From assembly GCA_002189035.1 (NCBI GenBank), contig NEEC01000009.1, positions 2,604,001 to 2,668,000 of the forward strand: 64,000 nt of DNA, read 5' to 3'. Below the pieces are notes generated by a model. It was not told the DNA's origin and searched no databases. It saw only the letters and a program-made list of their open reading frames with translations. Below, piece after piece: positions 1-64,000 of the stretch. Origin of the DNA: Utricularia gibba. Lineage: Eukaryota > Streptophyta > Magnoliopsida > Lamiales > Lentibulariaceae. The first letter of the stretch is position 1, and each line of letters begins with the position of its first letter. Position numbers and translations under genes: made by a program.

Positions 1-27
1 CACAGTGTGCTGCTGATGAAAACTCCT

Positions 28-3000
28 TCAGTAGTTACTTGGCCAATTAGGCTGTGGCTGCTGATAAGCACTGGCATTCTGTCCCACCATGTCAGCATGG
101 CTCGTGATTGCTTGAGATTGCTGCAAAATGGGGTGAACGTTTGCAGATGGGGCCATTCCTTGTGCAGGATGGAACATACCAGTAAAGGCTCCATGTCCTG
201 GCCCTGTTGGGTTGAATGACATTTGGCCCTGAGGAAGGCTGTAGAACGTACTAGCCTGCAAGCTACCTACATCTGCCGTTGGGGTGGTAAACCATACCCC
301 AGAACCATCGTTCTGGCATCAAGTAAATATCAGAAATAATGACCAAGAGTTCAACTAAAGGAAGTGATAATAAACTGATGAATGAATAAATCCGGTGGGA
401 AGTCAAGATGAAACTAGCATGCTGCAGTACCAGGTATACACAACTGATGATACTTCAACTACAGGACTCCTATAATGCTTTTTTTTTTTTGATTAATAAA
501 ATGGCATATGGAATCAAACCTGTTGGATACCAATATAGGCACTGTTTTCCTTGGCATGAGATACAGCAGTATCATCAATCGAACTTGACGTCACAGTTTG
601 TGATGGTGAACTTGAAGGGTACCCAACCATGGAAAGATCGTACGTCCCATAGCTTCCAGGTAGGCTTGCTTGTGTTGGGTTTCCGGTATTTGATCCCTGC
701 TTAAACTGTGCAACAGAATACTTGGAAGATGTTCCGGGTGCAGAAGGATACAAATTTCCTGACTGCGGTTGCTGAGAAAACATGCCATTACTCAAGACCT
801 GATGAATTGCAGGTGGTGGGACATAGAATGGGGAAAAGTAGGGACCATATGGGATAAAATTTGGAGGATAATGGGGAAGATGAACACCGGATGGGTGTCG
901 AAAAATGGGAAGAGATTGTTGTGTTGTAGCTATTGAACTACGCACAACACCAGCAGCTTGGGTCACCAGCTGAGCAGGAGCGTTGGACAAAACCATCTGC
1001 CCATTGCCCTGCAACTGAACCATTTCAGCAGAGTGAGTGGCAGCCCACAGGGCAATAACATGGCAACATGCATCGCAAGAACCTCTCTATACAACTAAAA
1101 TAAATTTGTATTGTGACCGTACCAGAGATCAGACATACAAAAGGACAAGGTAAATAGAAACGTAGCCAAGTAAATCCTAATTTGCAGATTAAACATTTGG
1201 ACGAAGAAACAGTAGTTGAGTCCACCTAAAAGGAAGGGCCGTGATCTCGAGTGCCATTGCTGGAGTTATTATGGTACTCTTTAAGGTTACACATATCTTA
1301 TCATGTAAAAAAGCAAAAAAACAAAAGCAGACTGCAAGATTAGTTGGTCAAAAGCATATGAGGTTAGCAAGAAGACGGAGAAATAAGAGAGTTTACACAC
1401 ACCTCTGGAGGAGTCTGAGCAGTCTGCGGAGAGATCATTGCTGTATTACCATTATACTTGTTTACAGCTCCTGCAGGGAGGATGGGTGAAATTCGTCCAT
1501 CACTGTCCATAAACCCAGACCGATAAAACTGTGCATAGTAACTTGCTGGATCAAAAGATTGCGGTATCTGCATGGTGAAAAACGATCCATTTAAGCATGG
1601 ACAGGTTACTTTTTCGAATAGCTAACGGAAAATATTATACCAGAAACAAACAAAATGCAGCTCATGTAGCAAGAATCACAATTTATGTTTTAAGTGGAAG
1701 TGATAACTCACAATAAATCCTGGAAGTCGAGAAGCATCACGGGCTTGAGGATCCAAACTTTCCAACGGTGAACCTTGGCTGCTTACTATTGGTGGCATTA
1801 ACCCGATATTGTAACTTGAGGGGGTATGTTGCGATGTATGCTGGTGGCTTTCTTGAGCTGCTTCCAATGAGGGTCCATTCACTTCCAAGGTGGTTGAGGG
1901 TGCTTGTTGGACCGTGGCCTCTGGGTTCTCAGAATATTCTTTATCAGTATCCTCTACATCTAGCATTTTGTTTTCACTTCTGTAATCACAAAAGCCAGGC
2001 ACATCCTTAGTAGAAAATAACCTTGAAAAAAATAATTAACGTCTCTACTCTTAATCAATATGGAGTATACTCCGGATGAATGAATCTCATATTAATTAAT
2101 ATGAATCAAATAAAGTCATCAGGCAATCTTACATTAGAATAATGGTATTTCACAAAGCATCACATGCGTACCTGAACTTCAGCTCCTTCACAGGCTCATC
2201 ATTGGGAATTGAGGGCTCAGAAAGCACTGAGGTTTTTCCATCAGTCACTCCAACCCCTTGACCCACGTCCAATTCAAAACCAGCATCGAAGCTTCCAAAG
2301 CAAAATCCAAGCTTTTTCACCTCAGGAATAATCGCATTCTTTCTCTCTATCAAGTTTGCATCCTTCAATTTTTTCGCGAGCTCAATTGATTCTTCTGAAG
2401 AAATGGCTTGGGGGGGTGCTGTAAATCCTGATTGTATTTCATTTGATATCGCGGAACCCTCTGATAAAGCAGTAGCAGCCACACTGAGAGTGCTATTGGC
2501 GTGAGAGGACTTAGGCTTCCATTCTTCCAAAAGATAAATTCATAGAATCAAGATACCATGTTTTAAGATTTGAAGCACAGAGCATATAAACGAAGATGGC
2601 ATTCAAACGGGAAGGTGCAGTCACATTATACAATTTGTTGAACGCTTATAAATATGTATTTAAGTAAACAATACTGTAAAAAATATTGCTACGTCCCAAA
2701 CCTGAACAATTCATCCCCTGCATATGTTGGTCATATAATTTAGACGGAAATTCATTTAATTGGAGAATATAAAGAGCGTCCTTTTAACCGCTCTTTCCCG
2801 AAGGAGTGCCTTTCAGTGGCCTACCAACAATCTAAAGATCCCCGAAAACTTAAACATAATTAGAGAAGAAAAAATAATGGAAAACCCAACGATGACTACA
2901 CAAGAGCAAACACTTTCTGCATCAGCTAGTCCAGAAATATACCTTTTTGTTGGCCAATCACTTGAGACCGATCATTATAGTTCAAAGGTCTACCAACCGC

Positions 3001-4936
3001 AGAAGATACAGACGTTAGAGATGTGGCTGGAAGAGACTCCAACTTCTGAGAATCACCAGAACCAAGTACATGGTTGAGCATTTCATCCGGCAATTTGAAA
3101 ATTGCAATCTCGGTAGGAGCTGATAAAAAATAGCAGATCAATGATTCAATTTTGTAATTCCAGAATGAGATATAATTCTTCAACGGAGAAAATATTTGTA
3201 GAAGATGCGATTGGCTTACGAGTGTTGCTGGATGTTGATTTTTTCCCAGACATATCATCCAGAGGTTGGAAAGTAGCACGTTTTCTACCCTCTTCATGCT
3301 GCAGAGTAGTAACTACACCAGGGATGGATGTATCTTGGGAATCTAACGATGAGAGATAAGATCTTGAAGCAGAAGTAAGCGGATCCCCATAGTTTCCAAG
3401 ATGTGTATTTTCATTTTCCGTTCGATTCTTTGCATCCATAGATTCAGAATTATTGGAAGAGCCTGCCTGAAGTGAAGACGAGAGTGGTTCATTTGGCTTC
3501 CCAGTGCAGGCATTTTCATCAGAGACATGAAAATCTTTTCCAGAAGGACCATTCGATAATGAGCCAGTATGGCTGAAAGCATGAGAAACAACATAGAAAA
3601 AAAATTCAGAGTTTGTAAGGAAAGGTACACGACATACAGTTACGAGCGGGAAATAGTGCATCAAATCTGAAAACCGACAGTAAATGCACCTTTCATTAGG
3701 AGAACCGCTCGGTTTGATCTCTATGCTGGTAGCTGTAAGAACCTTAGCGTTAGCTTTCTCACCAAGGTAACTGGAAGCATTTTCCTTCAGGCCCAAAGTG
3801 CTCCTTCCACCACCAGCATCTGATATTCAGGAAAAAAGGATGAAAGGGTGAATTTGGCGACGAAGTTCAAAATTAGAGCTTTCAGGCAAAGCATTATTCT
3901 TTTTTCATTACTAGTTTGTGGAACAGGTTTAATATCGTTAACAGAAAGAAAGCCACGATGGAGGTAAGAACACAGCAACATGCAAAGTAAATATGCGACA
4001 CTAACTGCATTAGAACTACATACTCCAATACAGAAAATCATATTAAACGTAAGTATAGTCACCTTGAGAAGCATTTCGCGAGACATAATTCGTACGACCA
4101 CCCCTATGTGACCGTGATTGAGGGCCATGCTTCCATTTCTGGTCCTCCGGTTCCTTATTCTGGTTCTGCAACAAAAAAAAAAGGAACAATTTTTCAGCAT
4201 CCATATACTATAACTTAAATAAAAAAACACAAATTGCAAAGATATGATTTCAGAAAAATCATCATCTAAAAGATAGAAGTACAATGGCATTTCATAAATC
4301 AAACCCTACTTATCACTATGGAGGATGATCTTGGGGATCCAAGGCATAGTTTTCCAAGGTATCTTAACAAACCTAAGATCCTCCAAGATGCAAGCTTTAG
4401 TCTGAAATACGAAAACAGGAAAGGCTGAAGTACCTCCTTTTTACGATCACGCCTCCGCTTGACTTCATGAAATGTATCTGCGCGACAATATGCAGAATTT
4501 CTATCATACTTACTACAAGGAAAAATCCCTAACACGGAAAGCCGTAAGGACGGAACAATTCTTTCCCCACGATGCGAAAACATATCAAACTACACGGGAC
4601 TCGCATTTATCGGGCAAAAACTAGAGCACTGTTTTCTAAGCAAGATAGAATGAAACAACGGGTGTGGCCAGTACAGATCCACAAATCCCCAGATGAATCT
4701 TCGAAAAACAATTACGCCCCTGAACTCAGTATTGAGAAAAAAGGAAGAGATTATCGACCTAGAAGTAGAAGCCTCTGGGTAGTTTCGTTTGGATCCATTG
4801 CACATTCCTTAAGCATTGCGTAAATGTCATCTTCACTGTGCTTATTGCTCGTTATCTCCTTGATATCCTCGATCGTCTTCTTGACACTGCTCGGAATCGA
4901 AACCCTAGATGCACCACCTTTCACCCCACTGTTCAT
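28..4936 (-). CDS. GIP1: GBF-interacting protein 1-like (DUF1296/GIP1_N) protein
   Basis: Eleven coding exons on the minus strand: 4936-4759, 4477-4434, 4165-4063, 3819-3690, 3572-3220, 3119-2943, 2523-2172, 1979-1712, 1567-1403, about 1008-520 and 312-28. They sum to about 847 codons in one frame. The N-terminus (SRVSIPSSVKKTIEDIKEIT, then HSEDDIYAMLKECAMDPNET and FHEVKRRRDRKKE) is the conserved GIP1_N domain. The rest is low-complexity Ser/Gln/Pro, with EWKPKSS in the middle and NWPSNY at the end, both familiar from this family. Arabidopsis GIP1 binds G-box-binding bZIP factors in the nucleus and raises their DNA binding; the same role here is inference. A second in-frame ATG lies 12 bases upstream at 4948; I chose 4936 because family members start close to the SRVSIP block. 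The acceptor of exon 10 is uncertain (1008 or 1014, both in frame). Confidence 0.88.
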
Positions 4937-4948
4937 CCTCTGGAGCAA

Positions 4949-6359
4949 TCTACCCCCACCGCCGCAACCGTATCCCTTTAAAAACCTGTACGGGAATCGA
5001 GAGTTTCAACAGAAAACAGCATCAGCAAAACGAAAGGACCCACGAACACATTAGCAATCAATTTTCCAGTCTCTGGGGGGAAAACCAAATGTGGGAGAAA
5101 GAGGGAGGCGAAGCGAGAGGGAGCCAAAGGGAACCAAAAAAGAAACGCTGACAGACCATCAGGATATTTTATTACAGCACCCGGGCCTTAACCGGGACCC
5201 ACAAATTTGAGATAAGGTTAACGGATTTTTTCCTTGATTAGCACTAATTTTAATTAAGATAATTATAGGTGATTTTAACTATTTTAAATAAATATACTAT
5301 ATTATATTAGAGAATCAATACATATAACATATTCAATAGACAAAAAAATATGATAAAAATACCAATCACAATAGTCAATCTTAAATCCCCACAAATTGAA
5401 TATTTTTGTATTTTTGAAGGAGAAAATCGCCTTAATGAAATTGAGTGTAAAGTTCAAGTATCGATGTTATACCGCATTGATTATGGATGGAAAAAAATGA
5501 GTTTGAGTAGAAAGTTACTTCTAATTTTATATAATTTTTTTATAAATAAAAAACAGAAAATCGTAATAATTAAATATTTGAATTAAATAACATAATATAA
5601 AATAAAAATGGATCATGATATTAATTTATTTAATAAAATTCTAAAATTACATGTAAAAGAAAATAAAAATTATAATTGATTTATTATTAATTAATATAAA
5701 ACTAATCATTTACCAAATGCAATATTATCTTATATATACCTTTGTAAAATATATATATCAAACACACTTTTAATTTTAATTATATAATATATAATAATTG
5801 AAACATATTATTAATTACTATCCAACTAAACATGGATTACCAAATTTTATTTCTAATAAAAAGCGCTTTTTTTTCCTTATAACAAATACTTGTTATATAA
5901 ATGTTAAGGTTTCCCTTGTAATAAAACATATAATCTGTACAGCGGATTTTGGAAACCTTTTTTCTTCAAAGGAAAATTCCTAATTCTTGTAATATTTTGA
6001 CATTTTCTTATTATACCATTCGAAAAGTACATATTATATTCACCTATTTTAATGATGATTTTATAATTATATTGTAGAAAAATACCTATATTTTACTTTT
6101 ATTTTAAAAAACTATATAATAGATGTATTATATTCCTGTTTTATTTTGTGTTATATGCTAAAAATCTTTCAAATGTCTTAATTTAGTTTAAATTAAAATT
6201 TATGATTTTTTATTTTTTGCTAAATATTTTTCGATATCTAAATTTAGTTTATATTAATTTTTTTTTTAGATTTTAAGATATCGCGGGTTTGGGCTTGAGG
6301 GGTCAGCCGACCAGGTGATTTACCCTACGTAATAAACAATATTTATGAGGGCCTATTAT
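4949..6359. other. AT-rich intergenic spacer, divergent promoters
   Basis: This spacer separates the GIP1-like gene (-) from the CCCH gene (+), which are head to head. The first 200 bases contain the probable GIP1 5' leader. From about 5220 to 6270 the sequence is very AT-rich with many short A/T runs and no credible coding frame. The few open frames are short and lack codon structure. I see no transposon termini and no RNA gene. Confidence 0.6.
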
Positions 6360-6944
6360 TTTTGTAACCCTCCTGCGTCTCTCACCGATCCGGCCCGCCG
6401 TTGATAGCCCTCGCCGCCGCCCTCCTTTTTTTCTGTTTTTATATAGATTACGCTGCTCGAAAGTTTCTGTACTTATCTCTCAAGGTTCGTGAAGCAATCT
6501 TCGATTCTTTTGTATATTCGCGTGTTAACTATGATCATTTTTTTAAGATTTTGGCATCGCGGTTACTTCTACGGTTATGTTATCAATCGCCGCGCCTATT
6601 TAGTGAATCGGTGGTGGTTTTCGTTTCCCTGGATGATTCTGATTTAAAATGAACAGAAGTAATCGCGAGTTTTGAGTCGTCGCTGTTTGTCAAATTCGTG
6701 ATTATTCGTTGTTCTTGATTTTTTTTTGTGCGTGTGTGTGGTGTCTTCTGATGGCCGCGTTCTGTCATATCTGTTGGTAGCTATCTGCGTGCCAGAATTT
6801 CCACTGATTTCACCATTTGAATGATATTTTAGCGGTGCAAGATCACTTTTTTTTCTTTATTATTTATCAATGTTTTCTTGTTATTCTCCAGTTATCTCTG
6901 AAAAAGGGATTTGTTATCAACATAACTGGTGCTAATTACAAGGG

Positions 6945-8291
6945 ATGAGTTACCCCGATCCTCAACCCCTGCTGCATGGACAACGATTCATGCCATCACC
7001 ATTTTCCGTTGGGGATGAAGGCAACTTCTGGCAACCGCTACCAGCTGAGAAGCCACAAAATTTGGGTCGGCAATTCGATCATCCACCTACGCTTATAAAT
7101 TCTAGACCCTCAGAATATTCAGCCAGTCTCCCTACAGCACCTAGCAATTCAAGAACGAATCCACCGAGCGTGGCAGGAGGCAAGAGTACCAGCCGCATTT
7201 TTTACAAGACTAGACTCTGCACTCAATTCAGAGACGGCACCTGTAGAAATGGGGAGCATTGCACATTTGCTCATGGGAACAGCGAATTACGACATCCACC
7301 ACCAAACTGGCAGGAGCTTGTAAGGGAAAAGGATAGAGAAGTAGGAAATGGTAATTGGGGAGATGATCAGAGAATGAGTCAGAGGATGAAGATATGTAAC
7401 AAGTACTACAGCGGGGAAGAATGTCCATATGGTGACAAATGCAATTTCATTCATGAAAGGCCTCATCAGGCCAAGAAGCCTAGGACTGATGCATTTGATC
7501 AGCGGGAAACTTCTGCTATCAGCATTGGAGTTACGATTGATCCCAGGGGAACTTCTGGTAATTTTGAGCAGCCTGCCTTTTGGAAGACAAAGATCTGCAG
7601 CAAATGGGAGATGGGCATTTGTCCTTACGGAGACAGGTGCAGTTTTGCCCATGGGCAGTCAGGTATGTATAACCTCCGTTTAGTCCGATTCTTTAGCTTC
7701 CTTTTGGGTCCTTGATACATGCCTGACCAATTAGCGAAGGAAATTTTAACTCCAGATTTTTTTAAGTTATTCCTATCAAACTTGAAATGCACCAAGTTCA
7801 ATCCACAGAAGAAGTTTAGTGATGTGACCGTTATTCCCTGAACTCTTCCATGCCTCTATGAATATGTGACTATAGGAAACCTACAGGAAAAACAGACACA
7901 TAAGATCGATGTGTTCATCAAAATATTGCTCCCTTTTTGTTGCCATCAACTTATCCTGTCTGTTACAGTCTTTGTTGGATATGATCTGATCTGTATTTTT
8001 GATCTTCTTCTCACCTCTGGTGTGTTGACAGACTTACGATTGTCAAGTGCAACCTACGAACCGGAACAAGCGACAAGCACACTCTCTGCTCCGAGGAAAA
8101 CCACTTCAATCCCGACTTTCAACTTGGCTGCTACCGGTGGTAATCTAGAAGATGGTAATCATCCAGCTGAAGATGAAGAACACGAGAGACGACTAAGATG
8201 GAAGTTGAAGAAGAAGGTCAATCAGATTTACGCAGATTGGTTCGACAATCTGTCACCGCCGATTGGCTCCCCGACAGCGCAAGATAGCTGA
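6945..8291 (+). CDS. Zinc finger CCCH protein with three fingers (C3H12/C3H39-like)
   Basis: Two exons, 6945-7662 and 8032-8291, joined by a GT-AG intron (7663-8031) that splits a GAC codon; together they encode 325 residues. Three CCCH fingers are visible: C92-x7-C100-x5-C106-x3-H110, C151-x8-C160-x5-C166-x3-H170 and C218-x7-C226-x5-C232-x3-H236. Each is preceded by a K[TI][RK][LI]C-type lead-in typical of RNA-binding tandem fingers. The arrangement matches the small plant group containing Arabidopsis C3H12 and C3H39. Proteins of this type bind RNA or nucleic acid; the target is unknown. The N-terminal 80 residues are Pro/Ser-rich and the tail is charged (LRWKLKKKVNQIYADWF). A leader with a likely 5'UTR intron occupies about 6360-6944, with possible sites near 6484 and 6890. 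Confidence 0.88.
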
Positions 8292-8832
8292 GCAGCTCTC
8301 GGCAGATTCTGAAGCATGCGCATAATTTAGATACTAGCAATTAGCTTGGGGGTTTTTCCTTTGGAGGCCTTCGTAATTCCAACGTCGGCCAAAGTGGCTT
8401 CTTTACATTCATTTTGTAATATCCAGTGCCAAATATCCCCATTCTGTGCTGAATCAGGTGCCATGTCTACTTGAATCGTCAAGAAAAAGAACAGGAAGCA
8501 GATCGGTCGGATTCTGCTCCAGGTCCAAGTTCCAAACTTGCTGCATTGATGATGATATTACTTGGCTCTCGTGGATTCCTTTGTAGCTCCTGAAATGGAT
8601 CAGCGAACGCGGCCCAATAACTGTTTGGGCCTATACCCAATAACATAAATCTTCTTTTTTTTTTTCCATTCATCTTCTTTCCTGCTCCAGCGTCGTCAGT
8701 TCCCGGGACCGGAGGTGGTATGATCTTTAGAACTAATAGTAACCGTGGGTCTTCGTATATAGCTGAGGGATTGGGGATCGAGGAGCCGCGTCTTGGCTTG
8801 TGATTTTTCTTGCCAGGCGGAGATCGAGGTCA
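8292..8832. other. Intergenic: CCCH 3'UTR and cyclin H promoter/leader
   Basis: About 540 bases between two genes in the same direction. The first part is the probable 3'UTR of the CCCH gene. A T-run occurs near 8655-8666. The last 100 bases are the probable cyclin H leader. No further gene is visible. Confidence 0.5.
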
Positions 8833-11295
8833 ATGGCTGATTTTATGACTTCAACTCACAGGGCGAAGTGGATATTCAGTCCTCAGGATCTTGTATGTTT
8901 CTGTACTTCGGTTTTTTTCTTTTGTCGTTTCTATTTGAAAAAAGAACTTTGTTGTTATTTCTGGGCACTATTTTGTTGGCTGTAGAAAGAAAAGTACAAG
9001 GAAGCGAACAAACGGGCTAAACAAACACTTGAGAAGGTATTCCGTAATGCTGGTATTTTTGCGTACGGTGTGAAATTGGATTTTTCAATCAAGACCTGGG
9101 ATAGTTTGGTGAAGGAAATATTACTGATTTTCACGTCTGTATGGCATAATGATCACACGACTGCGTTTTTTTGTGGAAGTATGGTGCTACCAGGATGGAA
9201 GTGGATGCTGACGGTTCGTTTCCCAGCGTTGAGGCTCAGCGTGATGCTAAAGAAAATGGTTGCTCCCTTTTCTATTATAGCAGCTTTTTTTGTGTGTGGT
9301 TGTTCATGACCTTAGATTATGATGCAGTTTCGATGGAAAAGCATTCTCGCCCTAAAGCACTCAAGCCTGAAGAGGAGCAGCTCTTGAGGGCTTTCTATGA
9401 GTTTAAAATCCAAGACGTCTGTGATGCTTTCAAGTTTCCACGTAAAATACAGGTTGACGAATTTATGGGGGATGTGAATAAGCTCCAAAATATCATGAGT
9501 TCCTATTTCAACTTACATGTATTTGTTTCTACAGGCAACAGCCCTCATTTACTTTAAAAGATTTTATTTACAATGGTCTGTGATGGAGCATCATCCCAAG
9601 AATATCATGTATGACTGCTTCTGTACTGTTTGTGTAGTTTTCCATCTGATTTTGTACTGAAAAGACTAATATATCTATGAGCAGTAATCGTAGTGGATGT
9701 TAATTTTGTACTAGGACAGTCTAACAAGGAAGGAAGGAATTCATATGTTTTGTTTGATAATTATAAGTATCCCTCCCGTTGTTGTTTTTTTTTTTTTTTT
9801 TGTTTTTGTATTCCAATGGAGTAATCATCAATAAAACTGGTTGCATTACTAGCTTTTGTAATATTTCATATAATGTTCCTTATTTCCTCAATTGTGTACT
9901 GACCCGTAGGTTGACCTGCATATATGCTGCCTGTAAGTCAGAAGAGAACCACGTATCAGCTGAGGAGCTTGGAAAAGGGATCGAACAGGATCATCAGATG
10001 ATTCTGAACAATGAAATGCTGGTTCTTCAGGCATGCATATGTTAGTCAGTATGAGGTTATTGATCTCTCTTGGTTGAGTTCTGATTCAGCTACATATTTT
10101 TATGTGGTTGCAGAGTTTAGAATTTGACCTGATTGTGTATGCACCTTATCGTTCTCTTGAAGGCATTGTCAGTGACATAAAGGTTCATTGCTTCTTGAGC
10201 TTGTTCTTTTTCGTTGTATTTATCCATTATTGATATGGTTTCATGCAAGCTACATAGTCATACCTGTCTATCCTCTAGGAGCTATTTTATGCAAAGGTGG
10301 AACAGCAGGAGCTTCTGACGGTCTGATATCTTATCTCATCCTTGAACTCAAATCTTATATTCTTTTCAGCCACTGCATACAAATATCTTGCTTTTCAAAC
10401 AAATCCTCTTCAATACTAGAACTTTAAATTTTTTTTTTCACTAGAAGCATCTAAAATTTTCACCACTGTACGGTTTTCAGAGAGTGCATGAACATGCAAA
10501 GTTAGAAGTCGACAAAATAATGCGCACTGAAGCTCCTCTTCTATTCCCACCCGGGCAGGTACTTCCACTGATGTTTTTTACGCTTGATAGCACCTTTGGT
10601 GTGATAGATTTATTATGTCAAATTTTCTCAGTTAGAAAATGAAATTTAGAGCTTTATATATAACTGCTATGTGATCGACTTATGACCAAGTCAGTGTTTC
10701 AAATCAATGGAAGTGGTGCGGGTAGCCCTTGGTTTTTTTGTAGGATTGATTTTAACATACTTCTTTACAGTTGGCTCTGGCAGCCTTGCGCCGATCCTTG
10801 CGAGAGGCTCCTGAGCTTATGGAGTTTGAGAGGTATATGCTACTTGATCTTAATGCATGTTTGTAGGAAATGACTACCAAGACAAAATTCATGCAGATAC
10901 CTTCAAGACGTACTCTCTAAGCAGAAGCCTTCTCATGCTATTTCTGATATAATCATTCGTCTGAATTCCATCGATATGCTGGTACCCTGTTATTTGGATA
11001 TATCTCTCCTGTTTGCTGAATTATCAATATCTCCAGTAACAGATTTCTCTGTTGTACAGATAAACAAACTTGAAACCCCCACCTCAAAAGACGTGAAACA
11101 CATAGATAGGAAACTGAAATCTTGCTTGGATCCAAGTTCACATGAGAAGTAATTCCCAGAAAATGCTTTTTTTTTAACCTTGAATTCTCCTGCTTGTCAG
11201 CTATCTGACTCTTTTTGTTGTTGCTCATGTATCGCAGGAGTAGGAAACGAAAACACAGATCCAAAGAGACTTCAACTGAAATGCACGTTGTATGA
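8833..11295 (+). CDS. CYCH;1: Cyclin H (CDK-activating kinase / TFIIH subunit)
   Basis: Thirteen exons: 8833-8892, 8986-9036, 9180-9258, 9316-9452, 9535-9608, 9910-10030, 10114-10182, 10279-10320, 10481-10558, 10771-10832, 10897-10981, 11060-11148 and 11238-11295. They total 1005 bases (334 aa), the usual size for plant cyclin H. Diagnostic stretches are [11 protein letters not shown] at the N-terminus, [40 protein letters not shown] and [17 protein letters not shown] in the cyclin fold, [14 protein letters not shown] in the second fold, and a basic tail. Cyclin H pairs with CDKD kinases and MAT1 to phosphorylate CDK T-loops and the RNA polymerase II tail. Intron 6 begins with GC (10031-10113) instead of GT; every other intron is GT-AG. 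The frame is intact throughout. Confidence 0.93.
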
Positions 11296-11845
11296 TCCGG
11301 AGGCGACAGTTCCAACATGTGTTTAGTTGGCCGCAACTACATTAATGAATCAGAAAAATGCATCTTCAACCAGCATTTTTCTGATGATTTTTGACAGGAT
11401 TATCGGGGTTCATTCAACCTCCTGAAAAACTTGTATCGTTCGCCGTTACTGGCTGCCATCCTTCGGGGCGCGAGTGTTTAAACGAATCATTAGGAGACTA
11501 AAAGAACAGAAGATGAAAGGAAATTTACAAGTGCTAATCCTGAAAATTTATACTCTTCACGCTACATTCAATGCAAGTAGCTGTTTTTCGAATCTAAATG
11601 GAAGTTTTTAGGCTTCAGACTTCATCTGTCAATAGGGGATGCAGGGATCTGCATCAGGTTAATGGCTCAATGCTTTGAGTTCCTCATCAAGCTGGCACAA
11701 CTGCTGCAGCTTGTAGTCAAGGTATTCCGTGAGAGAGCCACAAATAATTGTTCCCATGAATTTGTTTGAGCTGAATGGCCGCGCATCCACCCGTTCCTGT
11801 GTTTGCATCTCAGGAACTGAATAATCTTCTTCTGGTTTGTGAATT
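11296..11845. other. Convergent 3' region, possible lost C-terminal extension of the J-protein
   Basis: This holds the 3'UTRs of cyclin H (+) and the J-domain gene (-), which converge. On the minus strand, 11845-11659 reads open in a frame shifted from the J-protein frame. It encodes about 60 plausible-looking residues ending LDYKLQQLCQLDEELKALSH before a stop. This could be a former C-terminal tail or plain 3'UTR. Confidence 0.4.
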
Positions 11846-13873
11846 TCAATTGGGCTCTTTGGTTCTGTCTGCTTGAGTCTCGGATGCATCAGCCATCGTA
11901 TCAGGCTCTTTACTGCTGCCTTTAGCATCTGTTTCCCTCTGAAGAAGTTCATCAGGTGTTGCAGCTGGATCAAGATCCCAGCAACCTTCAGGCAAGTTTG
12001 TCCCATCAACCTTGAGTGAGCATGCTGGAACTTGATGCGAAAAGCGAAGCATTTCTCGTCTAGGAATGCAACGCACAGAATCTCCGGCACTGACCCTTTG
12101 ATAGACCGTCTTGTATCCCTCTAGTTTGACTAGAGGAGCAATCCAGACACCCATGTCTTCTGAATAGTCACCAAGCACTTCCACCATTTCGTATTGATGC
12201 CTGATCTCCTGCGGAGTTGTTGTGTCCCAGTCTATCGACCAGTTCCGATATATGGCCCAAACCTCTCCACTTCTTGGGTAAATTCTTACACAACCTCCCC
12301 TGCCAACTTTTGTCTGGGTTAGAAGGTGGGAGAAAATGTTTACTTGATCCACAGTTTCAGAGTGAAACGCCCTGAAACTTCCACAAGATTTTGTAAAACC
12401 GGAGTCCACCCAACTAACTGATCCGAACTCACTGTCAGATTTGGAGGCCAAGTAGCTGATATGTATCTTAAATGGATGCAGAGAGATGACTTCACGAATT
12501 TGGCAATACAAACGAGGCATGCCATCTTCTTCATCGTATAGAGCCCACACCTGTCTCGGCATAAAGCATTCCTCAGTTCTGCCTTCATCAAAATCATGGA
12601 AGTCAGAGTCTGGGACACTAATTGTCATAGAAGCACTTCTTTTCAGTTCTGTTTGTTTATCACTGGATACATTTCTCTTCAAGGCCTCTACTGCTGCTTC
12701 CGAAGCCACTTTAAACTCTTCAAGCTTTCTACAGATTTCAGATCTTGCCTTTTCAATTAACAGCTGTCGACCATCAATTCCTGGGGTAGCAACCCAGCGC
12801 CTGGTTGGAGTATCAGATGAAGAAGGAAGCTTAGCAGCTTTTGGTTCAGCAGCAGTTTGGGAGCCTTTTTCTTCCTCTCCATGAACACTTGAACATCCAA
12901 GCTCCACTCGCCTTTTCTTGGTAGCCCTACCACGCCTGTGTTTTGATGATTCACTAACACCATCGTTACCATTACAGGGAGCATTATCTCTAGCTTTTGG
13001 AGCTTGATGGAATCCATTCACATTTCTGTTGTTCATGTCTCCATTAGATGGATGAGATGTAAAGGAAGATACCGATAATCCACTGGGCTCTATAACACCA
13101 AGAGAGTTTCCAGATAAGTTGCGCTGGAATGATATGTTTGAGACATATTCAGATCTATTTCCATTGTGATGCCCAGAAGATACATTGGATGCACAATATC
13201 CAGCATTCAGACGGATATAATTTCCATAAGCATGACCTCCATATCCATTTTCAGTGACATGAGAGTAGTTGGTATGCGGGGACATCCCAGTCTCAACAGC
13301 AACGAAGACACCACGACAATTCTTACAAGAAAGCCTTTTGTTTACGTATTTCCTAAGATATTCGTACTGAACATGACAAGAGGTACAAACGGTCCAGAAT
13401 GTATGAAGCCTTGCATGAGAAGATGGAGCCTTGTAGCAGTCTTCATAACTGCCTGCACTGGAAGCATTCGTCATAAACCAGTTTCTCCGCTGATCATAGG
13501 TGTTCCGTTTTGCAGTATCAGACAAAAGAGTCCAGGCTTCAGAAACAAGTTTAAATGCCCCATCGGCTCCAACTGTTCTGTTCTTATCGGGGTGCAGGAG
13601 TAGTGCAAGCTTCTTAGAGTGCTTTTTTAATTTGGACTTGTCCACTAATGGATCCACTCCTAGAATGGAATAAAAATCCAGCTCGCCATTGAATTTTACC
13701 TCAGAAGCTGCGTACACACCAAAAGTTGCCACCATTTGAGATATACCCTCAAGCTCAGGGTGCAACTTTTGGGCTTTCATGGCATATTTTTTTGCTGACT
13801 GATAGTGTTTTTCAACAAACTGCTTCTCAGCAAGTGCTTTTGCTCTAATGGCCTCATCCATGCTGGAACCCAT
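11846..13873 (-). CDS. J-domain protein with C-terminal DUF3444
   Basis: A single exon of 675 codons. The N-terminus (MDEAIRAKALAEKQF, then a TPR-like helix pair) is typical of the plant DnaJ/DUF3444 family. The J domain spans about residues 65-125, with the HPD triad at 94-96. A CxxC...CxxC zinc-ribbon-like segment follows (TVCTSCHVQYEYLRKYV, then SCKNCRGVF). After a low-complexity linker with a basic RRGRATKKRR stretch (possible nuclear signal), DUF3444 begins near residue 435 (FMPRQVWALYDEEDGMPR) and ends near WDLDPAATPDELL. J domains stimulate Hsp70 ATPase; the DUF3444 function is not established. The ATG has a second in-frame ATG four codons later (MGSSM). The leader probably has an intron, since the 5' flank has no other ATG in frame. 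The stop falls after KEPN; another frame continues beyond it (see findings). Confidence 0.9.
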   Translation of the reverse strand: MGSSMDEAIRAKALAEKQFVEKHYQSAKKYAMKAQKLHPELEGISQMVATFGVYAASEVKFNGELDFYSILGVDPLVDKSKLKKHSKKLALLLHPDKNRTVGADGAFKLVSEAWTLLSDTAKRNTYDQRRNWFMTNASSAGSYEDCYKAPSSHARLHTFWTVCTSCHVQYEYLRKYVNKRLSCKNCRGVFVAVETGMSPHTNYSHVTENGYGGHAYGNYIRLNAGYCASNVSSGHHNGNRSEYVSNISFQRNLSGNSLGVIEPSGLSVSSFTSHPSNGDMNNRNVNGFHQAPKARDNAPCNGNDGVSESSKHRRGRATKKRRVELGCSSVHGEEEKGSQTAAEPKAAKLPSSSDTPTRRWVATPGIDGRQLLIEKARSEICRKLEEFKVASEAAVEALKRNVSSDKQTELKRSASMTISVPDSDFHDFDEGRTEECFMPRQVWALYDEEDGMPRLYCQIREVISLHPFKIHISYLASKSDSEFGSVSWVDSGFTKSCGSFRAFHSETVDQVNIFSHLLTQTKVGRGGCVRIYPRSGEVWAIYRNWSIDWDTTTPQEIRHQYEMVEVLGDYSEDMGVWIAPLVKLEGYKTVYQRVSAGDSVRCIPRREMLRFSHQVPACSLKVDGTNLPEGCWDLDPAATPDELLQRETDAKGSSKEPDTMADASETQADRTKEPN

Positions 13874-15277
13874 CTAAGCCTCAGATTTAATCAAAAGTCC
13901 AAAACTGATCTACCCAAAAAAAAGAAGAATCAGCATATAACGAAAATTGATCTAGAAACCACAGCAAATAGCAGTCACAGTTGCATGCGAAAGATTCAAT
14001 AAACTAAGTGCTCCATTCAAACGAAAATGATCCTCATAGTAACCATCCCTCTCACAACCAAAGGCATCAACAACAGCAGACAGCTTGTGTATGTCCATAT
14101 CTTACTGCTAGTCAAGAAATATAAATGTAGCAGCACACCCACAGGAGAAAAAAAGACATTTTCATTCCACTCCAGTATCCTTCTTACGGAATTCAAACCA
14201 AGTCAAGCATATCTCAAAAAACATTCGACGAAAGTCATGAGCTAACAGCTCGTTCAAATATCATCATTTTGACGGCAATAGTCAAAGATCTGATCAAAAG
14301 TTCACCTATACTTCTCATACTTTTTTTAAAAAAGGAACATTTTTTCGCCCAATATCAGCTCGAAACTCAAAGCAAACTATGAAAAAATAAATGTAAGCAA
14401 AAACCTCCGCAAGATTTAGCCACTCAGAGAAACACCACGTTTCCCGATCTTCAGAAATCAGTTCCAGATCTAACCAAAACCTTAATGCTAAATCCGGAAA
14501 GTACTGTAGAAGAAAACAAACAAAGCCTTTTCAAAATTCAACCACTTGGAGCAACACTATGCTTCGCGATCTTCAAACATCAGCTCCAGATCTGAGCAAA
14601 ACCTAAATGCTAAATCAGGTAACTACTGAACAAGCAAAACGAAAACAGCTGGAGAGCGACGTTTCCACGTCCGGTTTTCCCCTGTTACTTCCTTCCAGCG
14701 GCGAATAAGCAAAGAAGCAAAGCCCCGGGCCACGACGGCAGCATATTCCGGCCGGCGAAAATTTCGACGAAGAATCAACCAGACAAGCAATAAAATTATT
14801 CATCTTTTATTATGATCAGTAACATCATCAAATAAGCTTTTTATTTAGAAGAACGATTTATCAATTTATTTTATTTATTTATTACATTCATGAATTTGTG
14901 TCTAATAATCATTCATATATTCTTTTTATTTATTTATTTATTTATCCCATTTGTTATCTATTTCATTATTAATCCTTATTACCTTAAGTCCTCTCCTTCA
15001 GACCAACTTTACCACCTTGTCCATCTCTCCAGATGCAAAACCGATCAGCCAACTCAGAAAGACAAGGAAAAAGACAGCAGCACTCTCAAATGAAGCAAGA
15101 AGCAAAGACCAGAGGCCACGGCGGCGGAATATTCCGGCCGCCTGAATCAACAAGACAAACAGTAGCAGGAATGGTAAGAAGGTTTGTTTGTTAGCTGTCT
15201 GTGATACATTTGCCATGGCACTTCGGGGTCTTGCTTCCAATTCCAGTGGTTTTGTGAAAGAATGGATGTATGCTTTC
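13874..15277. other. Spacer between J-protein and SLP2 genes
   Basis: About 1.4 kb upstream of the J-protein gene and downstream of SLP2 (both minus). It includes the probable J-protein 5'UTR, perhaps with a leader intron between about 13885 and 14800. Two 80-base stretches near 14400-14500 and 14520-14620 resemble each other (shared wording such as CCAGATCT..CCAAAACC..AATGCTAAATC). A TTTA-rich microsatellite lies at 14866-14945. No coding gene is supported. Confidence 0.5.
14866..14945. repeat. TTTA tetranucleotide-rich microsatellite
   Basis: Two short arrays of TTTA/ATTT units flank about 40 bases of unrelated AT-rich sequence. They lie in the spacer upstream of the J-protein gene. This kind of array is commonly length-variable. 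Confidence 0.7.
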
Positions 15278-16455
15278 TCAGGCATTCACCTCAACCTGTG
15301 TTCCTCTGGTTTCAGGGATCAGCAGATCAACCTCAGATTTGTACTCTCGTTGCAGATAAAATGGATTTGCAGTCAGAATCCTGAGTTCAGATCTGTCATT
15401 GATCTCCAAAACTTCAGGGAATCTGTCTCCACAGATCCTTGACATCCCAACATCGACCCTTATTGCTCTGTTGCCACAGACACCATTTATCCCATCTATC
15501 TGAATTGTGTGTCCCATGATCATCCTCCTAACTCCAGGAATGGTATTCAGAGCATGCTCCAGCAATGAGCAGTCACAGTCCTTTGCAGATTCATAGGAGA
15601 ATTTCCTTAGCCATACAACTGAGTTCTTCCCCCGCACTAAATCATGGGCAAGCTTGTCTTTCCCCCACGGATCCAGTCCCGTACCTCGTCGTTGAGGCGA
15701 TCCAATCCGTACACGATGTGATCCTTCAGCAGCCCACCATGAGCAAAAACAGAGTCCCCCACAATCACCACCGTCTGGTTATTGGACAAGAACCTCTTTG
15801 CAATCAAACCATTTGGCCTGAGAGCAGCAAACCTAGCTCTAGCTCCAGTTTGAAACTCTGATGGGACTCTACGGAATTCAGAAGGCACCCCATGATACAA
15901 ATCGCCGATCAGAAACTTATCATCCATACCATCACACAGCATCTTCATACTATTACCGGTTGATTGCCACATCGCCCAATTTTCGAACTCGTTGAACCCT
16001 TCTGGAGTGGCATATCTAAAATCCCCATCTACATTCATAATCTCGTGATTTCCATTCATCGTGATCACCCGCCCACCTACCTTCGCCGCCTCCCTCTTCA
16101 ATTTCTCGAAGAAATACAACAACTTGATCTCATCCCCACCGCGATCGAGAATATCACCCACCTGAACAACGGTGGCGGCGCCGCCGGACCAACGGCCTTC
16201 TTTATCGATCAATTCCGCCAACCGCAGCGCTTGTCTGGCCTTCTGGAGGTCTCCGTGGATGTCCCCAATAGCCACGAGGCGTTTGGGTTGTGGAAAAACT
16301 GTCTGCAACGGAGTATCCTCGTTCTTCAACGGGTGTCGTTCCGGCGGTAAGAAGACGCCGCCGCTGACAGAAAAGTCGACGAAAGCGTCGATAAACTGAG
16401 CGACACTCGCCGGAACCCTTCCGCAGTCGACGGAGGAGGGTATCGGATTTTCCAT
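15278..16455 (-). CDS. SLP2: Shewanella-like protein phosphatase 2 (frame broken by one base)
   Basis: A single-exon metallophosphoesterase of the PPP type. The first frame (16455 to 15637) holds GDIHGD (64-69), GDILDRGGDE (100-109), GNHE (135-138) and VFAHGGLLKDHI. It then runs into a stop after VRDWIRGG. A second frame resumes at about 15670 and carries RGKNSVVWLRKFS, RMIMGHTIQ (the last metal-binding His) and a family-typical C-terminus ending VEVNA at 15278. The total length is 1178 bases, one short of a multiple of three. One extra base at the C5 run 15662-15666 would give a 392-residue protein. Family members bind two metal ions and dephosphorylate phospho-tyrosine/serine substrates. 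With no N-terminal transit peptide, it resembles Arabidopsis SLP2 rather than plastid SLP1. The break is probably an assembly error; a true pseudogene is the alternative. Confidence 0.85.
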
Positions 16456-16796
16456 CTACTCCTCCAAAAATAAGATTCTTCTTTTGCGAGTGGAAACAAG
16501 ATTCTGTTCAACGTCCCAGTAAAACGGTAAATTAGTTAATATTAATTTATTTAATATTAAATTAGAATGATTTTAATTAAAAATAATTAGTTAATTAAAT
16601 TAATAATAAATAAATAAAAGAAATACAGAGCCCTTCGACCTTCACTACGACTAACGCCGGCCGGCGGAGTGGAAGCTCCGTTGCTTGAATTAGTAAAGAA
16701 GCAGCGTTACTTGAACTGTGTTCTTAATATAGGGTTGATGCACATTGTACTGTAGATATGTATTTTGGTATTGAACACTATGTGTGATCGTCGGAA
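16456..16796. other. Short spacer: SLP2 promoter overlapping CNGC 3'UTR
   Basis: Only 341 bases separate the SLP2 start codon from the CNGC stop codon, both on the minus strand. The segment 16530-16620 is AT-rich (TTAATATTAA-like words). It must serve as both the channel gene's 3' end and the SLP2 promoter. No other feature is seen. Confidence 0.5.
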
Positions 16797-19343
16797 TCAG
16801 TCGTCCTCGGTACCGGAGAAATCAGGCTCCGCCGGCTTCTGCAGGGAATTCAAGGCTGGAGACTCGGAGTCACTACCGGAACGCGCGCCTCTGCTACTGC
16901 CCATTTCCGTATCAGTTGATTCATTCTCCGAAACCGGAGTTTCCGTAGCCATTAACTTCTCTGCCATCTTCCTCCTGCGATGCCGCCTCCACGCCGCCTG
17001 AATAAAACACGCCGCCCATGTCCGCCACTGATGTGAATGGAATCTGAACTTATGCCGGAGTTTCTTGCTATGCAGTCGCCGGAACTGCCCTGCCACAAAC
17101 TTCAAATCATCCGACCGGAGAGCAAACGCTTCCACTTCCGAAACCGCCATCACCGTCCGTGTAGACGTCGGAAGAACGACGCTCGGCCGTGGATTCAGTA
17201 CCCACGTCAGAAGCTCCTCGCCGCAGAAGTCACCGGACCCGATTCTGCACGTGTTGAAAAACCCAGTCCGCCCACCGTTCGTCGTATACGAATCGAGTTT
17301 CCCCCGGATTATGAACATCATCGCGTCTACCGGATCACCTTCCCGCATCAAACACGTTCCTTCGGTGCACAACTCCGGCTTCAACCGCTCGCAGATGGCG
17401 TCCAGCATCCGTTCATCCATTTGATCGAACAGAGGAACCTGCACATCATTCAATTTCATCGCCCATTCTTCTACACCCAAACCAAACCAAAAAAGAAAAT
17501 CAAGAATCACCCGTCGAACGAGATCGTAACAAAGATGGCGTTTGATGGCTCGCCGGAGATCGAGTGGAAGTTCGGTGAGTAAAGCTTCCTCGTCCACCCC
17601 CCTTGTTGCCACCCATTTATACTGATCATACTTCCGTACCAGCTGCCTGAGCTCCGGCGGAAGCTGCCGGTGATGCATCCATTGCTCTGTATCCGTTCTT
17701 TTGATTCTCCATTCTTCCAGCCTGATCGTCGTTGATTGAAGATACGTCTGTGGTTCAAAACATCGAATCAGTCACAGTACTTCAAAAAAACTTGCAACAG
17801 ATCAGCATCTTGCAACAGGAAGAGTAACCTGCATGTTTCCTATCAGCAAAGCAAACAGAACCAGCCCAAGAACAGCGATGACAATGGCGAAAAGGATCTC
17901 TCCCACATGAGTACTCGTACCCAGATTTTGGCCTAGAGAACTGCATAAACCACACAGCTGAGTATTCAATTCAAGTTTCAGAATGTGATCAACATAGATC
18001 AAGCAATAGAGATGAAGTGACAGACCTAAGGTTCTTGAATCCCCACCAAAAGCAATACAAATACTTGCTGAAAAACGGTTCTGATGTAACTCCAGAAGTT
18101 GCTGCATCTCCATATATACCAAATGCATAGAGACTGTTGCTAGGCTTGCAGATGGTAGTGAGATTGCTCACCTGAAACCACCCCACTCTCGCTACGTCGT
18201 TCATTCGGTGGCAGTCGAAATATTTGATGTCACACAGGGGGGACTCCAGATTGCAGACATGTCTCCAGCAGTATTCTTGGCTCTCTATTGACAGGAGATA
18301 CCATGAAGCCCCTATAACCTGGCATTTCACATAACAAGTTACCATTTGTTTCTGAAAGCGTAGCTTGAAGGTTTTGAAATGGAGAGGAACTTACATGGCT
18401 TGCAAGCATGTAGAGGACCAAGTTATAAGCAGCACCAGACCAGGCTCTTTCTGTGATAACACCACTAGTCTCTACAATCTTTGACAGAAGAGGAAAGATG
18501 CGCAACAATCTTGGAATGTACTGGAATATTATGATGAATCGAAGAAAGTTTTTCGTGTTTATCATCACAGAGCCACTCAAGTTGGGGATAACGAACCAGA
18601 TGACCACCTAAAACACACCCACAATCAACATGGAGAAGATGCAGAGGAAGAGCATTTGTTCACAAGTAAGCTTGACGAACCTGAGGGAGAGGGAGGGCAG
18701 CAGCAATATCCAGCCAGAATAACTTTCTCAAGTATCTTGATGCAATCTTTGAGGGGTCTATGACAAGTTCTCCTCTTCCAAAGACACGGGAGGAAGGAGC
18801 AACGAAGGCGGTGTGAAACTGCATGTAAATCTGGATAAAATAAAAGATATCTGCTACTGATCTTATGATCGTGAGCACAACTTCAACTCTAAACTCAATG
18901 TCAATGCAGAAATCATCATGAATCGCCACCAGGAAGAAGAAGAGAGGATCAACAAAAAGTGATGCTAAACAAGCAACTAAGAATATCTTGTTCCATCTCC
19001 CAATAACAGGTCCTCTAGGATCGAATATCTGTTTCTTCTCACTCTCGAAATCCTCCGAGAATACGCGGGACAACACTCTCCCTTTGAATGATCTATCATT
19101 TTTTACTCCGCTCTTGGATTTTGAACGTGGCAGTTCCTTCCCTTGAACTGTATATTTAGCCTTCCTCGTTCTACCATCACTGAAAGTTGGTTGTCTTTCA
19201 AGCTCAGATACCTCGTCAAATCTGTTGATTTTTCGACACAGTATCAGCATCTATAGGCAACCACAAACGGGGTAAACAAGCCCAATCTGTACTGAATTAA
19301 AAATGGAGACTCACCTCACTGATCTTGAGCTTCCAAAAGCCAT
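16797..19343 (-). CDS. Cyclic nucleotide-gated ion channel, plant CNGC (group III-like)
   Basis: Seven exons: 19343-19315, 19221-18681, 18607-18395, 18318-18026, 17940-17829, 17747-17511 and 17438-16797. They sum to 2067 bases (688 aa), all with GT-AG introns. The protein starts MAFGSSRSVRF, as CNGCs do. S1 lies near residues 88-108 (LVACLASLFVDPLFFF), followed by S2-S4, and the pore motif FWWGFKNLSSLGQNL places the plant filter GQN at 362-364. The cyclic-nucleotide-binding domain follows from about 476 (FIIRGKLDSY, GDFCGEELLTW). An IQ-type calmodulin site (ACFIQAAWRRHRRRK) lies near 618-632. Plant CNGCs are plasma- or nuclear-membrane Ca2+-permeable channels regulated by calmodulin. The IFDPRG...RWNK lead into S1 suggests group III (CNGC14-18), but I cannot pick the orthologue by eye. 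Confidence 0.92.
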
Positions 19344-20017
19344 TACCCAAAAAGGCAAATCAATAGGAAGCTGAAATAAGACAGAAAACAATTGATGAGA
19401 AAATTACAGCCAGCGGCATCTTTGAAAGAAGAAAGTGGCTGAGTTGAAGATGAAGAAATGATGTAAACACACACATACATACACACAAGCCAGATTTCAA
19501 TACGTAAGGATGCACTGTGTGAACGCAGTTGCTCCTTTTATTTCATCAGCCATGAACCATGTGACTTGACTTGTTCTAAACCGCAACATTTTGGTCAGCT
19601 GCTGACCCCTTTTGTCCGAAAGAATCAACTTTCCACAGTTTCAAATTAGCAGAACCAAGATGTAGTCAAAGTCAATTGAAGCTTCGGCAAACAATATAAA
19701 ATAACACTGATACAAGACGTACCGGAATCAAAACGGTCGTTGCCACTGCTACAAGAAGAAGAAAATGGCGAACTTGGGAAGCACCCAGAAAATGGAAATG
19801 GCAGACGGGTACGATCGTGAAGTGTAACAGTAGTGCGGTTTATAAAGACGAACTGGGTCCTTGTCGATTGCCCACCATCCAATCAGCATTCCCATGCGTT
19901 TCAAAGATGCGAGGGAGACAAGTGAAAAACAAAAGATGTCCAATTCGTGACAGGCGAGTTCATAAATCTTGGGGGCATATTCCATAAACTAAGTTGAGCT
20001 CCCTACGCCCCCACTCA

Positions 20018-20042
20018 CCCCCCCCCCCCCCCCCCCCCCCCC
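20018..20042. repeat. Homopolymer run of 25 C
   Basis: An uninterrupted C run follows a C-rich lead (CCCTACGCCCCCACTCA). It lies about 675 bases upstream of the channel gene start codon. The opposite strand is G25, which can form G-quadruplexes, and the C strand can form an i-motif. Its exact length is unlikely to be reliable. Confidence 0.85.
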
Positions 20043-21593
20043 GCAAATTCCGATGTGGTGATGGAGAAAGAAAGGAGAGAAGAAGTCTTCGGAAGTCGAA
20101 ACCCTCCCTCCAAATAAAACTTAATAATTATAACAAAAATCTAATTCAAACTATGATTAAAATATACTTTTTAATTATAAAAATTTAAACTTGATTTAGA
20201 AATAGTCAAAACACCCACTCCAACTCACAAAAAATGGCATAGAACACAAGACATCTTGACACATTAGTCACTGGAGTGTTATTTTTAGATTTGGTCAAGT
20301 GGGCATTAATCATTTAGCATATGGGTAATGTTTCATATACTTCTAATTCAAGAAAGTACATCATTGGATTGTCACAAAAAAATCAAATAAATTTCAACAC
20401 CTTGTATGAAAGAAAACTTATTATTGACATCTACAAAAGTAAACCAACCCCCCCCCCAATCAATTAGGTCAAGATTTTAGCTTTTTGGAGTATCTGGTGG
20501 ACAGCGCCATTGTTGGATTGTAAGTCGAGCTTTCAAGCTTGATGAGAAAATCCAGACTCGATCTCTCCATACACCAAATCATTCCGCAGCTACTGATCCA
20601 AAAAAAAAAAAAAAAAGAATCATTCTGCAGCTCATCTTCCAACTGAAAATGATACCTTATGTTGACGTTTGTTTTATTACAAAAACTGGGTCTACTGTGA
20701 CACAAGGCGTGTGCAGTGTCATGATCCTTTGGCCCCAAGAGTTGGATACTTTATGGCGTGCGGATGACTCAATCAAATTATATTGTCGCTTCGCTGAAAA
20801 AACACACATTATGATATGTTTTACTACGTCAGAAATTCAAAATTGCAGCATTAATCACTGATCAGGGATCAAATCAACAGGATAAAATATACAAAAGAAA
20901 CAGTATTTGGAAAGCGAATTACCAGCACAACGCGGCCCACGATAAAGGGAAGGGTTGGGCCCTTGTTGCGGTATCAGATAACACGTGGCCCAATAGAAAA
21001 CATGACAAGAAGATTGCTCGTGGTATGTTTTTGGTCAGGTGTCAACCTTACGAAGGGACGTGTCATCAAACTCAATTTAGGAAAAGAAGAAAACAATTTT
21101 AAATTTCATAATTCTATGGTAGAGGATAAAAAGCAGACATCTCAAATTTTATTAATCTTGTAAATCTCAACCCTATTGTTATTTTTAAAATAAAAAGCTA
21201 GGTTCAGAATGTGGTAGACGGGTGACATGGTGTATTAAATTTAGTCTACATGCACTGAACAATACTCTCTCTTCACACACTACCTGATTTCTACCCTCCA
21301 ACAAATAGAGCTGGACACCATGTTAGAACAGGAGATCAATTATCTACAACAAACATGATTCTGATAAGGTCGAGTGTCTCTAAAACATAATTTTATATCA
21401 CACTTAAAATACATACCACGATTCCTCACTTCTTTATCTCTTTCAGAACCATGAATGAGACAGACTTTCATCCCGCAACATGATTTTGATATCATGTTGA
21501 ATAGAGCGTGTCAACCAACACGCTACAAATGGTATTATAAGCCACGCACTCGCATTAAATAGATCCTAATGCCGATTATTAGTTGTACGCAAC

Positions 21594-21604
21594 CGATGTG
21601 GGAT
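21594..21604 (-). promoter_or_regulatory. USE-like element (RTCCCACATCG) of plant snRNA promoters
   Basis: On the minus strand the sequence reads ATCCCACATCG, matching the upstream sequence element of plant U-snRNA genes. About 33 bases further along the minus strand is a TATA-like TATTTAA, the spacing known for RNA polymerase II-type plant snRNA genes. Two perfect stem-loops follow (21515-21540 and 21477-21500 areas). No U1, U2, U4, U5 or U6 sequence is recognisable downstream. The same motif also occurs in dispersed plant repeats, so this may be fortuitous. Confidence 0.35.
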
Positions 21605-24107
21605 TTCTTCCACATAAAAATGGCTACATTTTGACGCAAACTAACAAGAACCAGGTGTAGATCATTGTTAGTTCCTACGATGCACACATCCAAAAAAATA
21701 CAACCATTTTACTAACAAGAAAGAAAACCTAACAGAAGCTCCTGTCCAAATTCAGAAAAAAGTGAAGTGTGTCCAAAAACCCATAATATCAACAAATGTT
21801 GCTCTGATATGTCCAAAAACTCAAAAAATTCAAATCTTGATCCTGAAAACTTGAAATTTCGATGAGGTTTAAAAGCTTGCACATGTTTTACCTGAAATCC
21901 GATGCAGATTTAACATGAACACGGATACAAAAAAGTTTACAGAATGATTAAATTCCATGATTTACAGGGCGAATTCATTTAGGTGCACAACGACAAACAA
22001 TGCAACAAAAAAAAAAAAAAAACTAGTACATGGTGGAGGTTGACAACGGAGAGATGATGATGATTGCATGACTCATTCCAAAAGAGACATCCACTTGCCC
22101 AAAACCTCAAAACAACGGATGCGGGTTCGGATACGCCGAACCCGAAACCAATAAGCGCATACCCTAGTAATAAGCCGCTGGTTGCCGCTGCAGCATCATC
22201 AAGATTCTCACCATCCCAGACGTGCCCGCCGTGTGTGAATCTTGAAGATGCGGCACCGGAAAAAACAACGGCTGGTTCGTCCGACCCACGAACGGAATCG
22301 GGGGTTTTCTCGGATTCCGCATCCGGAAAACCCTAATTTCATTTCACCCCAGCTGCGGAAGCCTGTCCGATTGCAGGATCGAAAGCATCGTTAGAGAAAA
22401 GCAGGGTGAGGATGGAAAGAAAGGATCTAGAAAAACCTGGAGGAGGAGGAGGAAGAGCAGACGCAAGATCTGGGAATTCACTGTGGGAGTGAGGTATTGA
22501 TGTGCTGGTGCTGCTTACATGTCCAAAGGAAGGCATTATATAGTGGGTAATCGAATTATATAATCTGATTCCATGCTCCACAAATAATACCACCGAATCC
22601 CATCCATGTGAAGAGTTTTTCTTTCTTTTTTTTAGGAGAAAAAAATAATTATTTTAGGAGAAAAGGGGGATGTATTACAAATCTGACCATTTTTGATGAA
22701 GTGTGTAAAAAAAGTGGCAATCCTTGATTTAAAGTGGAAAATAGGTTAGAAAAAGAACCACATGATGGATGATGTTTCACTTTGCTTTTTTTCTTTTTCA
22801 GCAAACCCTAACTTTTGAGTGGAAGCTTACCCTAGTTTTCATACCCTTCATGATTGCTGTTATTACAGCTGGTACGAGGATATCGGAGCATCAGCTCACC
22901 GGAGACTTTTCCGGCAACACCATCAACCTAATTAAAAACAAAAAAAAATTGCGCACAATTACAAGCCATGCAAGCAAGAATTCCATGGTGCAACTCATTT
23001 TCATGAAAGTGCAAAGGTATGAATTCCACATCAATGGGGTGTTAGACACGGACGTGTGTGTCACTAGTCGCCAGCAACATGATACACCATGAGGAAAACT
23101 TTGGTGTCTCCTGGGGCAACTGGGGCCTGGGTGATAGATAGCTCAAGTGAAAAGTTGGGAGTTGTGGGTATGAAAAAAGGGCCAAGTTCTGTGTACCTTG
23201 ACAGCAACAATAATACTCTTCAACTGTGCGGGGAACCAGATCCCTTCTGGTGGCCCGCCATAGTTTCAAGTTTTGAGGATCTTGCCTTCCGGTTCCGGCC
23301 GGCCGTATGCTCAACTTCAGGAGGATTCACTGGGCTGGACAGTGAACCAGCAAGGAATCTGCTGGTAAACGTTAAAACCATTACTATTGTGACATCAGAC
23401 TCTTTATTTGCCGATGTGGGATTAGATTTTTTTTTCTTTTGTAAGAGAAAGGGTTATTTTAGACTGTGTTTGCAATAGTTTTTACTTTTGAAAAAATATT
23501 TTAGAAGTAGTTTTGTTATCAATATGAGCGATATTTATTTTAAAATTTTTTAAATTATTCTCATTTTTAACAAGTTGAAAACCTCAATTTCTAATTTTTT
23601 TAAAAAAAAAATCACAAAAAATGATTGTTGACAAAGTTTTATGAAATTATTCTAAAAAAAATATAATTTTATATTTATAGTGACAATTTTATGGTGTACA
23701 ATAACTTGTGCATAAATAGCAGTGTTTTAAAACAAGAATCGACCTATTTTTTGGTTTACTAATAGTTTTGAAATGAATCTTGTTTTAATCTATTGTAAAA
23801 TTATTGTGTAAAATAAAAGTAATTATTTAAATTGAATATTTTTAAATTTGAAAAACATTTAATTTTATAAAAATTATTGAATCAAATAAAAAAAATATAT
23901 TGGTCGGGGTTAAATGAGTTACAACTCGAATTCAACCTTAAAATTCAAAACAATGAATTAAAAAGAATAATAAAAATTAATATAAAACTATTTTTTGTTT
24001 TCTATTAATTTCAAATATTCAATTCTGAGGCTCGTTTCTCCCACCGCCACATCATCATCTCTCTCTCGCTCGATGGGGTAGTTCCTACTTTCATCGTTCA
24101 CCGGAAG

Positions 24108-25095
24108 ATGGCTCGAAGCCTGATGCGTGTTCTCGTTAGAATTGGAGGAGTTCAGCACCAATCTCCCATTGCGATCAATGGCTATCAACTAAATTTGAAT
24201 GCTTCAGGTGGGTGTTTAGCAATTTTCATGGCCTGCTCCCCAACTGTTTGATAAAAGTACTCACAGAATTTGAGTGCACACATGCAGGGATTCAAGTCTT
24301 TCCAGCATCATGTCGATTTTTTTCGGGTGGAAAGAGATCAGGTTACGATCTTTTCAAAGGTAAGATTCCAACTGCCAAGGAATTCAGGCGAGAGTGGGCG
24401 AAACAACTGGAGGACGAAGAGGACCATCTGTGGACTGGAAGTGAAAATGACGATGAACTAGATGGGGACAGTAAGCTTAAAAGGGAGATAAAAAAGGCAA
24501 AGCACCGAGCGCGTCACGATGACATCGACGCTGATGATAGCGATGAGCTTCATGGTCTCTTCTCAGAAAGCGATGAAGATAAGTCCCTGTGGACGGGCAG
24601 CGAAGGCGACAGTGACGCTGATATTCCCAAAGAAGCGACACCGCATGAGAGAAGCGACAAGTACATAGACACATTGTTTGAGTTCGAGGAGAGGCCCAGA
24701 TTCAGAAGTCTAACACAAGCACTGAAGGATGAGGAGGAGCCAGAGGAGATGTCTCCCGGAAAACAAGCAAGGAAGCTTGCTGTGCAGAATGCCATGAAGA
24801 AACTGAAGAAAGGGCCTGATGGAAGGTACATAAATGTGTGGGAAGTGATGAGTGATTTGGATGTTCTCGTTGGCGCTTTCGAGAATATAATATCAGGACC
24901 AGAGTATCAGGAACTGAGGGAAGGGGACCAAGAAAATTGAACATGGACTTCTTCAAGGACATTCAGAAGAAAATGAGGGATCCAAACTACCAATTCTCTC
25001 CTGAAATCAAGTTGAAACCAAGGTCAAGCAAGTTGGTATCTAGGAAGAAATGGCAGAAGGCAGAGTCGAGGCGCAGAAAAGCCCGGAACCGGTAG
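24108..25095 (+). CDS. Conserved plant protein, probably organellar (frame broken by one base)
   Basis: Two exons, 24108-24207 and 24288-25095, with a GT-AG intron. The start MARSLMRVLVRIGGVQHQ is basic and acid-free, like a mitochondrial presequence. The mature part holds KIPTAKEFRREWAKQ, then two copies of an acidic LWTG(S)E motif and the conserved SPGKQARKLAVQNAMKKLKK and FEVMSDLD-like VWEVMSDLDVLVGAFENI. The frame stops at 24938 just after LREGDQEN. In the next frame KLNMDFFKDIQKKMRDPNY runs on to a basic end (KKWQKAESRRRKARNR) at 25095. The coding length is 908 bases; one more G in the G4 run 24923-24926 gives 302 codons. I recognise the family as a conserved plant protein without assigned function; a mitoribosome or RNA-related role is only a guess. 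Confidence 0.75.
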
Positions 25096-25498
25096 TGTAA
25101 CAGTAGAACAGTGCAGCTGGCTTTGCAGTACAACAAGCTCATCACTAGAAGTATAGAGCCATTAATGATTCCAAGGATGTCATGAAGCTGGGGAGTCTAA
25201 ACTGAGGTGTACTGAACAGTAACTTTCAGGTATCCCGTGATTTGAGTTAGAGGGATGAGGCAAAGCCAATGAACCCTTGAAACCAATGATGGTTCATGGA
25301 TTGTAAGATTTTATTTTGAATTACACAGGTAGAGCAAACATTTTCATTTGTAAGCGAAACATCTAATGGCCTTATAGCAAACAGAAATGTGGTTTATTAA
25401 ATACCAAATATGGTAAAATAAACATTTGAATATGAAAATAAACTTCCGAAAAACTAATTTTCCACAAAATAATCCGACCAAATGTGGAGCATATGGCC
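25096..25498. other. Convergent 3' region
   Basis: About 400 bases hold the 3'UTRs of the 24.1 kb gene (+) and the lysyl-tRNA synthetase gene (-). AATAAA-like words occur near 25418 on the plus strand. Nothing else is visible. Confidence 0.5.
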
Positions 25499-29630
<4,132 letters not shown>

Positions 29631-31189
29631 GCCCGAACTCCGGTGGCTCTGTCCCGGCCAGTACCAAGCCTTAGAGACGAGCCTTTTGTGATATATACTT
29701 GCAGTCCACAAAACAAATATCACTAAAATGCCGATTTTATTGCATTTTAGACCTCAACTTCCTTGTTTATACAGTTTTCACCCCCAACGTTGGTGTCTTT
29801 CCCCTTCTCATTCTCGGGGATAGGGTTAGTTTAGGTTTTAGGGTTTTCATAAGGCCCTAGTTTTGTGTTTTCCCATTTTCATTTTTGGGGTTAAGATTTA
29901 GAATTTAGGGTTTTCATACGATCCTGCTTTGTCACTTAACAATCACATTGGATTAGGGGTCTCAACTCCTATAGGATGGTTTTGTACGTAATAAATTACA
30001 AAATATAATTATTCAAAAACATATATATCTTCTTCAGTAGTATATTTAAAATTGAAATCATACAATTTAAAATAAAATACAATTCATATATTAAAATAAA
30101 TTCACAATAAAAGGAAAATAAAAAAAATTGGAACATGAAGGAGCATATTCAGTAAAATGATTGTGGACAAAGTGCCATGAAAATTAAAGAGCACTCATAA
30201 GAACGGTTTATTATGTCTAGGCATGAACAAGACCCTTCACTCCACTTAATGCTACCCAACAAAAAGGCATTTACTTTCTGAACAACAACGGATATAGCCC
30301 ATTTTTATTTTCTTTTTTTTAAAAAATAATTTACCATTTTTGATGCATTTTATTTTTCGTTTATATAAAATAATATGGGATGGTATATAAAAAATTGGTT
30401 ATTTTAAAGATAATTGTAAATGATGTGCCAATTGTGGATTTAAGAAAATACAAATGGAATAATAAATAATAATTGTTCTAAAGATATGATGTCATTTTTT
30501 TGGAATAAATTATAATTTAAATGGGAATTGGTTCTGTTTTTTTTGGATTTATTTTATTATTATGTTTTTTTCCTCCGTCTTCTTGTCTCTGCGAACAAGT
30601 TGAAGCCCTCCCCGTCTCTCACTTCAGTCTTACCTGTCACTTGATATTTACCTTTTCTGGTTTTTTTGGGGAAGGGAAAAAGAAAATAATAGAGCCGTGG
30701 GAGGAATGTAAGGTGGTTTTCGATTCATATAGCCTGTAGAGTTACCTCACCTATTTGACGTTTACTGGGTTCCTCTTGTTTCTTCTCTTAGTTCTGGGTG
30801 TCCTTTTAGCTGCTCCTGCTGATGCTCGGAAAATTGGGGCTAAACCCTAGCTTCCCTGTTGTTGATTTCTTTGTCTGGGTAAACTTGATAACTGAACAAG
30901 AATGCTCCTCTAGCTGAGATTTTGAGAGAAATGCCCCTGATTTGGCTGAAGAAGGTGACTTTCTTGCTACCCCCGATGTTCTTTTTTTGTTCTTTTTGGG
31001 GCTGATTGAAGTTGTAGACTTCAATTTGTTGATGTGGGTGGTCTTGCATTTCTTGGGGGGTTTTGATTTTTCTTTTCTTTTCGAGCTTTTTGATTTGATG
31101 TAAAGTTTTGGTTTTTATGGCGTACGCTTCATTTTGAGAGATGATATGATGTTTTTATTGGGTGGGTGCAGGAGAGATAGAAGGAAGAA
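29631..31189. promoter_or_regulatory. Shared divergent promoter region of lysyl-tRNA synthetase and DEK1
   Basis: 1.56 kb separates two start codons facing away from each other. Near the synthetase side, TTTAGGGTTTTCAT occurs twice (29837-29850 and 29904-29917). Each reads as a telo-box-like AAACCCTAAA on the minus strand, within an imperfect 67-base tandem duplication. The middle (29990-30500) is AT-rich. From about 30540 to 31189 the DEK1 leader is probable; the tract GGGTGGGTGCAG at 31160-31171 looks like a 5'UTR intron acceptor. No gene is supported inside. Confidence 0.5.
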
Positions 31190-34100
31190 ATGGAGGGCGA
31201 GTATGGGCTGATTCTGGAATGTATCGTTTCCGGAGCCCTTTTTTGTGTTTTTGGGGCAGCATCTTTTGCTATACTTTGGTTGGTGAATTGGCGGCCTTGG
31301 CGGATTTATAGGTGACCAATTTCCCCTTCCACTTTTTCATGCTTCCTTTAGTCGTGATATTCTGATGGAATGAAGTGGCGGGATGCTTGTCTTCTACTCG
31401 TAATATTTTGGCAATTCTCGATGAGTATACAGAATTTGCTTTACTACTTTTACGTATTGAGAAACGCTTTCACAGAAGCTGTTCATAGATATTTTCACTA
31501 TGGTTTTTTGTTGACGTAAGAAATACTCATCTTTGATCAAGTTAATGCTCCTGATCTCCGATTCCATTAGCTGAGATACAGTGATTGAGTCCTTATTTTA
31601 ACTCAGAAACGCATTTTTTTAATAAGAAAGCAAAAATGTTTACTGTTATATGGGATTTCAAAAGTGTAAAGACCACCGAATTTCTTGTGGCGTGTTTTCT
31701 TGAATTAAGAATCAAGACTAGAATGTATCATGAAAAACGTAATTAGCTTTGGGCTGGACTTAGGGATTTAGGAGTAGAATCATTGGAAGATTGACAGCGC
31801 TGTTTATCTGCACCTTGTCCTCTGGGTACTCGGTTTTGTGGTTTCTTGGTGGCTCCAGTGATGCAGTATGAATGACATCTTATTATGGAGAATGATACTT
31901 ACTGTGGAACTATCTTGCTACTAAGTAGAAGCATTTTCCCTCTAATGTCTCTATGCAACTTGTGATGAACTTACATATTATGCTGTTTTCATTGTTCTTT
32001 CAGTTGGATTTTCGCTAGAAAATGGCCGGCAGTTTTGCAAGGTCCCAGCTTGGATTAGTGTGCGGCCTTCTCTCTGGATCGGCATGGCTGATTGTTGTTT
32101 CACCTATTGCTGTCGTTATTGCATGGGGATCTTGGCTAATGGTGATTTTAGGGAGGGATATAGTTGGGCTAGCTGTTATAATGGCTGGAGTGGCTTTTCT
32201 TCTTGCATTCTATTCAGTTATGCTGTGGTGGAGAACGCAATGGCAAAGTTCAAGTATGTTCATTTTCTTCCTCTGAAACTTGACTATGATATGAGCAACT
32301 GCATTGAGTTACTTGATGTTAGAAGTTCCTGCTTTCTTTTAAAGAACTCCTGAGTAGTGGATTTGCAATAATTGCTATCTGAGAACACGCTTCACATGTT
32401 ATCCATGTACCCAAATAATGAGTGAAAAAGCACCACTTAATTTGATATTATTACAGTCTGAATACACGATTAAGAAAATTCTAAAGAGAAATGATCATGC
32501 GTGTAGTGCTTTGTTGCAAGATATCATAAATTATTCTTGTCATATGTAATTTATCTTATAGGGCCTCTTATTCTTGATTGCATCATTGATCAGTTTGTCT
32601 AATTCTTTTGGAAACCTTGTAACAGGGGCTGTTGCTGTTCTCATTCTCCTAGCTGTTGGGTTGCTCTGTGCATATGAGCTTTGTGCTGTGTATGTTACTG
32701 CGGGTGGGAAGGCATCGGAGCAGTATTCACCTTCTGGCTTTTTCTTTGGTGTGTCAGTTATTGCACTTGCAATAAATATGCTCTTCATCTGTAGGATGGT
32801 TTTTAATGGTATGTGGTGTCTCAAATTGTTTTTCAAATTGAAATTCCGGATTCTCATTCATTAACCTTTTTTTTATCAATTGGAAGGAAATGGCCTTGAC
32901 ATTGATGAATATGTGCGAAGAGCATATAAATTTGCTTACTCTGATTGTATTGAAGTGGGCCCCATTGCTTCGGTGCCCGAACCACCTGAGCCCAATGAGT
33001 TATATTCTAAGCAATCTCGAAGGTATGCCTTATTTCATTTGTGTAGACATGGTTACTTCGCCTATGCTATGGTACATCTTCCTCTTCTTTTTTTTTATCA
33101 GTACTGCTGTACTTCCCTCAAGAGTTGTTTGTGTGAATAATGCCTGCAGGGCTTTACACCTTGGGTTTCTGTACTCTGGTTCACTTGCTGTTCTTCTGGC
33201 GTATTCAGTTTTGTATGGACTTACAGCCAAAGAATCTCACTGGCTTGGTGCAATTACATCTGCCGCAGTGATAATTCTTGGTAGATGACTAAATAACTGG
33301 CTTTGTATCTTCTTGTGTATGTTTACTTATGTAATCCCAAATTTCCTTGCCTTGCAGACTGGAATGTGGGGGCATGCCTTTACGGGTTTAAGCTTCTAAA
33401 AAGTCGTGTTGCTGCACTTTTTGTTGCTGGAATCTCTCGTATCTTCCTGATATGTTTTGGTGTCCATTACTGGTTTGCCTCCTCTCATTTCGTAGTGAAT
33501 AATTTTTCTGAAAATTTACTTCTCTTGACGCACTCTGGTAATGTCTCTTGCAATGTGCATGTACAGGTATCTTGGACATTGCATAAGCTATGCTACTGTA
33601 GCATCTGTGCTGCTTGCTGCAGCAGTTGCCCGTCATTTATCTGTCATTAACCCATCAGCTGCAAGAAGAGATGCTTTGCAGAGTACTGTTATACGGCTTA
33701 GGGAAGGATTTCGTAAGAAGTACCAAACTTCTTCTTCAAGCTCTTCAGAAGGATGTGGATCTAGTGTGAAGCGAAGTAGCAGTGCAGATGCTGGCCATCT
33801 TGGCCATGATACTAACTGGAATAATGTCGAGGGGATTCATTGTGAGAAGGGAGTGGATAGTGGAAGGCCGAGTTTCACTTTGAATAGCAGTTCCTGCCAA
33901 TCTGTCATTCAAGAATCTGAAGTTGGTCCCTCATATGCTGATAAAAGTTTTGAGAATAATAGTCCTTTGGTAGCTTGCTCTAGTAGTGGCATGGAAAGCC
34001 AATGCTGTGACTCTGGTGCCTCTAATTCAATAAGTCAGCCACTGGAATTGAATTTGGCACTCGCATTTCAGGACAAAATAAACAATCCCAGGATTACTTC

Positions 34101-37100
34101 CATCTTAAAGAAAAGAGGAAAACAGGGAGAGCTTGAGTTAGCGACTTTGCTTCAGGATAAGGGCCTTGATCCCAATTTTGCTGTTATGCTTAAAGACAAT
34201 GGATTAGATCCTATGATCCTTGCATTACTACAACGAAGCAGCATGGATGCTGATAGGGATAACCCGGAAGATAATAATGTTACTGTTGCAGATTCAAACA
34301 GTATGGACAATGTTTCACCTAATCAAATATCATTCTCCGAGGAACTGCGGATGCATGGTTGGGGGAAATGGCTTCAGATGCTTAGGTTAATCCTGCACCA
34401 TATAGTTGGGACTCCAGAACGTGCATGGCTTCTCTTCAGTTTTATATTCAGCTTGGAGACAACAACTGTTGCCATTATTCGCCCAGCTCCCATTAAGTTA
34501 ATTAATGCAATGCATCAACAGGTATATTGACTATATAGATGATTCAATTCTTAGTGTCCTGTTTTGCTACTAAAGAGCAAGTGCCCTGCATTTTCTTCTT
34601 CTATCCTGACTTGAGACTCAATCCTTAAACTGCAGTTTGAAATTGGAATAGCTGTATTGCTTCTCTCGCCTGTTGTATGGTCAATCATGGCTTTTCTTAG
34701 GTCTCTTCAGTCGGAAGAGTTGTCAATGACATCAAAACCTCGAAAGGTAGTTATTTATATTGCGAAGAATAATTTAAAACCGTACATTTCATTTCACTTT
34801 CCAGAACTTGTAGCTGTACATTTATGTTTATCTATTTTTCTAACTTAATGATGCACCAAATCAGGTCATTCAAAATTTCTGTAGCTTTTTAATCATGTCT
34901 TGATCCTTGCAAACTTGTTCTTGTGGGAATGCTCTCTGTTTTTTCATGCTAACTTCAAGAAATTTAATGTTAACTTATTTTAAATAATCTTTTCTATTTT
35001 TTCTTGAGCTTGGGGATTTCGTTTTTTTTTCTGGACTTCCTGGCCTTCTATCATCATGTGGCTTGTGGGAAGAGTATTTCTGCTGAATATCTTGAACATG
35101 TTATGTATTTTTTTTTGCCATTGAATTTTAAACAATTAATCCATGTAAAATTTGGTGCAGTATGGATTTGTTTCTTGGATTGTAAGCACATTGGTGGGAT
35201 TGCTACTTTCCTTCTTAAGGTAAAATAACTGTAGTAATATGCCCATAGCTTGACTATCTTTCCTTCTATATTCAGTTAGTTGAATCGTAATCTATATTAA
35301 AAACTCATTCCTGACTTTTAATGGCTCTACAGCAAATCTTCCATCCTTCTTGGATTATCTCTGACGGTACCTCTGATGGTATCATGCCTGTCTGTTGGGG
35401 CTCCTATATGGATGCGCAATGGATACAGGTTTTGGATCTCCAGCAATAACAATGCGAGTGATCCTGGAAGTCATGGTTCTTGGAAGAAAAAGGAGGTGCA
35501 AACCTTTCCTACTAATCAATATTACATATTGATTGAGGATTCCATGCTTTCTCAGATTTGCTTTGAGCTTGGCTGTTCCTGCACGTCATAAAGTAGAATT
35601 TAGACTCATGCATGAACCTATAGTGCGGCAGTATTTGTATACTTTTTGGTATTGCCGCCTGTATTGATTAGGAAAAATTCTTGAAGTCTCCAGGTGTTTG
35701 TCTAACGTATCCTAACACCCATTAGTATTTCTTTTTTTTTTTTGCAGAAGTCATTCATGCTTTAATCTGTTTTCACTTATTTTATGAACTGTTCATGACT
35801 TTCTCTTGGTCACACTTGGTTTTTTGCAGATTGTTATTCTTCCCATATGTATAGCCTTATTTGCTGTGTCTCTACTGGCTCTTGGTGTGATAATATCTCT
35901 GAACCCGTTGGATGATTTGAGCTACAAGGGATGGACGGCTGATCAGAAAAGTGTTTTGTCTCCGTATGCATCATCAGTTTATATCGGTTGGGCCGTGGCT
36001 TCTGCAATCGCGTTATGTGTGACTGGTGTTCTTCCAGTTGTGTCATGGTTTGCTACTTATAGGTTCTCCATCTCCTCTGCTTTGTGCTTGGGGCTATTTG
36101 CAGGTAAAGTGTTTTGCATTGTGTGTGTTCTCCAGATGCCTTCTTTTGGGAATCAGTGTTGTCACTTGTTCAAATGGCTTGATATGCGATTCTATGGCTT
36201 TTCTGTAATTTTGTGTGTGTGTGTGCAGGAATTCTTGTGTCATTTTGTGGTGCATCATATGTGAAGATTGTGAGTTCAAGGAGTGAGCAAATTCCAACAA
36301 AGGCTGATTTTCTTGTTGCATTGCTTCCATTAATTTGCATACCTGCAATATTGTCACTATCCTCAGGTTTGCTTAAATGGTATGTATGATGCATATTCTG
36401 ATTCTTGATCTTGTTTTTTCTTTTCTTAACCGTAAATAGCATGTTTCAAGAATTCATATGCTCGTGGTTGCAGGAAGGATGATAACTGGAAACTTTCTCG
36501 AGGTGCTTACCTATTTATTAGCATTGGTCTAGCTCTTCTGCTAGGTGCAATCTCAGCAATTACATTTACAATCAAGCCTTGGACAGTAAGTCTGGATTCA
36601 AATGATTTACTTTAAAATCCATGCTGTTTTGTCTGCTCTAATATAATTATTTTTTCTGTTATAGATTGGTGCAGCATTTCTGTTGGTTCTTCTTCTTCTG
36701 ATTCTTGCCATTGGTGCAATTCACTTCTGGGCATCAAACAATTTTTACCTGACAAGGTTTCAGATGTTATTTGTTTGCTTCCTTGCATTTTTGTTGGCGT
36801 TGGCAGCATTCATTGTTGGGTGGCTTCAAGGTAAACTACATATTTCCAAATACTTGCATCAAATATTTTACCTGTTCACAGATTGCCTTGTTTATCCCTA
36901 AAAAAGAACTTGTCTCCCCATGTTTAGCATATTGTTTTGGATTTCGCAGATAGAGCTTTCGCTGGAGCATCAGTTGGTTACTTTTCATTTCTTTTCCTGT
37001 TGGCTGGCCGTGCACTGACTGTAAGTGGAAGACAATCCCTAATTCATTTGGCATTATTTTGTCGGAGATAGCATCTACTTTCAAACCTCCAGATGAATCT

Positions 37101-40100
37101 TTTAAAACAGCCAGTGGACTTTGCAGGTGCTTCTTTCTCCTCCTGTCGTGGTTTACTCACCAAGGGTGTTGCCAGTTTATGTATATGATGCTCATGCTGA
37201 TTGTGGGAAAAATGTCAGGTATGCTAATGTGCTTTCTTGTTCATCATATTCTTTGTTGGTTTCAGTGACTTGTCTGTTTTCTAGCGAATAAAATTAATAG
37301 TTCAATGCATCTGAGACCTTTACTCTTCTCTTCAGTGCGGCATTTCTTGTACTCTTCGGCATTGCACTGGCAACTGAAGGATGGGGTGTTGTTGCTAGTT
37401 TGAAGATTCACCCACCTTTTGTGGGTGCTGCTGTTTCAGCGGTTACACTCGTTGTGTCGTTTGGATTTGCCGTGTCACGTTCATGCTTAACACTTGAGGT
37501 TTTCTCACTTGGCAGATTCTTGTTTTTTAATTTGTAGTTTATTTTGTTTCTAATGAGAGCATTCGTCACCTTGGCATATGGATCCACTATTGTAATGATA
37601 ATGTTTTGATGTTTTCTTTTGGTGTTGTTTATCATAGATGGTGGAGGGTGCTGTGCAATTCCTCAGTAAGGAAACTATTATACAAGCAATTGCTAGATCA
37701 GCAACAAAGGTGGATTTTTCATTTGCTTTTCATCCTACTTGTGTGTTTTAGCTACTGAAAAAGTGAATAGAATAATGAACTCGTTTCCATTCTTGCAGAC
37801 AAGAAATGCTTTATCTGGGACGTACTCTGCTCCTCAAAGATCCGCCAGTTCTGCTGCACTGCTGGTTGGGGATCCTACTATTGTGCGAGATAAGGGAGGG
37901 AACTTTGTTCTTTCCAGAGCTGATGTTATGAAGTTAAGAGATCGTTTGAGAAATGAAGAATTCGCAGCTGGATCTCTCTTTTCAAGGTGGCTAAGTTGGA
38001 AGATGTTAAGAAGTGAAATTGCAAGTGATGCAGGTCACAGGAGACTTTGTGCCCATGCTCGGATTCTTGCTTTGGAAGAAGCTATTGATACTGAATGGGT
38101 ATATATGTGGGATAGTTTTGGTGGGTACTTGCTTTTATTGCTCGGTTTGACTGCAAAAGCAGAAAAGGTCCAGGTAAAGTTGAATGGCCATCAATGTGCT
38201 CTATGATAGATTTTGTGGACTCTAATCCATGCTATTTTGTAGGATGAGGTCCGGTTGAGGTTGTTTCTAGATAGCATAGGGTTTTCAGATCTTAGCGCGA
38301 AGAAAATTAAGAAATGGCTACCTGAGGATCGGAGACAATTTGAAATCATACAGGAAAGGTTAGAGCTGTGAAGCTTTAATGTCATGACATTGCCTTCTAC
38401 TGCTTCTGTTATTCTGATACTCCTTTTGTGAGTAGTTATATAAGAGAAAAGGAGATGGAAGAGGAAGCTTTCATGCAGCGACGTGAAGAGGAAGGAAGAG
38501 GTAAAGAAAGAAGGAAAGCACTGCTGGAGAAAGAGGAGCGGAAATGGAAAGAGATAGAGGCGTCTTTCATAGCATCCATTCCTAATGCTGGCAGCAGGGA
38601 GGCCGCAGCTATGGCAGCTGCTGTTCGTGCTGTCGGAAGTGATGCTGTGCTGGATGATTCATTTGCACGTGAGAGAGTATCAAGCATTGCTCGTAGAATA
38701 CGTGCTACTCAATTGTCACAACGAGCACAGCAGGTAAGCTGAAAAAAAAAAATCTAAACAGCCTTAGGAGTGATGACTAGAAAAATTTTGACTCTTTAAG
38801 TACGGGGGTCATCCATTTCTTATCTTTCACTGATAGTGCGACCTTATTTACTGTATTGTAGACTGGGGTGTCTGGTGCGGTGTGTATTATTGATGATGAA
38901 CCAACAACAAGTGGAAGGCACTGTGGCGATATAGATTACAGCCTATGCCATAGTCAAAAAGTCACATTCTCGACCACAGTTATGATCCAGCCTGATTCTG
39001 GTCCAGTATGCCTTTTGGGCACTGAATTCCAAAAAAGTGTGTGTTTGGAAATTCTTGTGGCTGGTTCGGAGCAGGGCATTGAAGCTGGCCAAGTAGGTGT
39101 AAGATTGATCATGAAGGGGGAAAATCATACTGTTGTTGCGAAAGACTGGACTGTAGGTGCATCTAGCATTGCAGATGGAAGGTCAGTGATTTTTTCCCTC
39201 GTACTGTTGACGCTCATATGTTTTCTTGATAATATGGCATCCTAACATTTCTTTAATCATGTGCTTTACAGATGGCACATCATCACCATGACTGTAGATG
39301 CTGATGTAGGGGAGGCAACTTGTTTCATTGACGGTGTTTATGATGGCTATCAGATAGTACTTCCTCTTAACATGGGGAATGGCATATGGGAACAAGGTAC
39401 TGAAATCTGGATTGGTGTCCGGCCTCCAATGGATATGGATGCATTTGGAAGGTCTGATAGTGAAGGCAGTGAGCCTAAGATGCACATAATGGATTCTTTC
39501 CTTTGGGGAAGGTGTCTGAGTGAAGATGAGATATCTAGCCTCACAGAAACCATGGGTGCTTCCCATCAAAATTTAATCGAGCATCCTGATGATAATTGGC
39601 AATGGACTGATTCTCCTCCCAGGGTTGGTTATCGAGTTATCTTTCTCTTGATTTACCATAGGGGCTTTCTGCAATCTATTCATTTCTCATTTGTTACGAA
39701 CGCAGGTTGAAGACTGGGAGAGTGACCCTGCAGAGGTTGATTTATACGACAGAGATGAGATAGATTGGGATGGACAGTTTTCAAGTGGGAGGAAGAGGAG
39801 GTCAGACAGGGAAGCAGTCATTGTGGATGTGGATTCCTTCACTAGAAGATTGAGGAGACCAAGAATGGAGACCCAAGAAGAAATCAATCAACGTATGCGT
39901 TCCGTAGAATTGGCAGTTAAGGAGGCTTTGTTAGCTAGGGGAGAGTCACATTTTACTGATCAAGAGTTTCCTCCTGCGGATCGCTCCTTGTTTGTGGATC
40001 CTGAGAACCCTACACCAAAGCTGCAGGTACTATTTCCCAAAATTTGAGCTTTCCTTCTCTTTTTGGAATTCCATTGCCATTATTTTGTTCTTCAACATTT

Positions 40101-41941
40101 GTTATCTCATTTTCGATATAGGTTGTTTCCCATTGGAATAGACCTGCAGAAATAGTGAAAGAAAAGCATCTGGATTGTGGTCCATGCTTGTTTGCTGGAC
40201 CAGCCAATCCTTCTGATGTTTGTCAGGTATGCCATCTTGCTTATATTACTCCATGCATCTCACTCACTTTGACATGCTAATTTGATAGTTACAAATATGC
40301 TATTAAGCTTCTTCATATGTGAACTTTGGGGACACCATCATCAATGAATTAATGTGAAGCATTGATTTTGTATTATTTCACAGGGCCGGCTTGGTGATTG
40401 TTGGTTTTTGAGTGCTGTTGCTGTGCTGACTGAGGCTTCAAGAATATCTGAAGTCATCATAACACCTGATTACAATGATGAAGGAATATATACAGTTCGT
40501 TTTTGCATTCAGGTAGTGATTAACTTCAAACTTAGTCATCACCCCTTGGAGTTAGTCTGCAATGAGCAGGATTTTAGTGATGATTTTTTTTCTTTCTTGA
40601 GATGAATTATGCTGCATCCATTGTGATCCATGCTTTTGCTGATAATGCATGTTTTTTCATCTACCGGGCAGCTTACTGCTTTCATTTGCTGGATTATGTA
40701 TGAAGCATCATACATTTGCCTTTTTTTCCTGGTTTCAGGGAGAATGGGTTCCAGTTGTTGTTGATGACTGGATCCCATGTGAATCACCCGGGAGACCTGC
40801 ATTTGCAACCAGCAAAAAGGGGAACGAGCTATGGGTGTCTATCTTGGAGAAGGCATATGCTAAGCTTCATGGATCATATGAAGCATTGGAAGGTGGGCTG
40901 GTGCAGGATGCTCTTGTTGATCTAACAGGAGGCGCAGGTGAGGAGATCGACATGAGAAGCACCCAATCCCAAATCGATCTTGCCAGTGGTCGGCTTTGGT
41001 CTCAACTTCTGCGGTTCAAACAAGAAGGGTTTTTACTTGGAGCTGGCAGCCCTTCCGGTTCCGATGCACATGTCTCGTCTTGCGGCATTGTCCAAGGGCA
41101 TGCATACTCAATATTGCAGGTTCGTGAAGTAGATGGCCATAAGCTTGTTCAGATCAGAAATCCATGGGCAAGTGAGGTTGAGTGGAATGGCTCATGGTCC
41201 GATTCGTCGCCCGAATGGACAGACAGGATGAAACACAAGCTCAAGCATGTTCCCATGGTAAGCTCATCTTCTACTCCCTGTCATCACCTTTTCCAAAATC
41301 CGATTCTGATGACTCTGTCTGGAACAGGCGAAGGATGGCATATTCTGGATGTCATGGCAAGATTTCCAAATACACTTCAGATCGATATACATATGTCGCG
41401 TTTATCCGCCCGAAATGCGATACTCCATCCACAGTCAGTGGCATGGTTACAGTGCTGGAGGCTGCCAAGACTACGAAACATGGAATCAGAATCCACAGTT
41501 CAGATTGAGAGCCAATGGCTCGGATGCATCATTGCCTATTCATGTTTTTATCACTCTGACTCAGGTATGGCAAGTACACCATGAAGGTTTCTGTTCCATT
41601 GAACCTCAAAACCAATGCATCTGCTTTGTTTCCAGGGGGTGAGCTTCTCAAGAACAGCTCCAGGCTTCCGAAACTATCAGTCAAGTCATGACTCCTTGAT
41701 GTTCTACATCGGCATGAGGATTCTTAAGACAAGAGGTCGTCGTGCTGGATACAACATTTACATGCATGAATCAGTCGGAGGAACTGATTATGTAAATTCT
41801 CGGGAAATATCATGTGAGATGGTCCTTGACCCTGAACCCAAAGGCTACACAATAGTTCCAACCACGATACATCCTGGTGAAGAGGCCCCTTTTGTGCTGT
41901 CAGTATTCACCAAGTCCTCGGTAACTCTCGAGCCATTGTAG
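31190..41941 (+). CDS. DEK1: Calpain-type cysteine protease DEK1 (phytocalpain; one frame break)
   Basis: Twenty-nine coding exons: 31190-31311, 32004-32253, 32626-32808, 32887-33022, 33150-33280, 33358-33472, 33567-34521, 34636-34746, 35161-35219, 35333-35495, 35830-36103, 36229-36379, 36474-36585, 36665-36830, 36950-37020, 37127-37218, 37336-37498, 37638-37709, 37799-38173, 38243-38358, 38436-38733, 38862-39181, 39272-39623, 39706-40026, 40122-40226, 40384-40512, 40739-41257, 41328-41564 and 41636-41941. Every junction phase fits; with one added base in exon 2 the total is 2134 codons plus stop. The N-terminal half is multi-pass membrane with a large extracellular loop (exon 7). The C-terminal half is a CysPc domain (QGRLGDCWFLSAV, Cys about 1744; VQGHAYS, His about 1902; QIRNPWA, Asn about 1922) and a C2L domain. 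DEK1 is the sole plant calpain, at the plasma membrane, required for epidermal fate and linked to mechanosensing. The break is at C3 32044-32046, between WPAVLQGP and QLGLVCG. Confidence 0.95.
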
Positions 41942-44145
41942 CACCCCTGGAATGAGAATCCATGTATAGCTTGACCACTTATGTACTCGCCTTCCCCTCG
42001 AACGCAAAGAAGCTTCAACATCGTGCTCAGATCCCATAAATGCATCCACTGGTATAACTTTCTTTCTTTCTCTGTATTATTTGTTTATCATTGTCATCAA
42101 GTTGATTCTTTTTCTGATCTCCTCGCTCGTTTTGAACATCAGATCAGCTATGGCACACAGTTGGATTTTTTCCATAGTTCATCTACAACAGCGAATGAGC
42201 ATTGATGCAGAGAGCCGCTGCTGAGGGGGGCCTTTCCTGGGGTGTGCGCAAACTGGGAAATGGGAGAGTTTGTGTATGGTAGGCAGAAGGGAGACTGCAC
42301 TGTAAATGGGGGAGCAGCAGAAGGTGGGTTATTTTTGAAGGGCGTCATTGATAGATCGGTTCAGATCAGATGGGATCAGGTATACTTTTACTTGGAACAG
42401 TTCAGAATAGCAATGTAACATGTTGCAGCGGCATATTTGAAGCTTCTGCTCCAATTTTTGACAAAACCTACTTGTCCCTTGTTCAATTATATAAAGCTAT
42501 CATTTTTCTTCCACTCCACAGCAGTTGGATATCATTTAACCAAGAATCATCTCTATCAACTGAAATGCCATTAGTTTACCATGACTGTTAATTTTATTTG
42601 AATCAACAAAGGAGTTTTCGCACAAGACATGTACTCACAAGTTCATATGTGTAGGAAAAGTAAAAACATCAGGTGGTCAAATGAAAGGGCCACCAGATCT
42701 AAGTACCCTCTCTATATTGTCAGCCTTGGTATAGTCCTTTTCAGTCAAAGGGCCAACCGAAAAAGGTGTGATTTCTACAATCAGGTGAGGTGTTGGCAGC
42801 TCATCGAACATGGCACCCACGTTGTGGCAACATACGCTTTCCCATGAGCGTTTTCCCTTCTTATTTGACACCCCTGAAAGGATAGGAGTAACAGGGTAAC
42901 AATAACAAATACCGAGCTTCAGATAAGGAGACTGGTTGAAGGAAATGATGAACATCTGATTAGGATTACTTTGTGCGAGGTAGCATCTCTAAACTGATCA
43001 TCATCTGATAACAAGGATGCAAGAGCTTTGAGGAGATACTGCCCCTAGGACTTGGATGGCACTCTATAATTGCGTTAGAGGGTGCCTATTGTTTTAGGAT
43101 TCCATTAACTCACTAGTTTCCTTCTGTCAGCTGCCTCTTTTTCTGGATCAATACTGATATCAGGTTAGTTTAACGCTACATGTTTCCACCAACAGTGTGA
43201 TTACACTACACCATACGTGGATTGAACCAAAAAGCAAGTTAACCCTTGGGAGCCCCAGGGACAGTAGAACACAAAGATGTATCCATTTTTTATGTGAAAA
43301 ATTCGCATGAAGTGCAATAAAAGCCAGAAACTCGCACCAATTCTACAGCTACACCATTTGTAGTTTGAGCTCCATGTCACCAAAGTACAGGAGTATCCAC
43401 ATTTAATGGGTTCCCATTTGCATAAAATGTCAAAAGAACGGTATATAGTGCTATATCTACAGATCACAGAAATGAGGCATTCAGAACATCTCCCTAATGC
43501 TCATGGGAAAAAGTTACAGTAAAATGCAGTATGACTTGTAAAAAAACATCAAAACACTGCTGCTGCAGTAAGCAAGAAATAACAAATGCAATCATCTTCT
43601 GTAAGCAGTGCAAGCAACAAACCTGGTTTGCTGATCTAGAGAATCCCAAGTCATCAACTCCAGTTTCCATCTCTACCATCAAACCAAAAGAAGCATCGCT
43701 TAAACAGTAAAGCAAAAACAACCTATTTTTGAGTACCTGAAATAAGTGGACTAAGCGGCCAGCCCATACACTAGGAGCCTTAATCAAAGAGGCAATGGGG
43801 GATCGCCCATCTTGCAGCATTCGTGCAGAAAAGATTGAGCCTTGATTTCCTACCCGGGTAAAATCAGAAATCAGAAAAGTTTTGTGGATTGTTTATTGTT
43901 CCAGTTCGTTGAACCAACGGTGGCTCGATTCTCGTCAAAGAAGGAACGGAGAGAAGATATTCATGGAGGATTAAGGTTTCTTCGTTGTTGATGTCTCAAT
44001 CTTTACCCTCTTTCAAAAAACACATCAGTTATTACAGAGGGAGTACATCACATACACGTCTGGATAAATCCGAAATGAAATAAAAAAGAAGAAAAGAAAG
44101 GCACTCGGATGATGGACTTCAATACAAGGACGAGAAGCAACGACG
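41942..44145. other. DEK1 3'UTR and spacer before the PPR gene
   Basis: About 2.2 kb. The first 500 bases are the probable DEK1 3' end. On the minus strand, 43858-43494 contains an open stretch with GNQGSIFSARMLQDGRSP and SLIKAPSVWAGRLVHLFQ followed by a donor-like GTACTC. It could be part of an unidentified gene or transcript running away from the PPR gene, but I recognise no family. The rest shows no coding signal. Confidence 0.4.
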
Positions 44146-46572
44146 ATGCGCATGAACGTCTCTTCCTCAACGACATCTCATACAAGCTTTTCCGCGGCCC
44201 CAATTCCCGCTCACGACTCCGATCGGGGTGCGCCCTTCCAACCCAGAACCATTCGTTTTCGGTTGAGTTCTCTCTGCCAAAATGGCCAACTCCAACTTGC
44301 CCGCCAACTGTTCGACGCAATTCCTCAGCCAACGACGGTTTTGTGGAACACAATTATCATCGGCTGCATTTGCAACGACTTGCCTTACGAGGCTATATCC
44401 TTGTATTCTCGTATGCTGCACAGTGCTAAGTCCTTCGACAGGCCGAAATGCGATGCTTATACGTATTCTTCGATTCTGAAAGCATGTGCTGAGACGAGAC
44501 AGTTGTTGATAGGTAAAGCTGTGCATTGCCATGTTCTGCGTTCAGAATTGCACCCTAGTAGGATTATATGGAGTTCGCTGCTTAATATGTATTCCACATG
44601 TCTTTCGAGTTCTGAGTGTGATTTGGTGGAGAGGGTGTTTAAGGCCATCCCTAGAAAAAATGTTGTTTCTTGGAACATTATGATATCTTGGTATGCAAAG
44701 AGGGGAAGATTCATGGAGGCTGTTAGCCATATGGTGATGATGATGAGAACGGGTATTAGACCGAGCATCGTCAGTTTTGTGAATGTTATTCCAGCTGTTT
44801 CTAGTTTAAGGACTTTCCTCATTGCTTGTGCACTTTATGGGATGTTGAGAAAGTTTGGTGGAGATTATTCTAACAATTTATTTGTGGTCAGTTCTTCCAT
44901 CACAATGTTTGCCGAACTAAGCTGCCTTGGTTTTGCTAGGAAAGTTTTTGATAATGCCCCAGAGAAGAATGCACATGTTTGGAATGCGATGATCGGTGGC
45001 TATGTTCTGAATAACTGCCCCACCTTGGCACTTAAACTATTCAGTAACGTACTGGAAAAACCATGTGATGGTAATATTGATGAGGTGACTTTTGTTTCAG
45101 CTCTAACTGCTGCTTCAGATTTACAAGATTTTGATGTTGCACAGAAAATGCATGCCTATGTGTTAAAGAGTCCATTTTTTTCTTCAGTGGTTATACTAAA
45201 TGCATTAATGTCACTTTATTCAAAGTGCGACTCTATTGGGGATGCCCAGAAAGTTTTCAGCAGAATGCAAAGAAGAGATGTTGTGTCGTGGAACACTATG
45301 ATCTGTGCTCTTGTGCAGAATGAATTGGAGTATGAAGCTTTGCTGCTAATGTATGAGATGCAAAAACAGGGAATTTCTGTTGATGATGTGACAATTACTG
45401 CCTTACTATCAATAGCATCAAGTCTTCGAAATCATAAAATTGGCCAACAGGCCCATGCTTATCTGATCAGGCACGGATTTCAGTATATGGGGATGGAAAG
45501 TTATCTCATATTTATGTATGCAAAATCTGGTTTTATGAAAGTTGCTGAAGAAATCTTCAAAAGAACAAGCAGCAATGATGTTGCTACATGGAACTCAATG
45601 ATTTCTGGTTGCACCCAAAATTCTCTTACCGAGGAAGCCTTTCTTCTCTTTCAACAGATGCTTCAGGAGAATATCATGCCAAATGCTATAACCTTAGCTT
45701 CACTCTTCCCAGCATGCAGTAAGTTGGGATGGATTGAACTTGGAAGGAAGCTCCATTGTTTCGCTATTCGCAATCTTTTGGACACTAATCTTTATGTAAG
45801 CTCTGCTCTGGTGGATATGTACTCAAAATCAGGCTCCATCTATTATGCTGAAAGAGTTTTCATAAAATCCACCGAAAAAAATGCAGTCACCTACACCAAC
45901 ATGATATCTGGTTATGGTCAGCATGGTCTTGGTGAGAAGGCCTTAATGCTCTTTCACTCAATGAAAGAAACTGGTATCGAGCCTGATGCCATAACCTTTG
46001 TGGCTGCACTCTCTGCTTGCAGTTACAGTGGCCTGATCAATGAGGGCCTCCACCTTTTCCAATCTATGCAAACTGAACATGGGATAACACCATCAATGGA
46101 ACACTATGCATGTGTCATAGATATGCTAGCAAGAGTTGGTAGATTGAGTGAAGCATATGACTTAGCAGTAAAGCTAGACAAAGAAGGTGACATTTTAGAA
46201 ATATGGGGATCACTGCTTGCTGCCTGCAAAGTTCATCACAATTTTGAGCTGGGAAAACTGGTGGCAAGCAAGATTCTTGAGATTGAGGGTTCAAATAGAG
46301 TAACAGGATACCATGTTCTTCTTTCCAATCTACATGCAGAAGAAGGAAACTGGGAGCATGTGAAAGGTGTGAGGAGAGAAATGCTGGACAGAGGGCTTAC
46401 AAAAGAAGTAGGTTGCAGTTGGATTCAAGTTTGTGGGGATGTGTTCTGCTTTGTTTCTAGAGACAGGAAGCATCCCCATTGTGCTGAGATTTATGAAATG
46501 CTGATGCATTTGTCAGCAAATTTGAAGGATGCTGACTACATACCTCCTTCTCTAGCAAGTGAAGGAGCTTAG
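44146..46572 (+). CDS. AEF1: Pentatricopeptide repeat editing factor, PLS class, E subgroup (AEF1/MPR25-like)
   Basis: An intronless gene of 808 codons, as usual for PLS PPR genes. Tandem P, L and S repeats run from about residue 43 (LSSLCQNGQLQLARQLFDAI) to about 680, with typical VLWNTIIIG, VSWNTMI and NVVSWNIMIS repeat starts. An E/E+ region follows (WGSLLAACKVHHNFELGKL...GYHVLLSNLHAEEGNWEHV, then GCSWIQVCGDVFCFVSRDRKHP). There is no DYW deaminase domain, so any editing role would need a partner supplying it. Order and wording match Arabidopsis At3g22150 (AEF1/MPR25, about 820 aa), which edits plastid atpF and mitochondrial nad5 transcripts. The N-terminus (MRMNVSSSTTSHTSFSAAPI) is Ser/Thr-rich without acidic residues, consistent with organelle import. 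Orthology is inferred from remembered similarity. Confidence 0.88.
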   Translation: MRMNVSSSTTSHTSFSAAPIPAHDSDRGAPFQPRTIRFRLSSLCQNGQLQLARQLFDAIPQPTTVLWNTIIIGCICNDLPYEAISLYSRMLHSAKSFDRPKCDAYTYSSILKACAETRQLLIGKAVHCHVLRSELHPSRIIWSSLLNMYSTCLSSSECDLVERVFKAIPRKNVVSWNIMISWYAKRGRFMEAVSHMVMMMRTGIRPSIVSFVNVIPAVSSLRTFLIACALYGMLRKFGGDYSNNLFVVSSSITMFAELSCLGFARKVFDNAPEKNAHVWNAMIGGYVLNNCPTLALKLFSNVLEKPCDGNIDEVTFVSALTAASDLQDFDVAQKMHAYVLKSPFFSSVVILNALMSLYSKCDSIGDAQKVFSRMQRRDVVSWNTMICALVQNELEYEALLLMYEMQKQGISVDDVTITALLSIASSLRNHKIGQQAHAYLIRHGFQYMGMESYLIFMYAKSGFMKVAEEIFKRTSSNDVATWNSMISGCTQNSLTEEAFLLFQQMLQENIMPNAITLASLFPACSKLGWIELGRKLHCFAIRNLLDTNLYVSSALVDMYSKSGSIYYAERVFIKSTEKNAVTYTNMISGYGQHGLGEKALMLFHSMKETGIEPDAITFVAALSACSYSGLINEGLHLFQSMQTEHGITPSMEHYACVIDMLARVGRLSEAYDLAVKLDKEGDILEIWGSLLAACKVHHNFELGKLVASKILEIEGSNRVTGYHVLLSNLHAEEGNWEHVKGVRREMLDRGLTKEVGCSWIQVCGDVFCFVSRDRKHPHCAEIYEMLMHLSANLKDADYIPPSLASEGA

Positions 46573-46982
46573 GGTGTGTGATTCATTGTTCTGTGCAGCA
46601 GAAATCCATTTTGATCTTCCATTTAACAGAAGACTTTCCGAAGGAACCAATCTAGAGATGTGAATTCTAAACATCTAAAAATGAAATTAAAATGATCATC
46701 GTCTAAACGATGACTTTATATTATTAATTCGATATTAAGTAATTTATATCGAATTATGTAATATATAAGTTGATAAATTGGTAATTTATGATTAATTGGT
46801 TCAAAAAAACTAATTAATTGAAAATTCTATATAATAAAGTGATAAACATATTATGTAAATGATTGATTTAAGAAATTAGTGTGATATAAAAGGTTTTAAT
46901 TTATTTGAAAAAAAGGTACCTTTATTTTGTAATGCTATTGGGGGCAACTTCTCCGGCGGTAGTACTTCGGCGCAGCTGCGAC
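46573..46982. other. AT-rich spacer, PPR 3'UTR and SVR1 promoter
   Basis: About 410 bases. The central part (46690-46910) is strongly AT-rich. It must hold the PPR 3' end and the SVR1 promoter. No other feature is visible. Confidence 0.5.
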
Positions 46983-49173
46983 ATGGCGGCGACAGCTACG
47001 CTAGCTCCCGCGTTCGTCAACTTTGGTCTATCAAGAACATACTCCATTTTTCCTCGCCGTCCCTTTTGCAGAGTTATCGCCGTTTCGTTGTCCACCGAAT
47101 TCGCTGTCACATCTTCTTCCATCACTAAATCACACAAACCCTCACCCCCGCCTCTGATTTATCTGTTGCTTCTACCTCTGAACCTGGAGGGCCGTGGGTT
47201 GTAAGAGTGGAAGAGGACAAAGCTGCGTCGCCTCACAATGCTCAGAAGAAAAAGAACGATAGTAAAAGTGTTGGGGCTAAGATAAAATCGGGTGCTCCCA
47301 AATACTCTAAAGCTGCCCGTAGGTTTTACAATGAGAATTTCAGGGACGCTGCACAGCGGTTAGCAAAGGTTTTGGCTTCAGCGGGAGGTATAGATTTGAG
47401 TGCGCGTTATCATGTCTTTATTTAGTTTCATGTCATTTAGCGTTTCCATACATTTATAATCTTCAGTGGCATCAAGAAGAAGTAGTGAAGAATTGATTTT
47501 TCAAGGGAAAGTAACGGTCAATGGCTCAATCTGTAAAACACCGCAGGCAAGTTTTGAGTCATGATGAGTTTCATATGAAGCAGGAAATTTGGAAATCCAT
47601 GCTCTTTGAAGATATAAATTCCTGTGTGAGACCCATTTTTATGTTAAACAGTAAACCATGGCTCTCTTATTTTTCGATCACATGGGCAGACTAAAGTTGA
47701 TCCTGGCCAAGATGTAATATATGTTAATGGATGCCGACTAGCAAAAAAACTTCCTCCAAAGGTCTATCTAGCTCTGAATAAGCCAAAGGGGTTAGTAGCT
47801 CTTTTTTTACTAGTCTTCTGTGGCCTTCTGCTTGTTGGATTGATGGATGTGAGACAAAGGCTTCAATGCTGCAGTTATATATGCTCGGCAGGGGAAGAGG
47901 AGAAATCTGTGATATCTCTACTTGATGATTATATGAAGAGCTGGGTGCGACTGACCCCTTTCATGAATCTTTAGGAAACTGAATACCAGTGTTCAAGTAG
48001 TTTTCTCTAATGATGTTTCTTTGCAGATTAAAAGAAACCCTGGAGTTCCACAACCAAGACTCTTTACGGTTGGCCGCCTTGATGTTGCCACTACTGGGCT
48101 GATCATAGTAACGAATGATGGTAAAGAATGTGAATCGTGCGTGATTGATAAATATATATATATTTTTTTGCGTCACTATTTCCTTATCCATCGGCTTGCA
48201 TCTTGTAATGGTGGCCTGATTCCTGACAGGTGAATTTGCTAACAAGATTTCACACCCTTCATTTAATATATCAAGGGAGTAAGTTAGTTTTCCTGAAACC
48301 ACAATTTCTGCTTAACATAATGTCTCTCCACTAACTTAAATGATGGAAAAAAAATTTTTTTATCCTTATCTTCATATTTTTGGGAGTGCAGATACATTGC
48401 AACGATTAACGATGTGGTCAGCAAACAACACTTGGTTACCATTAGCAAGGGAACTGTTATAGACGGTGTTCATTGTGTCCCTGATATGGTAGAGTTGCTA
48501 CCACGGGAGCCTGGTAGTTCTAAAACCCGGATTCGTGTTGTGGTACTGATTCATGCTTTCAATGCTTCCCTAAACTATTATTACCAGTATGTTTCTTTTA
48601 TTGAGTAAACGAAGCAAGTTAGTTGAAAATGCTGTAAATTAATCCTCCTATTCAAGTATTTCAATATGGAGGGTATGATAAACAATGCATGTTTTGTGAT
48701 ATCCAGGTACATGAGGGAAGAAACCGTGAAGTGCGAGAGCTTGTTAGAAACGCTGGACTTCAGGTAGAATAGAATTTGTTTAGACATGCATTTTTGTCTA
48801 GTGGCTTGAAATCTTACTTCAGATTTGAGTGAACTCTATCCTGTGAACTCTGTTTCTTCCAGATTCATTCACTGAAGCGTATCCGGATAGGTGGATTCAG
48901 GCTTCCCACTGATCTTCCGTAAGTTATCAACATGCATGCTGCTGTTGATTTTTCCACCTTCATCTAACAATGCCTTGAAGAAAGAAAACACTTTCCACTT
49001 CCTCTTATTCTACAAAATTTGCTTGTTGAATTCCTTGATCAACTTGCACAAGCCATTTCGAATGTTCCCAATGGCACAGTGATCTCTTTAATCACATCTG
49101 CATTTCTCTTTTCAGGCTCGGAAAGCACATAGAATTGAGTTCTGCTAATCTGAAGGCCCTCTTTGGGGAATAG
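46983..49173 (+). CDS. SVR1: Plastid RsuA/RluB-type rRNA pseudouridine synthase SVR1 (frame broken by one base)
   Basis: Ten exons: 46983-47387, 47467-47546, 47690-47790, 47875-47944, 48027-48120, 48230-48278, 48392-48542, 48707-48763, 48863-48918 and 49116-49173. They sum to 1121 bases; one extra C in the C5 run 47145-47149 makes 373 codons plus stop. Upstream of that run is a Ser/Arg-rich transit peptide (MAATATLAPAFVNFGLSRTY). Downstream the frame reads PWVVRVEEDKA, an S4-like RNA-binding segment (RRFYNENFRDAAQRLAKVLA, ASRRSSEELIFQGKVTVNGS) and the catalytic motif FTVGRLDVATTGLIIV (Asp about 238). The family's VHEGRNREVRELVRNAGL and RIRIGGFRLP follow. Arabidopsis SVR1 modifies plastid rRNA and its loss suppresses var2 variegation. 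Intron 2 (47547-47689) is GC-AG. Without the added base the first frame stops at 47204. Confidence 0.92.
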
Positions 49174-49839
49174 TGGTTGTTCCACAGCCATGCTCTCTGG
49201 TTTCTCCCATCAAGCTTCGGCGATGCAAATAACGAGCAAAGCCGACCGATAACGGCGAACCGGAGTCGCAAATTATGATTTTATCCCCCATTCCAGCATC
49301 ACAGATTTCTGCATCAAGATGTGCTTGCATTTTTGTGTGAGGAGCAATCTAAGGAAGCTGCATTTCAGCAAAATAAAACCTCATAAATAAATTAAACCAT
49401 AAGAAGAGGCTAAGAGGGAAGGCCCATGATCCAGAAGAGAAAAGAGAGGTGCAAACCGGGTCAAGCCTAAGTTGACCCGAAACCATTTTTATTAGAAATA
49501 TATATATAATCATAACAAAATGGAGATGAAATGACAATCCTAGAGACAATTTTCATTAGAAAAATAATGTTTATTAGAAATAAAGGAAAAAATATTTACT
49601 TACTTACTATATATTGAATATATCTATTAAAAAAAATTTTAAATTTAAATAATTATGTAATATCTTGAATCATATAAATATAATTTTGAACGAGAGAATG
49701 CCCTTAAAAATGACGTCGATAGTTGGGAAGTTAGTAACCGCTGGTAAAACGACGTCGTAAGGAAGCAAGCCCTTGCAGATAACATGCTCTACTGGGCCTT
49801 TACCGCCAGATGCTCATTTTTCAACAAGTGCGCCGAAGA
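49174..49839. other. SVR1 3'UTR and spacer
   Basis: About 670 bases. 49174-49450 is the probable SVR1 3' end. 49490-49690 is AT-rich. The words TGACGTCG and ACGACGTCGT near 49710-49760 are ACGT-core, bZIP-type sites just upstream of the next gene; their use is inference. Confidence 0.4.
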
Positions 49840-51078
49840 ATGGCAGACCCGGTGCGAGAAGAAGCGGCGGAGAAAAACCCAATCCTGATTTTCATCTCGA
49901 ATTTGCTCAATGCAGTCAAGCTTCCGTTTCTGAAGAAGAGCGATGGTGATGATGTTGTCGTTGGGAGCTCTTCGTCGTCTTCTACCAACAAGGAGGAATC
50001 CGTGAAGGATAATCCAGCCGTGGCGGTGGATGATGAACGCGAGGGTGTTGTTGTTACCAGAGTGTCTTTTCCCCAGACCATCGCCCCTGTCAAAATCAAA
50101 GAGGAAGCGGAGGGACCGGAGCGGAGTACGAATCCCGTGCTTCTTTGGCAGGTGACGTAGTCGCGCTGAATCTTTCTTTCTTTTCTTGTTGTTTTCGTGC
50201 CAATTGTCTCTGTTACGTTTGATTTTACGCTCGTTCTTGTGTGGCGAATTACTTCGTTCCATTTGATAAATAAGCTGTGGGTGCTCCTCTCTTCGTTTGC
50301 GTATATGGGTATAGATACAATTTTCTGTTTAGGAATCCAGAGTTTGCAAGGCAAAATGAGGATTGGTAGTTGTGTTGTCTGGGTGCTTGTTGTTTTCATC
50401 TAAAAAGTAGTGTATGGCTAAATTTCTACATAAACGATAATAGATCATAAACTGTACTTGTTCTAATTCATAGAATCATTTGGCTAGCATCTGAACCTGA
50501 CTGAGGAAACTGTGTTTATGCATTTCGGAATGTCTGAAACACCATTGGTATTTGCGACAGTTCTTGGAAGCATTTTCTCATTCGCTCTAGTTTTCTTGCT
50601 TCATTTAAGATGCGGGTTACAGTTTCCTTTAGTGAATAGTTAACTCAGCCTGGAAAGTGTTATACTCTCCAGTTGTTCCTTTGGGAGGTTTAGTGTGTCT
50701 GGACTTTCAACTCCTGCTGCTATTCTTTGAAAATGACGACATTTGTTTGTGCGCATGCCCCCTTCCTAGAAGATCATGTTACCATAGATCTGCCTGCCAC
50801 TCTGTAATCAGGGGAATATGTTCTTCCAATATCTGTGGGCATGCTTTCACCATGCATTCTAATTCACTGACAGACTGTCTCACATGAAAGGATATTTTCT
50901 CCTGAATACGTGCAAAGTACTCAGAATCCTTCTCTGTGCGTTGTTGATGATGAAACAGGTGTATGCTCTGGGGGGTTTTCTTGTCGTCCGTTGGGCTTGG
51001 ACGAAGTGGAACGAACGCAGGGGTCAAAAGAAGCCTGATCAAGATGATGACTCTCCCAACTCTCCTGCTTCTGCCTAG
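49840..51078 (+). CDS. Small conserved membrane-anchored plant protein, function unknown
   Basis: Two exons, 49840-50151 and 50959-51078, with a GT-AG intron of 807 bases; 143 aa. An ATG 30 bases upstream (49810) is also in frame, but MADPVREEAAEKNP looks the more natural start. The N-terminal hydrophobic stretch ILIFISNLLNAVKLPF may be amphipathic. The middle is Ser/Asp/Glu-rich. The exon junction joins PVLLWQ to VYALGGFLVVRWAW, giving one short hydrophobic segment near residues 99-118. The tail is charged and acidic (RRGQKKPDQDDDSPNSP). I know of no function for it. The 3' part of its intron and its second exon are included in the tandem duplication downstream. Confidence 0.72.
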
Positions 51079-52854
51079 GCCTTCGCAATGAACGTCATCG
51101 TATGCTCGGAAGGAGACCTCCAGAGGAAGTGATGATGCTACCCCCACCGCCGTATGTTGTATTCCCCGCTGTATTGTACTGACACTGTTGTGCAGGCGGA
51201 ACACGATCCTTTTATGATATCCAGGCCTTCTGAAGACGAAGAAGGCCCGACCAGAGCATCACTCCGGCGACCAGAACACACTCGTTTATATAAATAGGCC
51301 GTCCGGTCAAGAGCTTGCGAACTTAACCGATCGTGTAGAACAATCAGCCGTTGTGCATGATTCTGCAGGTCGAATGGAGCACATTGTTTCCTCGGCATTC
51401 CGTCGAACACGTCGCGGGTCTTCCCGCGATCACTTGCTGAGATGGAAAACAAGTATTTCGGGGAATTTTATTATATGTGCATTATTAAGAGAGATTTGTC
51501 CAGAAACGATGGATGAGGTGTCTTCGTCAATTCCACATAAAGCCTTTAGCCGACTGATTCGTACTTCCGCCTCCTCATTTACACCTTAGCCTCACACCTC
51601 TCCGTCATTACGGTGAAGCTCGTGATGGTTCTTTCGTTTGCGCTCAAGTTTCTGTACCCGCCGCCGCCGGGCATCGTGGTAACGGCGATGTCCTTCTTAA
51701 GCTTTGCGGCGCTGACGAACGCGGGGTGGATGGAGATCAAGGGGAAGCATATGCAGTACTCGAAGCTTCTCAGCAAAAAGGAAAAACCCGCACCCTCGGT
51801 GCCCAGCAGAATTGGGATGATTGTCTTGTACACGCCGGCATTTATCGCCGGGCTTTCCTCATTTTTCCTTTTCCCGATGGGAACACTCCGCTTTACTCTG
51901 CTCCGATCGGCTGTCACTGCCCATTTCTTGAAGAGGATTCTTGAGGTGCGTGTCCAATACGTTGGGTCACCGAAGAAATTTCATTATAGCCTGCCGTTGT
52001 TTTATTCGATCCAGGGTACTGTTGATTATTGCTGCCTATTTCATCACACTCTACACTTGTCTCCGAGAAATGCTTCAGAAAATGCTGTGTGACTGCTTAA
52101 AACGCTTCTCATGGTGGTGTTGCTCCTCATCACCGAAGAAGGCTGATGTCGAGTTACACATCTTGCTAACTGCTAATTCCTTTATGTGACTGCTGTATGC
52201 AGGTGCTCTTTGTGCACAAGTTCAGTGGATCGATGGAGGTGGAAGCCATGATAACCATCAGCCTGAGCTATTTCGGGTCCGCGGCGATGATGATCTACAG
52301 TCAGCTGCTGGTGGAAACACTCAAGGAGCCAGTTGTTGATCTCAAGTACACTGGAGTGGTGCTGCTGCTAGTCGGGCTGCTTGGCAACTTCTACCACCAC
52401 CTTCTTCTATCGAGGCTGCGATCGTCCAAGGGCGACTTCAAGTACAAGATCCCCAAGGGAGGTTTGTTCTCTCTGGTGATTTGCCCTCACTACCTGTTCG
52501 AGATCCTGGGGTTCGTCGGCATATCATGCATTGCGCAGGAAGTGTACTCACTTTCCTTCACCCTGGGAACAACTTTTTACCTGATGGGAAGGAGCTATGC
52601 GACGCTGAAGTGGTACCGGTCCAAGTTCGAGGAATTCCCCAAGGATGTGAAAGCGCTGTTCCCTTACATTTATTAGACTGCTGTAATGTGTGCTGCATCA
52701 GAACAAATGCTTTGGTTTCTGGGGGGCAATTCAAAAACCTTCATTCAATGCTTTCTCTGCTGAAACATAGATAGGTGACAAAGGGCACCGCTAAGTGCAT
52801 TGTCGTAAGGAAGAAACCATTCAGGGAATACTGAGGAACTGAAGAAGAATGCTT
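50645..52854. repeat. Tandem duplication unit A (direct repeat)
   Basis: This segment matches 52999-56448 at high identity. It contains the 3' half of the small gene's intron, its exon 2, the 5' region and body of reductase copy A, and the 3' flank up to GAAGAAGAATGCTT. The left edge is TCAGCCTG, also present at unit B's start. Relative to B it lacks about 280 bases (50815-50822 versus 53168-53455) and the LTR. Confidence 0.85.
51625..52676 (+). CDS. Steroid 5-alpha-reductase family protein, copy A (DET2/ECR superfamily)
   Basis: Two exons, 51625-51945 and 52203-52676, with a GT-AG intron; 264 aa. The start MVLSF...LYPPPPGIVVTAMS, the GKHMQYSK motif, SGNFYHH-like LLGNFYHHLLL, YKIPKGGLFSLVICPHYLFE and the terminal RSYATLKWYRSKFEEFPKDV match the plant 3-oxo-5-alpha-steroid 4-dehydrogenase family protein group (At5g16010 type). 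The protein is polytopic, with about six hydrophobic helices, expected in the ER membrane. The conserved C-terminal His/Glu/Tyr motifs (HYLFE, WY..KFE) are those that bind NADPH and the enone substrate in the superfamily. The physiological substrate of this plant subgroup is not settled (steroid or very-long-chain enoyl-CoA-like). It is paired in tandem with copy B; by eye the two differ at about 26 of 264 residues. Confidence 0.87.
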
Positions 52855-52890
52855 GCTGCTGCCCGAAAAGCTTCGCTGGTCATGAAGCTT

Positions 52891-53002
52891 TTCCATAAAT
52901 CCCTAAACATAGTGATTTTCTGTTGTCTTAATTGTGAGGGGTATGATTGTGCATGTTTTGACAGGGCGGGTGAGCTCTCTGCTGTTCGCAAATCCTCGTC
53001 AG
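52891..53002 (+). pseudogene. Inverted, truncated RPS18 fragment
   Basis: On the plus strand this matches the end of RPS18 intron 2 plus the start of its exon 3 (minus strand, about 56895-56800). The shared part is an intron tail ending in an ACAG acceptor, then GGCGGGTGAGCTCTCTGCTG. About 28 bases of exon are then missing, followed by GCAAATCCTCGTCAG. It cannot encode a protein. It lies in the opposite orientation to the intact gene, at the junction between the two duplication units. Confidence 0.8.
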
Positions 53003-53590
53003 CCTGCAAGTGTTACACTCTCTAGTTGTTCCTTTAGGTGGTTTGGTGTGTCTGGCCTTTCAACTCCTGCTGCTATTCCTTGAAAATGATGATATTTTTT
53101 TTTGCGCCTGCCCCCTTCCTAGAAGATCATGTTACCATAGATCTGCCTGCCACACTGTAAGTAGGGGAACATGTTCAGATACCACACTTGGCCGCATAGA
53201 TACAGATCATGATTTTCTGTTTGTCAGCTTGTAGTTCATAGCCCACATGCTCAGCGTCTGTAGATGTCATTTAAGTGACTAGTTTCCTGGCATGTTTCAA
53301 AGTTTTTCACTGTAGCAGATCTGTGATTCTCATCAACATCTCCTCATTTGGAAATGAAAAGCACAACCCATTGCAGTTCCTGCACCAGCATTCATCTTCC
53401 CTCTGCATAGCATTGTTGGGGTTTGCTTTGTTTCATTTACCGACCCCAACATGTTATTCCAATATCTGTGGGCATGCTTTCACCATGCATTCTAATTCAC
53501 TGCCAGACTGTGTCACATGAAAGAATATTTTCTCCTGAATATGTATAAAGTACCCTGAATCCTTCTCTGTGTGTTGTTGATGATGAAGCA

Positions 53591-54524
53591 TGTTGGAAGT
53601 TCAAATAAGGTCACTGGTTCAATAGATGACTTCAAACGTGGTAATGGATATTGAGAGGTACTTTGTGGTTGTTGCTGTTGGGACAAGGATGTTGTTGTTG
53701 GAGAATTCGGTACTGTATTGGGTTTTTTAGTACAAAACAGAACTGTAATTCTTTTACAATGAAGCTGTATTTATGGAGCTCAAAAATAGCCGTTTGACTG
53801 AGTGATTTTGAGATATCTTATCCTCTTGAGAATTTTCGCTTCGGGTTTCCTTTAACAGAAAACGGTCATCTCTTTAGAGGAGATGCTCTTTGCTGGATTG
53901 GGCTTGAGTCATTGCTGGGCCTAGTGTAATTCTGCTTGCATAGGTGATCTGTTATACTGTCGTTGGGCCTATAATAATAAACCCAGTATCTGTATTTTTC
54001 CTAAGCAACAGTTTTCCTCCCTCGCCTCATTTTGAAAGGATTTTTGGATGTTTAGAGGATGAACACTTGTGCAGCAGAAAATATTGAGAGATTTTTGTGA
54101 AAATATTGAGCCTTTTTCGTACTTTCGACCCTTACAGCTCCCTTGTTTTTACATGAATTTATAGGAGGAAGAGATAGTTGCCCGTTAGACGAGTTAGTGT
54201 CATTAACTCGTTAGGTGCTCTCTGTTCTTGCTTCTGCAGCTACTGTTTCACGCGACTGTCTTTTTGGGCTTGTAAGGTTTGGGCTTCCGGGAATTCTTTT
54301 TGGGCCGTGAGTCTCGGAAGCTTAGACCCAAGGATGATGAGTCCGCTTTCCCAATGTGATCGAGGGTTTCTTTTCCTGGAACAAGCGGAGACGGTAGGAG
54401 TCCTTTTCCGCTGGTTACTCCTCTTTGATTCTTCATTGCTTCATCAGCCATTAACACATTTCCCTTCAGCTCGCGCTGTTGTGTCTCACGGCTCTGTTGC
54501 TTCTGATTTGTCTCAGTTTCAACA
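53591..54524. mobile_element. Probable solo LTR (934 bp)
   Basis: Comparing the two duplication units shows this as an insertion in B. It begins TGTTGGAAG and ends TTTCAACA, so the ends are TGTTG...CAACA inverted. It is flanked by AAGCA (53586-53590) and AAATA (54525-54529); the empty site in A at the same place is AAACA, a 5-base target duplication with one change on each side. An LTR-like leader signature (ACATGAATTTATAGGAGGAAGAG) lies inside. There is no internal retrotransposon coding sequence, so it is a solo LTR. The superfamily is uncertain; 5-base duplications fit both Ty1/copia and Ty3/gypsy. Confidence 0.7.
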
Positions 54525-54530
54525 AAATAC

Positions 54531-54651
54531 GTGTATGCTCTGGGGGGTTTTCTTGTCGCCCGTTGGGCGTGGACGAAGCGGAACGAACGCAGGGGGTGAA
54601 AAGAAGCCTGATCAAGATGATGACTCTCCCAACTCTCCTGCTTCTGCCTAG
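54531..54651 (+). pseudogene. Decayed copy of exon 2 of the small membrane-protein gene
   Basis: This matches 50959-51078 closely (VYALGGFLVARWAWTK). It has lost its splice acceptor to the LTR insertion six bases upstream. It also has an extra G in the run 54592-54596, which brings in an in-frame TGA at 54597-54599. No copy of exon 1 precedes it. Confidence 0.82.
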
Positions 54652-55244
54652 GCCTTCGCAATGAACGTCATCGTATGCTCGGAAGGAGACCTCCAGAGGA
54701 AGTGATGATGCTACCCCCACCGCCATATGCTGTATTCCCCCGTTGTATTGTACTGACACTGTTGTGCAGGCGGAACGCAATCCTTTTATGATATCCAGGC
54801 CTTCTGAAGACGAAGAAGGCCCGACCAGAGGATCAGTCCGGCGGCCTTGTTCCGGGTAGAACCCCAAGACTCGTTCACATAGACAGACAGGTAAATAGGC
54901 CATCCGGTCAGGAGCTTATGAACGTAACCGATCGTGTAGAATAACTAGCCGTTGTTCATGAATCTGCAGCGGGAAGATCGTTTCTGCAGGTCGAATGGAG
55001 CGCTTCGTTTCCTCGGCACTCCGTCGAACAGGTCGCGGGTCTTCCCGCGATCACTTGCTGAGATAGAAGACAAGAATTTCGGGGGATTTTTTATACATGC
55101 ATTATTAAGAGAGATTTGTCCAGAAACGATGGATGAGGTGTCTTCGTCAATTCCACATAAAGCCTTTAGCCGACTGATTCGTACTTCCGCCTCCTCATTT
55201 ACACCTTAGCCTCACACCTCTCCGTCATTACGGTGAAGCTCGCC
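54652..55244. promoter_or_regulatory. 5' region of reductase copy B
   Basis: About 590 bases homologous to 51079-51624 upstream of copy A, with small indels and a 25-30 base difference near 54850-54890. The 200 bases before the ATG are nearly identical in both copies. The sequence duplicated with the coding part is therefore likely to include the promoter. Confidence 0.5.
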
Positions 55245-56266
55245 ATGGTTCTTTCGTTTGTGCTCAAGTTTCTGTACCCGCTGCCGCCGAGCATCGTGGT
55301 AACGGCGATTTCCTTCTTAAGCTTCGCGGCAATGACGAAGGGGGGGTGGATGGAGACCAAGGGGAAGCATATGCAGTACTCGAAGTTTCTCAGCAAAAAG
55401 GAGAAACCCGCACCCGCGGTGCCCAGCAGAATTGGGATGGTTGTCGGGTACACGCCGGCATTTATCGCCGGACTTTCCTCATTTTTCCTCTTCCCGATCG
55501 GAGCACTCCGATTTACTCTGCTCCGATCGGCGATCACCGCCCATTTCTTGAAGAGGATTCTTGAGGTGCGTGTCGAATACATTGGTTTATTTTATTCGAT
55601 CCAGGGTACAGTTGATTATTGCTGCCTATTTCATCACACTCTGCACGTCTCTCCAAGAAATGCTTCAGAAAATGCTGTGTGACTGCTTAAAACGCTTCTC
55701 ATGGTGGTGCTGCTCCTCATCACCGTAGAAGGCTGAGGTCGAGTTACCCATCTTGCTAACTGCTCATTCCTTTATGTGACTCCTGTATGCAGGTGCTGTT
55801 TGTGCACAAGTTCAGTGGATCGATGGAGGTGGAAGCCATGATAAACATCAGCCTAAGCTATTTCGGGTTCGTAGCGACGATGATCTACAGTCAGCTGCTG
55901 GTGGAAACACTCAAGGAGCCAGTTGTTGATCTCAAGTACACTGGAGTGGTGCTGCTGCTGGTCGGGCAGCTTGGCAACTTCTACCACCACCTTCTTCTAT
56001 CGAGGCTGCGATCGTCCAAGGGCGACTTCAAGTACAAGATCCCCAAGGGAGGCCTGTTCTCTCTGGTGATTTGCCCTCACTACCTGTTCGAGATCCTGGA
56101 GTTCTTTGGCATGTCATGCATTGCGCAGGAAGTGTTCTCACTTTCCTTCACCTTGGGATCAGCTTTTTACCTGATGGGAAGGAGCTACGCGACGCTGAAG
56201 TGGTACCGGTCCAAGTTCGAGGAATTCCCCAAGGATGTGAAGGCTCTGTTCCCTTACATTTACTAG
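55245..56266 (+). CDS. Steroid 5-alpha-reductase family protein, copy B
   Basis: Two exons, 55245-55565 and 55793-56266, at the same positions and lengths (321 and 474 coding bases) as copy A; 264 aa with no disabling change. The intron is about 30 bases shorter than that of A. Conserved motifs GNFYHH, IPKGGLFSLVICPHYLFE and LKWYRSKFEEFP are intact. Changes relative to A cluster in membrane segments (for example GFVGIS to EFFGMS and GTTFYL to GSAFYL) and may alter substrate preference, which is speculation. It faces RPS18 tail to tail, with 221 bases between stop codons. Both copies look functional, so the duplication has not yet led to loss of one. Confidence 0.87.
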
Positions 56267-56487
56267 ATTGCTGTAATGTGTGCTGCATCAGAACGAACAA
56301 ATGTATTGGTTGCTGGGAGGCAATTCAAAAACCTTCATTCAGTGCTTTCTCTGCTGAAACATAGATAGGTGACAAAGGACACTGCTAACTCCACTGTCTT
56401 AAGGAAGAAACCATTCAGGAAATACTGAGTAACCGAAGAAGAATGCTTCGAATTGTGATCACGGCACGCATCACAATAGGTGGTTGC

Positions 56488-57490
<1,003 letters not shown>

Positions 57491-57996
57491 CGTTAGTGCC
57501 GAGACTCCTAATCCGCCGCCGCGAACTTACGGTTCAATTCCGAAGGAAAGATGGAGCACCAGCGGCGGAAACCTAAGGAAGAATATCTTATATATACAAA
57601 TCCAAGATACTCGGCCCATTATCAGGATCCACATTTTCATTCCATGAAAGCCCGCCCATTAAAAGCCCAATTTCGTTCCGTCCAGGCCCACTTTTGTGGT
57701 ATCATGTGAATGGCGATTTTTGTGGTATATCCATACGATTACGAATTTCAGTTTTGGTTGATCAAAGAAGAGAATGCCGAGAGCAATCTTATGATAAAAA
57801 AAAAAGGAGAAAAAGCATCCAACAATTACAAGAAACAGGCACCAAAATATAAAGTGATCCAGTGAGTACAGTACGGCAACGCATGCTCCATGGGCCAAGC
57901 TTGTAGAGCATCATCACCTTTCATCATGTAAAACTGTCGTTCTGAGCACCAGGGTTTGGTGAGCAGCATTCTTGAGCCGGGTGTATAGGTTCCGTT
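57491..57996. other. RPS18 promoter and UBC7 3'UTR
   Basis: About 500 bases between two minus-strand genes. The RPS18 leader and promoter occupy the left part. An A-run lies at 57791-57802. Nothing else is seen. Confidence 0.5.
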
Positions 57997-60151
57997 CTAC
58001 AGCATCTCCTGTGATTTCCTCACACAACGACTGACCTTCTTCCTGAACTCCTCTCTTCGTTCTCTCCAGTCCTTCTGCAGTCATTCAGCTTTCTTATGAT
58101 TCTGAAGGACATGGGCTAGCTAGAAATTCGATAATAAAGGAGTAAGAAGCTCTTCAGAACAAAACAGCAGCAGTAACTTACAGCAGCCTCGACATTCGCA
58201 GGAGATTCATCATTGGGGCTTGAAAGCATTGATATGATACTTAGGACGATACTCTCCACCTGGCAGGAAAGGTTCTCAATATTACCATATGGAATTAATG
58301 TTCAAATGTAACAAAGCTTCTATAGGTAGGTTTATGCATACAAATTTGAGTGCAGTGGTCTAAATTATGAGTAAGGACAAAAAAATAAAAGAATGTCCAA
58401 GGACAACTCTCTTGCGGATGAGGGAAAAGATAGATGCACTAGCAGGAGATACAAGGAAAAAACGCTGGTTATTATTTTAGCTTCAGTCATCCATAACAAA
58501 CAATAGTCTGGGGGATTTAGCCACGATGTTCATCAGCTACCAGACATGTATAACGCTACGAACATATTTTCAGTCATCCACTGACTTGTTTGTTTGGTAA
58601 GCCAGTGGATGATAGAAATCCTCTGCCGATGAGGTCAACTAATCTAAAATAATATATAGAAACTAAAATCCATGCAAAATCACACTAGACATCACCATCA
58701 CCCAAACATATTATCATCATAACACAAAGACAAGCTTCGATATCTCAAAAACAAAACATTATTCGATTGGGAAAATTTAAACATTAAAGGGGGGCGTTAA
58801 AGTGGCTGATCATGAGACCATCAAATCAATTGAAATACCAAAAGAATAAAAGGTATGAGGAAGGAATGAATGAATATCAGGGGGGTCCAGAAACCAAAAT
58901 AAGCAATGCATAAACCACTAATAATGTCAAAGCAAGGATCCTGAACCATACTGTGTGGACAGGCGACCATCTCTCACTAGCCAGCTCATAACCATTGGGG
59001 TCATCACCAGGTGGATGAAGAATTGAAATACAAACTTTTCCATCAACATAAACTGCACATATCAAGAGAATTTCAGGACCGCCATTAGCATGCCAAATGG
59101 GATGGAACATGAAAGGAGGACTGAAAACCATTAGGATGCCAAATCTCGGACGTGAATCTCACGGATGGTGGGCTATTTGGATAATTAGAAGGAAAACTCA
59201 TGATAGCATTGAAGAAACCTCCTTCGCTGCATCAAATGGACGAAGTGCCGTGAAAATCAAAAGAGAAGCACGTGCATAGGTATAAAGCTATAAACAAGAA
59301 TCAAGACAACAAGGAGAGAAGAACAACCAGAATTATACTAAATATAATTGGATTTCTCTTCTTGTATCCCAAACGTGAAACTATGGCAGTATTTGCAAGG
59401 GCATAACTGTTTAATCTACTCACATAAACACATGAAACCAGTCTGCCCTCATATCTACTTTAAAAAATGGGAATGATCAGTGCTTATCAACAGTTATCTT
59501 GCATTCGCTCAAAATTAGGGCTATTGACTGTAACCCATCTATCTACCCAGTGAAAAGAGATCGCACAAGTAATAGAAACAGTAAAAATCATGCTACAAGC
59601 ATCCATTTCACGAAATGGTAATTCTAGGAAAGAATAAATCCAAATTGATATGCACAACCTGCCTTGCTATGACAGTATTCGTGCAAAAAATGCACAACTC
59701 TGGGAAACCCAAATAACTCAAATGATCATTCATTGGATAAGAAACCCAATAAACGCTCGATAGACATCAACAGAAAACACAAAAAAAAGAGCACAAAGGG
59801 CGGGGTTAAAATAAAACCTCGTCCCCCCGTATACAAAGCAATTGAGAAATTACAACAAGAACTCACTACGGGGTATCTGGTGGTCCAATTATAGTGACAC
59901 TCCATTCAAACAGGTTGCTCTCATCCACTAAACCAGCCGAAAACCCATCCACCGGATTCTTGCACAGATCTGAACGCAAAGGACGCAGATCATCAACACC
60001 CATAAAATTCATCACAAGTGTCCATAAATCAATACAAATTACCCATTAATCCCGACAAAATACATCAATACATATACAAAAAAACAACATCAAAGGAAAT
60101 ACCCTTCAGCTGTTTCTGTAGCAGAAGGCTAGCTTGAGACGGTGAAGCCAT
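57997..60151 (-). CDS. UBC7: Ubiquitin-conjugating enzyme E2, UBC7/13/14 type
   Basis: Six exons: 60151-60103, 59969-59867, 59226-59129, 59052-58952, 58259-58182 and 58074-57997. They total 507 bases (168 aa). It starts [16 protein letters not shown]. The core reads [39 protein letters not shown] and [18 protein letters not shown], and the catalytic Cys91 lies in [19 protein letters not shown]. That last stretch is the acidic-loop insertion that marks the UBC7/UBE2G group. The C-terminus is [14 protein letters not shown]. These E2s build Lys48 ubiquitin chains, mainly in ER-associated degradation. The third intron position is fixed by joining TA to C in a Tyr codon, giving DTPYEGG where most relatives have DTLYEGG. 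Confidence 0.93.
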
Positions 60152-61165
60152 TTTCAGAAACCAGAACGTCGACCGAAGAGGCACCAAGCAAAAGCAACTC
60201 CTCGTGTTAAACCCACGGCAAAGACGGGTTTTATTAACCCGAAAAGAAAAGAAAATTACGAATTTAAAAAATATCGCTGTAATTCATTAAACTGATTGTG
60301 ATTAGAATAAATGCAAAGATTCATTTAAATTACGTCATCATTACCATTTAAAATAAGCATTTTGTATACCAAAAATAGTAATTTGGATTAATTCACTAAT
60401 TTATTCTAATTAAATTCCTATGTGACCCATTCAACTTTTGAAACAATTAAAAAAATGAATCGTCAAAAAATAATCATCCCAAGAAATATATTAATGGTGA
60501 TCACTTTTTTAAATGATCCTTTAAATTTTGATTATAAAAATATTTCATTTGGAAAAAAATTAAATCAATTAAATTTCAAGGAAATTTAAAACATTGCACC
60601 AGACTCCCCCATCATCATCAAGTGTTGAGCCAGGCACTGGACTTGGAACAAAAGGCTCACACAACACTACCATTTCTGAATCTCCATAGGAAAAGGAAAC
60701 TGGTTCCAGAACATGATGAATATATGAATTGTTTCATTGTTTCTGAAACAATTCGCATATTCTCCGATGCGATCGCAGGTTTGTTTCGCCGAGGGCTGAG
60801 GCAACATCTTGCAGGCAGCATTGCAGCAAACACATCTCGAAGGAAGCAGCAACTCCCCCATCTACAGGCATTCATGAGCACAAATGATATGGTAATACTT
60901 GGTGTATTTGTTCTGGTGCTCGTGTGCGTTTCCAGAAGAAAGGGTGTACTCACGTTGTGTGTTATGGTCCCCCGCCTGCATCACGGGCCATCCGAGATTC
61001 ATTCTAGCCGGAGGCTGGTTGAAGATAAAAGAACAGAGCAACCACACTGATCACATAATGAGTTGCATCACGGATGAGGGGAATCACCTGAGTTGGGATT
61101 CTGCTCTGCGGCTTGCAGGAGCAGCGAATCTTCGCTTTACTAGCAATGTGGATGATACTTCAATG
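60152..61165. other. UBC7 promoter and SMG8-like 3'UTR
   Basis: About 1 kb. 60230-60590 is AT-rich. 60620-61165 is less AT-rich and has open frames on both strands. None resembles a known protein, and it probably represents the long 3'UTR of the SMG8-like gene on the minus strand. An unannotated small gene on the plus strand (60622-61050) cannot be excluded. Confidence 0.4.
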
Positions 61166-64000
61166 CTATTCCTTGGGAAATTCGGAATTGTTTCTGTTGG
61201 AAACAATCTGCAAGGTGGTGCCTTTTACTATACATGCAGTGTATTGAGGTTGATCCTCGAATGGTTTGAGCGGAAGCACCCTTCCATCCTCCAGTTTTAC
61301 ACCATATATGAAGGGAAGCCTCAAAGAAACAAAACTGTCGGGAGGTAGGATAACAGGGCAGGGTACGCTGAACTGGAGCTTTTGTTCACGATGCTGAACG
61401 GAAGCAGGGAGACAAGACATCTGCAATCACAGATGATATATGTGAGCTTGGAACCGTAGACCATAGTCTGGTTATGAACAAAAAGGTGTACACAAGTCGA
61501 GTATAGCATGTAAGAAAATGGATATCGAATTTTAACAACTAAACAATATATGCACCTCAAATTGTATCACGGGGGCCAAAGCTAGCACATGAGGATATGA
61601 AGGAGTCACCTGAATTTAAAAATAGATCTCAGCAATCTTTTAATGATGAGGGGCATTTTCATGCCAGTGTAAGAAATAGTAGAAAACAGAGCAGTAAGAT
61701 TAAAAATGCCAGTTTCCTGTAAGGTATATCAGGGAAGTTTTTGGCATTTGACAAATGAAATCGATTACTAAGAAAGAACAAGAAACTCTTTGATCATCAT
61801 CTATTGGTAAATCCTTATCGGCAAATCATGAGAACAAAAGATTAAGAGTATACCACGAAAACTCTTTGAAGTTGTGAAGTAGTGCCTGCAAATCTGTGAT
61901 TTGATGTGCTGCTAGGTGGTGATGAGTTGCTACAATGCGGGCAGTTCATATAGAGTGGCAAACTTCTATTCAGAAGGGGTAAAGCTTGTCCGGCACCATC
62001 AAAGGCATGCTTTGTGACAAGATCACTGTCACAGTTCCCATTTTTTATTTTGTGATCGTGATGGACACCTCTGCCTGCTGATGGTACGGAATTATTATAT
62101 GATGTCCCAGTATTGGATACCTTCGGTTTTAGTTTACCACGTTTCTTTGTCTTGCTGCTCCCCATAGCAACGCCATTTGTATGCCCATGAATTTTGTCCA
62201 TCTTAAATGATTCCGTTTCTTCGACACCCTCAGCAAACGAAGCAAAATTATCATCTTCAGGCAACCAATATGGTGAGCCAAGCTCCTTAAGGTGGCCCAT
62301 GGTCAATATGAACCTGTGGCCTTGAGGACACTCATGTTCAAATCCAACATATATGGAATCATGCTCCATTGAAATGTTCCTGGTCATTTTATCAACACCA
62401 TTCATATTTGCAGGCGAAAATTTGTTGCTAATGCCGGTTTCTTGCCATGCTCTGTCAACCACAGTGGCCCTTTCGAATTTCCCAGAGCCTTGATTAGGAG
62501 TGCTGCTGCTATGTTTCTCCATAACAAAAACTTGTGCACCCTGCAGCCCTACACCTTCTTTGCTGGCACCTACAGGAGACTTCCTATCCAAGAGTATACG
62601 AAATGCTGAATTTGAAGCCGCAGGTCCAGCAACTACTTCAGCAAATGGTTTCCTCATTGTAAAGTTAGATACCGCCTTGGTGACAGAACCATCATTACTA
62701 GTCTTTTGATTGATATCAGAGATCCTAAGCTTTCTTCCTAAGGCATCATCCACTGCACCAGCACCTACAGGAGCAGCATCAAATGAACGTGACCCCACAT
62801 CATCAACAATTTCAACTTTGCTCATGGTGTCCCTTTCCATGCAGGGTTGCTGGGACGCAAATTTTGGTGAATGACTTGATTCATTAAGCTTCCCAAGATT
62901 CAGAGTCCAACATTGAAGAAAATTCTGATTTTGACAAAAGCCGCTCTGCAGCAACCCCTTGGATGGTTTGTAGTACTTTGCACTACCAATACGAACTAAA
63001 CTCCATGGCAGTGGTTGTACATGCCCATCACATTTGGGCTCCGGCATTTGAATGGACGACAGAAATTGATCACATTCTGAAAATACACTGTATGTAACAT
63101 TTGCATTTTCGAAATCGAAGGGGTCAGGTCTCAGTTGTCTGGAACGACCACAAGCGCATGCATGGAGATACATGTATCCACTTGAATGAGGATTTCCTCC
63201 ATCATCAGGGGTATTATGCCTCTGATGGATGCAAGGTTTGTCAGTCAGACTGACTGCATCGCATAGCTGCCTTCCAGAAGTCCAAATAGAAGTACATTCA
63301 TCCTGCAATTTTGTAAGAAAAAGAGGCACAGATGGCCCCTTTACTATGGAGGAAAACGCATATAAGGCCCTCTTTAAATGCTCTTCATGTTGAGGACTAG
63401 GATAGAATGGGGAAGGTTATCCAAATAGACCTCCCTGGCAAGTGGATAAGACTTTTCACACCACCAAGTCGAAAATCTGGTGCTCAGCCCACTGCATTTC
63501 TTCATATGGGATATAGCCAATTCGTATGGTTCAGAAGATCCCAAACTTTCCCTTGATGCTAACACAAAACCTTCTTTCCCTGCCTTGCTAGATTCAACAG
63601 AACAAGATAAATCAGAATTGGATGACAATATTCTTTGCAAGATAACAAGAGAATAAGATGACCACGTATCAAAAGTGGGAAGGTCAGGATTAGTCACAAC
63701 GTTTCCAGATGAAGCTGGCATAGAAGGCACTGCAGAGGCTGAGGCAGCAGCGGCAGCAGCAGCAGCTACTATGCCACCACCCAGAGCAGAGGTTGTGCTG
63801 CTACTAGTAACCAAACCACCTTTGCCTCTCAAAAGACCAGACTGCCGTAAGATGAAATCCTTAATAGAGGCAACATCCTCTTTGTTAGTATTCTGTAGAT
63901 GGCTTCCAGTCAAAAGAGACTCCAGTGTTGTTTTTCCCTTCAATACTTCATCAACCAGGTGAACTGTAAAGTCAAGAGCTTCACCACTTTGAATTGAAAA
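61166..64000 (-). CDS. SMG8: SMG8-like nonsense-mediated decay factor, 3' part (frame broken by one base; cut by window end)
   Basis: Two exons are in view: 64000 (cut) to 61854, and 61420-61166. The visible part holds SIQSGEALDFTVHLVDEVL, a poly-Ala segment, ECTSIWTSGRQLCDAVSLT, CIHQRHNTPD, and GYMYLHACACGRSRQLRPDPF, the SMG8 signature. Then come ECPQGHRFILTMGHL, NCPHCSNSS and a conserved end (QLQFSVPCPVILPP-like, LPFIYGVKLEDG). SMG8 with SMG9 regulates the SMG1 kinase in nonsense-mediated mRNA decay; plants keep SMG8-like proteins even where SMG1 is lost. Between YLDNLP and YPSPQHEEHL the frame shifts at the G4 run 63409-63412; one added G on the plus strand restores it. The protein's N-terminal half lies beyond the window. 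Confidence 0.85.

Follow-up and report, generated by a model that had tools for sequence, protein, structure and literature searches.

Five genes in a window of Utricularia gibba DNA (the whole stretch analysed, 64,000 nucleotides) are interrupted by single-base frame changes and, as far as sequence comparison can tell, these breaks are almost certainly errors left in the consensus of a long-read assembly and not the result of gene decay. The window lies within contig C505 of an assembly that was searched over its 100.09 Mb and 516 contigs. Consensus calling would drop one base from runs of identical bases, above all from G/C runs of at least three; where such a loss falls in an exon, the reading frame would shift and an intact gene would appear broken. 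Systematic under-calling of homopolymers had been proposed in a first-pass annotation of this DNA. The proposal is supported both by the same sign and context of frame changes in conserved families on many contigs and by the run-length disagreement, in the absence of substitutions, between two duplicate contigs (C241 and C304). For each individual site in the window, we infer that an assembly error has occurred.

Frame breaks in the window

Frame changes at the window sites were followed by three-frame translation. The five runs at which the first-pass annotation had placed the breaks read exactly as it gave them (C5, G4, C3, C5 and G4), and at each of the five sites the translation agrees with its claim that family sequence continues in the next frame. 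Four of the genes, i.e. SLP2, an unnamed 24.1-kb gene, DEK1 and an SMG8-like gene, resume in the frame expected after the loss of one base inside the G/C run. The loss of one base also holds for the fifth, SVR1, but the exact placement of that loss in a CCCCC run is only likely.

The SLP2-like gene, which encodes a Shewanella-like phosphatase (15278–16455, minus strand), has a single exon and a coding length of 1178 nt against the 1179 needed; its lost-base site is a CCCCC, as written on the plus strand (15662–15666). The joined protein gives a single Metallophos match over profile positions 2–188, compared with positions 2–98 for the truncated piece, and Shewanella phosphatase structures can be aligned through the join as well as on either side of it. 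In the SMG8-like gene (61842–64000, minus strand), which is cut through by the end of the window, the site is a GGGG on the plus strand (63409–63412). The Pfam Smg8_Smg9 match covers residues 163–304 of the joined protein and spans the break near residue 197; a Pfam search with the upstream piece alone returned zero matches.

The unnamed gene at 24.1 kb (24108–25095, plus strand) is formed by two exons, 24108–24207 and 24288–25095, which together make 908 nt and are one base short. The codon-usage score switches frame at its GGGG run (24923–24926), and a Pfam search assigned the gene to no family. In DEK1 (plus strand), the frame of the exon 32004–32253 changes at a CCC (32044–32046); the sequence expected at this break is what we take to be that of DEK1, and a PDB search for a relative gave no match.

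The SVR1-like pseudouridine synthase gene (46983–49173, plus strand) has ten exons with consistent junctions and a total of 1121 nt, again one base short of a multiple of three, and everything downstream of the break is open. The last stop in frame 2 stands at 47126 and the first stop in frame 0 at 47202. The frame change necessarily falls within 47129–47201 and could have occurred anywhere between the two stops; the CCCCC at 47145–47149, which lies in this interval, is thus a likely, though unproven, site. Intron 2 of this gene (47547–47689) shows an apparent GC-AG splice pair, and another likely GC-AG intron is found in a PPR locus, L076.

Such frame changes could be bridged by introns, or could stem from wrongly drawn exon boundaries, and introns do account for some apparent jumps elsewhere in the assembly, for example in a GRAS gene on contig C4 and in the PPR locus L076, which proved to be a false alarm. 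At the window sites, on the other hand, the two frames overlap or abut, so that there is no space for an intron, and re-derived coding lengths came to 3n-1, as the first-pass annotation had claimed, in SLP2, SVR1 and the 24.1-kb gene, with proper splice junctions. In three of the genes (SLP2, the 24.1-kb gene and DEK1) an intron is excluded, and this explanation as a whole can be given next to no weight.

The breaks might also be real single-base deletions; the genes would then be pseudogenes undergoing decay in a genome that is shrinking and biased towards deletion. Gene loss is known for small carnivorous-plant genomes, and the same assembly does contain a true pseudogene, an alpha-tubulin-like copy on contig C1 (5059570–5059960). 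Two in-frame stops interrupt this copy, whose match to tubulin is weak, and its frameshift is of the opposite sign (plus-one). Decay would bring stops, shifts of both signs and substitutions, whereas the lesions described here are single, of one sign and located in G/C runs. Mixed multiple lesions within a gene, as decay would leave, are absent: the single break is the only lesion found in SLP2, SVR1, the 24.1-kb gene and the part of SMG8 in view. Moreover, DEK1, SLP2 and the SMG8-like gene are single-copy, since a second copy of each was sought in the assembly and none was found, and lesions of the same kind strike HSP70 and HSP90 and recur around one motif in five GRAS paralogues. Decay is therefore considered a very unlikely source of the five breaks. 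Open frames are also present in the window, in an intronless PPR gene (44113–46572) and in a DnaJ gene (11846–13873).

Frame changes in conserved families

Beyond the window, the fault expected from consensus error was found on many contigs and independently of gene function, in the families HSP70, HSP90, GRAS, BAHD and PPR. The assembly-wide search for HSP70 yielded six comparable cytosolic genes, two of which change frame once within the main exon. These changes lie at a GGG on C451 and at a CCC on C496, both at conserved residues, and one missing base explains each. In HSP90, the gene on C451 has lost one C from a CCCC, while the gene on C255 has two losses, a T from TTTT and a C from CCC; the search table alone shows a further within-exon jump, the fourth, on C414.

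The GRAS and BAHD families are mostly intronless, and their jumps were read from search tables. A jump was regarded as clean when the gap in the genome did not exceed 35 bases and the distance departed from its expected value by no more than 20 bases. By this definition, 12 of the 14 clean GRAS jumps are minus-one and two are minus-two or plus-one; all clean jumps are minus-one in BAHD (6/6), HSP90 (4/4) and HSP70 (3/3, although one HSP70 jump could also be plus-two). The GRAS sequence was examined at six sites where the break falls at one shared point of the domain. At one of these six the jump is an intron. The breaks of five genes, located on five contigs, lie around one conserved Gly-Pro motif (GGPP or equivalent), with one base missing at runs of C5, C6, C6, C4 and G4 that encode or border Gly/Pro residues. 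In one of the five, another base is lost a few codons further upstream, and the apparent minus-two case in this family consists of two separate single-base losses. It is not credible that five GRAS genes decayed independently at one motif; a shared motif, rich in G/C runs and mishandled by the consensus caller, is a credible cause. In total, 13 of approximately 40 GRAS loci carry the loss.

Among PPR genes taken regardless of frame, two of about 24 distinct loci are broken, both by a minus-one change. Five further loci with short frames had been picked as likely broken and are thus informative for sign and context but not for rate; two of these genes supplied three minus-one breaks between them (at runs of G5, G3 and G3), and introns accounted for one false alarm. 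The contexts of the PPR breaks are GGG in L015, GGGGG in L074 and, for the two losses in L077, GGG and GGG, while the position of the minus-one break in L018 is fixed only approximately. Many intronless PPR genes are intact, which indicates that the error rate varies. The broken sets of PPR, GRAS and BAHD genes can include true pseudogenes among their members.

When the window and the five families (HSP70, HSP90, PPR, GRAS and BAHD) are taken together, a minus-one change accounts for 35 of the 37 within-exon jumps (P = 5e-9 against equal signs). The two remaining jumps are minus-two or plus-one, one of them resolving into two minus-one losses, and no proven plus-one shift was found among the 37. 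G/C runs of at least three bases, as read, make up 5.1% of coding bases and hold 17 of the 19 codon-resolved sites, at loci that were not selected for run context (the five short-frame PPR loci were selected as likely broken) and with a placement that relies on homology and depends partly on expectation. With the window excluded, the corresponding figure is 13 of 15 resolved sites; one of the 19 lies in a T run.

Run lengths in duplicate contigs

Contig C241 (31 kb) duplicates a segment of contig C304 (2222500–2254700) with an identity of approximately 99.8%. Over 13.5 kb the two differ by no substitution at all but by nine single-base differences in run length: C5/C4, C4/C3, G3/G2, G4/G3, CC/C, A8/A7 and three in T runs. 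In contrast, a tandem pair in the window that has genuinely diverged differs by 50 substitutions and three gaps over 862 bases. Run-length differences without substitutions are the pattern expected from consensus error, although the coverage of the duplicate contigs may have been below that of the window. In these contigs A/T runs are hit as often as G/C runs, so that the bias towards G/C is strong in exons without being exclusive. The G/C context described in the first-pass annotation accordingly stands as the dominant one in exons; it does not hold as the only one, given that A/T runs hold one site in HSP90 and roughly half of the duplicate-contig indels.

It could be argued that the breaks are real in the DNA and are made good during expression, through programmed frameshifting or transcript slippage at the G/C runs, and G/C runs can indeed promote slippage. 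Such a correction would need to act in many unrelated genes and at non-conserved places, and it leaves the run-length differences between the duplicate contigs unexplained; it is regarded as extremely improbable. Scarcely any probability is likewise attached to a real, lineage-wide bias towards single-base deletion in G/C runs, with function kept by transcript slippage or editing.

Some other features of the contigs were recorded. A divergent HSP70-like gene has the same frame change beside a GGGGG in both duplicate contigs (L043, C241:16598–18237; L044, C304:2235823–2237462), and this shared break fits a systematic error or a real change alike. A further redundant contig is suggested by identical GRAS match scores at C316:31414–32541 and C412:853787–854914; the open frames of the two copies measure 412 aa and 615 aa. 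The sizes of contigs C1, C2, C409 and C505 (8,500,000; 6,192,500; 2,492,500 and 3,452,500) are multiples of 2500, perhaps as a result of trimmed ends. In the window itself a steroid-reductase-like gene is duplicated in tandem together with its flank (50868–56448); the copies are 89–94% identical and both apparently open.

Comparable assemblies and use of the U. gibba genome

U. gibba is listed in a 2017 review as an 88x PacBio assembly made with HGAP and Quiver (PMC5793159). In a PacBio CLR assembly of Streptomyces albus SM254 obtained with HGAP and Quiver, polishing with Illumina reads led to 205 indel corrections, nearly all of them in G or C homopolymers (PMC4832174). The two cases are alike in the use of HGAP with Quiver, in residual indels that lie nearly all in G/C runs and in the resulting frameshifted genes. 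They differ in that the errors of S. albus SM254 were confirmed and corrected by Illumina reads, whereas here the sign of the change is derived from protein homology. Homopolymer deletions are also described in the work on Kastor (PMC12007338), where they inflate pseudogene counts, in one example 23.3% before correction and 5.6% after it. There too, homopolymer deletions from long-read assembly fragment genes; however, those data are bacterial and from nanopore sequencing, with A/T runs more affected, while the exonic losses in U. gibba are mostly in G/C runs.

Not every defect reported for this species is of this kind. The truncation of U. gibba DCL3 was checked by RACE and approximately 600 residues are missing (PMC8333044), which places it outside the reach of a fault that removes one base.

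The breaks in the window are an artefact of a known kind and hold little biological interest in themselves. Users of the assembly should nevertheless be warned that the loss is frequent in G/C-rich conserved genes and that, without polishing by accurate reads, both selection tests and tallies of genes that are lost, truncated or pseudogenised will be distorted.
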